Shown: positions 1 to 64,000 of the stretch, piece by piece | Layout: each line of letters starts with the position of its first letter | Numbering within the stretch: the first letter of the stretch is position 1 | Assembly: GCA_016199985.1 (NCBI GenBank) | Contig: JACQFQ010000005.1 | Coordinates: 124,001 to 188,000 of the forward strand | DNA from: Verrucomicrobiota bacterium | GTDB lineage: Bacteria > Verrucomicrobiota > Verrucomicrobiia > Limisphaerales > UBA11320 | Reading direction: 5' to 3' | Length of the DNA: 64,000 nt | Program-made: the position numbers and the translations under genes | Notes under the pieces: generated by a model | Seen by the model: the letters and a program-made list of their open reading frames with translations, nothing else | Told to the model about the DNA's origin: nothing | The model's database searches: none

Positions 1-1089
1 GACGGCGAGCATCGCGGAGGACCAATTGACCGCTGTCTTGGCTTTCCCTGGCAAGCGCTCCTCCCACACGACCTTGCCGGTCTTTAACTCGACGCATTCC
101 GCGATGCCCGGATCATCCACGATGTAGATGTGATCCTCGTAAATCACGCCGGAGCCGATGCGTTGCTTGGTGCGAGGGTGCTGCCACAAGCGAAGCGTTG
201 AGGTCACGTCGCCCCGTCCGCCCACGCGAACGGCGACCGACTTACCGTTGTAACCGCCCATGGCCACAACGACGCCCTCCGCGTGCAGCGGGGAGGCGTA
301 AGCGAGTTCGTTGAGACCGCCGCAGGTCCAAATCTCCTTGCCAGTGGCGGGGTCGAAAGCGGCGACACGATTGGGCAGGCTCAGAATCGCCTGGTCCTTG
401 TCCTCCACGCGCACGATCAGGGGCGTGCTCCACGATCCTATCCAACTCGCCTTATCCTCTCCGTCATGCTTCTCCCCGGAATGGCCTCCCGGCTCATTGG
501 CCCGCCAAACCACTTCCCCGGTCTTCTTGTTGAGAGCGACGAGGAACTGTCGCTCGCCGGGGCCGAAGTTAAGAAGGACAAGATCGCCATGGATCACAGG
601 AGACGACCCCCAGCCCCAGATGTGCCGCTGTTTGCCCAGGTCTCGATGCCAGAGCAGTCCGCCGGCGAGGTTGTAGCAGTAAACGCCCGCGGAACCAAAC
701 CAAGCCACCACTCGTTCGCCATCCGTCACAGGCGACGAGGAATTCTGCGGGTTCGTGCTGTGGGTGGGCTCATTCTCCTGAAACTTCACCGCGGACTGCC
801 AAAGCAACCTGCCGTCAGCCCGATGAAAGCACATCACCGATCGGCGATCCTCGGCAGCCACCGCCTGCGTCAAGAAAACGCGGTCGCCCCAGACGATTGG
901 CGTCGAGTTGCCCTTGTCCGGCAGGGCCGCGCGCCAGCAAATGCCGTTGGTCGCGTTCCAGCGCGTAGGAAGTCGCCTCTCGTTGGAGATGCCCTGCCCT
1001 GTCGCTCCGCGCCATGCCGGCCAATTCTCCGCTCGAAGCGCGCATGGGAGGAAGAGGAGCCAAGCCGCGATGGCCAATAGCGCGTTCAT
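1..1089 (-). CDS. PQQ-like beta-propeller repeat protein, 3'-truncated by window edge
   Basis: The frame is open from the ATG at 1089 to the left edge, giving 363 codons with no stop, so the C-terminus is missing and the ORF track did not list it. The N-terminus (MNALLAIAAWLLFLPCALRA) is a signal peptide with a probable cleavage after ALRA. The mature protein opens with NWPAWRGATGQGIS, the usual start of the outer-membrane-assembly/PQQ-like beta-propeller family. Blade motifs follow, such as RADGRLLWQ, KKTGEVVWR, PATGKEIW and LKTGKVVWEE. These AxDxxTGxxxW repeats define the fold. Members without clear PQQ ligands are usually annotated only as propeller proteins, and no substrate can be inferred. 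It lies downstream of and on the same strand as the five-repeat protein, separated by about 105 bases. Family assignment is secure; function is unknown. Confidence 0.88.
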   Translation of the reverse strand, partial: MNALLAIAAWLLFLPCALRAENWPAWRGATGQGISNERRLPTRWNATNGICWRAALPDKGNSTPIVWGDRVFLTQAVAAEDRRSVMCFHRADGRLLWQSAVKFQENEPTHSTNPQNSSSPVTDGERVVAWFGSAGVYCYNLAGGLLWHRDLGKQRHIWGWGSSPVIHGDLVLLNFGPGERQFLVALNKKTGEVVWRANEPGGHSGEKHDGEDKASWIGSWSTPLIVRVEDKDQAILSLPNRVAAFDPATGKEIWTCGGLNELAYASPLHAEGVVVAMGGYNGKSVAVRVGGRGDVTSTLRLWQHPRTKQRIGSGVIYEDHIYIVDDPGIAECVELKTGKVVWEERLPGKAKTAVNWSSAMLAV

Positions 1090-1194
1090 CCAATGACAAT
1101 CGTATCAGCCGCAGAAAAGCGGCATGACGCCGGACCCACGGAGCATTTCGCGCAGAGTGGGCGCCTCGCTGGAAACGTCGCCGCTTCTCGTGCC

Positions 1195-4100
1195 TTACTG
1201 CCGCGTGAGGCGGAAGAAGCGGTTCTGACCCGGCAGGATCGCCTCCGAGTAAGGAGGGTTCGCTGCGGCCGCCACAGGCGTCCAGGGGCCGACCACCGTC
1301 GGCGCTGACTCGAGGCCTCCGGAGCCGATCCAATCGAGCTTCAACTTGCCGTCCACGACAACAGGAGGCAGGAATCGCAGGACTGGGTTGATCTGGATGT
1401 AATCGATGCCCATCCAGTTGCCGCCGCCGTCGCCACTATGGTTGATGCCTTTCAGGCTGACAATATTGTCAAAGCCGCGACCGAGTTGCGCGTTCACATC
1501 AGCCAAGCTGAATTCAGGCGTCGAATAGTCAAAGTCCAGGTCTGCTGGACGGACGGTGATTTCAGGCTGGATCAGGACTCCATTGAAGTAGACCTCGACG
1601 CCATAGTGCGGATCGCCGCCCGTATCATCGAGGTTGTTCGAATCGAAGGTCACCGTGAAAAGATCCGTGGGCTTGAGGGTGCTCGGCAGATTGAAATGGT
1701 AACGCAGGTCATTGTCCCCTCCCGCGAAGGCTCGCTCGGCCACCTCCTCGTTGGACGGGACAAGCCCGACCGGAGTATAGGCGCCATAGAGAGCGGTGAC
1801 GCTGTCAATCGCGATCGAGTAGTCGCCCGCGAAGTAGTAGTCATTGTCCGCCCTCCCATCGATGGGCGGGCTCGTCCAGCTTCCCGGCAGCTTGTTGATG
1901 ACGCCGTTCTCCTGGACAAAGGTGGTGTTGGGTCCGCCGCCGCTGCCGACGGGCCAAGCGTTGTCATCTCGTCCAACCGCCAAGGGGTATGGGGAATCCT
2001 GGACAGGGCTGAGCATCACATAGTCGATGCCCATCCAGTTTCCGCCGCCGTCGTTGTTGTAATTGATGCCCTTCAGGCTGACGATGTTGTCGTAACCCGG
2101 TCCAACCTGCGCGTTCACGCTCGACGCCGTGAACGGAGGGACCGTGATTGGAATGTTCAGATCCGCCGGCCGAATGATCTTTTGCTCCTGCACCAAAACC
2201 CCGTTGAAGTAGACCTCAACGCCATAGCGTGGATCCGCTTGTCCATCGGTGTGCAGGTTCAGCGCGTCGAATGTGATCGTCATCAAATCATCCGGCTTCA
2301 GGCTGGCGGGCAGGTTGAAGTGATAACGCAAATCGTTATCGGCGGCCGCGAAAGCGCGTTCAGCGGACTCCTCGTTCGCCAGCACGAATCCGACGGGAGT
2401 ATAGGGACCGTAGAGAGCGGTGACGCTATCGATGGTCTGCGAATACTCGCCCGCAAAGTAGTAGTCGTTGTCCCCCTGTCCGTTGACCTCCGGGTTCGCG
2501 GGGTTTCCAGGCAACGGATTGATGACGCCGTTCTCTTGCACAAAAGTGGCGTTGGGACCGCCTCCGTTGCCTGCAGGCCAGTCGTTGTCATCCCTGCCGA
2601 CGGCCCAAGGGAAGGTGGCCTTGAGGACAGGGTTCACCTGCACATAGTCGATGCCCATCCAATTGCCTCCGCCATCCGCGCTGTAATTGATGCCTTTCAG
2701 AGTCACGATGTTGTCATAGCCAGCCCCGACCTGGGCGTTGACGCTCGCCAGAGTGAACGGGGTGGTCGCGTAGTCGGTGTCCAACTGAGGCGGGCGGATG
2801 AGGACCTGAGGTTGCACGAGGACGCCGTTGAAATAAACCTCAACGCCGAAGCGACGAGTCGCCAAGGGAACGGAGTCATCCAGATTCAGGGCGTCGTACC
2901 TCACCGAAAGCATATCATCGGGCTTCAGCGCGGCGGGCAGGTTGAAGTGGTAGCGAAGCTCGGTGTCGCCTCCACTGAAGGCCCTCTCCGCCGCCTCCTC
3001 GTTCACGGGAACAGGTCCGACCGGGGTATAGGCGCCGTACAGGGACAACACGCTCGATATGGCGGTGGTGTAGTTGCCGGCGAAGTAGTAATCATTGTCA
3101 GCCTGCCCATTCACCTCGGGACTCGTCGGGCTGCCAGGGAGCGGGTTGAGAACCCCGTTCTCCTGCACAAAAGTCGTCTCGGGTCCGCCCCCGTCGCCCG
3201 CAGGCCAATCATTATCATCCTTTCCAACAGCGAGCGGCAGAGTCGGCGGAGGAATCACGGCTGTGGACGGATTCAGCTGAACATAATCAAACCCCATCCA
3301 GCTCCCGCCGCCGTCGGCGCTATGGTTAATGCCCCTCAGGCTGACAATGTTGTCATACCCGGGGCCCATCTGAGCCTTAACGCTGCCCAGCGTGAAGCCT
3401 GCAGTGGTGATCGTCTTCCCGAGTTGACCGGGACCGATGACGATCTCGGGCTGAACGAGAATCCCGTTGAAATACACTTCCACACCGTAGCGGCGCGTCG
3501 CCGCCGGGGCCGTGTCGTCCAAATTGAGGGCGTCAAAAGTGACTGCGACCGCGTCGGATGACGTGAGCTCATTGGGCAGGTTGAAATGATAACGCAGGTC
3601 ATTGTCGCCTCCGGCGAACGCCCTTTCAGCCGCTTCCTCATTAGCGGAGACAACCCCCACAGGTGTGTAATTGCCGTACGCGGCGACGACGCTCGGAATG
3701 GTTTTGGTGTAACTGCCGCCAAAGTAGTAATCGTTGTCGGCCTGCTGATTGATCTCAGGGCTGGTCGGGCTTCCCGGCAGCGGATTGATGACACCGTTCT
3801 CCTGAACGAAGGTCGCCTTGGGTCCACCGCCATCTCCCACAGGCCAGTCGTTGTCGTCCATGCCAACCGCCCAGGGGAAGGTCGGAGGCGGGATGACATC
3901 CGTGGCTTGCTCGAGCTTCACGTAGTCAATCCCCATCCAGGCGCCTCCGCCGTCGGCGCTGTAGCTGACGCCCTTCAAGCTGACCACGTTGTCATAGCCG
4001 GCGCCCACCTGCGCGTTGACGCTCTGCAACGTGAATTGCGGCGTCGTGAAATCACGATTGAGCTGGTCCGGACGAACCACGATCTGGGGTTGAACGAGGA

Positions 4101-4590
4101 CGCCGTTGAAGTAGACCTCGATGCCATAGCGCGGATCGGGGTGGCCCCCGGTGTCCAGATTGAGAGCGTCAAAAGTCACCGAAAGCAGATCGGTGGGCTG
4201 TAGGGAGTCGGGAAGATTGAAGTGATAGCGCAGGTCGTTGTCCGACCCCGCGAATGCGCGCTCCGCGGCAAGCTCGTCGCTGTCCACCGGCCCGAGCGGC
4301 GCGTAGTCGCCATAAAGCGCCACGACGCTGTCGATCACATTCGAGTAGTCGCCGGCGAAATAGTAATCGTTGTCAGCCTGCCTGTCGGCCACAGGGCTTG
4401 TGGCGCTCCCTGGGAGTTTGCTGATGGATCCATTCTCCTGAACAAAGGCGGTGTTGGGACCTCCCCCGCCAAGACCTGTTGGCCAACCTTCATCGTCGAT
4501 GCCGACGGTCCATAGGAGCTGGGCTTGGCTGGAAGTGGCCGCCATCAGGGCGAGCAGAAACGAAGAACGCACGAACACAATAGTCTTCAT
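1195..4590 (-). CDS. Secreted protein made of five tandem ~213-residue repeats
   Basis: The track ORF starts at 4809, but the ATG at 4590 begins an obvious signal peptide (MKTIVFVRSSFLLALMAATSSQA), so I use that start (1131 residues). The mature protein is five successive copies of one module, opening with LLWTVGIDDEGW, FPWAVGMDDNDW, LPLAVGKDDNDW, FPWAVGRDDNDW and YPLAVGRDDNAW. Each copy then repeats FVQENG, ADNDYYFAG, ERAFAGGDNDLRYHFNLP, YGVEVYFNGVLVQP and GYDNIVSLKGI. The first repeat spans about residues 25-237. A tail of about 57 residues (DGKLKLDWIGSGG to RFFRLTRQ) resembles the C-terminal beta domain common in verrucomicrobial exported proteins. I do not recognise the repeat family. The alternating beta-rich motifs suggest an extracellular binding or adhesive array, which is inference. 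It is divergent from the FG-GAP gene at 4728. Confidence 0.9.
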   Translation of the reverse strand: MKTIVFVRSSFLLALMAATSSQAQLLWTVGIDDEGWPTGLGGGGPNTAFVQENGSISKLPGSATSPVADRQADNDYYFAGDYSNVIDSVVALYGDYAPLGPVDSDELAAERAFAGSDNDLRYHFNLPDSLQPTDLLSVTFDALNLDTGGHPDPRYGIEVYFNGVLVQPQIVVRPDQLNRDFTTPQFTLQSVNAQVGAGYDNVVSLKGVSYSADGGGAWMGIDYVKLEQATDVIPPPTFPWAVGMDDNDWPVGDGGGPKATFVQENGVINPLPGSPTSPEINQQADNDYYFGGSYTKTIPSVVAAYGNYTPVGVVSANEEAAERAFAGGDNDLRYHFNLPNELTSSDAVAVTFDALNLDDTAPAATRRYGVEVYFNGILVQPEIVIGPGQLGKTITTAGFTLGSVKAQMGPGYDNIVSLRGINHSADGGGSWMGFDYVQLNPSTAVIPPPTLPLAVGKDDNDWPAGDGGGPETTFVQENGVLNPLPGSPTSPEVNGQADNDYYFAGNYTTAISSVLSLYGAYTPVGPVPVNEEAAERAFSGGDTELRYHFNLPAALKPDDMLSVRYDALNLDDSVPLATRRFGVEVYFNGVLVQPQVLIRPPQLDTDYATTPFTLASVNAQVGAGYDNIVTLKGINYSADGGGNWMGIDYVQVNPVLKATFPWAVGRDDNDWPAGNGGGPNATFVQENGVINPLPGNPANPEVNGQGDNDYYFAGEYSQTIDSVTALYGPYTPVGFVLANEESAERAFAAADNDLRYHFNLPASLKPDDLMTITFDALNLHTDGQADPRYGVEVYFNGVLVQEQKIIRPADLNIPITVPPFTASSVNAQVGPGYDNIVSLKGINYNNDGGGNWMGIDYVMLSPVQDSPYPLAVGRDDNAWPVGSGGGPNTTFVQENGVINKLPGSWTSPPIDGRADNDYYFAGDYSIAIDSVTALYGAYTPVGLVPSNEEVAERAFAGGDNDLRYHFNLPSTLKPTDLFTVTFDSNNLDDTGGDPHYGVEVYFNGVLIQPEITVRPADLDFDYSTPEFSLADVNAQLGRGFDNIVSLKGINHSGDGGGNWMGIDYIQINPVLRFLPPVVVDGKLKLDWIGSGGLESAPTVVGPWTPVAAAANPPYSEAILPGQNRFFRLTRQ

Positions 4591-4727
4591 GGGCTTATTT
4601 CGGATTGGGAGCAACAATGTCACTCGAGGGCGCGCGGTCAAGAACTTTGTGGTGAACGTTGCATCCTCCGGTGTGTCCCGGCCTTGGCTGGACTTGAGGA
4701 GCTCCGGATGGTTAGCTCGGCCTCCGA

Positions 4728-7562
4728 GTGAAAAAGATCCGCGCTCAGGCAAAGAAAAACCCGTCAGGCGCCGGGATGACCCCGTTTCTCCTCCTCTCTG
4801 CCGCGACATGCGCGAGCGCGGCCGCCTCCTTCAAATGGGACTTCGGATGGCTCCCGGCGCTGGCCGCAATCTCCGCGATTTCCGCCGTCTGGATGGGTCG
4901 TGGCCAGCCTCTACTCTTACGATGCGTCGTCTGTCTCACTTTGCTTCTTCCCGCGTGGAAATGGACGAGCCCCTGGCGCGCGCGGAGCCCTGAGGCCGCG
5001 GATGCGGCGGTGATCAGCGCGCTCGTGTCGTCCGAGGAGACCACAATGAGGCTGGGCCCGGCGCTCAACGCGCTCTCGAAGGCGCTCTTCGGATTGCGAC
5101 TACCGGGACCAGGGACGGAGAATCTGTTCACGGCTCCGTTGAGCGTCTCTGATCTGCGTGGAGTTCCGCCGGGCCTTGCAGCCACAAACGCGGACGCCAT
5201 GACCACGCGCGCATGGCCCGTCGAAGAGTCCCTGAAGGATGTCGCCGCGGCGAACCTCTGGCGTCCGCTGCTGGACGCGGTGGAATCCTTCGACCACGCA
5301 AAAGTGTTCATCATCGACGGCGACCACCCTTCAGGCGACATGAGCCGATACGATGCCAACTGCGGGTTCGAGGGTCTCGCAAAGATGAAATCCGGTGGAT
5401 GGCTCTCATTGCGGGGCAAGCTGAAGATCTCCTGGAAACGCGTCGCCGCAACCTCCCCGCCGTCCGGCGCAGGATGGCGTATCTGCGTCTGGAAAACCGA
5501 GCAGATGGAATGCGGGGCGAGCCCGCGCCGCCTGTTCGTCGAGGCGCTCGATTCCGCCATGCGTTCTCCGTCGGACCTTGCCAGGGCGCGGCACTCGGAT
5601 CACTTCGACGCCACCCTGAAATACTACCGCGAGGGAATGAAGACGCCGCCCCATCCCTATTTTGCGCCGATCTCCGCGAACCAAAAGGAAGGCGTCGCGG
5701 TCGCGGACATCGACGGAGATGGATTCGACGACATTTACATCATGGTGCGCATCGGCACGAACATGTTCCTCCACAACAATGGAGACGGCACCTTCACCGA
5801 GGAAGGCGCGCGGCGCGGCCTCGCCCTGCCCGGCCACACGACCTGCGCCATCTTCGCCGACTTCGACAACGACGGCGATCTCGACGTCATGCTCGGACGC
5901 AGCCTACTGAGAACCGCGTATCTCGAAAACCGGGGCGGCCGATTCTTCCAACATCCGAGCCCCAAGCATTTCCCCATGGCCGTCATCTCCATGTCCGCCG
6001 CGGATTACAATGGGGATGGGCTGCTGGACCTTTACCTCTGCACGTATCGTCCCGCCGCGCCCGCCGGCGCCAGTCCTGCGGGCGGCGTCGCGCAGATCGC
6101 GGACGGCGGATTCGATTGGCCCGACGAGTTCCTTTCGCCCGAGGATGCCAAAGAGTTCCGCCGGCGCCTGGCGGATCAGAAGCAAAAAAAAGCGGGAAAC
6201 GACAACCAGTTCCCCGATGTCCTCGACCAGATCGGTCCTCCAAACGTCCTCCTCGTGAATCGAGGACGGGGTTGGTTTGAAGTCGCGCCCGAGAACAGGA
6301 CAGTTGGCCTTTGGCGCAACTCGCTCCAGGCGACGTGGTGCGACTACAACCAGGACGGGCGGCCGGATCTCTACATCGCCAATGACTGGGCCGTCGACAA
6401 CCTGCTTCGAAACGACGGACCCGCCGGCTTCACGGATGTCACGTCGGAGTTGGGCCTCAGCCTCTACGGATTCGGGATGGGGGCGTCGTGGGGCGACTAC
6501 GACAACGATGGCCGCGACGATCTCTACGTTTCGAACATGCACAGCGCGGCGGGCCGACGCATCACCGCCAGGATCCCAGGCCTGAACAAGACCTACATCG
6601 AATCCGCGGCCGGAAACTGGCTCTACCACAACGAAGCGGACGGACGCTTCAAGCAGGTCGCCGGCCTCGAGGCGCCCGCCATGAAAGTAATGAACGCGGG
6701 CTGGTCATGGGGTGGATGCTTCGCGGACTTCGACAACGATGGCTTTCTGGATCTCTACGTCCTGAGCGGGTATTTCACCGCGCCCAGCGAGCTCTCCTCA
6801 GACATCGACATCGAAAGCAATCTCTGGCGCACCACGGTCCGCTCCGATGAGCGTCTCGCGCGTCCGTCATTCCGCTTTTCGCCCGAATGGAAGCGGACAC
6901 GCCCTCCGGACAGCTTTGGCCCGGAAATCGACGCGCGGCTCGGAGGGGTCGAACGCCGCGGGGACCAAATGCTCGTCCACTCGCTCAACGGCAATGAGCG
7001 GAACCACTACTTCGCGAACCGGGGCGGACGCTCCTTCGAAGATCTCTCGGCTTTGTCCGGCCTGGACAACCCCGCGGACAGCCGGGGCTTCGCGCTCCTG
7101 GATTATGACCGCGATGGATGGCAGGACGTGGCGCTCGTCAATGCGAACCAGCCTCTCTTCAATTTGTATCACAATGAAATGCCAGCCGCCGGACTCACGG
7201 CTGGAATGATCGCAATTCGCTTTGTCGGAGGCAATCGCACGCCTGTCGCCTCGACAGAATACGCCTGCCGAGACGGCTACGGCGCGCGTGTCGTCGCCGA
7301 TCTGGGCGACACGAAGCTCACGCGCGAGCATCGCTGCGGCGACGGGTGGTCGACCCAGAACTCCGCGACGATGATCCTGGGAATCGGCGCGCGCGCCTCG
7401 GTGCCCGCGCTGTCCGTGCGATGGCCGTCCGGCCGCAAGAGCCTCACGCAAGCCGTCCCCGAAGGCACTCTTCTCACAGTCTACGAAAACCCCGCCGATT
7501 CGCCGACGGGCATCGACTTCGTTCGCGCCCCGTACAGGAAATCCAAGGCCGGGACTCGCTAA
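4728..7562 (+). CDS. FG-GAP/VCBS repeat protein with C-terminal ASPIC/UnbV domain, membrane-anchored
   Basis: 944 residues from the GTG at 4728; an in-frame ATG at 4776 is an alternative, and neither has a convincing Shine-Dalgarno. The N-terminus has two or three hydrophobic segments (about residues 17-35 and 40-76), so it is probably membrane-anchored. From about residue 320 there are at least seven FG-GAP/VCBS motifs with DxDxDGxxD calcium-loop patterns, for example VADIDGDGFDDIYI, ADFDNDGDLDVMLG, GDYDNDGRDDLYVS and ADFDNDGFLDLYVL. The last part carries the ASPIC/UnbV signature (RDGYGARV, GDGWSTQNS, VRWPSGRK). This architecture is known from CRTAC1-like proteins, which are thought to be surface or adhesion propellers; the ligand is unknown. 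Its stop codon overlaps that of the convergent gene 7559-10987. Confidence 0.85.
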   Translation: MKKIRAQAKKNPSGAGMTPFLLLSAATCASAAASFKWDFGWLPALAAISAISAVWMGRGQPLLLRCVVCLTLLLPAWKWTSPWRARSPEAADAAVISALVSSEETTMRLGPALNALSKALFGLRLPGPGTENLFTAPLSVSDLRGVPPGLAATNADAMTTRAWPVEESLKDVAAANLWRPLLDAVESFDHAKVFIIDGDHPSGDMSRYDANCGFEGLAKMKSGGWLSLRGKLKISWKRVAATSPPSGAGWRICVWKTEQMECGASPRRLFVEALDSAMRSPSDLARARHSDHFDATLKYYREGMKTPPHPYFAPISANQKEGVAVADIDGDGFDDIYIMVRIGTNMFLHNNGDGTFTEEGARRGLALPGHTTCAIFADFDNDGDLDVMLGRSLLRTAYLENRGGRFFQHPSPKHFPMAVISMSAADYNGDGLLDLYLCTYRPAAPAGASPAGGVAQIADGGFDWPDEFLSPEDAKEFRRRLADQKQKKAGNDNQFPDVLDQIGPPNVLLVNRGRGWFEVAPENRTVGLWRNSLQATWCDYNQDGRPDLYIANDWAVDNLLRNDGPAGFTDVTSELGLSLYGFGMGASWGDYDNDGRDDLYVSNMHSAAGRRITARIPGLNKTYIESAAGNWLYHNEADGRFKQVAGLEAPAMKVMNAGWSWGGCFADFDNDGFLDLYVLSGYFTAPSELSSDIDIESNLWRTTVRSDERLARPSFRFSPEWKRTRPPDSFGPEIDARLGGVERRGDQMLVHSLNGNERNHYFANRGGRSFEDLSALSGLDNPADSRGFALLDYDRDGWQDVALVNANQPLFNLYHNEMPAAGLTAGMIAIRFVGGNRTPVASTEYACRDGYGARVVADLGDTKLTREHRCGDGWSTQNSATMILGIGARASVPALSVRWPSGRKSLTQAVPEGTLLTVYENPADSPTGIDFVRAPYRKSKAGTR

Positions 7563-10500
7563 CGGGTCGCGGCTCGCCTCAGAACCGTCCCCTCGACCCA
7601 GCGGGTGTTGTATTTCATGTGGAGCGCGTCGCTGGGGAATGGCGGACGTTTCTCCTGCCCGTAGCGTTGATCCTGCAATCCATGAAAAGGCAGGGGCTCG
7701 ACCTGGGCGCCGGCGGCGACATGGAAATCGGAATCTTTGTCCCATCCATCCACACGAAGAAAGAACTCCCGAACGCTTCCGGCGACCCTCGGTGGCAGAG
7801 CGCTCGCGTCGAACTTCAGGCTGAGCTCGTCTCCTCCGTTAATCAGCGCCAATCCTTCATCGCGCCGCGCCAGCAGCTCGGAAACGTCGCCGTACCGGGT
7901 GCACCAACCGCCGGGCGTCAGGGCCCAAGGCGGATTCGAGCTGACGATGTCGTAATCCGGCGTCAGCGGAGAATCGGACGGCAGGGCTTGCAACGAACTG
8001 AACCCGCGGAAATGAAGGTCGGCCTCGTTGGGAGCAATCGACGTGATCGTTGTGTGGGCGTCCGGCGCCCTTTCCATGAGAGCGATGCGATCCCAATGGA
8101 TCTCGAAGGCTTCCCTCAAGCGGAGCCTCCGCGTCCCCGGCGGGAGATGGCCTCCAAGATCGACAAGGATCGTCTTGGTTTTTCCGGCTGGAGCGCCCAC
8201 CACCACAGGGACAGCCGTCCACTCCCCAGGCGCAACCTCGGCTTCCAGTGTGGGAAAGGGAAACGGGAGCGATGGATCGTGCGAGGCCGCGATGTTCGCC
8301 ATTCCCCCGCCAAACCGAATCCATCCGTTCATCACAAGGAACAGCGGCTTGCTGGCGTCGATGGCTCCAAAATCAAGCGACACACCGTGCGGTTCCGCCA
8401 ACCCGCGCAGCTGGGGAATACGCGGCCGGCCTGGCGACACGCGGCTTCCATCTACAGCCCGCAAGGCCTCGGTCACATCCCGTCCGTCGAGCGTCTCAGC
8501 CCGCAGCAAAGGATGCTCATTGCGCAATGCCACGAGTTCGGTCCCGGGAAAAGGCTTTCCGGGCGCGAGCTTGCTCGTGGAATGAACCTCGACCCCCGGC
8601 TCGTGGTCCACGACGACGAGCTTCGCCTCATCCAAATACAGGACCTCGCGCAGCTCTTCGGTGATCTGGACTTGGTATTTGCCGTCCCGCGCCCGGCAGG
8701 TGCGATCGTTTCCAATCCACAACAGCTCCTCTGGGTCGGCCTCGATGTAACGAACCTCGGATACAGGCAGTCCAAGCGGGGCCGCCCCCAGGATGTCCGT
8801 GACGAAGCGAAAGCGCCCGCCGTCCCAGACGTACAAATACGGGCAGGACCCTTCCTGAATCGTCAGCTCTCCGGCAAAAAATGGTTGCCAGCAGTCCACC
8901 CTCACGTTGGCCGCGCCTTGCGCCCAGTTGAACCAGTGGACCAGCAGCGAGTCCACGTTTTGATGGTTGCCGACGCCGACTTCCACAGGCAGCTGATGAA
9001 CGGTCCGGAGGAGCCGGAGTCCGCCGGTCGCGATCTCCACCTTGCACCCAATCCCGGAGGCGTTGGAGCGGTTGCCGAAGAGCTGCAGCTTGATCTGGGA
9101 ATTGGCGTTGCCGCCTTCATTGCGCAGATATCGCAACCCGCCGTTGGCGAGAGCGAGAACGACATCCGAGTCGCAGTCCCCGTCGAAGTCCGCAAAGTGA
9201 ACCTCCGACACCGCGCCCACGGTCCACGGGTCGAGGCCCAGCTGAGCGGTTTGTTCCTGGAATCCGCCGAGCCCCTGATTGCGCCACACCCGGACCTGCT
9301 CCCCAACGGCCCAAAGATCCAACCACCCATCATTGTCGTAATCCACGGCGACCAGCTGGCGGATGCCCCGGGCGCCGGGACAGGGGATTTCCCTCCGCTC
9401 GCCTCCGTTGAAGCACACGGTGATCTTCTCCTCACCCGCCACAGCGAAGTCGGGTCGCAAGTCATTGTCGAAATCGGCGGCGCAAAAAACCACGCCCGGC
9501 GCTCCATTCGTGATCTCTCGTGGCGCCAGCCGCCCGCCTCGGCGCTTCTCGAGGAGCATGGGAGGGCCCGTCATCCGGCTCACGATCACATCCATGTTCC
9601 CGTCGCGATTCCAATCCTCCATCTGGATATGGGCGGCGTCCCGCAGCGATGCCGGGATGCCCGAGGCGCTGGTGATGTTGGTGAAATGAAGCGGACCATA
9701 TTGGCGATACACGCGCACCTCAGCGGTGCTCGCGTCGACCGCCACAAGATCCAGCTTCCCGGTAAAATCGAGGTCCATCAGCATCCCGTCGACCGCCCTG
9801 AGAGCCCCGAGCTCACCGAGCGACGAGGCGTCTGTCGCCAGCCCATTCGTTCCGAACTGGAAGAGGTGGCTCCCTTTGTCGCCCAGAACGATGACATCCT
9901 CGAAGCGATCATTCTGGAGATCGCCAACCAACAGTCTCGAGTAATGCGCCCCAGGGATCAGGGGAAGCAACTGGGCGTCGGGCTCGAGCTTCCCGCTGAC
10001 ATTCCGGAGCAATCGAAAACCTCGCCCCGGCTCGCTGACGAACAGATGGTTGACGGCCCCCGGATGGGCCTGAACGACGCCGATCGGACCGGCGTAGCGC
10101 GTCGCGCCCTCACGCAGAATCTCCGAGGTCGCGTCAACGAAGCGGATTCGAATCCCGTCTCTCCTCGGCTGTTCCAGTCGGAACGGGACACGAGGTTGGA
10201 TGTACTTGCTCTTCTCGAAAGTAGCGGCGCTCGCCGCCGGGCCGCCGCCCTCGCTGTTCGCGGCGTGAAGCTGAAGGAGCTTTTGGGCCTCATCGGACCG
10301 ACCGGCCCGCAGGAGCGACTGGGCCAGCTGATAATGCGCCAGGGAATGGAGATGGTTGGGATCCATCCGAATTCCCTCCTGGAAAGCGGCGATCGCCTCT
10401 GTCCACTGCTCCAGCCCCATCCTCGCCATCCCTAGCTGGAAGAATGTCGCCGCTTCTCCCGGATCGATCTTTTTAACATTCTCGAACGCCTTCACCGCCG

Positions 10501-10987
10501 CCTCGGGTTTCGATAGCCGCAAATACGCTGAGCCACTGACAAAATAGGCCGCCGCCGCGTTGGGCTCGAGCTGAAGGGCAACATCCGCTTCGCGGATCGC
10601 CTGCTCCGCTTCGCCGGCCAGGAGGTGGGCGCTCGCAAGGTTCAAGCGCAGGTCGGGGTCGTTCGGGGCAATGCTCAGGGCTTTCGTGTAAGCGACGATG
10701 GCGTTGCTCGAATCGCCCTGGCCGATGAAGTTCCTTCCCGCGTTCATCAAGCTGAGGTACTGGTCCGAGGGGCCCGCAGACGAGGGCCCGCTGGATGAAT
10801 CAGGTCCGCCGCGTCCGCATCCGGAAAGCAGGCACATCAGCGCCAGGCAGCGCGCGAGCCCGGCGAATCGACCTCGCCGAGTAGCCTCGCCCCCAGGCGG
10901 GATCGAACAGCCTTCGCCCCCATCAGATCCCAACTGAGAGGCATCGGAAGAAACGCGAGACGCCGCGTTGGCTGGACCCGTGAGCAT
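7559..10987 (-). CDS. TPR lipoprotein with FG-GAP propeller and UnbV-like domain
   Basis: 1142 residues in the longest form. A lipobox (LMCLLSGC, Cys about residue 57) follows a basic stretch, predicting a lipoprotein. The true start may lie closer to the lipobox, for example at the TTG at codon 19, because the N-terminal 36 residues look non-coding. Residues about 80-235 are TPR repeats (SNAIVAYTKALSIAPNDPDLRLNL, EAAVKAFENVKKIDPG, EAIAAFQEGIRMDPNH; each quoted piece is a TPR helix pair). Then come FG-GAP-type motifs (VGDLQNDRFEDVIV, EDWNRDGNMDVIVS, VDYDNDGWLDLWAV, ADFDGDCDSDVVLA) and a region resembling ASPIC/UnbV (GIGCKVEIATGG, LLVHWFNW). A further 350 residues of beta-rich sequence starts at CPYLYVWDGGRFRFVTD. 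It is convergent with the FG-GAP/UnbV gene and overlaps it by four bases. TPRs suggest protein assembly; the target is unknown. Confidence 0.82.
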   Translation of the reverse strand: MLTGPANAASRVSSDASQLGSDGGEGCSIPPGGEATRRGRFAGLARCLALMCLLSGCGRGGPDSSSGPSSAGPSDQYLSLMNAGRNFIGQGDSSNAIVAYTKALSIAPNDPDLRLNLASAHLLAGEAEQAIREADVALQLEPNAAAAYFVSGSAYLRLSKPEAAVKAFENVKKIDPGEAATFFQLGMARMGLEQWTEAIAAFQEGIRMDPNHLHSLAHYQLAQSLLRAGRSDEAQKLLQLHAANSEGGGPAASAATFEKSKYIQPRVPFRLEQPRRDGIRIRFVDATSEILREGATRYAGPIGVVQAHPGAVNHLFVSEPGRGFRLLRNVSGKLEPDAQLLPLIPGAHYSRLLVGDLQNDRFEDVIVLGDKGSHLFQFGTNGLATDASSLGELGALRAVDGMLMDLDFTGKLDLVAVDASTAEVRVYRQYGPLHFTNITSASGIPASLRDAAHIQMEDWNRDGNMDVIVSRMTGPPMLLEKRRGGRLAPREITNGAPGVVFCAADFDNDLRPDFAVAGEEKITVCFNGGERREIPCPGARGIRQLVAVDYDNDGWLDLWAVGEQVRVWRNQGLGGFQEQTAQLGLDPWTVGAVSEVHFADFDGDCDSDVVLALANGGLRYLRNEGGNANSQIKLQLFGNRSNASGIGCKVEIATGGLRLLRTVHQLPVEVGVGNHQNVDSLLVHWFNWAQGAANVRVDCWQPFFAGELTIQEGSCPYLYVWDGGRFRFVTDILGAAPLGLPVSEVRYIEADPEELLWIGNDRTCRARDGKYQVQITEELREVLYLDEAKLVVVDHEPGVEVHSTSKLAPGKPFPGTELVALRNEHPLLRAETLDGRDVTEALRAVDGSRVSPGRPRIPQLRGLAEPHGVSLDFGAIDASKPLFLVMNGWIRFGGGMANIAASHDPSLPFPFPTLEAEVAPGEWTAVPVVVGAPAGKTKTILVDLGGHLPPGTRRLRLREAFEIHWDRIALMERAPDAHTTITSIAPNEADLHFRGFSSLQALPSDSPLTPDYDIVSSNPPWALTPGGWCTRYGDVSELLARRDEGLALINGGDELSLKFDASALPPRVAGSVREFFLRVDGWDKDSDFHVAAGAQVEPLPFHGLQDQRYGQEKRPPFPSDALHMKYNTRWVEGTVLRRAATR

Positions 10988-11295
10988 GGGCTCCGACGAT
11001 AGGCGGCAAGCCTTCGATTGACAAGAGACCGTGATTCAGTCCGATGAGACCACCCTGCCCGAACAGATTCAGGGAACCGGGGGCGAGGTGACCTTCGACA
11101 ACACGGGTCGAGGAGAGGCCAAGACGCGGCTTCATCGCATCGTGGAGCGTTCGCCCGGAACCCTCAGGCTCGAACGCATAACCCCATCTCTCTTGCTCGG
11201 GCTATCCCATGATCACTGGGTGAGCTGACACGCGGACGGACCCGCGCGCCCAAGGGAATTCTGCCTGGAAACCACGATCCGTCGGACTCACATCG
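10988..11295. other. Intergenic region, no recognisable gene
   Basis: This 308-base gap separates the flotillin-like gene (stop at 11296) from the start of the TPR lipoprotein, both on the minus strand. Short ORFs here (11031-11228 plus; 10923-11135 minus) have no protein-like features. A small inverted repeat (CGCGG/CCGCG) lies near 11232-11246 but lacks a T-tract. It presumably holds the lipoprotein promoter, which I cannot place. Confidence 0.5.
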
Positions 11296-13125
11296 TCAGC
11301 TCTTGGGATCCTTCGGCGGCCGGTCGGCGTCGAGGCGGGATTTGAACATGCTCGCGGCCAGCATCTCAATGATCGTCGATCCGCTCCCGCCGCCTCCCGA
11401 GCCGCCAGCCATGATGTCAGGCACCAGCTTGTGTCCGCTGCCGGCAAGCGCCCGGGCGATCTCAACGCTCACGTAGTTCTCCTGGTTGGTGGCCGCCACC
11501 TTCTGCTTGATCACGGTGGCCTCGGCCAAGCCGACGAGCTGGGTTTTCTCCGCCTCCGCCGAGCCGACCGTTCGGAGGACCCTTGCGTCGGCCTCCGCGA
11601 TCGCGGTCCTCGCCTTTGCCTCGCCCTCGGCCTTCTTGACGTTCGCCTGCGCCGCGAACTCCGCGATGGCGACGCTCCGCTCGGAGTCGACAACCTTTGC
11701 CTGCGTGTCCGCCAGCGCCTTCGCTTGTTGAAGCTCCTTGCGCACAACTTCTGCCAGTCGCTGAGTCTCGTAGGTGACCCGCTCCTGCTCGGCGATCTTC
11801 CGGTCAGTAAGGGTCTTCATCAGGTCGTCCGGCGGCGTGATGTCGCCGATCAGCGTGTCCACCGCGCCCACGTTGTAATCGCTCAGGGCCGCCGCGATCT
11901 TCTCCTTCGCGTCGGATTGACGGGCGGCGCGGTTCTTCAGGAACTCGATCACATCGGAGCCCTGCGCGGCGTTGCGAAAATAGTTGCCGATCGTCGGCTC
12001 GAGCACCTGGGTGACGAGATTCACCATGCTTCCGAAACGAGCGATGACCTTGGGCGCGTCGTTGCGCGGGATGTGGATGATCTGCGAGACGTCGAGGTTG
12101 AACTTGAACCCGTCGGAGGAGCGCACGGTGATCGTCGAAAGCTTTTCATCCAGCTTGTGGGCTTCCGATTTCCCGGTGGCCCAGTTCAGGACCACGTTCG
12201 CCGTCGGCACATTCTCGACCCGATGGGTGCGCGGATTGATGGCGTAGCGACCCGGATCGAGAGGCTCGGCCCAGACGCCCTTCTTTCCCTTTTCCACGAG
12301 ATTGCCGTGCTTGAACGCCTCCCCGGTGACGTCCCTGCCCGTCTCTCCCACGTAGGCAATGACGACGCCGGCGTGCGCGATGGGCACCTCCGTCATGTCG
12401 ACAGTCTCCACCGTGGCGAACCGAGGATTGATGAAGTACCGGCCCGCGAGCAGCACCTGCTCCTGCAGTCCCTTGTAACCGCCCGCGGTGATGAACGACT
12501 CGCCGTCCTGAAAGGAGTTGTGGCCTCCGACATTGATGCCCGCGATCTCGCCGGTGGGCAGGCTCTGGCCGTCCTTCGTCGTGATGACGCCGACGCGATT
12601 GTCGTCAATCTCCAGCGCGGCGACTTCCGTCACGGTGAAAAGCGACGTATTGATGCGGTAGGCGCCTGGAGGGATCACGGTGATCTGCGGGCCGCGTTGC
12701 CCGCCGTTTTGGAGGAACTCGCGAGCGTTCTGGTAGGAGTCGCACTCCACCTGCTTGGCCAGGACGCGTCCCCCGGAAAGCGGCACTCCGTCGCGCGCCT
12801 CCACGATTCCGATCATGCCTTCCTGCACCGTGAAGAACGGCACAAGACTCACCGTGTACTGCCAGGGCCACAGCCAGAAATGGAGGCCGGGAGCAAGGGT
12901 GTCGGCCTGTATGCCGGCTTCGCCCTCGAGAGCGATGATCTTGCCGTCGGGCAAATTGGCGCTGCGTCCGCCAAGCCCGAACTTCTTGGTCACTATCCCC
13001 ACCGCGTTGTTGGGCACAATGACCATGCCGAGGATCCGAATGAAGAACCTATAACCAACAACGACAGTCAGAATCGCTGCCGCCAGAACGAGCCACGGAA
13101 AGAGCCATTGAATATTTGGATTCAT
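11296..13125 (-). CDS. Flotillin-like SPFH/band 7 membrane protein
   Basis: The track ORF begins at 13224. The ATG at 13125 (MNPNIQWLFPWLVLAAAILTVVVGY) gives a clean N-terminal transmembrane anchor at about residues 6-28 and is preferred (609 residues). The middle is an SPFH/band 7 domain with several related stretches (NNAVGIVTKKFG, IDDNRVGVITTKDG, PIAHAGVVIAYVGETG). These are followed by the STITVRSSDGFKFNLDVSQIIHI region. From about residue 420 there is a long Ala/Glu-rich coiled coil (AEGEAKARTAIAEADARV, VGSAEAEKTQLVGLAEA) typical of flotillins, then a Gly/Ser linker and a short hydrophobic C-terminus. Flotillins oligomerise at membranes and organise microdomains. No NfeD-type partner gene is adjacent, which is unusual for bacterial flotillin loci. 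It stands alone with about 225 bases upstream. Confidence 0.87.
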   Translation of the reverse strand: MNPNIQWLFPWLVLAAAILTVVVGYRFFIRILGMVIVPNNAVGIVTKKFGLGGRSANLPDGKIIALEGEAGIQADTLAPGLHFWLWPWQYTVSLVPFFTVQEGMIGIVEARDGVPLSGGRVLAKQVECDSYQNAREFLQNGGQRGPQITVIPPGAYRINTSLFTVTEVAALEIDDNRVGVITTKDGQSLPTGEIAGINVGGHNSFQDGESFITAGGYKGLQEQVLLAGRYFINPRFATVETVDMTEVPIAHAGVVIAYVGETGRDVTGEAFKHGNLVEKGKKGVWAEPLDPGRYAINPRTHRVENVPTANVVLNWATGKSEAHKLDEKLSTITVRSSDGFKFNLDVSQIIHIPRNDAPKVIARFGSMVNLVTQVLEPTIGNYFRNAAQGSDVIEFLKNRAARQSDAKEKIAAALSDYNVGAVDTLIGDITPPDDLMKTLTDRKIAEQERVTYETQRLAEVVRKELQQAKALADTQAKVVDSERSVAIAEFAAQANVKKAEGEAKARTAIAEADARVLRTVGSAEAEKTQLVGLAEATVIKQKVAATNQENYVSVEIARALAGSGHKLVPDIMAGGSGGGGSGSTIIEMLAASMFKSRLDADRPPKDPKS

Positions 13126-13350
13126 ATGATGAGCTGCGACGGGTGTGAACGACCAGGCGCGACCTTCCAATGAAGGGCCGCGATATGCAATAAGATTGCC
13201 ACGACACAGGACGCCCCACTCCACAGGCGCGCATCCGCCTTGCGTCGCGCACGCCTTCCCTCAAATGTTAAATCACAAGATGCGACCCTGCGGGTCTGCT
13301 GGGCGCGAGTGGGCGGTCGGAGCGGTCGAGTGGTCGTCGTGGGGGGTCGT

Positions 13351-14361
13351 CTAGTATAAGAGCAGGTTCAACAGCTCGGTTCCGGCGGGCGCGAGCTCCC
13401 ATCGTCCCGCGGTTTGACGCAGCAGCTTTCTGCAGGAGCGCTGCTTCTGCTCAGCCTCGTTGACGTACAGGACCTGGCTCGACGCGAGGCTCTTCATTTC
13501 CGATGCGGCTCGCGGCGTGCACTCAAACGGGAGGCCCATGAAGTTCAACGCCAGCTCGTATCCCGCCGCGCCCTCCTTCTGCGCTCGAGGGTTCGGCCGA
13601 ATGAGGCCCGGATTGGCGCGGAGCCACGGAAAGTCCGTCGCCTTCACGAACACGCGGCACAGCTCGGCCTGGCCTCTCACCCACCGCGCCGGGCTGAACT
13701 TGCCGCCGGCGCGGCGTTGTTCCAAAAAGAGGTTCCAGGGATCCAGCCCCAGAAGATTGCGCCCATTCCAGTTGCCATGGTCGTTTCTCTCCCCTTCGCG
13801 GTTTCTGGAATGCCAATCGGCGTACCGAGGGTTGACCTGGAAATCGAACTCGAGATGAAGGTGGGCGCGATCCTTGCCGATCGACGCGCGCGTGTTTGTC
13901 GTGCGGCCCATCGTGGCGATCACCTCGCCCGCGTGAACCTCCGATCCCGCCCTCAGGCCCGGTTGGATGGCGGCGAGATGCGCGTAAAGCGAGCACAGCG
14001 TCAGCCCGTCCACGGCATGGCGGATCACAATATAGTTCCCGTAGTTCGAGAGCCCGCTGTGGGTGTTCACGTAAACCACCGTCCCGTTCGCCACCGCCAT
14101 CACCGGATCGATCGGCTCTCCCCGTCGGTCGGTCTTCTGATGCAGAATGTCCACGCCCTCGTGCAGCTGGCGTCCCTCGGTCCTCACGCATCCGAACGTC
14201 CCCGCGACCCAGGTCTTGCCCACCGTCGGCGCGAAGAACCGCGCCTCCCCGCCGGCCTCGAAGATCGCGCGATTCGCCGTGGGCAGCTGGAAGAGGGGCT
14301 CCGCGGATCGAGCCGTCAGGCAGGCCGCGGCGACGAGGAGCGTCAGGGAGGGACGGAGCAT
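13351..14361 (-). CDS. Secreted M23-family (LytM-type) metallopeptidase
   Basis: 336 residues with a signal peptide (MLRPSLTLLVAAACLTARSA). The M23 zinc site is visible: HEGVD gives His67 and Asp71, and DRAHLHLEF gives His167 and His169, matching the HxxxD...HxH pattern of active LytM/lysostaphin-type endopeptidases. The intervening VMAVANGTVVYVN and GNYIVIRH strands are also typical. The segment after the active-site domain (about residues 175-336) is longer than the minimal domain and not recognised. The likely role is cutting peptide cross-links in periplasmic peptidoglycan. It begins 11 bases after the stop of the upstream SecD-head-like gene on the same strand, so the two are probably co-transcribed. 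That pairing suggests a shared envelope function, which is inference. Confidence 0.87.
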   Translation of the reverse strand: MLRPSLTLLVAAACLTARSAEPLFQLPTANRAIFEAGGEARFFAPTVGKTWVAGTFGCVRTEGRQLHEGVDILHQKTDRRGEPIDPVMAVANGTVVYVNTHSGLSNYGNYIVIRHAVDGLTLCSLYAHLAAIQPGLRAGSEVHAGEVIATMGRTTNTRASIGKDRAHLHLEFDFQVNPRYADWHSRNREGERNDHGNWNGRNLLGLDPWNLFLEQRRAGGKFSPARWVRGQAELCRVFVKATDFPWLRANPGLIRPNPRAQKEGAAGYELALNFMGLPFECTPRAASEMKSLASSQVLYVNEAEQKQRSCRKLLRQTAGRWELAPAGTELLNLLLY

Positions 14362-14372
14362 GCGCGTCGCCG

Positions 14373-14978
14373 TCAGAATTTGTCCGCCTTCTTCTTGATC
14401 TCCGCGATCGTCAGCAGGCCGTCCACAATGCGCTCCATCTCCGCCGGCGTGGCGTCTGGGGTAAATCGAAGCACCCCGTCGGAAATGAGCCGCGTGATGA
14501 CGGGCGCCGCGAGCCAGCGATGCTCCTTGTCGAAGTCGCTGTAGATCACCAATCGCCTCCCCCGATTCGCGGCGGTGGAGTTCTCGAGCAGGGTTCTCCC
14601 CATGGAATTGAACTGCAGCTCGATCTCAGGCCCGCCGATCGTCGAGACCACCTTCGCGTCCGCAAGATAAGCCTCGGTCACGACGGGCTCCCGGTCGACG
14701 CTCACGCTGATGGGACTCGACCGCAGAACCTGCACCGTGACGATGCGATCGGTGCCGTCCCGGGTCGCCTCCAGATGAACGCGCACCGTGCTCACCACCT
14801 TCTTTCGGCTTTTCTTCTTCTTCGCGGCCGCCTTGTCATCAGGCTTGTCGGCGGGCTTGTCGGACGCCACGGCGGCGGCGGGCTTGCCCGTTTCTTCGAG
14901 AGCGATGGCGGTGTCCGCGACCGACGCCAACAAAACGCACAGGAAATAGGTGTTGAACGCGTGAAATCGAATCTTCAT
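14373..14978 (-). CDS. Exported protein with a SecD P1-head-like domain
   Basis: The ORF track uses a TTG at 14996. The ATG at 14978 has a GGGCGGA Shine-Dalgarno a few bases upstream and starts MKIRFHAFNTYFLCVLLASVADTAIA, a signal peptide, so I prefer it (201 residues). A Lys/Ala/Asp-rich linker (about residues 30-62) follows. The C-terminal half (IELQFNSMGRTLLENSTAAN, GRRLVIYSDF, LAAPVITRLISDGVLRF, TPAEMERIVDGL) resembles the SecD/SecDF periplasmic P1 head subdomain, in which analogous 'GRRLAIVLDG...SAPVI..PI..G' motifs occur. It has none of the SecD transmembrane segments. So it is a stand-alone secreted head-like domain of unknown function, sitting 11 bases ahead of the M23 peptidase. Confidence 0.72.
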   Translation of the reverse strand: MKIRFHAFNTYFLCVLLASVADTAIALEETGKPAAAVASDKPADKPDDKAAAKKKKSRKKVVSTVRVHLEATRDGTDRIVTVQVLRSSPISVSVDREPVVTEAYLADAKVVSTIGGPEIELQFNSMGRTLLENSTAANRGRRLVIYSDFDKEHRWLAAPVITRLISDGVLRFTPDATPAEMERIVDGLLTIAEIKKKADKF

Positions 14979-15026
14979 ATTCCGCCCGCTAAGCAATCGA
15001 ACCGCATCGGCAAAGTAAAGAGAGTT

Positions 15027-15119
15027 ATGGGCAAACAGAGCAACAAGGTCGAAAAACGTCGTCGCCGTGAGAGTTATCTGAAGCGCAGAAAAGAAAAGGC
15101 CAAGCCGAAGAAGGCTTGA
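15027..15119 (+). CDS. 30-residue highly basic small protein
   Basis: An ATG at 15027 opens MGKQSNKVEKRRRRESYLKR and continues with a Lys/Arg-rich end, stopping at 15119 (30 residues, 18 of them Lys or Arg by my reading). The sequence GTAAAGAGAG just upstream serves as a plausible Shine-Dalgarno. In the track it appears only as the tail of a spurious ORF (13896-15119). The composition is unlike noise in this GC-rich DNA: AAA/AAG and CGT codons replace the GC-only third positions of the antisense shadows. Short basic proteins of this kind usually bind rRNA or nucleic acid, but I cannot name a family with certainty. It is divergent from the SecD-head/M23 operon, with about 48 bases between starts. 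Confidence 0.7.
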   Translation: MGKQSNKVEKRRRRESYLKRRKEKAKPKKA

Positions 15120-15355
15120 TCCTTGCCCGTCCCGCCAGCATCTGTCTCCCCTGCCCCGCGTCCGATCTTCATCGCGAAGACCGGCGCTTCATCGACCAGC
15201 CCGTCCGGGTTTAATCGCGTCGTGAGATTTCGCGGCGGTTCAATCCAACAGGGGATGTCCACGGCCGCGAGGGTGATCCAGAGTCGCTCGCGCGATGTCG
15301 TCGCGCCCGCGTCGGCCAAAGCCCAGCCCGCCAGGAAATGGGTGATGGGGCTCAT
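15074..15355 (-). pseudogene. Remnant of a YdjM-type membrane metal-dependent hydrolase gene
   Basis: The first ~33 codons (MSPITHFLAGWALADA...SRERLWITLAAVD) closely match the conserved start of the YdjM/DUF457 family of inner-membrane metal-dependent hydrolases. That family should continue 'PDxDG...' and run for well over 150 residues. Here the family sequence stops after LAAVDIP and is replaced by an unrelated ~58-residue tail (NLTTRLNPDGLVDEAPVFAM...). That tail runs into the 3' end of the oppositely oriented 30-residue basic gene. Its ATG begins one base after the stop of the PVC dehydrogenase gene, consistent with a former operon member. I interpret it as a 3'-deleted gene, possibly interrupted by a dispersed repeat. 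The 15120-15356 interval contains nothing else. Confidence 0.5.
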
Positions 15356-15356
15356 G

Positions 15357-18300
15357 TCAATGCCGAGGGGACAATTGAAGAAACGCCACGAGGTCCCGGA
15401 GATCCTGCGGCGTCATGCCCGCTTCCAGACCCTCCGGCATCAATGAGGTTCCCGTGAACTCCATGCGGACGATTTGCGAGCGCGGAAGAGACTGCTTCAC
15501 GCCCGGAGGCATCCGCAGGACAACCGTCTGGGCGTTCTCCGCGTCCAGAATCCCGACGAGGGCTTCCCCGTCCCTCGTCTCGCATCGCACGCTGACGAAG
15601 CTGGGATTCACCGCCATGTTTGGATCCAGAATGTTGGACACCAAGTCTTCCACGCTCCGATGCGATTGATCGGTCAGATTCGGCCCCACCGAAGCGCCCA
15701 GCGGACCGACCTGGTGGCATTGCGCGCAGATCTTCGAGAACACCGCGCGTCCGTTCTCCGGATTCCCCGACTCCGGAAGCCTGGCGAGCCAGTCGTCAAC
15801 AAGGGTCTTCCGGCCGCCATATTCCTCATCGCTGAAAAACCGCGACGCGCGCTTCTGATTCTCCGGCGTCGCGCGACGCAGCAATTGTCGCCGTTGCTCC
15901 AGATCCAGGCTCAGTTCACCCGGTGAAATGGCGGCGCGCTCCAGCGCGTCTAGCAAAGCGCCTTGCCAGGCCTTTCGATAGCACAGGGCCTGGATCAATT
16001 CCGGCCGCAGCCGCGGCGTCAGCGAACGCCATCGTGAGAGAAGACCGGCCGCGGCGTCGGGAGCGCCGTTCAGCTTGAAAACATTCCAGGCCGCCCTCTG
16101 GATCTCGAAGGGCTCCCGGACATCCAGCAATCCCAAAAGCGTCTCCAGCATCGTCGAACGCTCCGCCAGCGCGAGCAATCCGATATGCGCCGCTCTTGCA
16201 GGGACCTGTTGGCCCGGGTCCTTCGCGATCCTCAGCGCTGTCGCCAAAATCGTTTTGCGAGCCTCCCCCAGGTCGACGGCGAGCCTCGCTGAAAGCTCCA
16301 ACGCGCCCCGGATCACGTCCGGGTCCGCATCCTGAAGGAAAGGCAGCAAAACCCCGCGAAACCCTCCGGTGATCGCGCGCTCCTTCGCGTCCACGGGGTC
16401 CCTCTCGGCGAGGCCGTTCAGGACGGCGGCCCGAACCGATGACGGAAGGCTCGACGCGGCCAAAAGCTCCAACGTTCGCTTCGCGCGTTCGGAGTCCACC
16501 GATCCCCACTGCTTTGCCGCGACCATCGCGAGTTCCCTCATCCCCCCGGCCAGAACCGCGGGAGGGCGGGACGCGAGTTCCGCCGAGGCCAGCGATCGAT
16601 TCAACAAATCCATCGCGTCCGACCGCCACGCGGCGAGAACAGCGAGCCGGGACCATCGCCAGGAAAAATCCCGGACCCAAACACGCGCCAGAGCTTCTCG
16701 TGTTTCCGGCCCCCACGCCGCGAGCAGGCCCGCGGTGAGCGCCGCTTGAAGGCGAACCCTCGGATGCTCATGATCCATGGCCCGGACGATCAGCCGTCCT
16801 CCCTCGCCCGCGAAGGACGGAAACTCCTCGGCCAGCAGGAGACCGTTCTCAAGCAGACCGGGATGTCGCTCGCCGAGAATCGCGACGAGGTCGTCCTGGG
16901 AAAACCGATTGAGCCCGGCGAGAGTCCAATAGGCGTGAAGCCGGGCGAGCGGTTCGGGCGAGTGGCGCGCGAGATCGCGAAGGCGCCGCTCGACCCGGAC
17001 ATCGGCGCGCTCGACGATCAGCCTCTGCGCTTGCCGCCTCCACCAAGGACGCGGATCGCCTAGACGCTTCGTCAACTCGGACGTCGGGAGCTTCCCCAGA
17101 TCGACAGCGGGCGTTGGGAGGCCGCCTTTGGGCGTGATCCGATAGATGCGCCCGCGATCCTCCCCCGCGCGAAGGTTGAGCTTGTCCTTCACCTTCTGGG
17201 GAATGTAGTCCGGATGCTCGATCACATCGCGCTGCATATCGATGAGGTAGAGCGCGCCGTCGGGCCCAGGCTCCAATCCGACGGGCCGGCACGCCGGATC
17301 GCGGCTGGCGAAAAACTCGCGCGCTGTCTCCCCTGGAGAGCGCGACGCCTTGAAGACAGGGCCGTCCTCGCTGAGCACATCGCGGTGAACAAGATTGCCC
17401 ACCACGTCGCAGACCGTCACGCTGCCCGCGAGATCGCCGCGGTATCCGGGCCCCGAGATGAATCCCACGCCTCCGGCCGACGAGAAATATCCGGCTTGTT
17501 CCGGATGGTTCACGCGCGTGGCGGCCACCGACACCGGGAAAATCCGCGCCATGTCCCCATGGTCGGAGATGCTCGCGGTTCCCTCCACGGGAAAGAGCCC
17601 CGCCGCGGCGTCGAGGTAGCGCGCCGCGAGGACCTGCTGCTGGATGTGATTGATATTGTATGTCGAGAAGCGATGCCCCCAATCATCAAAGACCAGGCCA
17701 AAGCCGCCGCTCGTCGGAAACGTCCGACGCAGATCCCGGCCATCGAAAGTGAAACTAAAATCACTGTCGCGAAGGTCCAGGGGCGCGCCGGGCGATTTCG
17801 CCGATATCACGACGCCGCCGTTGCCTCCGTTCACGGCATGAACGCGATTGTCGAGTCCCCATCGGAGGCCGCTGAGATTGCTGTCCGTCACGCCGAGCTT
17901 GAAGCCCTTCAGCACCACTTCGCGGACATCCGCGCGTCCGTCGCCATCGAGATCCTGAAGAAAAAGGATCTCCGGCGGCGCGGCGACAAGCACTCCGCCG
18001 CGACACGCCAGAATGGAAGTCGGGAAGCTGAGGTTCTCGGCGAAGACCGTGCTGCGATCCACTCGGCCGTCATGGTCCGTGTCCTCGAGCAAACGGATCG
18101 CGCCTCCCGGCCTGTGGTCGGGTCCGATCCCAAGAGGGTAATCCCGCATCTCCACGACGTAGCAGCGTCCCCGCTCGTCGAAGGTCAGAGCGACGGGATC
18201 CACCACTTGAGGCTCCCGCGCGAAGAGGCTCATCGTCAGATCCGGGTGAAGCGCGTACGGGGGAGATGCTGGCGCCTCTCCCGAGATAACTCCGCCGCGC

Positions 18301-18380
18301 GTGAGGCTGGTGGACGCCGAGAGCAACCAGATCCATGAGAACGCTTGCGTTCTCCGCTGGGCAGAAAGATAGGAACTCAT
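15357..18380 (-). CDS. PVC-type membrane-bound dehydrogenase with HEAT repeats and CxxCH cytochrome c domain
   Basis: 1007 residues. After an N-terminal signal-like segment, residues about 45-400 form the beta-propeller 'putative membrane-bound dehydrogenase' domain of Planctomycetes/Verrucomicrobia (VVDPVALTFDERGRCYVVEM, LEDTDHDGRVDRSTVFAENL, EPGPDGALYLIDM). Residues about 440-800 are alpha-helical HEAT-like repeats. The C-terminus is a class I cytochrome c domain: CAQCH at about residues 885-889 binds heme covalently, and a Met in TSLMPEGLEAGMTPQDLRDL is the probable distal ligand. The usual SVGPNLTD and DPNMAVNPSF landmarks are present. The protein is presumably periplasmic and passes electrons from an unidentified, perhaps sugar-type, substrate. 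The zinc-ribbon membrane gene lies 42 bases upstream, suggesting one transcript. Confidence 0.9.
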   Translation of the reverse strand: MSSYLSAQRRTQAFSWIWLLSASTSLTRGGVISGEAPASPPYALHPDLTMSLFAREPQVVDPVALTFDERGRCYVVEMRDYPLGIGPDHRPGGAIRLLEDTDHDGRVDRSTVFAENLSFPTSILACRGGVLVAAPPEILFLQDLDGDGRADVREVVLKGFKLGVTDSNLSGLRWGLDNRVHAVNGGNGGVVISAKSPGAPLDLRDSDFSFTFDGRDLRRTFPTSGGFGLVFDDWGHRFSTYNINHIQQQVLAARYLDAAAGLFPVEGTASISDHGDMARIFPVSVAATRVNHPEQAGYFSSAGGVGFISGPGYRGDLAGSVTVCDVVGNLVHRDVLSEDGPVFKASRSPGETAREFFASRDPACRPVGLEPGPDGALYLIDMQRDVIEHPDYIPQKVKDKLNLRAGEDRGRIYRITPKGGLPTPAVDLGKLPTSELTKRLGDPRPWWRRQAQRLIVERADVRVERRLRDLARHSPEPLARLHAYWTLAGLNRFSQDDLVAILGERHPGLLENGLLLAEEFPSFAGEGGRLIVRAMDHEHPRVRLQAALTAGLLAAWGPETREALARVWVRDFSWRWSRLAVLAAWRSDAMDLLNRSLASAELASRPPAVLAGGMRELAMVAAKQWGSVDSERAKRTLELLAASSLPSSVRAAVLNGLAERDPVDAKERAITGGFRGVLLPFLQDADPDVIRGALELSARLAVDLGEARKTILATALRIAKDPGQQVPARAAHIGLLALAERSTMLETLLGLLDVREPFEIQRAAWNVFKLNGAPDAAAGLLSRWRSLTPRLRPELIQALCYRKAWQGALLDALERAAISPGELSLDLEQRRQLLRRATPENQKRASRFFSDEEYGGRKTLVDDWLARLPESGNPENGRAVFSKICAQCHQVGPLGASVGPNLTDQSHRSVEDLVSNILDPNMAVNPSFVSVRCETRDGEALVGILDAENAQTVVLRMPPGVKQSLPRSQIVRMEFTGTSLMPEGLEAGMTPQDLRDLVAFLQLSPRH

Positions 18381-18422
18381 GGCGAAAAGCAGCCGAATGG
18401 GCCTCAGAAGCTCTCGCCCGAA

Positions 18423-18851
18423 TCAGAGCCCCCGCATTCCGCCCCCCATCCCGCACCCCGCAACACTGAGAACGAGATCCACCAGAAAAAGCACGAGGGA
18501 AAAGCAGAGCCCGCAAGCGAGCCGGGCGCCGTCGCCGTTGAGAAAGCGGCGGGCGAGCCAGAAGCCACAGTAGAGGCCGGCGGCGGCACTGCCGAGCAAT
18601 CCGACCGGGACGGCAACGCCGCCCCGAGGCGTGACGGCGGCGAAGAGGACGGTGAGAAGGGGCGCCGAGATGAACACTCCGAAGAAAACCAGCCAATCCT
18701 TCGGTTGAATCGGGATGCGCCTCGAACCCTCGGGCGCGACGGGAGGCCAGGTCGCCGAGGCTTCCCCAGAGGCCGTCGTTGCGCAGTTCGGGCAAGACGC
18801 CCCGGGCGGTGTCGCGCCGCACATCGGACAGGAAGAGTTAGGATCCGCCAT
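18423..18851 (-). CDS. Zinc-ribbon membrane protein, hypothetical
   Basis: 142 residues from an ATG at 18851, with GGAGC about ten bases upstream as Shine-Dalgarno. The N-terminus holds two CxxC knuckles, CPMCGATPPGASCPNC, forming a short zinc ribbon. After a polar linker there are three hydrophobic segments (about residues 51-70, 78-100 and 108-130), so it is an integral membrane protein with a cytoplasmic zinc ribbon. A Gly-rich end (AGCGMGGGMRG) closes it. This is a common architecture of uncharacterised bacterial proteins; no activity can be inferred. The overlapping longer ORF 18404-19069 is in another frame and is a shadow. Confidence 0.75.
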   Translation of the reverse strand: MADPNSSCPMCGATPPGASCPNCATTASGEASATWPPVAPEGSRRIPIQPKDWLVFFGVFISAPLLTVLFAAVTPRGGVAVPVGLLGSAAAGLYCGFWLARRFLNGDGARLACGLCFSLVLFLVDLVLSVAGCGMGGGMRGL

Positions 18852-18976
18852 ACGTGAGCTCCAATGAACTCCGACAGGGACCCGTTGTCACGAAACAAAC
18901 GACCACGGCGGGCTCGCTGACGCTCGCGCCGAAAGGCGTTCTGCGCGCTCGCCTTTTGTAGGGCGGCCTGTTTTCC

Positions 18977-19005
18977 TTGGCAGGCCTCGCAGGGCCCGTT
19001 ACACA
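18977..19005 (+). promoter_or_regulatory. Predicted sigma-70-type promoter for the 19035 gene
   Basis: TTGGCA (18977-18982) and TACACA (19000-19005) are separated by 17 bases, a good fit to a housekeeping promoter. Transcription would start near 19012, at the edge of the GATT repeat, giving a 5' leader of roughly 23 bases. This was found by eye only. Confidence 0.4.
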
Positions 19006-19010
19006 TCCAG

Positions 19011-19030
19011 GATTGATTGATTGATTGATT
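19011..19030 (+). repeat. (GATT)5 tetranucleotide repeat in the 5' leader
   Basis: Five perfect tandem GATT units end four bases before the ATG at 19035. They occupy the position where a Shine-Dalgarno would be expected; none is visible. Tetranucleotide tracts in leaders can vary in copy number by slippage and change translation. Confidence 0.9.
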
Positions 19031-19034
19031 GCGC

Positions 19035-19559
19035 ATGAACCTTACCGAAGCCCAAAAGCAAAAAGTCACCGAATGGATTCAGCAGGGACTCAAGCTGTCC
19101 GATATCCAGAACCGGCTCGCCTCGGAGCTGAGCGTGAAGATGACTTACATGGAAGTGAAGATGGTGCTGGCTGAGCTCGAGCTGCGGCCCAAGGATCAGG
19201 AGCCTCCCAAGGCCATGCACAACTTTGCCGGCGCCGCGGCGGCCCCCGCTGGAGCGGGCGCAATGCCTCCTGCCGCAGGCTCGGCCCCCGACGAGCCCAT
19301 GCTCAGCCCCGCCACGCCGCACGATGGCGCCCCGCCGAGCGCGGGAGGGGTTTCCGTCACCGTCGACACCGTCACCCGTCCCGGCTCGGTCGTCAGCGGG
19401 AAGGTCACCTTCAGCGACCAGAAAACGGCGGAGTGGTATCTCGACCAGTATGGTCGCCTCGGGTTCGCCCCGACGGAGAAGGGCTATCGTCCGTCCCAGC
19501 TGGATCTGGTCGCGTTCCAAACCGAGCTTCAAAGCCAGCTCGCCCGGTTCGGGTATTGA
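19035..19559 (+). CDS. Hypothetical protein with N-terminal helical DNA/RNA-binding-like segment
   Basis: The track start is a TTG at 19029; the ATG two codons later (MNLTEAQKQKVTEWIQQGLK) is the natural start, giving 174 residues. The first ~50 residues form predicted helices (LSDIQNRLASELSVKMTYME, VKMVLAELELRPKD) that read like a helix-turn-helix or resolvase-type 'which-residues-next' domain. An Ala/Pro-rich linker (about 60-105) leads to a compact C-terminal beta domain (VSVTVDTVTRPGSVVSGKVTF...AEWYLDQYGRLGF). I have the impression of related hypothetical proteins in Verrucomicrobia, but no named family. It starts a plus-strand run with iscX, ridA and rmuC, though the 50-base gap does not prove an operon. 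Function unknown. Confidence 0.75.
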   Translation: MNLTEAQKQKVTEWIQQGLKLSDIQNRLASELSVKMTYMEVKMVLAELELRPKDQEPPKAMHNFAGAAAAPAGAGAMPPAAGSAPDEPMLSPATPHDGAPPSAGGVSVTVDTVTRPGSVVSGKVTFSDQKTAEWYLDQYGRLGFAPTEKGYRPSQLDLVAFQTELQSQLARFGY

Positions 19560-19610
19560 ACGAGAAGATTTCAGTTGGTTCACCGATCGATTTCCTCTAA
19601 ACGGGCTTCC

Positions 19611-19811
19611 ATGAAACTGACGTGGAAAGATCATGAGGAGATCGCCTGGGCCTTGATCGACAAGTTCCCCGACCAGGATCCCCTCAAGCTCAGCTTCCCC
19701 AAGTTGCACAAGATGGTCTGCGATCTGGAGGGGTTCGGCGATTCGCCGGACAGCTCCAACGAGAAGGTCCTCGAGAATATCCAGATGGCCTGGTACGAGG
19801 AGAAGAAGTAG
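19611..19811 (+). CDS. iscX: IscX-family iron-sulfur assembly protein
   Basis: 66 residues, MKLTWKDHEEIAWALIDKFP onward. It aligns along its whole length with E. coli IscX (YfhJ): W-x-D at the start, EIA-x-AL, PDxDP, F-x-x-LH-x-x-V-x-x-L-x-x-F, and the diagnostic SNEKVLENI plus acidic end. IscX is a small acidic protein that binds IscS and iron and tunes Fe-S cluster assembly, in competition with frataxin. The length matches the family exactly, so the ATG at 19611 is chosen over the longer track start at 19575. The usual neighbours (iscS, iscU, hscA, fdx) are absent here, so it is an orphan copy. No clear Shine-Dalgarno is seen. Confidence 0.88.
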   Translation: MKLTWKDHEEIAWALIDKFPDQDPLKLSFPKLHKMVCDLEGFGDSPDSSNEKVLENIQMAWYEEKK

Positions 19812-19830
19812 CTCTCATCCCCCTGCCCCC

Positions 19831-20217
19831 ATGCCGACAAAAACAATCATCAAGCCCGCGAAAGCGGCCCCCGCTCTCGGCCCCTACAACCACGGCGTTC
19901 GCGTGGGAGATCTTCTCTTCTGCGCCGGCCAGATCCCGATCGACCCCGAGCATCCCCAGGCGCCTTTCCCCGCCTCCATCCAGGGACAAACCGAGCGGGT
20001 CCTGGAGAACATCCGCGTCATCCTGGAGGACCAGGGACTGAACCTGGGCCATGTCGTGAAGACCACCGTGTTCATGGTGAATCTGGGCGACTTCGCGTTG
20101 ATGAACGAGGTTTACGCGCGCCACTTCAAGTCGGAGCATCCTGCGCGGAGCACCGTTCAAGTAACGGCCCTGCCTCGGGGAGCGCAGGTGGAGATCGAAG
20201 TGATCGCGCACTACTAA
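19831..20217 (+). CDS. ridA: RidA family enamine/imine deaminase
   Basis: 128 residues, the standard RidA length. RidA trimers hydrolyse reactive enamines/imines such as 2-aminoacrylate produced by PLP enzymes, protecting those enzymes in the cytoplasm. Seen here: GPYNHGVRVGDLLFCAGQIP (substrate pocket start), QTERVLENIRVILEDQGL, the KTTVFMVNLGDF strand, and the HPARSTVQV motif whose Arg (about residue 106) corresponds to the catalytic Arg105 of E. coli RidA. The closing VEIEVIA contains the conserved Glu. All key residues are present, so it should be active. It lies 19 bases after iscX and 10 bases before rmuC, so these three are likely co-transcribed. Confidence 0.93.
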   Translation: MPTKTIIKPAKAAPALGPYNHGVRVGDLLFCAGQIPIDPEHPQAPFPASIQGQTERVLENIRVILEDQGLNLGHVVKTTVFMVNLGDFALMNEVYARHFKSEHPARSTVQVTALPRGAQVEIEVIAHY

Positions 20218-20227
20218 GCAACGCGTC

Positions 20228-21742
20228 ATGTGGCCCTTTGTCTATCTCGCCGTTGGACTGACGCTCGGAGGGATCATCGGATGGTTTATCGGCCTGCGCT
20301 CGGCGGCGCGATCGCCGGAGGAGGATCGATTCGAACGCGAGCTGAAGGAGCAGGCCACGCGGGCCCAGGGCGAATTGGAGTCGCTGCGACGCGAACTCGG
20401 CGCAAACCAGTCGCGCGCCGCCGCCGCCGAGGCCAGTCGCACGGCGCTCTCCGGGGAGCTGGCGGAGTCGAAGGAGCTGGCGCGATCGCAGGCGGCCGAG
20501 CTGGAGGCGCTCCGGGACCGGCTCCAAGCGTCCGCCCAAAAACAATCCATCGCGGAAACCCAGCTCGCCGCCGCGGCGCAGCGACTCCTGGAGCAACAAT
20601 CGTCGCATGCGGCCAACCTCGCGCAGTTGCGGGAGGAGCAGGCGCGAGCGACGCTGGATCTTCGCGAGGCCTTCAAGGCCCTGAGCGCCGACGCCCTGCG
20701 ACAGGTGCAACCGGAGTTCCTCCGGCTGGCGAACGAAACCCTCTCGAAATTCGCCGAGTCGGCCAAAGGCGACCTCGCCCAGAGACAACAGTCCATCGCC
20801 ACCCTGCTCAAGCCGCTCGAGGAGCATCTGACGAACTACCAGACACGGCTGCAGCAATCGGAATCGTCCCAGTCCTCGATGCTGGGCGAGGTGCGAAAGC
20901 AGCTGGAAACGCTCGCGCAGCAAAGCAACTCGCTCTCGACGGAGACGCTGGAGCTGCGCCGCGTCCTCAGCTCGAATCAAGCGAGAGGCCGCTGGGGCGA
21001 GGAAACGCTGCGGCGCGTTGTGGAGTCGGCGGGGATGAGCGCCCACTGCGATTTCACCGAGCAGGCGCAGTCCGACGACAGCAAGCCAGACCTGCTCATC
21101 CATCTGCCAGGCGAGCGGGTCATCATCGTGGACGCGAAAGTGCCCGACCTCGAGTTCCTGCAGGCGCTCGAGGGCCGCACCGTGGCGGAACGAACGGCGC
21201 TCCTGGACAAACACGCGTCGAGCCTGCGACAGACCATCAAAGGGCTCGCGGACCGGGAGTATCCGTCGCGCTTCCCGAACTCGCTCGATTTCGTCGTTCT
21301 TTTTCTTCCGGCGGAATCCCTGTTCAGCGCCGCGCTGGAGGCGGATCGAGAGCTGATGATCTGGGCCCAGAATCGCCACATCCTGCTCGCGACCCCGACC
21401 TCCTTGATGGCGATTCTGCGCTCCGTGAGCGTGAGCTGGCAGCAATACGCGCAAAACCAGAACGCCCGCGACATCGCCCTCGCGGGCCAGGAGCTCTACA
21501 CGCGAGTGTGCAAGTTCCTCGAGCACTTCGAGCGGATCCGGGACGGATTGGACAAAACGTCGAACGCCTACAACCTGGCCGTGGGCAGCTTTGAAAGATC
21601 GCTGCGGCCAAGCGCCGAACGCATGAAGGAACTGGGCGCCGGGGTCGAAGGCCGGGACCTCCCCGCCATCGCGCCGCTGCAAACACCGCTCCGCGAACCG
21701 CCCGCCGTCCGTGTCCTCGAGGCCCCCGCGGAATCGCCCTGA
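20228..21742 (+). CDS. rmuC: DNA recombination protein RmuC homologue
   Basis: 504 residues. An N-terminal membrane anchor (MWPFVYLAVGLTLGGIIGWFIGL) is followed by a long coiled coil rich in Glu, Ala and Gln (about residues 30-240). Then comes the RmuC nuclease-like domain, recognised by RGRWGEETLRRVVESAGM, KPDLLIHLPGERVIIVDAKV and the later NSLDFVVLFLPAESLFSAAL and ILLATPTSLMAILRSV. The Asp and Lys of the VDAKV strand are in the place of the PD-(D/E)XK core. RmuC limits recombination between inverted repeats in E. coli. Size and order agree with the family. The 3' end is convergent with the CotH giant, with 72 bases between stops. Confidence 0.92.
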   Translation: MWPFVYLAVGLTLGGIIGWFIGLRSAARSPEEDRFERELKEQATRAQGELESLRRELGANQSRAAAAEASRTALSGELAESKELARSQAAELEALRDRLQASAQKQSIAETQLAAAAQRLLEQQSSHAANLAQLREEQARATLDLREAFKALSADALRQVQPEFLRLANETLSKFAESAKGDLAQRQQSIATLLKPLEEHLTNYQTRLQQSESSQSSMLGEVRKQLETLAQQSNSLSTETLELRRVLSSNQARGRWGEETLRRVVESAGMSAHCDFTEQAQSDDSKPDLLIHLPGERVIIVDAKVPDLEFLQALEGRTVAERTALLDKHASSLRQTIKGLADREYPSRFPNSLDFVVLFLPAESLFSAALEADRELMIWAQNRHILLATPTSLMAILRSVSVSWQQYAQNQNARDIALAGQELYTRVCKFLEHFERIRDGLDKTSNAYNLAVGSFERSLRPSAERMKELGAGVEGRDLPAIAPLQTPLREPPAVRVLEAPAESP

Positions 21743-21814
21743 CAGGCCGTTGAATTCGGAGGGCGTCCGTTGGAGCTCACATCACTTTTCCTGGCGTTCG
21801 AGAACCGTCGCGGC

Positions 21815-24800
21815 TTACGGCAGAAGCACGACGCGGTAGTACCTGCTGTCCGCTCCACTCGGAACCGCAAAGCTTTTGGTGGCCTTGAAGCCGACGCTCT
21901 TCACGTCCTCGGAAATGTCCGCCCAATCGCCTGACGCAAGATCCCGCCTCGACTGCAACCGATACACCAGATTGGGCGCCGCGCTCCACTCGAGGACCAA
22001 CAACCCGGCTTCAAGCCGGATGGATAGAATGCTCGGCAAGCGCAATGAGAGCGTCGCCGGACTGCTTGTCGCTTGTCCCACGAGATTCGACACCACGACG
22101 AAATAGGTCCCTTGCTGCGGGGCCTGGACGCCTGTCAGGTTCAGCGACGCGCTAGTCGCGCCGGGCATCGGCGCGGTGTTGAACCACCACTGATAGCTCA
22201 ACGGCGCGGCGCCGCGGGCGCCGACGGTGAAGCTGGCGTTCGCGCCCGCCTCGAACACCTGGCTGATCGGCTGGTTTGTGATGGTCGGGGGCAGAAGCAC
22301 AGTCAGGTCGGCGCCGCTGCTGTATTGCGGAGTGGTCCCGCCCGCAAGGTTCGTGACGGCCACCGTGTACTTGCCGCTCTGGTTGGTTTGAAGGTTGGGC
22401 AGCGAGAGAACGCAGGTTCCGGAGTAGACCTGAATGTTTGTCACGGTGGTTGTGCCTCGACGCCAGCGGAACCACATCGGCAAGGAGCCCGTGGCGCTGA
22501 CGGAAAAAGTCGCGACGCCGCCGGCCGCCGCCACTTGGTTCGTTGGCGTGGGTTGGACGGTGATCACGGGCTTCACCTTGACAGTCAATCGCGCCGTCTG
22601 GCTGAGAGACCGGGCAAAGGCATCCGACACCACGACCGAGTAATCCCCCTCCTGCGCCAGCTGCGCGCCCGCGATGTTCAACGTTGACGACGACTCGCCG
22701 GCAATGTCCGCGCCGTTGAACCTCCACTGATAGCCCAGGGGCGGATAGTCCGACTCAGCGCGCACCTTGAAGGTCGCGTTCGCTCCCGGATCCACGGCGA
22801 GGCTCTGAGGATGCTCAAGAATGTTCGGAGCGTCGAAGACGCTCAGCCGCGCCGCGTCGCTCCGGGCGATGCCGGCGTCTGTGCTGACCAACGCGGCGTA
22901 GTCGCCGGAGGCGTCCGGCTGGACGTCCTTCAAGATCAGCACGGCGTTTGTCGCCGCGGCAAGGAGACGTCCGTTGACAAGCCAGGCGTAGCGCAGCCCG
23001 GGCTCCCCCGACGCAACGACACGCAAGGTGGTCGTTGATCCCGCGCCCACGGTTTGGGAAGAGGGCTGCTCGGTCACGATGGGGACGGTCGCGCGACTTT
23101 GCGGATCCTGCGGGTTCGTCCCCAGGCCGTATTCCTGCCACGTGGACAGGCCGTCGGCGTCGGGATCGAGCTCCGCGTCCGAAGCCTTCGAGGGATCGAG
23201 ACCGTGAGAGAGCTCCCAGTCATCGGGCAGGCCGTCATGATCCGAATCGATGAATCCGCTGTCGGCGCGATTCGGCCGGCCCGGAGTTGGCGAGGCGGCG
23301 AACCAATTCAGCGGTTCGTTCGCGAAGCCATCCGGCCTGCGGCGTTGCAGGGAATGCGATATCGCAACGCCCAGATCCGGCCATGGCAAGGCGTCGCTGT
23401 GCTCAATCGAATCGACGGCGACATACACAGGCTTCCCCGCCTCAGGACGCGACGGCGGCTGGGCTCCCTCCTGGCGCTCGATCCGCAGGGTTTCGCCGCG
23501 ATGCAACCCTCCGTGCCACGGCCCGAGAAGACGCACGCTCGCGGGCACTCCATAGCGGGCCCTGAAAGAGGCGAGGGTTCCGGCGTCGCTGACCGGGTCG
23601 AATCCGACGAGGAGAGCAAATCCGCGAGGGGGAAGGCTCACATTGCCCGTGAAATCAAAATCCACTCCGCCGCGGAGCCGCCAGCCCGCGGATCCCGCTC
23701 CGGCGAGAATCACTGGCGTCGTTGAAATGTTCTGCAACTCGATGAAGGCAACCTCCTCCGGCTCGAGATCTTCCTGGAACCTGGTTTCGGTGAGGACCAC
23801 CGGCCCGACCATGGCGCCGGAGTTTGCCGCGCCCGGGGTGGGGGCGAGCCGCATCGCGACCTGGTCGCCGATCGACGTCCCCTCCCGGCCGAAGCTCACT
23901 CCGGACGGAGCCGCCCCGAAGGCGAATCGCAATCGGAGCCCCGTAAGAGCGCCGCTCCCATCCACGGCCGAAAGGATGACCTCGTCGCCGTCCGATCGCT
24001 CATCATTCGCGGCCGCTGAGTCGTTCGCGGAATCCAACAAAAAGCGCGCGCCGAACTGGGCCGCGCTCACAGCCAAAAACCCGCGCGGCGGCACGGTCGT
24101 CCCGGCGGGAAGCTGGTAGCGTTTCAGTTCGTAAGGGCGATCGCTCAAAAACCACCCCCCAACATCGATCGCGTCATCCGACAGATTCTGCAGCTCGATG
24201 AAGTCGGAGGAGGCCGTCGCCGCGTGGCTCATCACCTCGCTGACGACAAGACCGGGCACAGGCCGCCAGTTGCTTTCGCCGGGGCTGGCGGACGTGAAGA
24301 AGCTCGCGATGGCGTCCGCGCCGTCAGGGAGGCGTCCCTGGGAAACCCCCTGCGCCTGTCCGGAGTATCCCACGGTGTCCACGATGGCGAAGGAGGGCGA
24401 GTACAGTTGGAGAACGCCGCCGGAGGCGCCCAGCTTGAATCGCGCGTGATCCGGGCCTTGATGCGGATCGGCATCGGCGGCGAACACGACAAACCCGCCC
24501 GCGTCGATGAAGCTGAGCGGCGCGAGGCCCGTGTTTTGCGTTCCGTAAATCGAAATGTCATCGGTGACCCACGCTCCCGCCAACGCCACCGGGATCGTGT
24601 CACGATTGAACAGCTCGAACCAGTCGTTGCCGCTTGCCGGATTCGCCATCCATTCGTTAATCCGGAGATTGGAGATGTCGCCCAGCGCGGCGGCGTCCGA
24701 ATTCGCTTCGCCGGGCGTGGGATGATCCAGGAGCGTCATCTTGCCCCCCGCGATCCCGATCGAGCGATCCGGAATCTGGAAGCCGAACTCCGCGGACCAA

Positions 24801-27800
24801 ACGGATCGAGCGAGCGAATCGATCAGCGCGAGCGTGGCGCCGCTGGACGGCAGGTCGAAACCGGCGTTCAGCCCCGCCTCCGACGCCGTCGACGCGGGCC
24901 TGCTCCCATCGCACCACACGACGCGGCGCGCTCCAGGACCGAGCGCCTCGCCGGCCGGGAACGTGAATCGGTCGGACGAATCCAATCGCGCCAACTGATA
25001 CCCGGCGAGGTTGATGTTCGTGGAGTATGGATTGAAGAGCTCGACCCAATCGGGATAGTTCCCTCCCGGGCCGGCGATCGCGCCCCGATTCCAGGCCATG
25101 ATCTCGGACACCACGGCCGCGCCGCCAACGGCCTGATAATTGGCGGCGCCCGGACTCACGCTGCCAGGGAACGGAACGAAAGGCGCGGGAGCGCCATCGG
25201 GCATCCGTCCCACAGAAACGCCGGACAACGAGGCGCCGTAATCCGCGCGTTCAATCAGGGCGGCCGCAGGATCGTAAAGCAGAATCACGCCGCCCGCCGA
25301 GGGGAGCTTGAACCCCACATGCCCAGGTCCTGGACGTTCATCGGCGAAGAGCCGCAGGAATCCGCCCGGAGCGATGAAGCTCGGGTAGCGGATTCGAACC
25401 GTGTTCACGCCATTTCCCAAATAGAGGCCTTCGAGCGCCACGGGCAACGTCAAAGACTTGTTGAAGAGCTCGATCCAATCCTCCCCGCCGGGCGGTGAAT
25501 TCGCGAGCCATTCATTGATCGTCACAGACGCCGGCGTCGCGACGTCCGCCGTGGCGTTGGGTTTTGCGACGGTGGGGATCGTCAGGACCCATCGGCCATC
25601 AACGAGCCCCACGCTGTAACCTGGAAGCTGATTTCCGAAACTCACAGCGTCCACGCGCCGAACGCTCTTGTCGTACAGAAGCAAGCGATCGCCCTGCGGA
25701 TTCAGGCTGAATCCGCTGTGGAGCCCGGCGGAGCTTTCGTCGTTGCAGTAGACCGCGACGTAACCATGGCCGAGGAGCTGCGCGCCCGCTTCGAAAACGA
25801 ACTTCCGCTCGTTGCCGTCGTTCGTGAGGCTCCAGCCCGTCAGATCCACGGGATTGTCGCCCGTGTTGTAGAGCTCCAGAAACGACGCGTTCAACGGATC
25901 GTTGAGAGCCCCGGAGGCGAAAACCTCGTTGATGACGACCTGGCTCGGGACGTCCAGAACGGTGGGCAAGCCAGGCGAGCCGTTGAGAGTTGGGCTGCTC
26001 CGCCAACTCGCAGGATCGTCGGCATCGCCGCCAGGGTGGATCAGCTCCAACGAGAAGCCTCCTCCATCGGCCGCCTTCGGCCAACCCCCGGCGTTCGTGT
26101 ACGTCACCGACGCAATCGCGCGGCCATCCCGATCGCGCAGGACAAGCTGCTCGCCGCTGTTGGCCAGCGCGCCGGGATAAACTCCGGCGATGGGAACGCC
26201 GGGATAGCGGATCTTCCAGGCGTTGGTGTTCACCGCGGACGCGAGCACGAGCGCGCCTCCCGAGACGATGGTCGCCCCGGGCTGAAACGTGAACCCGATG
26301 CCCTGAACAGAAGCGAGGGACAGATCCACGTCCGCGTCGCCTGTGTTGAGAAGCTCAACGAACTCAAAAGCGTCGCCGCCCGGAGGATGGTACATGATCT
26401 CCGAAAAGCGGAGCGGAGACCCCAGTTCCCCGACGGCGAAGGACGCTTCGTTCAGCGCGCTCCAATTCGTCCCGAACGCCAGCGTTCTCGCCTTCACCTG
26501 GACGGTGCGGGAGAGAATGACGGGGGTTCCGGGAGCGTACGCGGACGCCTGGGGCGACACCGAGCCGGAGCCGTACACGCGAGGATCCGCGTCATTGGTG
26601 GTGTAGTAGATGACCGCGGGCGTCGAGGTGCTGGCCATGCTGAGAGGGAAGCCGAAGGAGACGCGGCCGCCATGCTGGCTGAACGAGGGAGGCTGGACCG
26701 TGGGGTAGAGCGGCTGCTTTCCCGCGCGGAAGACCCCCAAAACATTCGCGGTCCGGTTCGGAAAATAGTTCACCGTGTTGCCCGGCGAGTTGGTGAGGAA
26801 GAGCAGCGATTGCAGTTCGTGCAACCATTCCACATCGCGGGTGTAAGGCTGGCTCGGCCGCGCCACATCGCCCCAGCGCGCGGACTCGGCGACGACGGCC
26901 GGGTCGAGCCTCTGGATGATGCTCATGTACGTCGCCGCCGGATGATTCCACTCTGGGTGAAGCGGGTTGTAGTTTCGATTCGTGGGGTCGGTGTAGAAGA
27001 CGCCTCCGTTGAAGAAGTGTCGATGCACATGATCGGCGAAGCGCAGTCGAAACTCGGCGTTGTCCCGCAACGATTGAAAGATATCGCTGGGGGCGCCGCT
27101 GTTGAAAACGCCAGTCACATCCTCGGTCACGTCCTTGAGCACATGCTCCGCGTCCCAGCTGACAAACCGCCATCCCGGCGCGCCCGGTGTGCGGCGACGG
27201 ACGGCGAACCAGTTGTGCAGATCCCAGTCGTCGTTGCCCGCCCAAAAATTCACCAGCATGTAGTCGATGAACCAGTCCAGGTCCAGGTGCTGTTGCAGGG
27301 CCTCGTAGTTCGCGTTCTTGGACAGCAGGCCCTTCGCGGCGGCCGCCAGTAGCTTGTTATAGCAAGTGATATTCCCTGCCTTCAGCCCCGCTGTGCTTCC
27401 GAAGTGCTTCAGGATGTCATACTCCTCAGGCGCCCCGCCCATGTGCATCGAAGCCCAGGAGGGATCAGGACGCTCATGCAGATTCTTTACTCCCCAATAC
27501 AGGCCGTTGAGGTAGAGGTGAACGAACCGGCCGCGCTCCCCCAGAATGCCCGTGCCGAACATCATCTCATTGATGAACTCCTCGCGCGCTCCTCCCTGAG
27601 CCCGATAGCGTTGATCGTCGCTGGTCATGTGGTTCCACTGCATGTTCAACCCGGCGTCAAGAACCAGGGTGTCGAACTCCGACACATCGGCGCCTTCGTA
27701 GACCGGATACTTCAGCTTGCCCGGCCCGAAGTCTCCACGGAAGAGAAGCCGCAGCGAGAGGTTCTTGGACTTCCAATCGCCGTTCGCGTCGGTGGTGCTG

Positions 27801-29548
27801 CTGCCGCCCTGGATCTCAAGTCCGCAGTCCTGGCGGAAAGCCACCGTCCCGTCGGAGAGCAGCATCTCGACGTGAATCGGCTGTTGATTCGTGCTATCCC
27901 GTCGGGAGTAAACGCCATTGTCGCCAAAAAGAGTAGGGATGGCCGTGATGATGGAAACGGTGGGCATCGACGCGAGCCCCTGCAGGATGAGCGCGCGGTT
28001 GTTCTTGTTCGTCACCACACGCTGATCCATCTCATAGTCGGCGGGCGTGCTCGCGCTCGCCTCGAGATTGTTGAGCGTCACCCAGGTGACGGGGAAGCCC
28101 TTCGGCGCGGCGGGCTGCGACAGCACCAGCTCCGGATAGATATAGGAATGCGTCGTGGACAATGAAGGCAGCATCCCGCCCCGGAACGCCGCGGCGCGCA
28201 GGGTCACCACAGCGCGGTTGGTCGTTCCCGCGAGGGCGAGGGGCTTGACGTAACGAAGGCTCGCCTCCGTCGGAAGGCTTCCATCCAACGTGTAGTAGAT
28301 TCGCGCGCCCGGCGTCTCGCTGCTCAAGTAGACCGTGATGGGGTCCTTGAAGAATCCGCTGCGCACCGACGCCGAGGGCGGAACCACGACGCCCTGATAA
28401 ACCGTGCCCGCCCCGTTGGGAAGCCCGGGCGTCGGGGACGCGAAATAGGAGAAGGCTCCGTTGGTCGATCGGCCCCAGGAGATGTCAGACCTTTGCTCCG
28501 GGTAGGCGGGAAGCAACGCGTCCACCTGTCGACGCGGGGATGACGCGTCGTAGAGCGCCAGCGTTCCGCCGCCGCCGCTCAAGCGAAAGTTGGTGTGCAA
28601 CGCCGCGCCCGGCGCCGATGGCCTTCGGTCCTTCCCCGAGGCGAAGATCACACGAAAACCGCCGGCGGGAATCGCGACGTCCGGGAACACCCAGGCATCG
28701 AGATCCTTCAGCGTAGCGGTCAGGCTCCAGCCGAGCAGCCCCACGTCGTGATCGGTCCGATTCCACAGCTCGATCCAATCCACCGCCTCGCCATCCTCGT
28801 CCTTCAGCCCGCTCTGATTCCCCGCGGAGATCTCGTTGATCACCACGTCCCCGTTCGCTGGAGGCGCCACGCGCGCATAGACCCAAGAGCCGCCGCCAAA
28901 CGCGTTGGAAGCCGCCGCGAGATCCGCAATCCCGTGCGCCGGCCGCCATCGCAGCTCGACGGGGCCCGCGGGCTGCTCGGGCAGGGTGAAGACAAAAGGG
29001 CCGAGGTCCTCGCCGGTCACAGAGAGGGCCGGCTGATTGTTGACAAGCAAATCGCCCGCATCGACGCCGCGAACCGGCTCAGAGAAGTACACGGTCACCG
29101 TCGCCAGTTCCCCGACACGCGCGCCCGGCGTCGGCAGCATCGACTGGATGAAGGGCGCAACCGTGTCGGCGAGGACGTAGGTCCAGGATGCGGAAGGCGC
29201 CAGGTTGTTAAAACGATTTCCAGCGAGGTCGGTGATGGTGTGATCAAGGGCGAACCCGACCGACACAGCGCCAGGGAAAGGCTGCGCGAAGCTGAAAGTC
29301 CATCGATTGCTGCCGCCCGAGACCGATGACGCGGTCACGCCATTGACGAGCAGCGCGGCGGAGTCGACCCCGGCAACAGGCTCGTCGAAGAGGATCTGCA
29401 CCTGCGACAGCGAGTTCAGGGCGCTGCCCGCGGCGGGGGCGAGGGACTGGATGGACGGCGCCTGGGTGTCGGCAGCCGATGCGCCGCCGCAGACCAGAAG
29501 GAAGACCCACACGAGGGCACGGCGCCACAAACCAGGATTGGGCTTCAT
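21815..29548 (-). CDS. Giant secreted CotH-kinase / lamin-tail-domain / Ig-like protein
   Basis: The track start (29815) precedes a clear signal peptide. The ATG at 29548, with GGGA just upstream, gives MKPNPGLWRRALVWVFLLVCGGASA and 2577 residues. By rough residue position: two SbsA-like Ig domains (25-215), a lamin tail domain (DVVINEISAG, 230-350) and a chitobiase-type beta domain (GARIYYTLDGSLPTE, 405-460). A CotH kinase domain follows (CGLEIQGGSS, LYLNGLYWGVKNLHERPD, WDLHNWFAVRR, WRFVSWDAEH; 525-820), then another chitobiase-type domain. Seven more lamin tail domains come next (FSEIMYHPPGG, VINEVFASG, TINEWLANSP, VSEIMAWNRG, RINEWMANP, VSEVMSHAA, LTETRFQED). A DSDHDGLPDDWELSHGLDP calcium loop (about 2100), four Ig-like domains and the verrucomicrobial C-terminal tail finish it. 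CotH proteins are atypical secreted kinases; substrates here are unknown. Confidence 0.9.
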   Translation of the reverse strand: MKPNPGLWRRALVWVFLLVCGGASAADTQAPSIQSLAPAAGSALNSLSQVQILFDEPVAGVDSAALLVNGVTASSVSGGSNRWTFSFAQPFPGAVSVGFALDHTITDLAGNRFNNLAPSASWTYVLADTVAPFIQSMLPTPGARVGELATVTVYFSEPVRGVDAGDLLVNNQPALSVTGEDLGPFVFTLPEQPAGPVELRWRPAHGIADLAAASNAFGGGSWVYARVAPPANGDVVINEISAGNQSGLKDEDGEAVDWIELWNRTDHDVGLLGWSLTATLKDLDAWVFPDVAIPAGGFRVIFASGKDRRPSAPGAALHTNFRLSGGGGTLALYDASSPRRQVDALLPAYPEQRSDISWGRSTNGAFSYFASPTPGLPNGAGTVYQGVVVPPSASVRSGFFKDPITVYLSSETPGARIYYTLDGSLPTEASLRYVKPLALAGTTNRAVVTLRAAAFRGGMLPSLSTTHSYIYPELVLSQPAAPKGFPVTWVTLNNLEASASTPADYEMDQRVVTNKNNRALILQGLASMPTVSIITAIPTLFGDNGVYSRRDSTNQQPIHVEMLLSDGTVAFRQDCGLEIQGGSSTTDANGDWKSKNLSLRLLFRGDFGPGKLKYPVYEGADVSEFDTLVLDAGLNMQWNHMTSDDQRYRAQGGAREEFINEMMFGTGILGERGRFVHLYLNGLYWGVKNLHERPDPSWASMHMGGAPEEYDILKHFGSTAGLKAGNITCYNKLLAAAAKGLLSKNANYEALQQHLDLDWFIDYMLVNFWAGNDDWDLHNWFAVRRRTPGAPGWRFVSWDAEHVLKDVTEDVTGVFNSGAPSDIFQSLRDNAEFRLRFADHVHRHFFNGGVFYTDPTNRNYNPLHPEWNHPAATYMSIIQRLDPAVVAESARWGDVARPSQPYTRDVEWLHELQSLLFLTNSPGNTVNYFPNRTANVLGVFRAGKQPLYPTVQPPSFSQHGGRVSFGFPLSMASTSTPAVIYYTTNDADPRVYGSGSVSPQASAYAPGTPVILSRTVQVKARTLAFGTNWSALNEASFAVGELGSPLRFSEIMYHPPGGDAFEFVELLNTGDADVDLSLASVQGIGFTFQPGATIVSGGALVLASAVNTNAWKIRYPGVPIAGVYPGALANSGEQLVLRDRDGRAIASVTYTNAGGWPKAADGGGFSLELIHPGGDADDPASWRSSPTLNGSPGLPTVLDVPSQVVINEVFASGALNDPLNASFLELYNTGDNPVDLTGWSLTNDGNERKFVFEAGAQLLGHGYVAVYCNDESSAGLHSGFSLNPQGDRLLLYDKSVRRVDAVSFGNQLPGYSVGLVDGRWVLTIPTVAKPNATADVATPASVTINEWLANSPPGGEDWIELFNKSLTLPVALEGLYLGNGVNTVRIRYPSFIAPGGFLRLFADERPGPGHVGFKLPSAGGVILLYDPAAALIERADYGASLSGVSVGRMPDGAPAPFVPFPGSVSPGAANYQAVGGAAVVSEIMAWNRGAIAGPGGNYPDWVELFNPYSTNINLAGYQLARLDSSDRFTFPAGEALGPGARRVVWCDGSRPASTASEAGLNAGFDLPSSGATLALIDSLARSVWSAEFGFQIPDRSIGIAGGKMTLLDHPTPGEANSDAAALGDISNLRINEWMANPASGNDWFELFNRDTIPVALAGAWVTDDISIYGTQNTGLAPLSFIDAGGFVVFAADADPHQGPDHARFKLGASGGVLQLYSPSFAIVDTVGYSGQAQGVSQGRLPDGADAIASFFTSASPGESNWRPVPGLVVSEVMSHAATASSDFIELQNLSDDAIDVGGWFLSDRPYELKRYQLPAGTTVPPRGFLAVSAAQFGARFLLDSANDSAAANDERSDGDEVILSAVDGSGALTGLRLRFAFGAAPSGVSFGREGTSIGDQVAMRLAPTPGAANSGAMVGPVVLTETRFQEDLEPEEVAFIELQNISTTPVILAGAGSAGWRLRGGVDFDFTGNVSLPPRGFALLVGFDPVSDAGTLASFRARYGVPASVRLLGPWHGGLHRGETLRIERQEGAQPPSRPEAGKPVYVAVDSIEHSDALPWPDLGVAISHSLQRRRPDGFANEPLNWFAASPTPGRPNRADSGFIDSDHDGLPDDWELSHGLDPSKASDAELDPDADGLSTWQEYGLGTNPQDPQSRATVPIVTEQPSSQTVGAGSTTTLRVVASGEPGLRYAWLVNGRLLAAATNAVLILKDVQPDASGDYAALVSTDAGIARSDAARLSVFDAPNILEHPQSLAVDPGANATFKVRAESDYPPLGYQWRFNGADIAGESSSTLNIAGAQLAQEGDYSVVVSDAFARSLSQTARLTVKVKPVITVQPTPTNQVAAAGGVATFSVSATGSLPMWFRWRRGTTTVTNIQVYSGTCVLSLPNLQTNQSGKYTVAVTNLAGGTTPQYSSGADLTVLLPPTITNQPISQVFEAGANASFTVGARGAAPLSYQWWFNTAPMPGATSASLNLTGVQAPQQGTYFVVVSNLVGQATSSPATLSLRLPSILSIRLEAGLLVLEWSAAPNLVYRLQSRRDLASGDWADISEDVKSVGFKATKSFAVPSGADSRYYRVVLLP

Positions 29549-29754
29549 GATTCCCATAGTTCGTAACATTTCCGTGACAAAACGAAAGGTTTTCCGCCGA
29601 CGGACGCGCGCTAATTCCGCGAAGACCTCGTGAGTCGCCAGCCGAGCCAGCCGCGAAGATCGAGCGCGCGCACAAGGATCCCATCGGCCTTCCCGCGCGC
29701 GAGTCAACCCGGCAGCCGCCAGGTCGGGGAAGAAGAAGAACCCCGCGGAGCGAA

Positions 29755-29784
29755 GGCGGCTCCTCCGTGGAATCCAGAGCCGCC
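29755..29784 (-). terminator. Possible terminator downstream of the GH32 gene
   Basis: GGCGGCTC (29755-29762) and GAGCCGCC (29777-29784) form a perfect 8-bp GC-rich stem with a 14-base loop. On the minus strand it lies about 50 bases past the GH32 stop and is followed within 16 bases by TTCTTCTTCTT. The T-tract is imperfect and distant, so this is tentative. Confidence 0.35.
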
Positions 29785-29833
29785 GCGCCGCCGCGGCGCC
29801 GCGACGGAACCCCATGCCTTGGTCGGCGTCCCG

Positions 29834-31966
29834 TCAACGCGTCCAAATCGATCGCAACTGACGCGCCTCGCCGCCAATCAAGCGCGCCTCGCCTCCCACG
29901 GAAAACAGGGAGTAGCCCGTGACGACGCCCGGCTTGGCGGCGCGCGCAGGCATGAACACCAGGCCTCCATCCGCATAAACCTCCAGCGAAGTTCTGTCGC
30001 ACAGGATTCGCAGCGCGAGCTTACCGTCCTTCAATGGAACGGAGGCGCGACCGGGTCCTGTTCGCAGTTCCGCCTTCTGTCGATCGTAGCTCACTTCGAC
30101 GCCTCGCAGCCGAAGACCGCAGATCGCGGAACTCCCTGGATCGAGCTGGATCTCCAAGTCGAGCAACTCAGGTTGGATCGACGCCAGCGGATCCTTGTGT
30201 CCGTTGCCGAGGGGCGCCGGAGACAGGCGAAACGATTTCGCGCGCAGGCGGTCGAGCTCCCGGATGGGAGTCCACGCCAACCGCGGCCCTTGCTCCGTGG
30301 TTCGAAGCGAGAGCTCGTTGGGAAAGCACATCATCTGGTTGAACGCCATCCCCGGCGTCGCGATCTGGCCCCATCCAATCTGGATCCTTCGTTTATCGGG
30401 AGTGTCGCTGAACGTCTGGGCCGCGTAAAACGCCTCGCCGCGATGCCCCGGCAGCTTCGGCGTGTCGGGCTTGAACTCAACGCCGTCAAAGGCGCCGACG
30501 CGGTATTCGCTGCTGGCGGCGGTCAGCACCCACTTCGTTTCCTTGCGATGTCCATCGATGGGCAGCTCGAAAAGATCCGGACATTCAAAAAACCCGTCGA
30601 TGCGGCTGCGATACGTCCATTCCTTCAAGTTGGGCGATGTATAAAACGCGATGGATTGTCCCTTCGAAGCTTCGTCGTAGACAGCCATCGTCCATTGGCC
30701 CGACGGCGCGTGCCAGAGCAACTTTGGATCCCGGCCGGAATGCTTCACGACCGGATTGCCCTCGAACTCAGTCCAGGTTCGCCCTTGGTCCAGACTGTAC
30801 ACCACGCACTCGCCGCGGCCCGTGCTCGTGTAGGCGGCGACCAGCGCCGGACTCCCTCCCCTGCCCCACCCGCTCGTATTGCGGGCGTCGACGACCGCGC
30901 TGCCGGAGAACGCCCAGTCGCCGTAGCTCCGCGGATACAGCGCGATCGGGAGCTCTCGCCAATGCAGAAGATCGTCGCTCACCGCGTGTCCCCAATGCAT
31001 GTTCCCCCAATTCCAGCCGTATGGGTTCTTCTGGTAGTACAGATGATACTCGCCCCGCGAATACACCAACCCATTGGGATCATTGTTCCACCCGCGCGGA
31101 GGGGAGTAGTGAAACTGAGGCCGAAGCGGCTCGCGATGGAGCGTTTCCTCGCCTTTCATCTGAGCGCCGCACTCAATGCGCGAGAGCGCCAGGGAATCCT
31201 CGGGCAGGCGATCCACGACGATCTTCGCGCGCTTCCCCGTCCAGGGTTCCATGTCCATGGGCGCCCACCAATCGGGCGACGCGTCCTCCAGTTCCACGTC
31301 CGCTTCGCGGACCACGCGGTTATCGACCCACACGCTCAGCTTCCGCAACTTGCCCCCCGTCTTCACGGGCAGGTGCAGATACCGAGCGGTCAGGAGCAAT
31401 TCCCGCATCGCGTTCGTCAGAACGCCCGGTGGCTTCTGATCTGTGAACACGATCTGATCCACATTGATGTGGCCCCATCCTCCCGTCGCGCGATCAACAA
31501 TCTGGATCCGCCCCTTGCGTCCGCGCAAATCGTCCACGTCCCAGAAGCTCATCGCAAGCTCCTCGCTCCCCCCGGCGAGAGTGTTCGGCCCCGTCGCGCT
31601 CCGGACGATGTGGTCCTCGACCAGGAGGTTCATGCAGGTCTGTCCGGCAAACCCGCCGCCGCCGATCAAGAAACGGATATAGCGGCGCTGCACCTCGAAC
31701 TCCGGCGATGCGAGGGATCCGGTCGTTCCATCGCCTCGATGGAAAGAGTTCACAAGGCCGTGCCCGTGAAAACCTGAGACCGCCATCTGACCGGGCAGCG
31801 CCCCGCGCGCGGGGCCCGCGCCGAAAGCGTCGCCTTCGACCGTCCAAGGCGAGTAGTCAGCCCCCTCGAAGTCGGCGAACACCAAATCCTCGGCGCCGCG
31901 GACCGCTCCTTCCTGAGCAAGAGAGCCGCATGCGAGCAGAAGGATCATGCGGGCGAGGCGCCGCAT
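29834..31966 (-). CDS. Secreted glycoside hydrolase family 32 (fructan hydrolase type)
   Basis: The ORF track starts at 31990; the ATG at 31966 (MRRLARMILLLACGSLA) gives a cleaner signal peptide (710 residues), though the upstream ATG is possible. Residues about 30-180 are the N-terminal beta domain often attached to GH32 enzymes in this phylum (LVFADFEGADYSPWTVEGDAF). The five-bladed propeller starts with WNNDPNGLVYSRGEYHLYYQ, containing the nucleophile Asp. It also shows FSGSAVV, GRDPKLLWH (transition-state stabiliser Asp) and FFECPDLFELP (acid/base Glu). The C-terminal beta sandwich typical of GH32 follows. All three catalytic acids are present, so beta-fructosidase activity (inulin, levan or sucrose) is likely; the exact linkage cannot be told. 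It is downstream of the GH2 gene on the same strand with a gap of about 150 bases. Confidence 0.9.
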   Translation of the reverse strand: MRRLARMILLLACGSLAQEGAVRGAEDLVFADFEGADYSPWTVEGDAFGAGPARGALPGQMAVSGFHGHGLVNSFHRGDGTTGSLASPEFEVQRRYIRFLIGGGGFAGQTCMNLLVEDHIVRSATGPNTLAGGSEELAMSFWDVDDLRGRKGRIQIVDRATGGWGHINVDQIVFTDQKPPGVLTNAMRELLLTARYLHLPVKTGGKLRKLSVWVDNRVVREADVELEDASPDWWAPMDMEPWTGKRAKIVVDRLPEDSLALSRIECGAQMKGEETLHREPLRPQFHYSPPRGWNNDPNGLVYSRGEYHLYYQKNPYGWNWGNMHWGHAVSDDLLHWRELPIALYPRSYGDWAFSGSAVVDARNTSGWGRGGSPALVAAYTSTGRGECVVYSLDQGRTWTEFEGNPVVKHSGRDPKLLWHAPSGQWTMAVYDEASKGQSIAFYTSPNLKEWTYRSRIDGFFECPDLFELPIDGHRKETKWVLTAASSEYRVGAFDGVEFKPDTPKLPGHRGEAFYAAQTFSDTPDKRRIQIGWGQIATPGMAFNQMMCFPNELSLRTTEQGPRLAWTPIRELDRLRAKSFRLSPAPLGNGHKDPLASIQPELLDLEIQLDPGSSAICGLRLRGVEVSYDRQKAELRTGPGRASVPLKDGKLALRILCDRTSLEVYADGGLVFMPARAAKPGVVTGYSLFSVGGEARLIGGEARQLRSIWTR

Positions 31967-32121
31967 AAATGACGGCAATAGGGTCGGCATAAGGCGCAGT
32001 CAACGAGGGCGCGTCCGCGCTGGCAAGCTGATTCAAGGATTCAACTCCTTTTGAAGCGCTGGAACCCAAGGATTCATGTCCGGCGCCTGTGTGCGTCACC
32101 CGAAGCGCGACGACCCGGCGC

Positions 32122-35100
32122 TTACCAGCGAAAGAATCGGTAAGGGTCGTCCCATTCCTCAGGCGGATCGAGGTAGAGGCCCTGCTGCCAGCGCTTCTCG
32201 GCTCGCGATGGGTCCACTGGCTCGACAAATCGCCGCAGGATCGGCGCGTCGCTGGCCACACCGAGGTTGGCGAGCAACCGCGTGAGCAGGCTGGACGTCC
32301 TGCGGTAGACGCGCTTCAGATTCGCTTGCTGGATCGGCTCGAACTCCCACGGAACGATCTGGCAGAAAACGACACTCGCGTCCATCGCGACGCCCAGCGA
32401 GCCATCGCCAGTCGGCGTTGCTCCCGACGCGACCAAGGAAAGCTCGCGCGGGTCGCGATTGTGAAGATCGGCCGGCCCCGCGCCGCTGAGGGGCGAGAGG
32501 CGGGACGGGGGTTGGAAGAATGCGGATATATGCTCCGCCTTCCTGAAAACAACCGGCGTCGAAAGCGCGGCATCCGCGTTCGGCTGATCGAGACCGATCG
32601 CCAACACGCGACATCCGGCTCGAAGTCCGGCGGCGATCGCCGCCTTGTTCCGCGCGGCCTCGCGTCCGCCTCCCGGGCCCAGGACGAGGACATGGCCCGC
32701 GGACAACTCTTCGCCGTCGTAGGGGCGAAGCGCGAAGCCCGCGGACTCGAGATGACGCCTGCCGACGGGATCGCCGGCGTAGAACGCGGTCCGCGCCGGA
32801 GCCGAACTCCAGCTCTCGAGATAGCGAAGGAGATTCGCCGTCAGCGTGTCGGCAACGGGGTCGTCCTCGCTTCGCCCTGTCACATCGACCTGGCAGAAGA
32901 GAATCATCCCGCGCCCTTCGCGGTATTCCATGAGCGGGCTGTATTGAAGGCTGTATCCACCGTCGAGGATCGGAAGAAAATCTCCGCGAGCGGGTTTTTC
33001 GATCAACACGGACGCGACATTCCCATAGTTGCCACAGCGCCAGAGTCGGGGGACGGGGATGTCGCACCAATCGACGGTGGGGCCGTAGCGAGGCCGCAGA
33101 GTGTAATCCAAACGCGGCGCGGCGATCGTGGCCTCGCCACGCCAATCGTGCCAGTGTTGGGCGTCGATCCCCGCGAGAGCCGGGTGATCCGGAACCCGGG
33201 CGAAAACCTGCCGCAAGCCGTACTCCGCGACTCGGAACCCGAATCGCCTTTCCATAACCGCGGCGGTCTGTTCGAACACGAGGACCTTGAGTCCCTCACG
33301 GACACGCGCGATGTCCGGCGCCGCTCCCGCCGCCGTCAACGCCCCCTTCCCCACGATCAACGCGTCGAACGACGAAAGATCAACGGAGGCATCGACCCGT
33401 TCCGCCGTTACGCCCAGGCGCCTCAGCAAGCCGTGAGTCTCCCCTTTGGGATCGAAGAGGGCCAGCTTCGCCGGAGCGCGGGTGAAGCCCGGACGCGGGA
33501 GGACTTCAATGACCAGGGCGTCGGACTGCGTCTCGCCATTGCTGAACCTCGCCTCAGCCTTCAACTCGTAGCGACCGGGCGCCGTTGTCATGGGCAGGTC
33601 CAACCGGAGAGGCGTTCGCTCCTGCCGGCCCGTCGCGATGCTGAAACGCCGGCGGTCGGCGATGGGCTTCGACAAGCCGAAGGACCATTCGGTCTCCGCA
33701 ACGACGGATTGTCGCGAGTTATTAATGACGATCAGTTGCTTCTCAACCGTCTCGCCAGGAAAGAAAGCGTGGTCCTTGCCCGTGAAATGAGCGGTCTTGC
33801 CCGCCAGGTAGGCGAGGACCGGGCCGTTGTTTCGGATCAGCGCCGTCGCGGCGGCGGTGGGGATCCAATCGGCTCGTTCAAAGGCGAGATCCCATCGCTC
33901 GTAAGTCTTATCGACGTAATCCGGGCTGAACCCCGGACGCTGGAGATGGTCCCAGTCCGACGCAAGTTCACGCCGTTTGCCGCCGACGCCACCGCGGAGC
34001 TTCCAGAAGTGCTCATGCTCCCACGGAGAAACGCCCGACACCCCCCAGGAGCGAAACGCGCGCCAGTTGTCCTCAAGATAGCTCGCGAACACAGGATACT
34101 GCTCGTCAAAGACCGGCGACCCGACAGGATGGGGATAGTCCCATCGATGCCAGACATTGCCCGCGCGAAACTGCCTGGCCTCCCATCGCAGGTTCGCGGA
34201 CTCCGCCGCGCTGATTTGAAAGGCGCGATCTCCGAGAAACTGCGCGTTCCATTCCGCGAGGCAGAACTCCCACGGAACCTTCGCGCTGCCCCACTCGCGC
34301 TGGCCCTTGTGCCATCCGCGATACATGGTCCAGTCCCAGGTGAAAGGCGCGCCGTACTCGCAGGTGAAGACGGGCTTCACGCCTTGAGCGGCCCAGTGCC
34401 CGAACCAATCCGAGAGCTCCTGCGATGGCGCGAAGTTCGGGTAGAAGTTCATCACATGCATCGAGCCCAGATTCCCGGACGCATGGTGGTAGACCACCCG
34501 GCTGGAATCGAAGCGCCTGACGATCGTTTCCGCGCGCAACGCGAGCTTTGCGTTGTTCAGGGACCATGTGTCGCGCGGCGCCTGGAGGCCGTCGATCATG
34601 TCCGGGTTCATGTCCTCCTCGTAGCCCGTCGCATTGTGGCTCATGGCGTAGGCGACCACGGAAGGATGCTGCCCCGCGACGCGCGCGTAGAACTCGGAGT
34701 GCCGCGCGTAGCCATTGGTTTGATCGGCGTCGGGCGCGCGCCACTCGTAGTGCGAAAAATGAGGCTGCGATAGGGAGACGAGCATGCCCACATCGTCGGC
34801 CGCGCGGAGAATTTCCTCGAAGCTCAAATGGGATCCGGGCTCGCAGCCATAGTTATGGGTGTAGACAAAGTTGATTCCAATGCTCTTGAGACGCTGCAAG
34901 GTTTCGCGCGCTCCCTCGTAAGTCGCCAGGGCCGCCCCCACCTGAGCGTTATCCAGGGGCACCGAGGAAAGAAAAATCCGCGAGCCGTTCAGATAGAAAT
35001 CGCGTCCGTCGATCCAGAACTCCCGGAATCCCACCTGGGCGCGAAACTGCGTATCGAGGACGCAGCCACGCGCCTCGGCCAGCGAGAGCGAGACATCCCA

Positions 35101-36033
35101 TCTGTTCGACGGCGTGTGGAGATCCCAGAGCGCGTCCGGTCTCCAGCGTTCCGAAAACCTAAATCGTCCGGCCTCCAGCTCGCCTCCCTTGAAAGGAGGG
35201 CTTGTCCACGTCCTCACGGCGCGTCCTTCGCTCGCGATCCGGGCGCGCATCACGTAGCGCTGCTCCGCGGCAAGCCCATGGAGAGCGGCGTCGAAAGCGA
35301 TCTCGCCCTTCCGAACCGATGTCACGGCCTTCACGTCTCCGAGGCGCGAACCCGCGGGAACGCCGACCAGGAACACATCCCCGCACAATCCACGTCGCTC
35401 CACCCTGCCCTTCATCTCGCGCGCCGAATTGGAATCCGTGTACGACAGCAACACCCCCTTCAAAGGCATCGCCACCACGAGAAGGCTGAGGAGATGGGTG
35501 GCGCCAGGACGGACACAGCCCGTCAGGTCCAATTCGCCGGAAGGAAATCGGAGCTCGCCCCGCTGGACTCCGTCCAGGAAAACGATCGCGTAGGAATTGA
35601 TGTAGTCGGCGGAGAGAGAGATCCGTCGGCCCGACCAAGCCTGAGGCGCTTCAAAAGTCCGCTCGTGCCAGGCCGCCGCGATGCCGCCAAGAGCCTCGTC
35701 CTTCCAACTCGGATGCGCGTGAACCGTCTGAAAGTCCTTTTGCATGTAGTCGGTGACGCCTGGCCAGCAGCCAGGGACCTTGAACGCTCCCCAGTTCGCC
35801 GAGGGCGGGGCCTGATCGGTCGATCGCCCCGGCTGCCAGCGCCACAGCCCATTGAGGCAGATCCTTTCGCGCGTCGGAGTGGCTTCGCGATAGGCCTGGG
35901 CGATGTCCCAGACGGCCTTCGCCCCCTTGGGAAGAATGGGCGCGAGATCCTGCTGTCCGAGACTCGAACTCGCAGAAATCACGAAAGGGAGGACGAGAAC
36001 GGCGAGAGCCACGCTGGAAGAGTGAAGTCTCAT
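32122..36033 (-). CDS. Large secreted glycoside hydrolase family 2-type protein
   Basis: 1303 residues with a signal peptide (MRLHSSSVALAVLVLPFVISASSSLG). Residues about 50-215 are a jelly-roll sugar-binding domain (LNGLWRWQPG, FKVPGCWPG, WHERTFEAP, YINSYAIVFLDG). An Ig-like domain and then a TIM barrel (about 330-620) follow (VGFREFWIDGRDFYLNG, LKSIGINFVYTHNYGC). In the barrel the acid/base region reads YAMSHNATGYEEDMN instead of the textbook 'S-x-GNE'. The nucleophile strand FTCEYGAPFTWDW carries the Glu. The C-terminal ~600 residues are unusual: a beta domain, a region reminiscent of a glutamine-amidotransferase-like fold (FDALIVGKGALT, LKVLVFEQ), and more. GH2 enzymes are beta-galactosidases, glucuronidases and mannosidases; the altered acid/base motif makes the specificity uncertain. 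Confidence 0.82.
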   Translation of the reverse strand: MRLHSSSVALAVLVLPFVISASSSLGQQDLAPILPKGAKAVWDIAQAYREATPTRERICLNGLWRWQPGRSTDQAPPSANWGAFKVPGCWPGVTDYMQKDFQTVHAHPSWKDEALGGIAAAWHERTFEAPQAWSGRRISLSADYINSYAIVFLDGVQRGELRFPSGELDLTGCVRPGATHLLSLLVVAMPLKGVLLSYTDSNSAREMKGRVERRGLCGDVFLVGVPAGSRLGDVKAVTSVRKGEIAFDAALHGLAAEQRYVMRARIASEGRAVRTWTSPPFKGGELEAGRFRFSERWRPDALWDLHTPSNRWDVSLSLAEARGCVLDTQFRAQVGFREFWIDGRDFYLNGSRIFLSSVPLDNAQVGAALATYEGARETLQRLKSIGINFVYTHNYGCEPGSHLSFEEILRAADDVGMLVSLSQPHFSHYEWRAPDADQTNGYARHSEFYARVAGQHPSVVAYAMSHNATGYEEDMNPDMIDGLQAPRDTWSLNNAKLALRAETIVRRFDSSRVVYHHASGNLGSMHVMNFYPNFAPSQELSDWFGHWAAQGVKPVFTCEYGAPFTWDWTMYRGWHKGQREWGSAKVPWEFCLAEWNAQFLGDRAFQISAAESANLRWEARQFRAGNVWHRWDYPHPVGSPVFDEQYPVFASYLEDNWRAFRSWGVSGVSPWEHEHFWKLRGGVGGKRRELASDWDHLQRPGFSPDYVDKTYERWDLAFERADWIPTAAATALIRNNGPVLAYLAGKTAHFTGKDHAFFPGETVEKQLIVINNSRQSVVAETEWSFGLSKPIADRRRFSIATGRQERTPLRLDLPMTTAPGRYELKAEARFSNGETQSDALVIEVLPRPGFTRAPAKLALFDPKGETHGLLRRLGVTAERVDASVDLSSFDALIVGKGALTAAGAAPDIARVREGLKVLVFEQTAAVMERRFGFRVAEYGLRQVFARVPDHPALAGIDAQHWHDWRGEATIAAPRLDYTLRPRYGPTVDWCDIPVPRLWRCGNYGNVASVLIEKPARGDFLPILDGGYSLQYSPLMEYREGRGMILFCQVDVTGRSEDDPVADTLTANLLRYLESWSSAPARTAFYAGDPVGRRHLESAGFALRPYDGEELSAGHVLVLGPGGGREAARNKAAIAAGLRAGCRVLAIGLDQPNADAALSTPVVFRKAEHISAFFQPPSRLSPLSGAGPADLHNRDPRELSLVASGATPTGDGSLGVAMDASVVFCQIVPWEFEPIQQANLKRVYRRTSSLLTRLLANLGVASDAPILRRFVEPVDPSRAEKRWQQGLYLDPPEEWDDPYRFFRW

Positions 36034-36154
36034 GAGGCGTTGCCCCAGTCTCCTTCTTGTGGGAAACCAAGGTCAAGCGCCGCGCCAACCCGACGAACGC
36101 CAAAGGTTGGAGATGAAGCCTCGTGAGAATCACCTTGGAGAATTGGCGCACAAC

Positions 36155-36192
36155 AAAAAGCGGCGCAAATCCTTCGATGTGCACCGCTTTTT
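36155..36192 (-). terminator. Intrinsic terminator of the tRNA-Ala transcript
   Basis: AAAAAGCGG (36155-36163) pairs with CCGCTTTTT (36184-36192), with further GCA/TGC pairing inside. On the minus strand this is a stem followed directly by five T's, placed 25 bases past the tRNA 3' end. Confidence 0.75.
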
Positions 36193-36216
36193 CTCTCGGG
36201 TTATCCATCAGTAAGA

Positions 36217-36292
36217 TGGTGGAGCCGACAGGGATCGAACCTGCGACCCCCACAATGCCATTGTGGTGCTCTACCAACTGAGCTACGACCCC
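36217..36292 (-). tRNA. tRNA-Ala (anticodon GGC)
   Basis: The minus strand reads GGGGTCGTAGCTCAGTTGGT onward and ends in an encoded CCA. It folds as acceptor GGGGTCG/CGGCTCC, D arm GCTC...GAGC, anticodon stem CCACA/TGTGG with loop ATGGCAT, and T arm GCAGG-TTCGATC-CCTGT, 76 bases in all. The loop places GGC at positions 34-36, decoding GCC alanine codons. The third acceptor pair is G-U, the universal alanine identity element, which supports the assignment independently of the anticodon. Confidence 0.97.
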
Positions 36293-36309
36293 ATCCCGAG
36301 GCGGCGGCG

Positions 36310-36338
36310 AAATTAAGAGCCCTCCCCCTGGTTGTCAA
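36310..36338 (-). promoter_or_regulatory. Sigma-70-type promoter of tRNA-Ala
   Basis: On the minus strand a perfect TTGACA (36338-36333) is followed after 17 bases by TAATTT (36315-36310). Transcription would start about 10 bases before the mature tRNA 5' end at 36292. This is the best promoter match noticed in the window. Confidence 0.7.
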
Positions 36339-36362
36339 AACCTAATCGGGCGAAAAGAAAGA

Positions 36363-36410
36363 GGCGGGTTTTGGCTGACACACAGAACATTAATTCCACC
36401 AAAACCCGCC
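36363..36410. terminator. Long hairpin between hisC and the tRNA, probable bidirectional terminator
   Basis: GGCGGGTTTTGG (36363-36374) and CCAAAACCCGCC (36399-36410) form a perfect 12-bp stem with a 24-base loop. On the minus strand it is followed by TCTTTCTTTTC, on the plus strand by TTTCTT, so it can stop transcripts from either side. It would end the hisD-hisC transcript before the tRNA promoter. The remainder of the hisC-tRNA gap (36411-36699) holds a short CTCCCC/GGGGAG palindrome near 36460 and no credible gene. Confidence 0.6.
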
Positions 36411-36699
36411 TTTCTTCATCCTCTGAAGAAATCTGGACCCAAGCTAGCTCAAGACCCGGTCTCCCCAGGGGAGGCCGCAATCTCGCTTAGGAAAACCGAC
36501 TTGGCAAACGCCGGGAACAAAAACGATCCAGAGGAGGGTTCCATGGGAATGGGGGAGAGGAACAGGGAGGCCTGAGCCGGCAAGATTGAAGAACTGGCAA
36601 CAACCGTGAATTCTAACAACATATAAGTCGCTAACTGTGGCTTAGGGCTTCTGGATTGAGGCGACGATAGAACGGCGTTCCACGATGTAAAGCGCTTTT

Positions 36700-37797
36700 C
36701 TAAACAATCTCTCGTACCGCTCTGAGCAACGCGTTCGCCTGCGGGTTCGTCCCAATCGTGATCCTCAGATAAGCCTTCACCCGCGGATATCGGAACCATC
36801 GCACCAGGATGCGCCGCGCGCGCAGCTCTTCGAGCCAGCGTTCGGCAGGCATCCCCGGCGGACGGGCGAGGATGAAGTTGGCCTGGCTCGGAAGAACCTC
36901 GAACCCCAGCGCCGTCAGTTCGCGAGTCAGCCGATCGCGGGTCGCGCGGATCTTGCCAAATCCCCTCCTGTAGTAGCTCAGATGATCAAGCGTCGCCAAA
37001 GCCGCGACCTGCCCCAGGCCATTCACGTTGTAGCTGTCCCGCATCCGGTCCATCGCGTCGATCAGAACGCGATGTCCCAGCATGTACCCCACGCGCTGAA
37101 AACAGAGCGAGTACGCCTTGGAGAAGGTCCTCGCGACCAACACATGCGGAAACCGGAAAGCGAGCGACGCGGCGTTCTCGCGCGCGAAGTCCACGTAGGC
37201 TTCGTCCAAAACCACCACGCCCTTCTGAGCCTTGCAAAGAGCCGCCAGTTCGCGCCGTGAAAAAGCGCGGCCGGTGGGAGCGTTCGGAGTGGTGACGAGT
37301 GTGAGGGCGGCTCGAAAATCCCAGCGTCCCCTTCGCCGCAGCTCGGCGGGCGTGGGGAGGGCAAAGCTCTCGCCCAGGGGCTCAGACAAAGTCCGCGCGC
37401 CATGCGTGTCCGCAAGGACAGGGTAAAGCGAGTAGCTGGGATCGAAATACTGAAGGGCGCTGCGCGACCGATTCGCTCCGAGCGAAGCCGGCTCGACAAA
37501 TGTCCGGACCGCGAGCGCAAGAAGTTCGTCGGACCCGTTGCCCACGATGACGTTCTCAGGGAGACATCCGTGCAATCTCGCGAGACGCTCGCGCAGGGCC
37601 TGCGACGTCGGATTCGGATAGAGCCTCAGCCGGCCATCCACCGCTCCCTGAACCGCGCGCAGCACCGCGGGGGCGGGCGGATACGGATTCTCATTGGTGT
37701 TCAGCTTGATCAGGCCCCGGATGCGCGGCTGTTCTCCCGGAACGTAGGGATGGAGCTTGCGGACGAGAGGCCGGATGAGCGAGGTCGGGGATTTCAT
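36700..37797 (-). CDS. hisC: Histidinol-phosphate aminotransferase
   Basis: The track ORF (534 residues) includes about 170 antisense-like residues; the real start is the ATG at 37797 (MKSPTSLIRPLVRKLHPYVP), giving 365 residues, the normal HisC length. It transfers the amino group of glutamate to imidazole-acetol phosphate in histidine synthesis, using PLP. Family marks: LIKLNTNENPYPP, VIVGNGSDELLAL, LVTTPNAPTGRAF, VVLDEAYVDF, and RTFSKAYSL with the PLP-binding Lys at about residue 227, then RVGYMLG and the C-terminal YLRITIGT. The ATG overlaps the hisD stop as ATGA, so translation is coupled. Class I/II relatives act on other amino acids, but pairing with hisD makes HisC nearly certain. Confidence 0.95.
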   Translation of the reverse strand: MKSPTSLIRPLVRKLHPYVPGEQPRIRGLIKLNTNENPYPPAPAVLRAVQGAVDGRLRLYPNPTSQALRERLARLHGCLPENVIVGNGSDELLALAVRTFVEPASLGANRSRSALQYFDPSYSLYPVLADTHGARTLSEPLGESFALPTPAELRRRGRWDFRAALTLVTTPNAPTGRAFSRRELAALCKAQKGVVVLDEAYVDFARENAASLAFRFPHVLVARTFSKAYSLCFQRVGYMLGHRVLIDAMDRMRDSYNVNGLGQVAALATLDHLSYYRRGFGKIRATRDRLTRELTALGFEVLPSQANFILARPPGMPAERWLEELRARRILVRWFRYPRVKAYLRITIGTNPQANALLRAVREIV

Positions 37798-39110
37798 CGC
37801 GCGTCCTTGCCTTTCGGCTTCCTGAGCCGGATCGCCGCGGAGTTGCCATGGGAATCCAGGCCCTCGAGACGCGCGAAGGTCCCCACCGCCGACAACGATC
37901 GACGCAGCGATGTCCGCGAGTATTCCACAACGCTTGTGCGACGCTGGAACTGGTCGACCGTCAATCCCGCGAAGCAGAGTCCCGCGCCGCCGGTGGGCAA
38001 TGTGTGGCTCGGGCCCGCCACGTAATCGCCCAGCACGGTTGGGGAGTATCCGCCCAGAAACAACGCGCCGGCGGTGACGATCCGATCGGCGAGCTTCCGC
38101 GGGTGGCGCGTCATGATCTCGCAGTGCTCCGGCGCGAGTCGATTCGCCAATGCGACCGCGCTGTCGATGTCCTTCACCTGAATCAGCCAGCCATTCGCCA
38201 GCAACGCGCGCTCGATGAATTCGCGCCTGCCCGCCTTCCGGACCTGGGCCCGAATCTCCTTCTGGACGGCGGACAAAATCTTCGCCGAGGGGGTGAGGAG
38301 CCACACGCGCTCATGACCCGAGCCATGCTCCGCCTGGGCGATCAGGTCGGCGGCGATCCAGGCGGGGACGGCGGAGTCGTCGGCTATGACGAGCACCTCG
38401 CTGGGACCGGGCAAAAGATCGATCGCCACGCGTCCGAACAGGAGGCGCTTCGCCGCCACGACGTACGCGTTCCCGGGGCCGAAGATCTTGCTCACGGGCC
38501 GGATCGTGTCGGTGCCGCAAGCCATCGCGGCGATCGCCTGAGCGCCGCCCACGCGGTAGATTTCGGTGGCGCCCGCCGCGCCGACGGCGTGGAGCAAGGC
38601 GGGATTGAGCTGTCCGTTCTTGCCGCACGGAGAGCAAACCACAATCTCGGGACAGCCCGCGACACGCGCCAGGAGGATGGTCATCAGCGCCGTCGAAGCC
38701 AGGGGCGCCGCGCCGCCGGGGATGTAAACGCCGACGCGATGAAAGGGATCAAACTTCTCGCCGACCCGTCCGCCTTGCGCGTTCACGCCGGACCAGGGTC
38801 GGCGCTTGGATCGACGGCTGAACGCCTCAATATTCTTGGAGGCGCAGGCGATGGCGTCGCGAAAGGACGCGTCGGCCAGAAGCGCGGCGTTCATCCGCTC
38901 GGCGGCGGTGATCGGGAGCTGGTCGGCGGTCAGTGTGGCGCCGTCGAAGCGACGCGTGAGTTCGAGCAGCGCGGCGTCTCCATGATCCGCCACGCGCTGA
39001 AGAATCGCCTGGGTGCGCTCGGTGATGCCCGGATCGAACAGGCTGGAGCTCCGGGTGAGATCGTCCAGCTGTTCGCGAAAGTCGGCATCCGTGTGACGGA
39101 CAATGTTCAT
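37794..39110 (-). CDS. hisD: Histidinol dehydrogenase
   Basis: The track ORF begins at 39422. The ATG at 39110 (MNIVRHTDADFREQLDDLTR) gives 438 residues, the family's usual size. It oxidises L-histidinol to L-histidine in two NAD-dependent steps with a zinc ion. Visible marks are FDPFHRVGVYIPGG, VGGAQAIAAMACGTDTI, KIFGPGNAYVVAAKRLLFG, GPSEVLVIADDSAVPAWIAADLIAQAEHG (read in pieces), and the late GPSHTLPTGGAGLCFAGLTV with the metal and substrate His residues. Its stop overlaps hisC by four bases (ATGA). No other his genes are present, so the pathway is split around the genome. Confidence 0.95.
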   Translation of the reverse strand: MNIVRHTDADFREQLDDLTRSSSLFDPGITERTQAILQRVADHGDAALLELTRRFDGATLTADQLPITAAERMNAALLADASFRDAIACASKNIEAFSRRSKRRPWSGVNAQGGRVGEKFDPFHRVGVYIPGGAAPLASTALMTILLARVAGCPEIVVCSPCGKNGQLNPALLHAVGAAGATEIYRVGGAQAIAAMACGTDTIRPVSKIFGPGNAYVVAAKRLLFGRVAIDLLPGPSEVLVIADDSAVPAWIAADLIAQAEHGSGHERVWLLTPSAKILSAVQKEIRAQVRKAGRREFIERALLANGWLIQVKDIDSAVALANRLAPEHCEIMTRHPRKLADRIVTAGALFLGGYSPTVLGDYVAGPSHTLPTGGAGLCFAGLTVDQFQRRTSVVEYSRTSLRRSLSAVGTFARLEGLDSHGNSAAIRLRKPKGKDAR

Positions 39111-39209
39111 GAGCCGCCGACCGTAGCGGAAACCCGTTTCCTGTGTCAAAGCGGGGAAAGATCCGGGACTTATTGCGGCTGGACCCTCTCGACGCTTTTG
39201 GCAGGGTGA

Positions 39210-39464
39210 CGTCCATGCTATCTTGACGGCCTGGCCATCATCCGGGCTCAGGAGAACTATGTCGCGGAATGGGGAGACCCCAACGCGGAAATGCCCGCGA
39301 AGGCGCGGAAGATCCAGCGAGCCGCCCGGACGCTTCCCGCTGAGTTCGACCGGGCTTGGGACAAACAAATCCCCTTCACACGGCTGCCCGACGGCGACGT
39401 GTACGTTCCGGAGGCGATCCACCTATTGCAGCACCTCCGCGCGATAGAATCGGCGTGGGGATGA
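39210..39464 (+). CDS. Short coding frame without a clear start, possible partial gene
   Basis: The plus frame opens after a TGA at 39207 and closes with the TGA ending at 39464. It reads LAIIRAQENYVAEWGDPNAE, then MPAKARKIQRAARTLPAEFD and a plausible amphipathic end. Third codon positions are almost all G or C, as in real genes here, and the peptide composition is protein-like. Yet no ATG, GTG or TTG occurs in frame before the ATG at 39291, which would give only 57 residues. Its last 42 bases overlap the 3' end of the convergent subtilase. A TTTGGC/TATCTT promoter-like pair (39197-39224) lies immediately upstream. It could be a 5'-damaged gene, a gene with a non-standard start (CTG at 39231), or a start lost by a frameshift. 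The rest of the 39111-39422 gap has nothing visible. Confidence 0.45.
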   Translation, partial: RPCYLDGLAIIRAQENYVAEWGDPNAEMPAKARKIQRAARTLPAEFDRAWDKQIPFTRLPDGDVYVPEAIHLLQHLRAIESAWG

Positions 39465-41525
39465 CGTGTCCGTGTCGAGATAGGAGGTTTCCTGTTCCGT
39501 TGCGGTGAGTTCAGTCACCCGCTCCCAGGTGTTCAGATCCATCGATCGCTGAAGTTCATACCGTTGTCCCGCTTCTCCAAATAGTGTGATCAAATGCCCC
39601 GTCGCTGTGGGACGAACCGCAAGTGTCGGACGCAGGGGCGGGATCTGGGACCCGAGGAGCTCCAGTTTGAGATAGGAAACATGGCCCTTGTTCAGAAAGC
39701 GTTGGTCTGAGATCTGAACCGTCCATTCTCCATCGGCCAGCTCTCCCCAATGCCGGACTGAAGAGAAGGTCCAATTGATGAGGGTGTCGACGGCAGGGGT
39801 GTGCGGCTCGGCGAGGACGCTCTTCATTCCACCGGGCGATTTCAACACGATCGAAAGATCTCCCCAATAATCATGCTGCATGCGTGCTTGCAATGTGACG
39901 TGCTCCACCCGAAACCGCTTCGAATGCACCGGTAACGAAAGCGTGATGCCTTCAGACTTGTTGTCGGGGATGCTGACCCCGGGTTCCGGCTGAGACCATT
40001 CCGCCTGCACGTTCGTCATGGGTCCCAGTGACCTCCAGTTTAGGGCTGTTTGCACTGCCGCGCCGGCATTGATGAGGCCTGCGCCAAACTTGTGGTTGAA
40101 TCGGAGTCCCGCGCTGTTGGTCGACCAGTCCGCATCATCGGCGGCATTCTGCGTTGCTGTTCGGATCACAATCTCTTCCGCATCCCGCCAGCTGAGTCCG
40201 GGGTTCGCGGCGAGCATCATCGCCAGCACCCCGGACGCCAAGGGTGTGGAGGCCGATGTCCCATTGAAGTTGGTGCTGTAATCACCAGAGTCGGCTCCGT
40301 CCACACCCACAAGGTCCGTGGTGGTCAGACGGGGGAGACCGGCGCTGCCAGAAGGGGCGGATACCAACAGGCACGCTCCAGGCTCACCATACGAGGCCTG
40401 CCCGCCATTGTGGTCCACCGCACCCACAGCGAGAGTGTAGGGCGAGTTTGCGTAGCCGTCGTAGTTCGCGTTGTCACCCACGCGGCGTCCATTGCCCCCC
40501 GCGAACACCAGCAAAGTGCCGAGCCCCCCGCGTCCGTGTTCGACCGCATCTTTCAAGGCCGATGCCGCCAGGGTTCCGATTCCTTCCAGCAGTCCTGTTC
40601 CATCGGGAGCACCCCAGCTGGCATTCTTGATCGCAATAAGGTCGTTTCGATACGCGATGGCCTCCGCTTCCATTACATCGGTGGTGGGTCCTCCGATGAG
40701 CCTCAGTCCTACGAGAAGGGACCGTGAGGCAACGCCCACAATTCCGATTCCATTGTTGTCTCGCGCACCGATCAGGCCTGCGACCTGTGTTCCGTGGATG
40801 TCGACATCCAGGTTGCCCGGGCTGGGATCGTTGTCGTCCTGGTTCCAATCATGTCCGGGTATCTCCGTGCTGATGTTGGGCGCGAGATCCGGATGAGTCA
40901 TCTGCAGTCCATCATCCAGAACACCCACGACCACGCCTTCTCCATGGGTCAGAATCCACGCGGCTTCACACTGCAAATCCACACCCGCGGTTCCACCGCT
41001 TTGTCCTGTGTTTCTCAAATGCCACTGGCGTGGAAAGAGAGGGTCATTCGGCAGGCTTTTCCTTTCGCGTTGTCGCGCCAGCAGCGGTTCGCAACGTCGC
41101 ACCAGCGAGTTCGTCTCCCATCGCTGACATATCAGGAGTGCGGCCTCCGGATCCTTGATGGCCACTTCGAACCAGGCGCTGTTGTGCTTTAATGGTTTCC
41201 AGTCCTTGATGGCCTGCTGGGTGAAGAATGGAGCCGCCTGGTCTGGGTGAATCAGTTGCACAATCAGGTCTCCATCAAACTGGGCGCGAGTGGAAGGAGT
41301 TTCGAGGGCTCCGGCGGGATACAGAAATCGCCGGTGAGGATGTTCATTCGTGAGCGGCGAGGTTCTGGGTGTTGCAGGGGCGGGGATTTGAATTATTGAT
41401 TCCCTCTGGGTTGGGTGGAGCAACCACTCCTGGATCTGACCTGAGCGATGGAGGTGGAACCTGTTGGCGCCTGGGGATGCGCTTACGCTCTGCCCTTGGG
41501 ATGCGATGGCCTCGAGACAAGCCAT
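39423..41525 (-). CDS. S8 subtilisin/kexin-type serine protease with P domain
   Basis: 700 residues from the ATG at 41525. The catalytic triad is visible: Asp in VGVLDDGLQMTHPDL, His in DIHGTQVAGLIG, Ser in FNGTSASTPLASGVLAMM, with the oxyanion Asn region FAGGNGRR. Before the catalytic domain is an inhibitor/pro-region. After it, SIPDNKSEGITLSLPV to DGEWTVQISDQ is a P (proprotein convertase) domain, as in kexin and furin. A verrucomicrobial tail (YELQRSMDLNTWERV...RRFYRAEVLQ) closes it. The start is doubtful: upstream in-frame codons would encode HLLRFLPWLMACLEAIASQG, a better signal peptide, but only non-ATG starts are available (CTG at 41564). It diverges from the 7082-residue giant, which may be its substrate (inference). 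Confidence 0.88.
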   Translation of the reverse strand: MACLEAIASQGQSVSASPGANRFHLHRSGQIQEWLLHPTQRESIIQIPAPATPRTSPLTNEHPHRRFLYPAGALETPSTRAQFDGDLIVQLIHPDQAAPFFTQQAIKDWKPLKHNSAWFEVAIKDPEAALLICQRWETNSLVRRCEPLLARQRERKSLPNDPLFPRQWHLRNTGQSGGTAGVDLQCEAAWILTHGEGVVVGVLDDGLQMTHPDLAPNISTEIPGHDWNQDDNDPSPGNLDVDIHGTQVAGLIGARDNNGIGIVGVASRSLLVGLRLIGGPTTDVMEAEAIAYRNDLIAIKNASWGAPDGTGLLEGIGTLAASALKDAVEHGRGGLGTLLVFAGGNGRRVGDNANYDGYANSPYTLAVGAVDHNGGQASYGEPGACLLVSAPSGSAGLPRLTTTDLVGVDGADSGDYSTNFNGTSASTPLASGVLAMMLAANPGLSWRDAEEIVIRTATQNAADDADWSTNSAGLRFNHKFGAGLINAGAAVQTALNWRSLGPMTNVQAEWSQPEPGVSIPDNKSEGITLSLPVHSKRFRVEHVTLQARMQHDYWGDLSIVLKSPGGMKSVLAEPHTPAVDTLINWTFSSVRHWGELADGEWTVQISDQRFLNKGHVSYLKLELLGSQIPPLRPTLAVRPTATGHLITLFGEAGQRYELQRSMDLNTWERVTELTATEQETSYLDTDTSSPRRFYRAEVLQ

Positions 41526-41964
41526 CAGCCAGGGAAGGAAGCGAAGGAGATGCGACGTTGTCAGTATTTTGATGCGGCTACATCATCGTTTTCGTTCCAC
41601 ACTTTGACAAGGGATGCACCCTCACTTTTTTGGCCTTTTTTGGACTTGGCGCTTGTTGGCTCAATTTGGGTGTGCTAAACAAACCACCCAATGGGTTGAG
41701 TGTCGGCTGCCTCCCGGCTTTCACCATGGGATCATTCAAAGTTGAGTGCCTGAGTTGCCTCGTTTCCGGGCAGTTTAGTGAGAAAGCGAGCTTCAGGTCT
41801 CTCGGAGTTTAACGATGAATGATAGGGCGTCACCGATTCTTGACCTGGCTTCCACGGCCAGGGCATGTGCCATTTGAACGAGATCAACTCTTCAGGGGCC
41901 TCGCGCCATCGGCTCGATCAGTTGGTGCAGTGAGGCACGCTTCATAGTTTTTATTAGAAGTATT
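41526..41964. other. 439-base divergent region between subtilase and giant gene
   Basis: This stretch is more AT-rich than its surroundings and should hold both promoters. Visible elements are TTGACA at 41604-41609 (plus), without a good -10; a direct repeat TTTTTTGGCCTTTTTTGG near 41624-41642; and a 6-bp stem CCTGGC/GCCAGG (41844-41862). An AT-rich TAGTTTTTATTAG lies just before the giant's ATG. ORFs such as 41630-41812 have no protein-like character. I see no RNA gene. Confidence 0.45.
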
Positions 41965-44900
41965 ATGTCATCTAGACCGCATTGCTGGTTGCTTTCACTG
42001 GCCCCCCTCGTCCTCAGGGTCCTCCCGGCCTACCTCATCGTCACCCTCGCCACTGCCGTTTCCGCAGCACAGTGTATCAACCCGCCCAATGGGCTCGTTG
42101 CGCTGTACGGCGGCAATGGAACGATGGTGGATCCCATCGGCGGCAACCATGGATTCTCCGGGGGCGCTGTTACTTTCAGCAATGCGGTTGTGGGACAGGG
42201 TTTCGTCTTTCAGGACGATCCTTCCAGCTATCTTCGGCTTCCTGCATCGACATCCTGGATGCCAGCGGGGAATCAGTTTTCAATTGAGTGTTGGATTCTC
42301 CCCGACTTCACGGTGACGGGCGACAAACTGGACACCATTTTCTCCAAGCGGGATGGATGCAGCACCCTTTCCTATCACTTTGGCGTCTTTAAGGGACATC
42401 AGGGGGCGGCCAAGATCGGGTTGCTCTATTTTGGAGTCGGAGCCTTCGGTTTGGAGTCCACAAACCGAATTCCGGCGGATGGCAAATTTCACCACCTGGC
42501 GGCGGTATGTGATGGTTCGCAGACCGTGGACAATGTTCGTCTCTACATCGATGGAAAGGTGGTTGGATCCGGATCCGCCTCGATCTCCATCCCAAATACA
42601 ACCTCTTCCCCCGTCATTGGTCAGCACGGAGGATGCAATTACTTCAGCAGCGCCGTGATGGATGAGATCAGCTTTTACAATCGCTCTCTCACCGGCGCCG
42701 AGGTCCAAGGCGTCTATGCGGCGGGGGCTGCTGGTAAGTGTGCGCCTGCTGTCGCAGGAGTGTCGGCGCCCTATTTCAACAATTTCGAAACCGGAGTGGA
42801 GTCGGCTTGGTCGATGGGCACGATCGAGACAAGCGAACCCGAACGGTTCACCCAGTTTTTGGGCAGATTTGGATCGGGAGGCCCGATGCTCACAGTGACC
42901 GGACTTACCGTGGGTGTTTCGTATACCTTGGGGTTTGACCTGTATGTGATCGACTCCTGGGATGGCGGCAGCGCGCTGACGGGTGATGATTTTGCCGTCT
43001 GGGCGGACAGCGCGTCCGTGTTTCGTGAATCATTCTCCAATTACAATGGGAACCCACCCGGAGGCGCTCAATCCTTTCCCCGAAGTCCGGATGAGGGGCG
43101 CGCCAACTTCGGGTTCAATGCGAGTTTGGTGGATGCGATTTATCGCAGCATTGAAATCAACTTCACCGCTTCAAACGCCATCTCTGTCATCCGATTCCAA
43201 GGGGCCAACCTGCAGGCGGTCGATGACGAGTCATGGGGCCTTGACAATGTTCGGGTCCGAACGACCGCATCAGCCACCACGACCATCATCACCTCCAGTT
43301 CCCTCCCATCCTCCGGCTCTCCACAATCTGTTTCCCTCTCCCATTTCACCGCCTCGTCCTCCAAGCCCCTTCAGCCCAGCTCCGCCACCAATGCCGCGAA
43401 CTGGTCGCTACGGTCGGCGGGTCCCAATGGGCTTCTGGGCGACGCGGATGATGTGGCCATCACCCTGGGCGTTGCGCTCCCTCCCGCATTTTTCACCGGC
43501 AGAAGCTTCTCCTTCACCATTTTGAACAATGCTCCCCTGCAGCCGGGGCGATATCGATTCTCCAGCGGCGTGGGATTGCTGGATACCAACGGGGCTGCCG
43601 TCGCTGCCTATTCGCAGGATTTTGTGTTGGCGCATCCAACTGCCGGGAGGCTTGAGGCTCCGGGCAGCGACAGCACGGCAACTGCGTCGGATCTGGGCCT
43701 GACCGAAACGCCTTCGGGTTCCGGCTTCAGAACGTCCCTCGGCATCGGTGCGTTCGCAGCCGCCGGGGATGTTGATTATTGGCGCTTCGACGCAGAATCC
43801 GGGGACGTGGTCACGCTTCGTTTGGAGACTCAGGGTGTTGGTTCCAATCCGCAGATGCAGCTCCAGAATGTTTCCGGAAACACCCTGATCGGTGCGAGTG
43901 GCGGCGCCGATGGGGTCGTCGGAATTGAGAGGTACCGGTTCACGGGTCCTGGAACCTATTTCGTCCGGGTGTGGAGTGATCAGCGTCCGGCGCCCTACCG
44001 GCTGCGTGTCGATCTCGCCCGTGGATTGCAGCTCGAGAGCGAACCCAATGACTCAATCGCCCAGGCTGTGTCCTTGAATTTCATTTTCAACAGCGGACTG
44101 GCGCAAGCCCGCGTTGCGGGTTCGATGCTCGGGGACGATGACTATTTCTCATTGTTGAATTTCAGCGTTGGGAATTCGGTCAGCGTCAGCGCCCGTTACC
44201 CCGATGGTTCCACCCTGCCTCCGCAGGGATTGGTCATGACGCTTCTTGCGGGGAGCGCCCCGGTTTTCTCCCAAAGCGGCAACACCCTGAATTTCACGCT
44301 CTCGGCGAACACCAATTACTTTCTCAAAGTCTCCTCAACAAACACGGATCTTCGAGGACAGTATGTGCTGGATATTGTGGTGAGTGACAGCGTTCCTCCG
44401 CAGATCACCGGTGGCACCCTGCCGTCACAGGGCGGACTCACAGGCGCGATTCTGAACCGGTTTACCCTGAACTTCTCCGAGGACATGAGCGCCTCCACCG
44501 TGACCAATCCGGCATTGTATGAACTCCGCGGAGCCGGTCCGGATGGGACCTTCAATACCGCGGACGATTCTCTCTACCCATTGCTGCCTGATCCTTACAC
44601 GACGGGCCTGAGTGAGGGCTACAGCATCGTCGATGGACCCGCCCAACCCGGGCTGCTCCGCTTGCGGATCACCACCGCGTTGGCAGATCGCATTGGCAAC
44701 GGCCTGGCCGCCCCTTACGAGCTTTCGTTCACTGTGACAAATCCTCCAGGTTATCTGATGGAAACCCGCGGGAACCAAACGATGGGGACGGCGACCCCGT
44801 TCATCGGTGTCGGATCGGGAAGCCCGAGTGGAGTCCTGGGTTGGGCGTACGATATCGGCGGTCCATCCAATCCACAGGAACTCATCACTGCCGACATGAA

Positions 44901-47900
44901 TAGCGATGGAAAACCTGATCTGATCGTGCCCTACCGTTCCGGAAGTGTCTCCGTGTTCACGAATGATGGCAGCGGCCAGATGTTGCTCATGACCAACTTT
45001 GCAAATCTGAGCGACACCCCCACAGTCGCCGTGGGCCGGTTTAACAATGACAACCTTCCGGATATCGCGGTGTCCCGCTATGGGTCCGGCGCAATCACTC
45101 TTCTCCTGGGTATACCCGGGGGCTGGGCCGTGGGGCCGACAATTTCAGGAGTGCCTGGGCCCTATCAACTCGTTGCCGCTGATTTCAACAACGATGGCTA
45201 TTCAGACCTCGCCGTCCCGAACTTCGGAGGGGGGAATCTTGTGGTCCTGCTTGCAAATGGCGATGGCACCTTCAAAGCGCCGGTGACCTATGCGGTGACC
45301 GGGAATGTTTATCAGGTTGTCGCAGGGAAGCTGAACAACGATGCAAACGTCGATTTGGTGGCGACCAGCACCTCGGGGCAGATTGCTGTGCTCCTGGGCA
45401 AGGGGGACGGAACGTTCCAGGCGCCTGTTTATTACCCATCGGGTGGGAATACCCGGAGCGTTGCGGTCGGCGATCTCAGCGGTGATTCCATCCTGGATGT
45501 GGTGACTTACTCGGAAAATGCCTTTGCCGTCAATGTGCTCATTGGCAATGGGGATGGGACGTTCAAGCCTCTCGTTGACTATGTCTCAGGTGTGCGAGGA
45601 GCCTATGACCTCCGGCTTGGGGACTTTAATGGTGATGGGCTTTTGGATGTCGTCGTTCCGGGGAACGGCAGCGAAAGCTTCTCCGTACTGCTCAACAATG
45701 GCGGAGGGGCGCTGGGTGAACCGAGTGTGTACCCGCTTTCCGCGGGTCCGATCGGCGCGGCCGTCGCAGACTTCAATCTGGATGGACGATTGGATGTGAT
45801 GATCAGCCGTTACAACAGCTCCCTCATTTCGCTTTATGTCGGTGTCCCGTCTGTGAATCCTCCGCAGGATCCCCCCGGCTCCGGGATCAGAAGCGCGTTC
45901 GTTCGGGGCGCTTTGGCCTCCGGCGCCGATTCGGACTTCTACCAATTCTCAGGAATCGCCGGCGAGCAGGTGGTTCTGGCCATCGAAACACCGGGAGCTC
46001 CCGGCAGCTCAGGGCTTCGTGTGGATCTGTATCGCAGTGACAGCGTCCTGATTCAGGGCTTTTACAGCAACGCGAACGGATGGGGTCAATCGGCTCCCAT
46101 CACTCTCCCCACTTCTGGCAACTACTTTGTCAGGGTCACGGAAAGCTACGCCTATCGGGGTGAATACCGCCTTCGGCTGACGCGGGCGTCTGCAGGGATT
46201 GGATTTGAAACCGAGGACAACAACGCAATCTCCACGGCAAACTATCCCTCCTTTGTTTCCGCAAACAACCAGCTCAATGCGTCGGTCGCAGGATATCTCA
46301 GCTATGGCGATGCCGCCGGAGACTATTTTGACCTCGGGCTACTCGAGCCTGGGACATCGGTTAACCTGGGTTTGTTGCGTCCTTCCTCCTCGGGAAGTCG
46401 CGGGATTCTGACCGTGCACAACAGCACAGGACTGGCGCAGGCTTCATCGGTGTCCGGGGCGACAAACCTCCAGTTCACGGTGCCCAATGGAGGCGCCGGA
46501 AACTATTATGCCCGGGTTACGGCCGACCCACTCCCTCCTGCCCAGGTTTTTGGAGGGCAACCCGGAAGCGCGCTCCTGTTCAATGGGGCCGATCAGTTCG
46601 TAAAGGTTGCCGACTCCCCTTCGTTGCGTCCGGTGAACCTGACTCTGGAAGCGTGGGCGAATTTCACTGCTTTGGACGGATCCCGGGTTGTTGTGGGGAA
46701 GGGGCTGGGAAGTCAGGACAACGATTCCTACGCGCTGTGGTATGAATCCGGACAACTCCGTGGTGTTATTGGGAATGGCCCTTCTCTCGGGTTCCCATGG
46801 GCGCCGGAGCTCGGTCGATGGTACCATCTCGCCTATGTGTTTGATGATGCCGCCAACACGCAGACGCTCTTCGTGGATGGACAGCAGGCGGCCACCGGGG
46901 CTGTGAATGTCTCCATCAGCTACGATGCCGGGCCGCTTCACATCGGCGCGGATTCCGCCTACCTGACCGCGAATTATTTCTTCGCTGGAAAATTGGATGA
47001 AGTTCGCGTATGGAGCGTGGCCCGGGCGGCAAGCGAAATCGCCGCAACACGATCGTCGCGATTGGTCGGCAACGAGGCAGGTCTCGCGGGCTGTTGGCGT
47101 TTCGATGAAGGCGCCGGCTCGACGGCCTCCGATGCCACCGCCAACGGGAACACTGGAACATTGTTTGGTTTTCCGGTTTGGTCCCCCTCCGGCGTCGCAT
47201 CCCCGGCTCCCGATCCCATCTCCGCTCAATACCTTCTCACCCTCCAGTTGCAGAAGGCCCAACCGCTTCAGCTGACCTCCATCAGCCTCCCTGGCGAAGG
47301 AAGCGGTGTCAGCAACATCTGGCAAACCTTCACGGTCGGATTCAACACGGAGCTCGATCCGCGGATCAACCTGCTGGGCCGTTCGATTTTTACCCGCGGG
47401 GGAAGCCACTACTTGATGACGGATGCTCCCATGAAGTGGAAGGACGCCGAGGCCTTCGCGATTTCCCTGGGTGGGCATCTCGCGAAAGTGTCCAGCGCGG
47501 ATCTCAATGTGTATCTGCAGCGAACCTTCAGTTCCATCGCGAGTGGCGATCTGTGGATTGGGCTGACCGATCAACTGAATGAAGGGACATTTTCATGGGT
47601 GAGCGGGGGTGGTCCCGCCTTCACCAATTGGCGGAACGGTCAGCCGGACAACTCCAGCGGAGCGGACTACGCCGTGTTGGGGGTCTCGGATGGAGGCTGG
47701 TACGACGATCTGGGAGGCGCCCTCCGACGCGGTCTTGTGGAGGCGCCCGCGCTGCCCGATGGCGATGGCGACGGCTTCGCGAACGCCTTGGACCCTTATC
47801 CTACCGACAAGCTGAATGCGTTCGACCTCCGGAGTTCAGGGACTGACGGACAGTTCGACACGGCTGACGACGTTGTGTACCGATTGACGTTTTCCCCATA

Positions 47901-50900
47901 CAGCCGGGGAACGAATCTCAGCTTCACCGTGGTGGATGGGCCGTTGCAGAATGGGAGCTATCGGTTTACGGCAACGACGAGCGTGCGTGATCGTTTCGGG
48001 AATGGGCTTGCCGCAAACTTTGTCCGGAAGTTTTTCATTGTTCCTCTCGGCGGGTATGTTCTTGAGGGACGCACGAATAACTCCATTGCCCAGGCGACGG
48101 CGATGAACGGGGGGCTGGCGAATGGACCGATGAACGGGACGCTCCGGGAAACATTGCGTGTCTCAAAAGGCCATGCCACCCACCACTTGGTCGCGACGAA
48201 TCTCAACGGTGACGCCTACCTCGACCTGATTGCCAACAATTTCTCGGATGACTCCATCACCATCCAACTTGGTCAGGCGGATGGATCCTTCCTCCTGTCG
48301 ACCAATCTTCCGGTCGGCAACGGCCCCGTCGGTTTCTCCCTGTCCGACCTCAACAAGGATGGGAAACTCGACCTGAGCGTGAACCTGTACAATGCGGGTC
48401 GGCTTGCGATTTTCCTCGGCGATGGAACTGGCCGATTCACCGCCTTCACCAACTATCCCACGCTCAGCAATCCCTACTACCAAACCGTGACGGATCTCAA
48501 CGGTGACGGAAAGCTCGACATTCTTGTGGCGAATTCTTCGTCGGGAAAAGTGAGCGTGTTTTATGGCCTGGGTGATGGGACTTTTCAGCCGCGCGTGGAT
48601 CTGACAGCAGATAGTGGCACAATTGACATCGCTGTGGCGGATCTGGTGGGGGATGGCAAAGCGGACGATCTTGTCGTGCTGAACCGCAACGCTCAAAACT
48701 TCATGGCGCTCATTGCCAACGGCGATGGGACCTACAAAGCCCCTGTGTCCTATGCTGCGACGACGACTGCGGGGGCTTTGGCTCTCTATGACTTTGACGC
48801 TGACGGCCGACCTGATGTGGTGGTGATTTCAGGGAGCACGCTTTGCTACTTCGCAGGCAATGGAGACGGAACTTTCGCGGCGAGGAAGACCTTCGAAGTG
48901 GGCACCTCCGACCCCTATCAGCTCGCTCTTGCAGACATGGACTCCAACGGCACGATGGATGTTGTCATCGCTTCGTACACCGGCAATGCCGTGGTCACCG
49001 TGATGAATCTGGGCAAAGGGCAATTTGGCGGCGGTCTCATTTTTCCCGTGAGTGCGAACCCCATCGCCGTCGCATTGGGAGATTTCAATCGTGACGGGCG
49101 CATAGATGTCGCAACGGCGAACTATAATTCGGACGACATAGCCATCCTGAGCTCGTTGCCGAGCCAACCGTTCTCCTTGGATGCCACGACACTCCTGCAA
49201 GGCGGCGCCGTGCGGGGAATCTTGGTGGATGCTTCGGACGTGGATTATTGGAGCTTCTCAGCGAATGCCAACGACAAGATGACCATTGCTGTGGAGTCTG
49301 CGGACGCACACTACCTGAGTCGGCTTCACTACTCTCTCATCAAGCCCGATGGTCGGGCTTTCGATGACTTCTATCCAGAGGCTTACGGACGCGGAGACTA
49401 CAGCGCAGTCCTGACCGCGTCCGGAAACTACACCATCCGGGTCGAACCTTATGACGCTTATGTCGGCGAGTATCGTCTGCGTGTCACCCTTGCGCCGAAT
49501 TCCTACCAGTACGAAACCGAGAACAACAACACGGCTGCCACTGCGGATGCACTGTCGTTCACCTTCACCGGAGGGCGTCAGACCGCCGATGTGTTTGGTT
49601 ATTTCGGAAGTGGAGATTCTGCGGACTTTTTCCGATTGGGGAATCTTTCAGGAGGAACCGAGATTGCTCTGAAGCCGGCCCGCCCAGCGACGGGAACAGT
49701 CCTCGCCATCCCAGCGGTCTTCAACCCTGCGGGCGCCCTCGTTGCGTCCGGATCTCCCGGGCAGACCGATTTTACCTATGTCATCCCGGCAGGTCAGGGG
49801 GGCGCCTATTCCGCCCGACTCACTCCTGCCTTTGCGACGCTACCTTCTGGCGCCACCACTGCGCTTTGGTTTGATGGCGCAACGGCGAGCGTGAATGTCG
49901 GGGCTTGGAGTCCGGGGAACAAATTCGCTGTGCAAGCGTGGACGATGCCCACAGGTCCCAACCCCGGTCGACGCACTATCGCAGGCGCCATGGGGGGCTG
50001 TCAGGATTGGGGAGTGGTTTTGTTGGATGGACGTCCTGGAGTTTCCTACCGGCCGCTTGGAGGCGGTTGCAGCAGTACGATCACGGCGCCGGGCCTCGCT
50101 GAGCCTGGCAAATGGATGCACATTGCGGGTGTCTCCGACGGCACGAATGTGTTCCTCTATGTGAACGGTGTTTTGGCGGCTTCAGCTCCCGCGGCCCCTG
50201 ACTGGGCGCCTTATGGAGGAGGCGTTCTCATTGGCGCGGAGATTTGCTGTGGCAACTACTACAACGGGCTCATCAGTGGGGTCTCCATCTGGAATCGACC
50301 CCTGACTTCGCAGGAGGTCACCGCTTTCGCTGGAACGAATCCAACGGGGAATGAAGCAGGTCTTGTCGGATACTGGCCACTTGATGAAGGAACCGGTTTG
50401 ACCGTGAAAGATCTGGGCTCACTTCATCGCACCGGCACTCTTGTGAATGGCGTCACTTGGGCAGCCTTGGCCGCAGGAAGCCGGAGTGGCGCCGGCATTC
50501 TCGCGGAGTATCGTCTCGGTATTTCATTGCGCGATGTTGTTCCTCCTTCCATCACCGGGACAACCCTTCCCGCCGCGGGTTCTTCCACGAACACGCTCAT
50601 CGATCGATTTGATGTGAGTTTCTCCGAGGATATGGCTCCGGCAACCGTGACTGCCGCGGGCAGCTATGAACTTCGCAACGCAGGTCCTGATCTGGTTTTC
50701 GACACCGCCGATGACTCCACCTATACCGTTCTGAACGTTCCGGCTTATACGACTGGATTGGTGGCCTCGTACCTCATTCCCGATGGCCCGCTGCAGCCCG
50801 GTCGATACCGGTTCACGGCTCGCACCACTTTGGCCGACACGAGTGGCAATGCCCTATCCTCCAGTTTTGTTCAGATCTTCACTCTGACAACTCTCGCTGG

Positions 50901-53900
50901 GTTCGCTCAGGAAACACGGAGCAACGACACCATTGCGACCGCGGTGCGACTGGGACAACCTGCAGGTGGGATCCTCGGGCCTTTCCGTCCAGGCGCAGGG
51001 CTTGGAGTGGGCGGCAATCCGGAGTATGCGCTCCTCCAGGATTTGAACAACGATTCCAAACTCGACTTGCTCGTCATCAACTACGGCGCGAACTCCAACG
51101 CGGTTTACCTGGGCAATGGGGATGGGACCTTCGTTCTCAAAACCAATTGGCAGGGATCTGGCAAAGGAGGGCTTCAACCGGTCTTGGCCGATTTCAACGG
51201 TGACACCTTCCTGGATCTTGCTGTGGGGAACTATGGCTCTGCGAGCGTTTCCATCTACCTGGGGAATGGGACCGGCGGATTCAACACTAAGACGAACTAT
51301 GACACAGGAGTGAACCCGGTCGGGGTTGTCGCGGGCGACTTCAACAAAGATGGGAGGATGGATCTCGCTTTGGCGAATTACGGAAGCAGCACCCTGAGCG
51401 TTCTCCTAGGCAAGGGAGATGGCACCTTCCAACCCGCGGTGACCTACCCTGTCGGAGGACGGCCTTATCAGTTGGTGGCTGGAGATTTCAACAACGATGG
51501 GCGTCTTGATTTGGTATGTCCCAACTCCGATACCGACAACCTTGCGCTCTTCATCGGAAAGGCCGATGGCACTTTCTTCGCGCCGACCACCATCCCCGCA
51601 GGCGATGCACCTTACTCCGCCCGGGCCGCTGACTTGGACGGGGATGGCAACCTGGACCTGGTTTCCGGGAGCTCTGATGGGACGCTTTATATTCTTCGCG
51701 GGAATGGGAACGGCACCTTCCAGCCTCCTTTGAAACTGGCGACTGGTTTGAGTCCCCAATACGACATTGCTGTGGGCGATTTCGACAAGAACGGACGCTT
51801 GGACATCGCCGTGACGGGATACAATCAGGATCGGGTTGCGATCCTGCTTCAGTCCTCCACGATGGTCTTTGAACCGTCTCAATCCTTCCCTGTTGGCAAT
51901 TCTCCTATCGGCGTTGCCGTCGGAGACATCAATGGTGACGGACGACCGGATCTGGTCATCGCGAGCTATACCGACAGCCAACTCACTTTTCTCCTGGGAC
52001 GTGAAACAGAGTCGTTGCCTCCCGATGGACCGACCCAGGTCATCGCCACCGCTCGAGGTTTGCTCTTCAACAACTCCGATCAGGACTTTTGGAGCTTCCC
52101 CGCGAAGGCCGGAGACTCCGTGCAGGTGGCGTTGGAAAATGTGGGAGATCCTGGAGCCACAGGTCGATGCATCGACCTTTACGCACCGAACGGCAGCGTG
52201 CTCGAGAACTGGTGCACGGATTACTACGGTCGCGGAGGTTTCTCCCGTTCTTTGCCGAATTCCGGAATCTACTACCTCCGTGTCCGGAACAACTACAACT
52301 CCATCGTGGAGTATCGCCTTCGGGTCTCCGTTGTGTCTGCGCCGGTGCAGGTCGATTCCGAATACAATAGCGCCTATCAGAGCGCTCAGGGTCTTGTGTG
52401 GAGCGCGGCTGCGGGTCAGCGATCCGCCACGGTTTTTGGAGCCTTGCACCGGGACGACCCGGCCGGGGACTTCTACAAGCTTGGCAACCTGGCTGCCGGC
52501 GTTCTGATTCAGCTGACCGCAAACGATCCACCCCACAGCACGCTCACCCATCAGTGGGCCCTCTTCAAAGGAGGAGCGCTGGTCACCAACAGCGCTCCTG
52601 CTGCGACTTCCTTTGCCTACTCGGTGCCCGTCGGCGCCGCGGATGATTATGCTGTCCGTGTTCAGGCTGTGGCCGGCACTGATGGACTGATGGCGACATA
52701 CCTCCTGACGCTGCAGCTCTTTGACGGAGAGGGACCCCAGGTCGTGTCGACATCGCTTCCCGCCCCGGGTACGACGACCTTTGATTTGTTGGATCGCTTC
52801 TCGGTCAGTTTTTCAGAAGACCTGAATCCTGAAGTCACCCGTTTGGCCCGTCGGCCCTCTTTGTATGGCGGACATGCCTATCTCAGAACCTCGGTCGCAT
52901 CGTCATGGCGTGTTGCCGCTGCGGAGGCGAAGGCGATGGGGGGCAATCTCGTCACCATCAATGATGCCTCCGAGAATCAATGGCTGCTCGACCAGTTTGG
53001 CGGCGGTCTGTGGATCGGACTCACGGATGAGGCCCAGGAAGGCGCCTTCGCGTGGCAGGACGGCGCACCGCTGAGTTACGTCAACTGGAACCCGGGTGAA
53101 CCCAACAACTCCGGTCAAGAAGACTACGCAGTGCTCATGAACGGCGGACAATGGAATGACGAGAGTCTGGCTGCCTCGCACTTTGGGATCATCGAGTTCT
53201 CCGGTGTGGACAGCGACGGCGATGGGATGCCGGATACGGCGGATGCCTACCCATCGGATCCGCTCAACGTGTTCGATCTGCGCGCCGCCGGCGCCGATGA
53301 TCTTTTCGATACCCCAGACGATGTGATCTATCAGTTGCAGGCGTCGGATTACGCTTCGGGCACATCCATGTCGTTCTTCGTCCTGAATGGACCTCTTCAG
53401 GAAGGACGTGTGCGATTCCGCGTGACTCCATCGATCCGTGATGTTTTTGGGAATCTGGCGGCCTCGACTTATGACCAGATCTTCCGTTTGGGAGGCGTGA
53501 CTCCTTTCCAAACCGAAACCCAATCCGACGACCTTCCGGCCACGGCTGTCGCTTTGGCCCTTCAGGAAGGGCCGGCGAATTTCTCGACCGCGGCTGGTCG
53601 AGGCAAGCTTTCATCCAACGCGGACCTTGATTATTGGAGCTTGAATGCGAAGGCGGGAGATCTTCTCACGCTCTCTGTCGACATACCCGGCAACCCTGGA
53701 GCAAGCCGTTTACGCTATCAGGTGTTGAACCCCGACGGCAGTGTCGCCTTCAATCAGGTCAGCGACTACTACGGCCCCGGCTATTGGGGGCCGATCCCTC
53801 TGGCAGCAACAGGGACCTATCGCTTGCTCGTGTCGGCCTACGATGGCTACCTCGGTGAATACCGCTTCCGTGTGTCACTGGCCAGTCCACCCTTGCTTGT

Positions 53901-56900
53901 GGAGGTGGAACCCAATGAGACCATCACGACCGCCACTCCGCTTGCTTTCCAACAGGACGCCAACGCGCGGTTCGCCAGTGTCCTTGGAACCCAGGGCCTG
54001 ATAGTCGATCTTGACTACTTCGACCTTGGGATCCTGACCAATGGGTCTTCCGTATTCCTCAACGTTCGATTGCCTCAGTCCTCCTCCTTCGTTCCTGTTG
54101 TGGCCCTCTACAACGCGGGAGGACAATACCAGGAGGAAGTGCAAGGAGGTCGGTCGGGGGATGGAATCGCTGAGGTGAGAATCCTGACGACCGGGAAGTA
54201 TTTCGCCCTTGTTCGAGGCGGGGCCGGAAGTCCTTCGACTCTCAATGCCCAATACCAGCTGGATGTGCAGGTCGTTCCCACAGGCACTGTGAGCTTCCCC
54301 AACTTGCAGGTCACGGGAACAACCTTCCCGGGGGGCGCGCCATTGAGCGGGCAGGATATTTCCTTCGGGTTCACCGTCGCGAACGTAGGCCAGCTGGCGA
54401 CACCGGTCGGCTCCTGGGTCGATCGCGCGGTGTTGTCGCAGAATTCCGTTCTCGGCGATGCCGATGACATTCCCCTTGGATTCTTCAACCACCTCGGAGC
54501 GCTGAATGCCGCCCAGGGTTACGCCGTGAATGGCTCCGCAACCCTGCCTGAAGGAGTGAGCGGGGATTTTTATCTGATCGCACAAACAGACGCTGGAAAT
54601 GTGGTCAACGAGTTCATTTTCGAAACTGACAACGTGACGGTTTCTGCGGGAACTTTCCATGTCACACGAGCTCCCTATCCTGACTTGAAGGTGGAGGACC
54701 TGCAGTGGAGTGGTCCGACAGGGAAGGGTGATTACACCTTGCGGTGGCGTACGGCCAATCGCGGGGATGGGTCGGCAAAGAAAGGTTTCCGTGATCGGCT
54801 GATTGTCCGCAACCTGAACACTGGACAGGTGCTCGCGACTTCCGATATTCCCGTTTCCCCCGGATTTGCGGCAGGAGCGCTTCTCCAACGCGAGACGGTG
54901 GTCACCACGACCAACGCCGGAACTTATCTGGTTCAAGTCGCCACAGACGCACTCGATGAGGTCTTCGAGTTCGACGCGACCAGCCACTCCAGCGCCGAAA
55001 ACAATACGGCCACCACCCAGTTCATCATCGCGCAATACTTCGACATTGCTGTCGTTGCTTTGCCCGCCGAGGGAGGTTCAGTCACCGGTGGTGGATCCTT
55101 CGTGAGTGGAAACCCAGCGACTGTGACGGCCAAGCCCAACACAAACGATCGGCCGTATTTCTTCGTCAATTGGACGGAGGCCGGAGTGTTCCAGAGCGCG
55201 GCAACCGACTACACCTTCTCGGTGTCCCGTCCACGCTCGTTGGTTGCGAACTTCAGTCTTCCTGCCTACTCGGTTCTTGCATCCAACAATCCGGTCGTCG
55301 CCGGAAGCGTGGACGGGCAGGGAACCTATTTCCACGGGGCTACCGCAGTGCTGACGGCCAATCCGAACCCCGGATATCGATTCATCAACTGGACCGAGCA
55401 GGGGCAGGTCGTGGGCCTGTTTCTCAAGTTGACCAATTCTGTGACCACGAATCATTTCATCGTGGCGAACTATGCCGAGGCGAATCCCAAGCACGTCGTC
55501 ACCACGGCGACATCGCCCGAAAATCTGGCGACGGTCTCAGGATCCGGGACCTTCAGCAACGGGCAGTCCACAACGGTCGCCGCTCCCTCGCTCATTACCA
55601 ATTCTCCCACGCTCTTCAGCTTCCGGGAATTCCGTCTCAACGGAGCTCCGAACGGATTGAGTCCGAGCTTCAGCAAAACCTTCTCAACCTTGGATCCGAG
55701 CAACATCCAGTATGTCGCTTACTACGATTCCAACAGCCTGTTGCCCGTGGTCGTGAAAGCGGTGGGCGGGTTTACCAACATCGCGGTGGGCGGATTTTCA
55801 ACCGTGACCAACCCGGTTCCCGCCACGACACAGTATTTCATCACACTTCAGTTCGATCGCTCCATGAACCCGGGTGTCACACCCCTGGTGCTCATCACCA
55901 ACGCGGGTGCTTCGGTCCAACCTGTGGTCACAGGCGCCGGTTACTGGCTCGCAACGATCGCGTCCAATGATACCTATCGCACCCCTCCCATCACCTTCAG
56001 CAATGGGATGGATGGATTGGCGATTGTGAAAGTTTCCAAGGCGACCGATGTGGGAGCGCTCAAGATGGATCCTGCGGATGTGATGGCCATGCGCATCGAC
56101 GTCACACCGCCCGCACAGCCTCAGATCACCTTGGTGTCCTCAAATTCATCGTCGGCCACCTTCAGCTGGGATGCCTATTCACCGCCTGCGGACCTGGGAA
56201 GTTTCCGGGTCTATCGCTCACTCGCTCCATTTACCTCGCTGGCTGGCCTGCCTCCGCTGACCACGCTAGGCAAGAACGCACGATCGTTCTTCTTCGGAGG
56301 CCTGGCATTGGATACCCCCTATTATGTCGCGATCGTCGCCGTGGATGATGCGGGCAATGCGCCTCTCTCGACGACCTCAACCCTCCTGACACTCCCACGT
56401 TCGATTCCTCCTCCCGTGGCCTTGACCGTCACGGCATCGGACCTGACCACGGCATCGCTTTCATGGCCGGGATATTCGACAGCAAGCCTGCTCGGGTTTG
56501 ACGGATTCAAGGTCTTCTACCAAACCAGTCCTTTCTCATCGGTCCAGGGCCTGACCGCCAAACAGAGCCTCGCCGCAGGTGAGCGCAACTTGAACGTTCC
56601 AGGATTGGACCGGCATCTCACCTATTATTTTGCTGTCGTCGGATTCAATTCGGCCGGCGGACTCAACGTGTCCGTGACGTCGCAGAAATGGAGTGATCCT
56701 TTTGCCGGGAAGATCACTTCCAGTCTCACCCTGGGTTCTGCGCAGGCATCGGTGATCGACATCCTGCAACCGATGCTGGTGACGAGTAACTCGACGCTCA
56801 CAATTCGAGCAGGAACCACGGTTCGTTTCGCGCCAGGCGCGGGGATCGTGGTGGATCAGGGAACAGTCATCGCCAATGGCGCCGCGCTCGATCCGATCAT

Positions 56901-59900
56901 CCTCACCTCGTCCAACGATGCTCCAGGGTTCGAAGCCAACCCCGGGGATTGGAGTGGCATTGTCCTCGGAACCGGTTCCGGCAACTCGACACTGCGCCAC
57001 ATGTTCATCCGCTACGGCGCCGGTCTGACGCTCAGTAACAGCTCGCCGACCGTCGAGGCGGTGACCGCCACACGCAACACCCCCGCGGGTTTGCGACTGC
57101 TGGGGAATGCCTCATTGACCACGACCGCCGCATTGATCGCATTCAACGACATCGGATTGCAGAATCTTTCGAGCGGGTCGCTCAGTGTGACACAGTCGGT
57201 GGTTAAGAACAACGGGACGAACGCCCTGGCAGGGGCGGGATCATTGATCGTCGCGACAGAGAACTGGTGGGGAACACCGGTGGCCGCCGATATCGCCGCC
57301 ACACTCCGGGGTTCTGTGGATCGCAATGCCTTTCTATTGGGCGAACCGCTTCTGACTCCCGCCATCGGCTTGTTGAACAATGTCACACAGGTGGGGAGCC
57401 GTGATATCTCCATTCGCCTGGCCTGTCGCACCGCGGACGCCATGCGCGTCAGCGAGAACTCCGCGTTCTTGGCCGTGTTCTATCAGGCCTTCTCCTCTCC
57501 GGTTCCTTTCCAACTCAGCGAAGGAGGCGGCGCGAAGACAATCTATGCGCAATTCCGCAGTGTCACCGGACAGACCAGCGCGCCCGTTGCGCTCAACCTG
57601 ACCTACATCACCGCGGGTCCGACCCTCGCCACGGTGAGTTTGACTGAGGGACAGAATGTGACCCGACCTCTGACCATCACAGCCAGTGCCTCTGCGCCGC
57701 TTGGGATGTCGGGGATTGATCTGCTGGTGGATGATGAGTTGGTGACGACCCAGGCGGGAGGTTCATTCTCCTACCGTTACGATGTTCGCACCCAGTCGAG
57801 CGGGGTGCATCGCGTGAAAGTTGCCGCCCGGGACACCAGTGGCAATCTCGCCACCCGCGAGCTCAACATCACCCTGAACCTGGCCCCGCCTCCAGCCCCT
57901 GTGATCACAACTCCCGCCGTGGATTTGAATGGGAATGACCGTTCGATCACGGTGAAAGGCACCGCGGAACCGCTCATTCCGATTCGTTTGATCGTGAACA
58001 GCACCCCCGCCGTGACAGGAGCGGCGGATGCAAATGGCAACTGGAGTTTCGACAACGTTCCTCTGGTCGAAGGGAACAATGCTTTCGTGGCGTCGGCGTT
58101 CGATGCTTTGGGATCCGCCGCGTCTGAGGTTCGAAACGTTGTGAGCGACACCGGACCTCCCACCGCGCCGATCCTCGATACCCTCTACTACAATCTGATC
58201 GAGGGACTCAGCCTGACCTGGGTGTTCGCTCCTACGGGCGAGCGTCCGACCTTCTTCCGCGTCTACTGGCATTCGAACTCCTTCACTACGACCGGGCAGG
58301 CGGGTCAGCACAGCAGCTTCCAAACCGCAATGACCTTCCGTCCGTCTGGGCTCCAGCCCGGAAAGTATTTCTTCGCCGTGGCGGGCTATGATGCGGCGGG
58401 GAACGAGAGCGCGCTCTCCAATGTGATGCCGTTCCTCTACGATCCGATCCCTCCGTCGTTCATCGTTTCCTTCGACAAGGTCGCGCCTGTCGGGGTCGGA
58501 CCGTTGAAGATCACGATCGTTGCCTCTGAGCCCCTGGTGAGTCCACCGACCCTGACCCTGCTGCCCTATAACAGCACTCCCGTTTCACTCACGGTGAGCA
58601 ACGCGGCGCTCAACACCTTCGAGGCGGTGTTGAACGTGACTCCCGCGTTCCCGTCGGGAGCGCTCGGGATGATCATCACGGGTCGTGACCTCTCCGGGAA
58701 CACCTTCAATGGGCCGCCGTCGGGTCAACCGATGCAGATCGATGTCCAGGCTCCGTCCGGTCGTGTGGTCACCGTTCCTCCAGGCCCTGTTCAGACCACG
58801 AACTCTCCGGTCGTGACTGTCAGTCTCACACTCAGTGAGCCTGCGAAACCCGGCACAACTCCCACGATGAATTTCGCTCCGCCTGTCGGACCTCTGACCC
58901 CCGTTGTTCTTGCGGGCAGTGGATCCAATTGGGTGGGAACATTTACCGCTACGCCGTCGATGGGTTCAGGATTTGGAAATTTCACGCTCACTGCGCGGGA
59001 TGCCCTCGATAACCTCGGTCAGGTAATCTCCTCCGGCCAATCGCTGGAGCTCTACAACACGCCGCTGCCCAAACCGCCGGGTCAGCCGGTCAATTTCCAG
59101 GTCGCGAGCCTGAGCGAAGGACGTGTTCGGTTGAGCTGGAACTCTGTTTCGAATGCCGAGCTCTATCGCCTCTATTCACAGCCCGGGACGAACATCCTTC
59201 TCGTGCCGACCACGCTTGTGGCCGACAACATCCTCTCCAACTCCTGGGTCGATCTGCCGCCGGCTGACGGCTATTTCCTCTACGTCGTTTCGGCGGTTCG
59301 CCGTGGCGCGGAAGGAACGAACTCCATCACACGCGCTGTGTTGTCCGATCGCACCCCGCCTTCAGCCCCGATCCAGGTGGCCGTTCAGTTGCTCAGCAGC
59401 GGCGTGCAGGTCGCCTGGAAACCCGGGACGGGCGAAGCGCCATATTCCTACAAGGTGTACCGGAACGGTCAGCTGATCCGCAACTTGGGCGGGGCAGAGC
59501 CAAACGCCGTCAATGATTCACCTCCTCGAGGTGTGATGAGTTACACAGTGGCTGCGGTGGACAACCTCGGTAATGAGGCTTTGAGCGCTCCTGCGGTGAT
59601 TGAGCTCTTCGTGGGGGCGGTTCAAAACTTTACCGCGATGATTCGTGCCGGACAGGCGCCGGTGCTCAGCTGGAATTCCTCCGACAACACGGCCGTGGGT
59701 TACAATGTCTATCGAAATGGAGTGAAGCAGAACGGCGCTCCCGTAACGGCGCTTCAATTTACAGACAGTCTGGGGATTCCGTCCGGAAGCCGCGTCCAGT
59801 ACGTGGTTCGTTCGGTGAACTCCACGAATGCTGAAAGCGCGCCGCGAACGGTGGATGTGAATGACGTGACATTGGATCTCTTCCAGAACCTTGCGAACAC

Positions 59901-62900
59901 GGCGGAGCAACCGCTGGTCACGGACTACTTCGACAACCTGTTCGTTGTGGCATCGAATCGAACCACCTCCGCTCCGTTGCCAGCCGGAGTGGTTCAGGTG
60001 CGACGTTCGATTATCGGCCTTCCGTCCATCACCCGCAGCAACTCGGTTCACACGGTCGTGCCGCAAGCCGATGTGCTTGAGAGCTCCGTCATCCTGCCTG
60101 CCTCTTCGGTGACCGATCCTCAGACCTTCCTCGTCCGCCTCTATCAGGAGGTCGATGCCGGGGGCAGCACCGCGATCTACGAGAACAGCTTCGGCGGGGG
60201 TACCGTCGTGCGTCCCCAAAGCCGCATCACTCTCAGCGCAACCCAGCCGCCCTTGGCTGGAGGGCTCTCCACCCTGAGCGTCATCGTGTTCAATCCTGGC
60301 TTTGCCGACATCGACCTCTTGGTCAATCGCAACAACGGGGTGGATCCCGGCGACCTGAATGTTTCGGTCCGCAATCCTCTCGGCGCCGAAGTCACTCATC
60401 TGGTCTACAAAGGCACACCTCCCGGCGCCAGCTTCACGGCGGATGGACGCGGGTATCTGCGAATCCCTGCAGGCGGATCCCGGAACATCATCGTCGATGG
60501 GATCCTCGTGCCCGAGGCTTTGTCGACGAATACCGCCACCTTCGTTGCGACCTGCGACAAGATTTACTATCACCTGGCTCGTCCCGAGGAGGATGTGTCC
60601 GGGCCCATCTCGGGTTCGATGGTGTCCGATCTTTCCGTTACTCCGTATTACGGCATCGCGAAGACCGATCGGCTCCTGTACGCCGATGACCGCCCCATTT
60701 TGATCAGCGGCCAGGCGATCGACCGGCTCAGCGGCAATCCGAAGCCCAACGCACTCCTTCGCATCGGTTTCGCAATCAGCGGCGCCAAGTTCTGGCAGAA
60801 CGTCACGAGCGATATTTCGGGTGGCTTTACCTACCTCTACTCCCCGCCGCAAGGCATGAGTGGAACGCTCCATATTTGGGCAGCGCATCCGGACGTGGTC
60901 GACACGCTCAATCAGGTTGAGGTGAAGCTCTATCGCTGTTACCTGAGCCCGGCGAATGTCGACATCCGCATGTCCAAGAACGGCACGCAACGCTTTTTCC
61001 TCACGCTCATCAACACCGGTGACGAGCTGCTCACCGGGTTCAGTCTCACGGCCCAGACATTTGCCTTTGATGGTCCGGGCAAGACACTGACCACGAAGAT
61101 CAAGGCCCGGTCCTTGATGGAAACCAACTTCATCCTACAGCCCCGCTCGACCGAGAAGATCAACTTTGAGCTCGAAGCGGAGTTGGATGCGCCAGATCTC
61201 GCCGGGATTGATTTCTCACTGCGATCCAGCGAGGGAGCGTCGGCGAAATTCCATGCGAATCTGACGCTTCTCGAGGCCGATCCGCTGCTCGTGGTGATTG
61301 AGCCCTCCGTGGGGTATGTGGAGGCGAGCGTCAATCGCGGCGAGCTTCGGAGCAAGTCGATCACGATCCTGAACCGCGGTCTGCGTCCGTTGGAGGGAGT
61401 CGCCATGCAGATGCCGACCAATGTTGCGTGGATGTCCGTGAACCTCCCTGCCGATGCCCGCGGCGTGATCTCATTGCCCGACCTTCCCATCGGCTCGAGC
61501 AACAGCTTCACGATCGTCTTCGCGCCGCCTGCATCCACCGCTCTGGATTCATTCCAGGACAAGTTGATCATCCGTGGAACCAACTCGCCCGCGGTCTTTG
61601 AAGTGGGACTCTATGCGCTCGTCACCTCCGAAGCCAAGGGCAGTGTGAAGTTCTACGTGGATGACATTCTCGTCGAGGCGGTGCCGAACGCGACCGTTCG
61701 GATCCGCAATACTTTGCTGGGTCAGGATTTCACGGTGAAGACCGATGCCAACGGGTTCGTGACGGTGAATGACTTGCAGGAAGGTCCTTGGGCCTGGCAG
61801 GTCACCGCGTCCGGACACTCGGCCCAGGTCGGTGTCATCGATGTGATTCCGGATCAAACCGTGCTGGTGGAAACACGATTGTCCCGGGCATTGGTCACGG
61901 TGAATTTCTCCGTGGTGCCGGTCCCCTACACCGACCGATACGAAATCGTCATCGAGCAAACATTCGAAACCCATGTGCCCGCGCCGGTCCTCGTGCTGAC
62001 ACCGCCGCACATGGACTTCAAGAACGTCGGATATGGGTACGAGGTGACCTATATTGTGACCGCCAAGAATTATGGACTCATCCAACTGACGGATGTGACC
62101 ATCCGCGGCATGAGTGATGGGCATGGGGGCGTGCTGTCACCGCTGATCAGTTATATTCCGATCCTGCGGGCCCAGGAATCGGTGGAGATTCCGATGCGGT
62201 TCACATTCCTCGCTCCGACGGCTAAATCCGGATCCGGCAGCGGAGGCAAAGTGGCGAGAAACTACACGGACCGGAGAAAGAATCTGACTCGCGACATCGA
62301 TGCGGATGGCAACATCACGGGCGGAGTTCAGTTCCCACCCTCGTTCGGAGACAACGCGACGCCTGCCCAAGGGTTCGCGGATTGTGCGACGGGCGGGTTG
62401 GGTGGCCTGGCCGATTTCTTCGGTGGTTTGATGGCGATCGCAAATGGATGCGCGACCTGCGCTGATCTTCGAACAGCATTGCAAGTGGCGGCGACTGTCG
62501 CCGTGACTTACGCATTGCTCTGCTCACCGACATTCAGTCCCTTCCCGGTCTCCCCATTGCCCTGTCCGTCTGGGAACTGGGTGGTTTCATTCTTCATCAA
62601 CCTCGCGAGCTGTATCTGCCAGGCGCTCGGATGCTTTGGTTCTGGAGGCAACGGCGGTGGCAATAGTAATGGCGGGAGTGGCAACAACTCACCCCAGGGA
62701 TTCGCGCAGTTCAGTCCGAGTGGTCCAGGTTGCTTTGTGAAAGGCACCCTGGTTCATATGTTCGATGGGTCCACGAAGACCATCGAGGATGTGAAGCCTG
62801 GCGACCATGTGAAGACGGGTATCAGCGCCCAGGAGTTCGCCCTGGTTCGCGAAGTTCAGTCCCGACAGATCCCCGATCTGCTCGTCCTGGACTGCGGTCA

Positions 62901-63213
62901 ACGATCCCTCGAGACCAGCCCTGAACACCAGCTCTGGGTGGATGGCAAAGGCTGGACCACAGCGAGTCATTTGAAAGCGGGCGACTGGCTCTCTGATCTG
63001 GACGGCAAGCGCGTCCGCATTGCTGACATCCGATCCCTGCATCGGGAGACCACCGTTTACACCTTCGTGAACTCCGGCGATCACACCTTCTATGCCAATG
63101 GAATCCTGGTGCATGACAGCTGTGGGACTCCGGCAATTCTTTCGCCCTATGCCCGCCCTCTGCTGCCGACCATGCCTAGCGAGGGAACGCGGACAAAGGA
63201 GGTGGTCCGATGA
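41965..63213 (+). CDS. 7082-residue secreted modular giant ending in a Hint domain
   Basis: One uninterrupted frame of 21 kb. A signal peptide (LVLRVLPAYLIVTLATAVSA) precedes, by rough residue number, a LamG lectin domain (38-262) and a second lectin-like domain (267-434). Next come PPC domains (566-808). A module then recurs: an Ig-like unit (FSEDM...VDGPxQPG), an FG-GAP propeller (969-1292, 2069-2396, 3019-3346), PPC pairs, and LamG (1526-1732, 2627-2826) or C-type lectin (1806-1926, 3632-3747; LWIGLTD, WNPGEPNNS). Two CARDB domains (4111-4355), three InlB-like repeats (4359-4590), FN3 domains and a beta-helix-like stretch (4916-5122) follow. More Ig/FN3 domains lead to a carboxypeptidase-regulatory-like domain, a Cys-rich hydrophobic segment (about 6808-6895) and a Hint domain (6923-7051). 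It is presumably a cell-surface adhesin or matrix protein. Ligand and the fate of the Hint segment are unknown. Confidence 0.9.
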   Translation: MSSRPHCWLLSLAPLVLRVLPAYLIVTLATAVSAAQCINPPNGLVALYGGNGTMVDPIGGNHGFSGGAVTFSNAVVGQGFVFQDDPSSYLRLPASTSWMPAGNQFSIECWILPDFTVTGDKLDTIFSKRDGCSTLSYHFGVFKGHQGAAKIGLLYFGVGAFGLESTNRIPADGKFHHLAAVCDGSQTVDNVRLYIDGKVVGSGSASISIPNTTSSPVIGQHGGCNYFSSAVMDEISFYNRSLTGAEVQGVYAAGAAGKCAPAVAGVSAPYFNNFETGVESAWSMGTIETSEPERFTQFLGRFGSGGPMLTVTGLTVGVSYTLGFDLYVIDSWDGGSALTGDDFAVWADSASVFRESFSNYNGNPPGGAQSFPRSPDEGRANFGFNASLVDAIYRSIEINFTASNAISVIRFQGANLQAVDDESWGLDNVRVRTTASATTTIITSSSLPSSGSPQSVSLSHFTASSSKPLQPSSATNAANWSLRSAGPNGLLGDADDVAITLGVALPPAFFTGRSFSFTILNNAPLQPGRYRFSSGVGLLDTNGAAVAAYSQDFVLAHPTAGRLEAPGSDSTATASDLGLTETPSGSGFRTSLGIGAFAAAGDVDYWRFDAESGDVVTLRLETQGVGSNPQMQLQNVSGNTLIGASGGADGVVGIERYRFTGPGTYFVRVWSDQRPAPYRLRVDLARGLQLESEPNDSIAQAVSLNFIFNSGLAQARVAGSMLGDDDYFSLLNFSVGNSVSVSARYPDGSTLPPQGLVMTLLAGSAPVFSQSGNTLNFTLSANTNYFLKVSSTNTDLRGQYVLDIVVSDSVPPQITGGTLPSQGGLTGAILNRFTLNFSEDMSASTVTNPALYELRGAGPDGTFNTADDSLYPLLPDPYTTGLSEGYSIVDGPAQPGLLRLRITTALADRIGNGLAAPYELSFTVTNPPGYLMETRGNQTMGTATPFIGVGSGSPSGVLGWAYDIGGPSNPQELITADMNSDGKPDLIVPYRSGSVSVFTNDGSGQMLLMTNFANLSDTPTVAVGRFNNDNLPDIAVSRYGSGAITLLLGIPGGWAVGPTISGVPGPYQLVAADFNNDGYSDLAVPNFGGGNLVVLLANGDGTFKAPVTYAVTGNVYQVVAGKLNNDANVDLVATSTSGQIAVLLGKGDGTFQAPVYYPSGGNTRSVAVGDLSGDSILDVVTYSENAFAVNVLIGNGDGTFKPLVDYVSGVRGAYDLRLGDFNGDGLLDVVVPGNGSESFSVLLNNGGGALGEPSVYPLSAGPIGAAVADFNLDGRLDVMISRYNSSLISLYVGVPSVNPPQDPPGSGIRSAFVRGALASGADSDFYQFSGIAGEQVVLAIETPGAPGSSGLRVDLYRSDSVLIQGFYSNANGWGQSAPITLPTSGNYFVRVTESYAYRGEYRLRLTRASAGIGFETEDNNAISTANYPSFVSANNQLNASVAGYLSYGDAAGDYFDLGLLEPGTSVNLGLLRPSSSGSRGILTVHNSTGLAQASSVSGATNLQFTVPNGGAGNYYARVTADPLPPAQVFGGQPGSALLFNGADQFVKVADSPSLRPVNLTLEAWANFTALDGSRVVVGKGLGSQDNDSYALWYESGQLRGVIGNGPSLGFPWAPELGRWYHLAYVFDDAANTQTLFVDGQQAATGAVNVSISYDAGPLHIGADSAYLTANYFFAGKLDEVRVWSVARAASEIAATRSSRLVGNEAGLAGCWRFDEGAGSTASDATANGNTGTLFGFPVWSPSGVASPAPDPISAQYLLTLQLQKAQPLQLTSISLPGEGSGVSNIWQTFTVGFNTELDPRINLLGRSIFTRGGSHYLMTDAPMKWKDAEAFAISLGGHLAKVSSADLNVYLQRTFSSIASGDLWIGLTDQLNEGTFSWVSGGGPAFTNWRNGQPDNSSGADYAVLGVSDGGWYDDLGGALRRGLVEAPALPDGDGDGFANALDPYPTDKLNAFDLRSSGTDGQFDTADDVVYRLTFSPYSRGTNLSFTVVDGPLQNGSYRFTATTSVRDRFGNGLAANFVRKFFIVPLGGYVLEGRTNNSIAQATAMNGGLANGPMNGTLRETLRVSKGHATHHLVATNLNGDAYLDLIANNFSDDSITIQLGQADGSFLLSTNLPVGNGPVGFSLSDLNKDGKLDLSVNLYNAGRLAIFLGDGTGRFTAFTNYPTLSNPYYQTVTDLNGDGKLDILVANSSSGKVSVFYGLGDGTFQPRVDLTADSGTIDIAVADLVGDGKADDLVVLNRNAQNFMALIANGDGTYKAPVSYAATTTAGALALYDFDADGRPDVVVISGSTLCYFAGNGDGTFAARKTFEVGTSDPYQLALADMDSNGTMDVVIASYTGNAVVTVMNLGKGQFGGGLIFPVSANPIAVALGDFNRDGRIDVATANYNSDDIAILSSLPSQPFSLDATTLLQGGAVRGILVDASDVDYWSFSANANDKMTIAVESADAHYLSRLHYSLIKPDGRAFDDFYPEAYGRGDYSAVLTASGNYTIRVEPYDAYVGEYRLRVTLAPNSYQYETENNNTAATADALSFTFTGGRQTADVFGYFGSGDSADFFRLGNLSGGTEIALKPARPATGTVLAIPAVFNPAGALVASGSPGQTDFTYVIPAGQGGAYSARLTPAFATLPSGATTALWFDGATASVNVGAWSPGNKFAVQAWTMPTGPNPGRRTIAGAMGGCQDWGVVLLDGRPGVSYRPLGGGCSSTITAPGLAEPGKWMHIAGVSDGTNVFLYVNGVLAASAPAAPDWAPYGGGVLIGAEICCGNYYNGLISGVSIWNRPLTSQEVTAFAGTNPTGNEAGLVGYWPLDEGTGLTVKDLGSLHRTGTLVNGVTWAALAAGSRSGAGILAEYRLGISLRDVVPPSITGTTLPAAGSSTNTLIDRFDVSFSEDMAPATVTAAGSYELRNAGPDLVFDTADDSTYTVLNVPAYTTGLVASYLIPDGPLQPGRYRFTARTTLADTSGNALSSSFVQIFTLTTLAGFAQETRSNDTIATAVRLGQPAGGILGPFRPGAGLGVGGNPEYALLQDLNNDSKLDLLVINYGANSNAVYLGNGDGTFVLKTNWQGSGKGGLQPVLADFNGDTFLDLAVGNYGSASVSIYLGNGTGGFNTKTNYDTGVNPVGVVAGDFNKDGRMDLALANYGSSTLSVLLGKGDGTFQPAVTYPVGGRPYQLVAGDFNNDGRLDLVCPNSDTDNLALFIGKADGTFFAPTTIPAGDAPYSARAADLDGDGNLDLVSGSSDGTLYILRGNGNGTFQPPLKLATGLSPQYDIAVGDFDKNGRLDIAVTGYNQDRVAILLQSSTMVFEPSQSFPVGNSPIGVAVGDINGDGRPDLVIASYTDSQLTFLLGRETESLPPDGPTQVIATARGLLFNNSDQDFWSFPAKAGDSVQVALENVGDPGATGRCIDLYAPNGSVLENWCTDYYGRGGFSRSLPNSGIYYLRVRNNYNSIVEYRLRVSVVSAPVQVDSEYNSAYQSAQGLVWSAAAGQRSATVFGALHRDDPAGDFYKLGNLAAGVLIQLTANDPPHSTLTHQWALFKGGALVTNSAPAATSFAYSVPVGAADDYAVRVQAVAGTDGLMATYLLTLQLFDGEGPQVVSTSLPAPGTTTFDLLDRFSVSFSEDLNPEVTRLARRPSLYGGHAYLRTSVASSWRVAAAEAKAMGGNLVTINDASENQWLLDQFGGGLWIGLTDEAQEGAFAWQDGAPLSYVNWNPGEPNNSGQEDYAVLMNGGQWNDESLAASHFGIIEFSGVDSDGDGMPDTADAYPSDPLNVFDLRAAGADDLFDTPDDVIYQLQASDYASGTSMSFFVLNGPLQEGRVRFRVTPSIRDVFGNLAASTYDQIFRLGGVTPFQTETQSDDLPATAVALALQEGPANFSTAAGRGKLSSNADLDYWSLNAKAGDLLTLSVDIPGNPGASRLRYQVLNPDGSVAFNQVSDYYGPGYWGPIPLAATGTYRLLVSAYDGYLGEYRFRVSLASPPLLVEVEPNETITTATPLAFQQDANARFASVLGTQGLIVDLDYFDLGILTNGSSVFLNVRLPQSSSFVPVVALYNAGGQYQEEVQGGRSGDGIAEVRILTTGKYFALVRGGAGSPSTLNAQYQLDVQVVPTGTVSFPNLQVTGTTFPGGAPLSGQDISFGFTVANVGQLATPVGSWVDRAVLSQNSVLGDADDIPLGFFNHLGALNAAQGYAVNGSATLPEGVSGDFYLIAQTDAGNVVNEFIFETDNVTVSAGTFHVTRAPYPDLKVEDLQWSGPTGKGDYTLRWRTANRGDGSAKKGFRDRLIVRNLNTGQVLATSDIPVSPGFAAGALLQRETVVTTTNAGTYLVQVATDALDEVFEFDATSHSSAENNTATTQFIIAQYFDIAVVALPAEGGSVTGGGSFVSGNPATVTAKPNTNDRPYFFVNWTEAGVFQSAATDYTFSVSRPRSLVANFSLPAYSVLASNNPVVAGSVDGQGTYFHGATAVLTANPNPGYRFINWTEQGQVVGLFLKLTNSVTTNHFIVANYAEANPKHVVTTATSPENLATVSGSGTFSNGQSTTVAAPSLITNSPTLFSFREFRLNGAPNGLSPSFSKTFSTLDPSNIQYVAYYDSNSLLPVVVKAVGGFTNIAVGGFSTVTNPVPATTQYFITLQFDRSMNPGVTPLVLITNAGASVQPVVTGAGYWLATIASNDTYRTPPITFSNGMDGLAIVKVSKATDVGALKMDPADVMAMRIDVTPPAQPQITLVSSNSSSATFSWDAYSPPADLGSFRVYRSLAPFTSLAGLPPLTTLGKNARSFFFGGLALDTPYYVAIVAVDDAGNAPLSTTSTLLTLPRSIPPPVALTVTASDLTTASLSWPGYSTASLLGFDGFKVFYQTSPFSSVQGLTAKQSLAAGERNLNVPGLDRHLTYYFAVVGFNSAGGLNVSVTSQKWSDPFAGKITSSLTLGSAQASVIDILQPMLVTSNSTLTIRAGTTVRFAPGAGIVVDQGTVIANGAALDPIILTSSNDAPGFEANPGDWSGIVLGTGSGNSTLRHMFIRYGAGLTLSNSSPTVEAVTATRNTPAGLRLLGNASLTTTAALIAFNDIGLQNLSSGSLSVTQSVVKNNGTNALAGAGSLIVATENWWGTPVAADIAATLRGSVDRNAFLLGEPLLTPAIGLLNNVTQVGSRDISIRLACRTADAMRVSENSAFLAVFYQAFSSPVPFQLSEGGGAKTIYAQFRSVTGQTSAPVALNLTYITAGPTLATVSLTEGQNVTRPLTITASASAPLGMSGIDLLVDDELVTTQAGGSFSYRYDVRTQSSGVHRVKVAARDTSGNLATRELNITLNLAPPPAPVITTPAVDLNGNDRSITVKGTAEPLIPIRLIVNSTPAVTGAADANGNWSFDNVPLVEGNNAFVASAFDALGSAASEVRNVVSDTGPPTAPILDTLYYNLIEGLSLTWVFAPTGERPTFFRVYWHSNSFTTTGQAGQHSSFQTAMTFRPSGLQPGKYFFAVAGYDAAGNESALSNVMPFLYDPIPPSFIVSFDKVAPVGVGPLKITIVASEPLVSPPTLTLLPYNSTPVSLTVSNAALNTFEAVLNVTPAFPSGALGMIITGRDLSGNTFNGPPSGQPMQIDVQAPSGRVVTVPPGPVQTTNSPVVTVSLTLSEPAKPGTTPTMNFAPPVGPLTPVVLAGSGSNWVGTFTATPSMGSGFGNFTLTARDALDNLGQVISSGQSLELYNTPLPKPPGQPVNFQVASLSEGRVRLSWNSVSNAELYRLYSQPGTNILLVPTTLVADNILSNSWVDLPPADGYFLYVVSAVRRGAEGTNSITRAVLSDRTPPSAPIQVAVQLLSSGVQVAWKPGTGEAPYSYKVYRNGQLIRNLGGAEPNAVNDSPPRGVMSYTVAAVDNLGNEALSAPAVIELFVGAVQNFTAMIRAGQAPVLSWNSSDNTAVGYNVYRNGVKQNGAPVTALQFTDSLGIPSGSRVQYVVRSVNSTNAESAPRTVDVNDVTLDLFQNLANTAEQPLVTDYFDNLFVVASNRTTSAPLPAGVVQVRRSIIGLPSITRSNSVHTVVPQADVLESSVILPASSVTDPQTFLVRLYQEVDAGGSTAIYENSFGGGTVVRPQSRITLSATQPPLAGGLSTLSVIVFNPGFADIDLLVNRNNGVDPGDLNVSVRNPLGAEVTHLVYKGTPPGASFTADGRGYLRIPAGGSRNIIVDGILVPEALSTNTATFVATCDKIYYHLARPEEDVSGPISGSMVSDLSVTPYYGIAKTDRLLYADDRPILISGQAIDRLSGNPKPNALLRIGFAISGAKFWQNVTSDISGGFTYLYSPPQGMSGTLHIWAAHPDVVDTLNQVEVKLYRCYLSPANVDIRMSKNGTQRFFLTLINTGDELLTGFSLTAQTFAFDGPGKTLTTKIKARSLMETNFILQPRSTEKINFELEAELDAPDLAGIDFSLRSSEGASAKFHANLTLLEADPLLVVIEPSVGYVEASVNRGELRSKSITILNRGLRPLEGVAMQMPTNVAWMSVNLPADARGVISLPDLPIGSSNSFTIVFAPPASTALDSFQDKLIIRGTNSPAVFEVGLYALVTSEAKGSVKFYVDDILVEAVPNATVRIRNTLLGQDFTVKTDANGFVTVNDLQEGPWAWQVTASGHSAQVGVIDVIPDQTVLVETRLSRALVTVNFSVVPVPYTDRYEIVIEQTFETHVPAPVLVLTPPHMDFKNVGYGYEVTYIVTAKNYGLIQLTDVTIRGMSDGHGGVLSPLISYIPILRAQESVEIPMRFTFLAPTAKSGSGSGGKVARNYTDRRKNLTRDIDADGNITGGVQFPPSFGDNATPAQGFADCATGGLGGLADFFGGLMAIANGCATCADLRTALQVAATVAVTYALLCSPTFSPFPVSPLPCPSGNWVVSFFINLASCICQALGCFGSGGNGGGNSNGGSGNNSPQGFAQFSPSGPGCFVKGTLVHMFDGSTKTIEDVKPGDHVKTGISAQEFALVREVQSRQIPDLLVLDCGQRSLETSPEHQLWVDGKGWTTASHLKAGDWLSDLDGKRVRIADIRSLHRETTVYTFVNSGDHTFYANGILVHDSCGTPAILSPYARPLLPTMPSEGTRTKEVVR

Positions 63214-64000
63214 ACTCTCAAACTCAACACGAGACCGAATCCGCAGTGAATACTTCGTATCTGAACCGTCTGGGCCGTGCGTCGCTGAAGATCCTGGCCA
63301 TCGTCGCTCTCCTCGGCGCCCTTCCATTGCTGCACGGCCAGCAACAGTTCCAGGGCGTTTGCTCGCGGGTCAAGATCCAGATCGAGCAGGAGCTCACCCT
63401 CGAGCGCATTGGCTTTGAAGCAACGCTTGAAGTCACCGACAACGACGGTTCAGATCCGATCACAGACTTCTTCGCCGAGCTCACGTTCGAGAATCCAGTC
63501 GGGACGAATGGATTGCCCGTGGATGCTTCATCGTTGTTCTTTGTTCGTGCTCCGACCTTCGAGAACATCAGTACCATCGATGGATCGGGGGTGATCTCCC
63601 CCACGACCAAGGCCGTCGTGAAGTGGTTCATCATCCCCAAGATCTCTGCGGGCGGAAAAACTCCAACCGGGCAGCGCTATCGCGTGGGTTGTAAACTCGC
63701 CGGGAAGATCCGCGGGTCCACCATTCCTTCCGACGTTCTGTTTGCCATCCCTGACACGATCACGGTCCGGCCTGAGCCCCAGCTTGAGATCACCTATTTC
63801 CAGCCTCGGGATGTTCAGGGCGATGATCCGTTCACACCCGAGGTGGAGAGCCCCATTCCCTTTACCCTCGGCGTATTGGTCAAAAACGTCGGCTACGGGA
63901 CGGCGCGCAAGCTGAAGATCGATTCCAAACAGCCAAAGATTGTTGAGAACATCAACGGCCTCCTTCTCGTGGCCCAGCTCCTGGGCGCTCGCGTGATGGA
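63210..64000 (+). CDS. Exported protein coupled to the giant, 3'-truncated by window edge
   Basis: The ATG at 63210 overlaps the giant's TGA as ATGA, and AAAGGAGGTGG sits a few bases upstream, inside the last codons of the giant: an excellent Shine-Dalgarno. The frame is open to the end of the window (263 complete codons). A hydrophobic segment (LKILAIVALLGALPLLHG, about residues 27-44) ending before QQQFQG acts as signal peptide. The mature part is beta-rich: VKIQIEQELTLERIGFEATL, FFAELTFENPVG, and a CARDB-like stretch (PFTLGVLVKNVGYGTARKLKI). It is not otherwise recognised. The coupling implies that it is made in fixed ratio with the giant and is probably its extracellular partner. Confidence 0.82.
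   Translation, partial: MNSQTQHETESAVNTSYLNRLGRASLKILAIVALLGALPLLHGQQQFQGVCSRVKIQIEQELTLERIGFEATLEVTDNDGSDPITDFFAELTFENPVGTNGLPVDASSLFFVRAPTFENISTIDGSGVISPTTKAVVKWFIIPKISAGGKTPTGQRYRVGCKLAGKIRGSTIPSDVLFAIPDTITVRPEPQLEITYFQPRDVQGDDPFTPEVESPIPFTLGVLVKNVGYGTARKLKIDSKQPKIVENINGLLLVAQLLGARVM

Follow-up and report, generated by a model that had tools for sequence, protein, structure and literature searches.

A conserved 30-residue basic mini-protein of Verrucomicrobiota with a possible role at the ribosome

The open reading frame at 15027-15119 (+) of the window, by which we mean the whole 64,000-nucleotide stretch of DNA analysed, is, as judged by sequence comparison, a real single-copy protein-coding gene and belongs to a previously unnamed family found across Verrucomicrobiota. 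From the size, charge and distribution of the mini-protein and from its YacP and RlmI-like gene neighbours, we infer that it is ribosome-associated, most likely as an rRNA-binding protein of a new auxiliary Verrucomicrobiota family, and we put the probability of this reading at roughly 0.55. No family model covers the mini-protein, though it is conserved over much of the phylum including the gut bacterium Akkermansia, and if it is indeed ribosomal then the list of known Verrucomicrobiota ribosome components would be incomplete. The case also shows that comparative genomics can confidently recover an ORF of 30 codons.

A conserved gene of 30 codons

The ORF begins with ATG, encodes 30 residues and ends with a TGA stop. 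Its product, MGKQSNKVEKRRRRESYLKRRKEKAKPKKA, contains 15 K/R and 3 D/E residues, and the gene and its parts lie in the window as follows.

15027..15119 (+): basic mini-protein gene, 30 aa, stop TGA (translation, conservation, pS/pN, predicted helix)
15027..15104 (+): conserved core, residues 1-26 (column counts over 106 distinct sequences; alignments)
15105..15116 (+): variable tail rich in K, A and P (comparison of members)

The original prediction of a 30-residue Lys/Arg-rich ORF at this place was exact in its coordinates, and the conservation described below far exceeds chance. It had also held that the gene would escape standard length cut-offs; 93 nt is borderline, not clearly under the usual ORF-caller limits, and the Akkermansiaceae homologues, at 90-120 aa, are above any usual cut-off. 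A longer ORF with a TTG start (13896-15119, +) shares the frame of the mini-protein and is an open frame only, being closed in most relatives by a stop just 5' of the mini-protein start.

The prediction had been made to depend on a conserved counterpart with a preserved reading frame, and we found one in 37 of 40 relatives. This set comprised the window's genome, 4 genomes of its genus and 35 from other families of the same order (36 families), and each of the 37 genomes had exactly one match, with E-values from 5e-9 to 0.07. The start and the stop-bounded frame are retained in nearly all members inspected, with slight shifts in the position of the stop, and among the members read in detail the similarity is concentrated within the ORF. 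Over 106 distinct sequences the near-invariant residues are M1, G2, Q4, N6, K7, K10, R11, R13, R14, Y17 and R20, so that all 11 lie within the first 20 positions. Pooled differences per site within the genus amount to 0.74 at synonymous (pS) and 0.15 at non-synonymous (pN) sites, and within the order to 0.84 and 0.20, respectively, while in pairwise comparisons of 114 distinct cores the differences at codon positions 3, 1 and 2 stand at 78:39:26 (thousands). Purifying selection on the mini-protein is strong, and an effect of composition is excluded.

The codon usage of the gene had been described as distinctive. CGY codons make up 70% of Arg codons in the order's mini-proteins versus 54% in neighbouring genes (p = 0.002), which upholds the difference as such, but the argument is weak because bS21, a real ribosomal gene, lacks the bias with a CGY share of likewise 54%. 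On the same ground we did not accept the bias as proof that the gene is highly expressed.

Distribution across Verrucomicrobiota

Our search of 289 high-quality genomes sampled over the phylum Verrucomicrobiota identified the mini-protein in 172 with a profile built from the order's members and in 198 with a widened profile (the order profile plus 70 diverse members), nearly always as a single copy. Members of different classes share the core MG(K/Q)QxNK(V/I)xKRxRRxxYxxRxK, keeping start and frame while the tail varies in length. Remote members fit the pattern, for instance MSQQHTKREKRNRRKRYLERVKERANAAKKDAKK, and in some of them GTG or TTG serves as the start codon. When 84,980 species of bacteria and archaea were scanned with a sequence pattern, 186 places were confirmed; all of the 80 listed among these 186 are in Verrucomicrobiota and belong to Pedosphaera/Limisphaerales, Akkermansiaceae, Roseibacillus, Chthoniobacteraceae, Opitutae, Methylacidiphilales and Lentisphaeria/Victivallis. 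No copies were found on the viral contigs and plasmids searched.

With the widened profile the mini-protein is absent from whole families, among them f37, whose seven listed genomes are all negative. Comparison of the profile results over the 289 genomes showed that families without it still keep bS22, so the mini-protein is dispensable in places. Universality within the lineage is a property of bS22 (bS22-like gene in 284 of 289 genomes) and not of the mini-protein (198 of 289), and this patchy loss, as read from genome sequences, speaks for an auxiliary role and against a core one. One genome of family f39 (G191; locus L206, about position 1360) carries a mini-protein gene that is frameshifted in an A-rich stretch beside YacP. 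Three genomes of the same genus carry the open gene and the G191 genome is apparently complete; the frameshift is either a sequencing error or a recent loss.

Predicted structure and comparison with known families

AlphaFold2 returned a single helix spanning residues 5-25 with a mean pLDDT of 81. The product is predicted to be one alpha-helix of very basic character, capped at its N terminus by the short conserved stretch MG-K/Q-Q-x-N-K and followed by a Lys/Ala tail that can be dispensed with. This tail may be only a few residues long or may exceed 80, and most members total 28-37 aa. The Akkermansiaceae proteins are an extreme, with histone-H1-like KAPAKKA tails of 60-90 residues that are rich in Lys, Ala and Pro and variable in length (loci L053, L055, L059, L060, L062, L065-L067, L070, L074 and L078-L080 are among the long-tailed ones).

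Pfam and NCBIfam scans of the ORF and 70 members gave chance-level matches only, and the ORF itself matched no families by hmmscan. Searches of all PDB chains, ribosomal proteins included, by phmmer and by profile gave no match at E <= 10, the queries being very short and the sensitivity accordingly limited. Literature searches by sequence fragment and keyword returned nothing on the mini-protein family.

We then compared the mini-protein with the small ribosomal proteins it resembles. bTHX is a lineage-restricted 30S protein of about 26 residues that is basic and begins with MGK. The two are alike in small size, basic charge and MGK start but show no homology: none of the 289 genomes matched the bTHX model (TIGR04560) at E <= 0.001, and hhalign of the family alignment with Thermus THX gave a probability of 0.4%. 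By sequence, then, the mini-protein could be an analogue of bTHX at most. bS22/mS38 (AURKAIP1, COX24_C, PF08213), along with eL41, are about 30 residues long, extremely basic and single-helical, and are encoded by stand-alone and often unannotated genes (PMC10618245), all of which recalls the mini-protein, but they are unlike it in sequence. In Borrelia, bS22 was a non-annotated mini-protein, with 61% K/R, and occupies an rRNA pocket of h2/h27/h44/h45 (PMC10618245). Identity with bS22/COX24_C was rejected, as hhalign gave 1.4% and the PF08213 match in the window's genome is a separate locus; since 284 of the 289 genomes carry this separate bS22-like gene, the mini-protein is not bS22. In the window's genome the bS22-like gene encodes 33 aa at G000:C76:40797-40895 (locus L150, position 798), and its protein falls just under the Pfam cut-off in 18 of 19 matched relatives. 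Replacement of bS21 was rejected too, bS21 being present in 19 of 20 relatives. The C-terminal helix of uS15 (PF00312) shares a local likeness, KRR(R/K)xxxYLKRK, with the mini-protein. Two members match Ribosomal_S15 with a best E-value of 0.012 and hhalign gave 4%, which we attribute to chance or convergence rather than mimicry of uS15.

Gene neighbours

YacP (PF05991, E = 6e-31) is encoded immediately downstream of the mini-protein gene, and in the same direction, in 32 loci from Akkermansiaceae, Chthoniobacteraceae and Methylacidiphilales. The orientation is constant (32 of the 32 loci with a nearby YacP match) and the gap is mostly 20-110 bp. The Bacillus subtilis protein YacP/Rae1 has been described as an endoribonuclease of mRNA decay that depends on the ribosome (Leroy et al. 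2017, as cited in PMC11780869). A PUA-domain gene resembling RlmI is divergent from the mini-protein gene in 10 loci; its N-terminal PUA_3 match was confirmed, and by its sequence it encodes a putative methyltransferase. One locus (L181) has both the YacP and the RlmI-like neighbours.

In the window's genome YacP lies at C42:231887, on a contig other than that of the mini-protein, so the linkage is lineage-specific. Here the mini-protein gene is a stand-alone unit within its order: an intrinsic terminator follows it in 13 of 20 order members, where 0.1 would be expected, and none is evident after the window's own copy. In other classes the gene neighbours are different again. Such differences between classes are usual for stand-alone genes of mini ribosomal proteins.

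Proposed function and alternatives

A resemblance to ribosome-associated mini-proteins had been suggested from size and charge. We find that the likeness extends to the predicted helix, the single-copy stand-alone gene and the linkage with YacP/Rae1 and RlmI-like genes, while bTHX, bS22 and the PDB chains give no homology and ribosome binding itself is a deduction from these features. A short basic helix (as predicted), a single gene copy and wide conservation in the lineage are all found in the mini-protein. Most probably its helix would lie along rRNA on the ribosome, as in bS22, bTHX or eL41, with Arg and Lys side chains contacting rRNA phosphates and with specificity provided by the near-invariant Q4, N6 and Y17, and the mini-protein would contribute to assembly, to stability or to the surveillance of mRNA coupled to translation. 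A bolder version, which we offer as a tentative proposal, is that it is an unrecognised ribosomal protein specific to Verrucomicrobiota (including Lentisphaeria) that fills an rRNA site left unfilled by known bacterial proteins and is tied functionally to Rae1/YacP. Counting against a ribosomal function are the lack of any sequence relation in the PDB, the weakness of codon bias as an argument, the losses at family level, the neighbours that vary between classes and the histone-like tails of Akkermansiaceae.

The same sequence evidence would fit a transient factor of ribosome assembly or hibernation, or an rRNA chaperone, rather than a structural ribosomal protein, and the patchy loss of the gene from whole families suggests an auxiliary role. 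The present data do not tell a transient factor from a structural protein, and we regard the former as unlikely. We hold it equally improbable that the mini-protein is a small nucleoid-associated, histone-H1-like protein that neutralises DNA through its basic helix and its tail of Lys, Ala and Pro. The long KAPAKKA tails of Akkermansiaceae resemble the HC1/HC2 histone H1-like nucleoproteins (PF07382) in their Lys/Ala/Pro composition, and two long-tailed homologues score 19.2 and 15.3 bits against HC2 (best E = 0.0014). Both scores are, however, under the gathering score of 40, the tail is missing from most members, selection acts on a helix core with the uncharged Q4, N6 and Y17 rather than on bulk charge, and the neighbours with a plausible mechanistic tie are RNA and ribosome genes.

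The mini-protein could also serve the YacP/Rae1 endonuclease as its dedicated partner or as a regulator, perhaps by docking YacP on the ribosome, since the mini-protein gene lies directly upstream on the same strand wherever YacP is nearby and the linkage persists in Methylacidiphilales. We consider this slightly less probable still. In the window's order both genes exist but on different contigs, four genomes (G015, G019, G060 and G138) have the mini-protein without a YacP match, and several genomes have YacP without the mini-protein, a check upstream of YacP revealing only the frameshifted copy in G191. Finally, the very short ORF and the YacP gene downstream of it in several orders might point to a leader peptide or translational attenuator, in which the act of translation is what matters, or to a chance open frame, but this is close to refuted: specific residues are kept from class to class even though synonymous sites have almost reached saturation, and in the window's order a terminator of its own mostly follows the gene, with no conserved gene downstream.

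Upstream region and divergent genes

Two further features adjoin the mini-protein gene in the window.

14979..15026 (+): shared divergent intergenic region of 48 bp with the motif (AA)AGTAAAG (sequence comparison)
14373..14978 (-): divergent neighbour, SecD P1-head-like secreted protein (PF22599, E = 6e-7)

The start context had been called good, and this stands in so far as a conserved A-rich leader precedes the gene: (AA)AGTAAAG lies about 6 nt 5' of the ATG in most order members (within 15010-15026 in the window), and GTAAA occurs within 25 nt 5' of the ATG in 16 of 20 order members versus 1.6 expected. It does not extend to a Shine-Dalgarno sequence, of which there is none before the window's ATG; AGGAG-type sites precede the start in Lentisphaeria members. 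No match to the sigma-70 consensus was found in 14979-15026. On the opposite strand the motif reads CTTTACT, resembling the TTTACT upstream of bS22-like genes, and it may therefore mark either the -10 box for the divergent gene or a very short leader.

A SecD-head-like gene is divergent upstream of the mini-protein gene in 46 loci, among which are all 20 order members (L001-L020). The protein encoded at 14373-14978 (-) has a SecDF P1-head domain together with a linker rich in Lys, and no other parts of SecD were seen in it. In many relatives a second minus-strand gene follows the SecD-head-like gene; the window copy, at 13351-14361 (-), looks like an M23-type peptidase.

What the first reader, a model, noticed from the sequence alone, without database searches (positions are those of the whole stretch)
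39423..64000. Candidate undescribed locus: subtilase, Hint-ended giant and coupled exported partner
A kexin-like protease with a P domain diverges from a 7082-residue adhesin-like protein that ends in an intein/hedgehog-type Hint domain. The Hint gene is translationally fused by ATGA to a further exported beta-rich protein. Seen: all three genes, their order, signal peptides and catalytic motifs. Known: P-domain subtilases process proproteins, and Hint domains self-cleave. Inferred: the protease and the Hint domain mature or anchor a giant surface fibre, with the partner acting as anchor, chaperone or next fibre segment. The block also seems lower in GC than the region before 39.4 kb, which would fit acquisition as a unit.
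Basis: partly seen in the sequence, partly recalled or inferred. Interest (0 to 1): 0.85.

Follow-up and report, generated by a model that had tools for sequence, protein, structure and literature searches.

The report
Split giant surface protein ending in Hint
A giant exported protein of about 7,000 residues ends in a self-cleaving (Hint) domain and is made together with a second exported protein that is really its own missing tail; this split pair sits in a four-gene operon conserved across Verrucomicrobiota and into one sulfate reducer, which no paper found here describes.

Summary
The three genes are real and placed as described. The compositional step is real in this genome only. The protease is not part of the conserved unit; the coupled partner is.

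In the same genome four paralogues are single chains (3.8-4.4 kaa) holding homologues of both the giant's C-terminal stalk and the partner, so giant plus partner is one ancestral protein cut in two, with Hint at the cut. An unbiased scan on the partner found 40 loci. All 38 with upstream sequence carry a Hint-ended giant immediately before it (one as a fused ORF). Most are followed by an exported rhodanese without its catalytic Cys and an FN3-type exported protein: a four-gene operon. The SD-ATGA coupling is usually kept.

The Hint evolves several times faster than its flanks, yet Cys1, the block B His and a terminal Cys are invariant in 40 aligned copies, while the C-terminal Asn is absent from all 44. 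Hints from other proteins of the same order keep His-Asn. N-terminal cleavage without C-terminal cleavage is therefore likely (Hedgehog-like). The sister partner clade follows RHS giants with toxin-like tails, so the cut site looks like an old polymorphic-toxin payload site. Whether the giant's freed C-terminus is hydrolysed or ligated is open.

The parts
39423..41525 (-). Subtilase (S8) with P domain, 700 aa; neighbour shared by a few relatives, not part of the conserved operon
41965..63213 (+). Giant exported protein, 7082 aa: LamG, FG-GAP, C-type lectin, PPC, CARDB, FN3, InlB-like and Ig-like modules
60637..62373 (+). Conserved stalk end of the giant (aa 6225-6803), homologous to the region just before the variable insert in single-chain paralogues
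62374..62730 (+). Pre-Hint alpha-helical, hydrophobic, Gly-rich region (aa 6804-6922) with two Cys invariant in 40 orthologues
62731..63126 (+). Hint domain (aa 6923-7054): G|C1-F, T/S63-x-x-H66, W75, C131; C-terminal Asn replaced by Asp
63127..63213 (+). 28-residue tail and stop; not conserved across the 44 loci except that its last codons encode the Shine-Dalgarno of the next gene
63210..64000 (+). Coupled exported partner, first 263 of 1340 aa (ends at contig C4 position 191232): homologue of the C-terminal part of single-chain paralogues; Ig-like domains then a beta-propeller

Best explanation
The locus encodes one giant surface or secreted protein delivered as two chains. Chain 1 is the 7082-residue adhesin-like stalk ending in a Hint domain. 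Chain 2, made by translational coupling, has its own signal peptide and is the remaining C-terminal part of the protein. The cut lies at a site that in single-chain relatives holds variable inserts and in the sister split lineage holds RHS repeats with toxin-like tails, so it probably began as a payload site of polymorphic-toxin type. In this lineage no payload remains. The Hint is kept for its N-terminal chemistry: after export Cys1 attacks the preceding peptide bond (usually Gly-Cys-Phe), and the Hint with its short tail leaves, freeing the stalk's C-terminus to assemble with chain 2. The dead rhodanese and the FN3-like protein are secreted accessories. Shown by sequence: split, coupling, operon conservation, catalytic residue conservation, payload-site diversity. 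Inferred: that cleavage happens, that the chains assemble, that the accessories act on the complex.
For: Partner homologous (30-34%) to the C-terminal part, and giant aa 6225-6760 to the preceding part, of four single-chain paralogues. Partner-based scan: 40 loci, Hint giant directly upstream in 38/38 testable, mostly with rhodanese and gene 4 next. SD-ATGA or GTGA coupling mostly conserved. Hint C1, F2, H66, W75 and C131 invariant in 40, T63 38/40, while the median column is 45% conserved; Asn absent in 44/44, present in other Hints of the same order. Hint dN 0.28-0.44, against 0.06-0.13 for the stalk and 0.10-0.22 for the partner, as expected of a removed domain. Fold nearest to BIL domains. 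Hint-type partners form one clade, 100/99; sister partners follow RHS giants.
Against: No biochemical evidence of cleavage or assembly. The invariant terminal Cys may mean a reaction other than simple N-terminal cleavage. Faster evolution of the Hint could be relaxed constraint. The payload-site history rests on single-domain trees with long branches (warns of this). Single-chain relatives cannot show that two chains assemble.
Confidence: 0.62

Rival explanations
1. Hedgehog-like ligation: the thioester at the giant's C-terminus is passed to an amine or hydroxyl on the partner, a lipid or a glycan, covalently anchoring the stalk; the invariant C131 takes part or acts as a redox switch.
For: Cys1, TxxH and mostly Gly-Cys-Phe kept, Asn lost, a terminal Cys invariant; Hedgehog also has a unique C400 and transfers its thioester to cholesterol (PMC9163320). 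Translational coupling suggests matched amounts of both chains.
Against: No acceptor identified; no sterol-recognition-like region after the Hint (tail 7-62 aa). The partner's predicted mature N-terminus is Gln, usually QQQ, not Cys, so native-chemical-ligation to its N-terminus is unlikely.
Confidence: 0.2
2. A polymorphic toxin: the Hint releases a C-terminal payload into a neighbour, and the downstream gene gives immunity.
For: Hint domains serve this role in polymorphic toxins (PMC3482391); a sister split lineage has RHS repeats and toxin-like tails; the same order has a Hint giant with an AHH-motif tail and a small overlapping gene (G117).
Against: Tail only 7-62 aa and unconserved in 44 loci; C-terminal Asn expected for freeing a payload absent in 44/44; the next gene is a 1340-aa exported structural homologue, not an immunity protein.
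Confidence: 0.1
3. One reading: the P-domain subtilase matures the giant together with the Hint.
For: Divergent orthologous S8 gene beside the giant in four genomes and other S8 genes nearby in a few; S8 shares the lower GC.
Against: No S8 beside most loci with sequenced flanks; no match at all in four of 23 genomes.
Confidence: 0.08
4. An assembly error or a recent frameshift cut one gene into two.
For: Single-chain paralogues exist; L105 has both parts in one frame.
Against: Same split with own signal peptide and usually SD-ATGA in 43 of 44 loci across several phylum-level groups.
Confidence: 0.01

Closest known systems
Bacterial intein-like (BIL) domains
   Same: Fold (PDB 6y75, 2lwy best matches), Cys1, TxxH
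   Different: C-terminal His-Asn of type A BILs is lost; sits at the very end of a giant; invariant Cys two residues past the lost Asn
Hedgehog autoprocessing (Hog/Hint) domain
   Same: Usually Gly-Cys-Phe cleavage motif, N-S acyl shift residues, no C-terminal Asn, C-terminal-end Cys
   Different: No sterol-recognition-like region; weaker fold match (1at0, TMt 0.72); exported bacterial stalk
Polymorphic toxins with HINT or RHS (Zhang et al. 2012, PMC3482391)
   Same: Stalk plus C-terminal processing module; sister split lineage has RHS and toxin-like tails
   Different: No payload and no immunity gene here; coupled to a 1340-aa exported structural partner and two further secreted proteins
Single-chain giant surface proteins of Verrucomicrobiota (same genome: C16, C46, C65, C76)
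   Same: Same stalk end and C-terminal domains
   Different: One chain, variable Cys-rich or other insert instead of Hint and gene boundary

Membership tests
Hint superfamily | Horseshoe all-beta Hint fold | tested here: met
   AF2 pLDDT >90 over the whole Hint; Foldseek E 1.7e-12 to 6y75, TMt 0.80-0.84 to BIL structures
Hint superfamily | N-terminal Cys and block B TxxH | tested here: met
   C1 40/40, H66 40/40, T63 38/40 with Ser in the other two
Intein / type A BIL | C-terminal His-Asn for C-terminal cleavage or splicing | tested here: not met
   Asn 0/44; D, E, Q or H instead
Split intein (trans-splicing) | IntC fragment at the N-terminus of the partner | tested here: not met
   Hint is complete on the giant; the partner starts with a signal peptide then an Ig-like domain
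Hedgehog | Asp46 general base and sterol-recognition region | tested here: inconclusive
   No room for a sterol region in a 7-62 aa tail; position 46 not aligned to a Hedgehog structure
Polymorphic toxin (PT-HINT) | Toxin domain after Hint | tested here: not met
   Tail 7-62 aa, unconserved
Polymorphic toxin (PT-HINT) | Adjacent immunity gene | tested here: not met
   Next gene is the 1340-aa exported partner in 43 of 44 loci, and fused to the giant in L105
Rhodanese (gene 3) | Catalytic Cys in the active-site loop | tested here: not met
   Pfam PF00581 E 5e-15, but Cys absent from the loop in the window and all 28 related loci
Kexin-like subtilase (S8 + P domain) | S8 catalytic domain plus P domain | tested here: met
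   D/H/S motifs at residues about 204, 244, 424
Hint autoprocessing activity | Actual self-cleavage | not testable with these tools
   needs expression and MS

The most novel reading that the evidence does not exclude
A bacterial counterpart of Hedgehog anchoring: an exported giant whose terminal Hint, stripped of C-terminal cleavage and given an invariant second Cys, hands the giant's C-terminus as a thioester to an acceptor on its coupled partner or on the envelope, covalently joining or anchoring a multi-thousand-residue surface stalk without sortase.
Probability: 0.18. Interest if true: 0.88.

Novelty: new variant of a known kind. Interest (0 to 1): 0.64.

Why it matters
It turns an isolated oddity into a defined, conserved operon with a testable question: what does a Hint domain do when it has no payload and cannot cleave its own C-terminus, yet keeps its N-terminal chemistry across distant bacteria? 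It gives a natural case of a giant protein made as two exported, translationally coupled halves, beside single-chain paralogues in the same genome. It links Verrucomicrobiota giants, whose functions are mostly unknown, to polymorphic-toxin architecture. One member lies in an isolate record (Desulfatibacillum alkenivorans DSM 16219), so it can be tested.

Tried and rejected
Protease as a core partner: rejected by gene maps and genome searches. Assembly artefact: rejected by conservation. Trans-splicing split intein: no IntC on the partner. Ligation to the partner's N-terminal Cys: predicted mature N-terminus is Gln. Transmembrane anchor before Hint: hydropathy only borderline (21 of 40 above 1.6), so left as 'hydrophobic helical region'. 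Partner fold against PDB: only generic Ig-like matches. Recent acquisition from GC: step seen here but not in relatives. Tandem repeats in the giant's DNA: none. Paper searches found no description of this operon, but only open-licence papers are held. Contig numbers guessed from accession numbers were mostly wrong and were replaced by a search.

Full report
WHAT IS THERE. The window is G000:C4:124001-188000, and contig C4 runs on to 196349. The S8/P-domain gene (39423-41525, -), the giant (41965-63213, 7082 aa) and the ATGA-coupled third gene (from 63210) are all present. The giant is a mosaic of LamG, FG-GAP, C-type lectin, PPC, CARDB, FN3, InlB-like and Ig-like modules. The third gene is 1340 aa in full. 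Two more genes follow beyond the window: an exported rhodanese-like protein (284 aa) and an exported FN3-like protein (562 aa).

ONE PROTEIN IN TWO CHAINS. A search of the same genome with the third gene's start gave four further hits, each inside one open frame of 3767-4420 aa. Alignment shows giant aa 6225-6760 matching the part just before, and the third gene matching the part just after, a variable insert in these single chains. The inserts are Cys- and often Gly-rich and match no Pfam family. Other single-chain relatives carry other inserts at this site, one an M15 peptidase-like domain. In the window the site holds a hydrophobic helical region, the Hint, a stop codon and a new start.

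CONSERVATION. Hint and partner searches of 196 relatives gave 15 Hint copies in own-order genomes, each followed within a few hundred bases by a partner gene. A pattern scan of genome contigs using the partner alone, blind to Hint, gave 40 loci. Two lack upstream sequence; all 38 others have a Hint-ended giant immediately upstream, and most have the rhodanese-like gene and gene 4 downstream. Record titles span Verrucomicrobia, Opitutales, Kiritimatiellae, Lentisphaerae and an isolate record of Desulfatibacillum alkenivorans DSM 16219; some MAG titles (Bacteroidales, Gammaproteobacteria, Akkermansia muciniphila) should be treated with caution. In L105 the two parts share one frame, but the partner's signal peptide is still there. 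In most of the 15 close relatives the giant's stop and the partner's start overlap as ATGA or GTGA, usually after a strong Shine-Dalgarno.

THE HINT. AlphaFold gives the Hint at >90 pLDDT throughout, nearest to bacterial intein-like domains, with Hedgehog and inteins also matching. In 40 aligned copies only C1, F2, H66, W75 and C131 are invariant; T63 is 38/40, and Gly precedes C1 in 29/40. The median column is only 45% conserved. The usual C-terminal Asn is absent in 44/44, while Hints in other proteins of the same order read HN. Within the genus the Hint is 53-65% identical while the stalk is 81-91% and the partner 70-84%. So the domain drifts fast, except for the residues needed for N-terminal thioester chemistry and one extra Cys. 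I infer that it removes itself at Gly6922|Cys6923 and cannot cleave at its own C-terminus. Hedgehog too keeps Cys1 and TxxH, lacks the splicing end and has a distinctive Cys (C400) (PMC9163320); the structural equivalence of C131 and C400 was not tested.

WHERE IT CAME FROM. In a tree of 73 partner domains the Hint-type partners form one clade (support 100/99); one unlabelled row inside it, L031, is the G003 Hint-type locus. Its sister is the partner pair of G074 and G168. Those and further hits across the phylum sit downstream of giants with the same stalk end followed by RHS repeats, in several cases an RHS core, and variable tails. By eye the tails include an HExxH-like, a lipase-like GHSLGGG and a GIY-YIG-like motif; these assignments were not confirmed by a family model. 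Cys-less rhodanese-like genes also lie near some of these partners. The cut site therefore looks like a polymorphic-toxin payload site, and the Hint clade like a branch that lost its payload.

THE PROTEASE AND THE COMPOSITION. Divergent orthologous S8 genes stand next to the giant in G000, G004, G100 and G015 only; other S8 genes are near it in G158, G172, G003 and L115. They are absent from the flanks of G120, G143, L098, L108, L114, L121 and L130, and four of 23 genomes have no match at all. GC drops from about 0.635 to 0.59 at the S8 gene and rises again after gene 4. In relatives the operon is not clearly poorer in GC than its neighbours.

WHAT REMAINS OPEN. Whether the Hint cleaves, what (if anything) takes the thioester, whether the two chains assemble, and what the rhodanese-like and FN3-like proteins do.

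Noticed in passing
L149 / L171 (G444:C54): GUP-type giant ending in an RHS core and a lipase-like (GHSLGGG) tail, followed by a partner-like exported gene.
   Followed up: partly
L174 (G457:C69:8000-27000): RHS giant with a GIY-YIG-like tail, then an LRR protein of 302 aa (possible immunity gene), a small exported ORF and a partner-like gene.
   Followed up: partly
L093/L094 (G117:C41): A 5108-aa Hint giant whose Hint keeps His-Asn and is followed by a tail with an AHH-like motif and an overlapping 194-aa gene: looks like an ordinary polymorphic toxin, useful as a contrast.
   Followed up: partly
L035 (G162:C616): Single-chain giant with an M15 peptidase-like domain at the variable insert site.
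   Followed up: no
L105 (G198:C227): Giant and partner read as one frame, with Hint and signal peptide both inside: natural fusion, frameshift or sequencing error.
   Followed up: partly
L169, L172, L173: Rhodanese-like proteins near RHS-type or other partner-like genes also lack the catalytic Cys but end in a CxxC or CGC motif.
   Followed up: no
window 21815-29815: A 2666-aa protein on the minus strand has relatives just downstream of the operon in L130 and L134.
   Followed up: no
G004:C39:46189-46797: A single-chain giant lies about 11 kb from the split pair on the opposite strand.
   Followed up: no
L055/L060 (G148:C268): Two Hint domains in tandem in one 759-aa frame.
   Followed up: no
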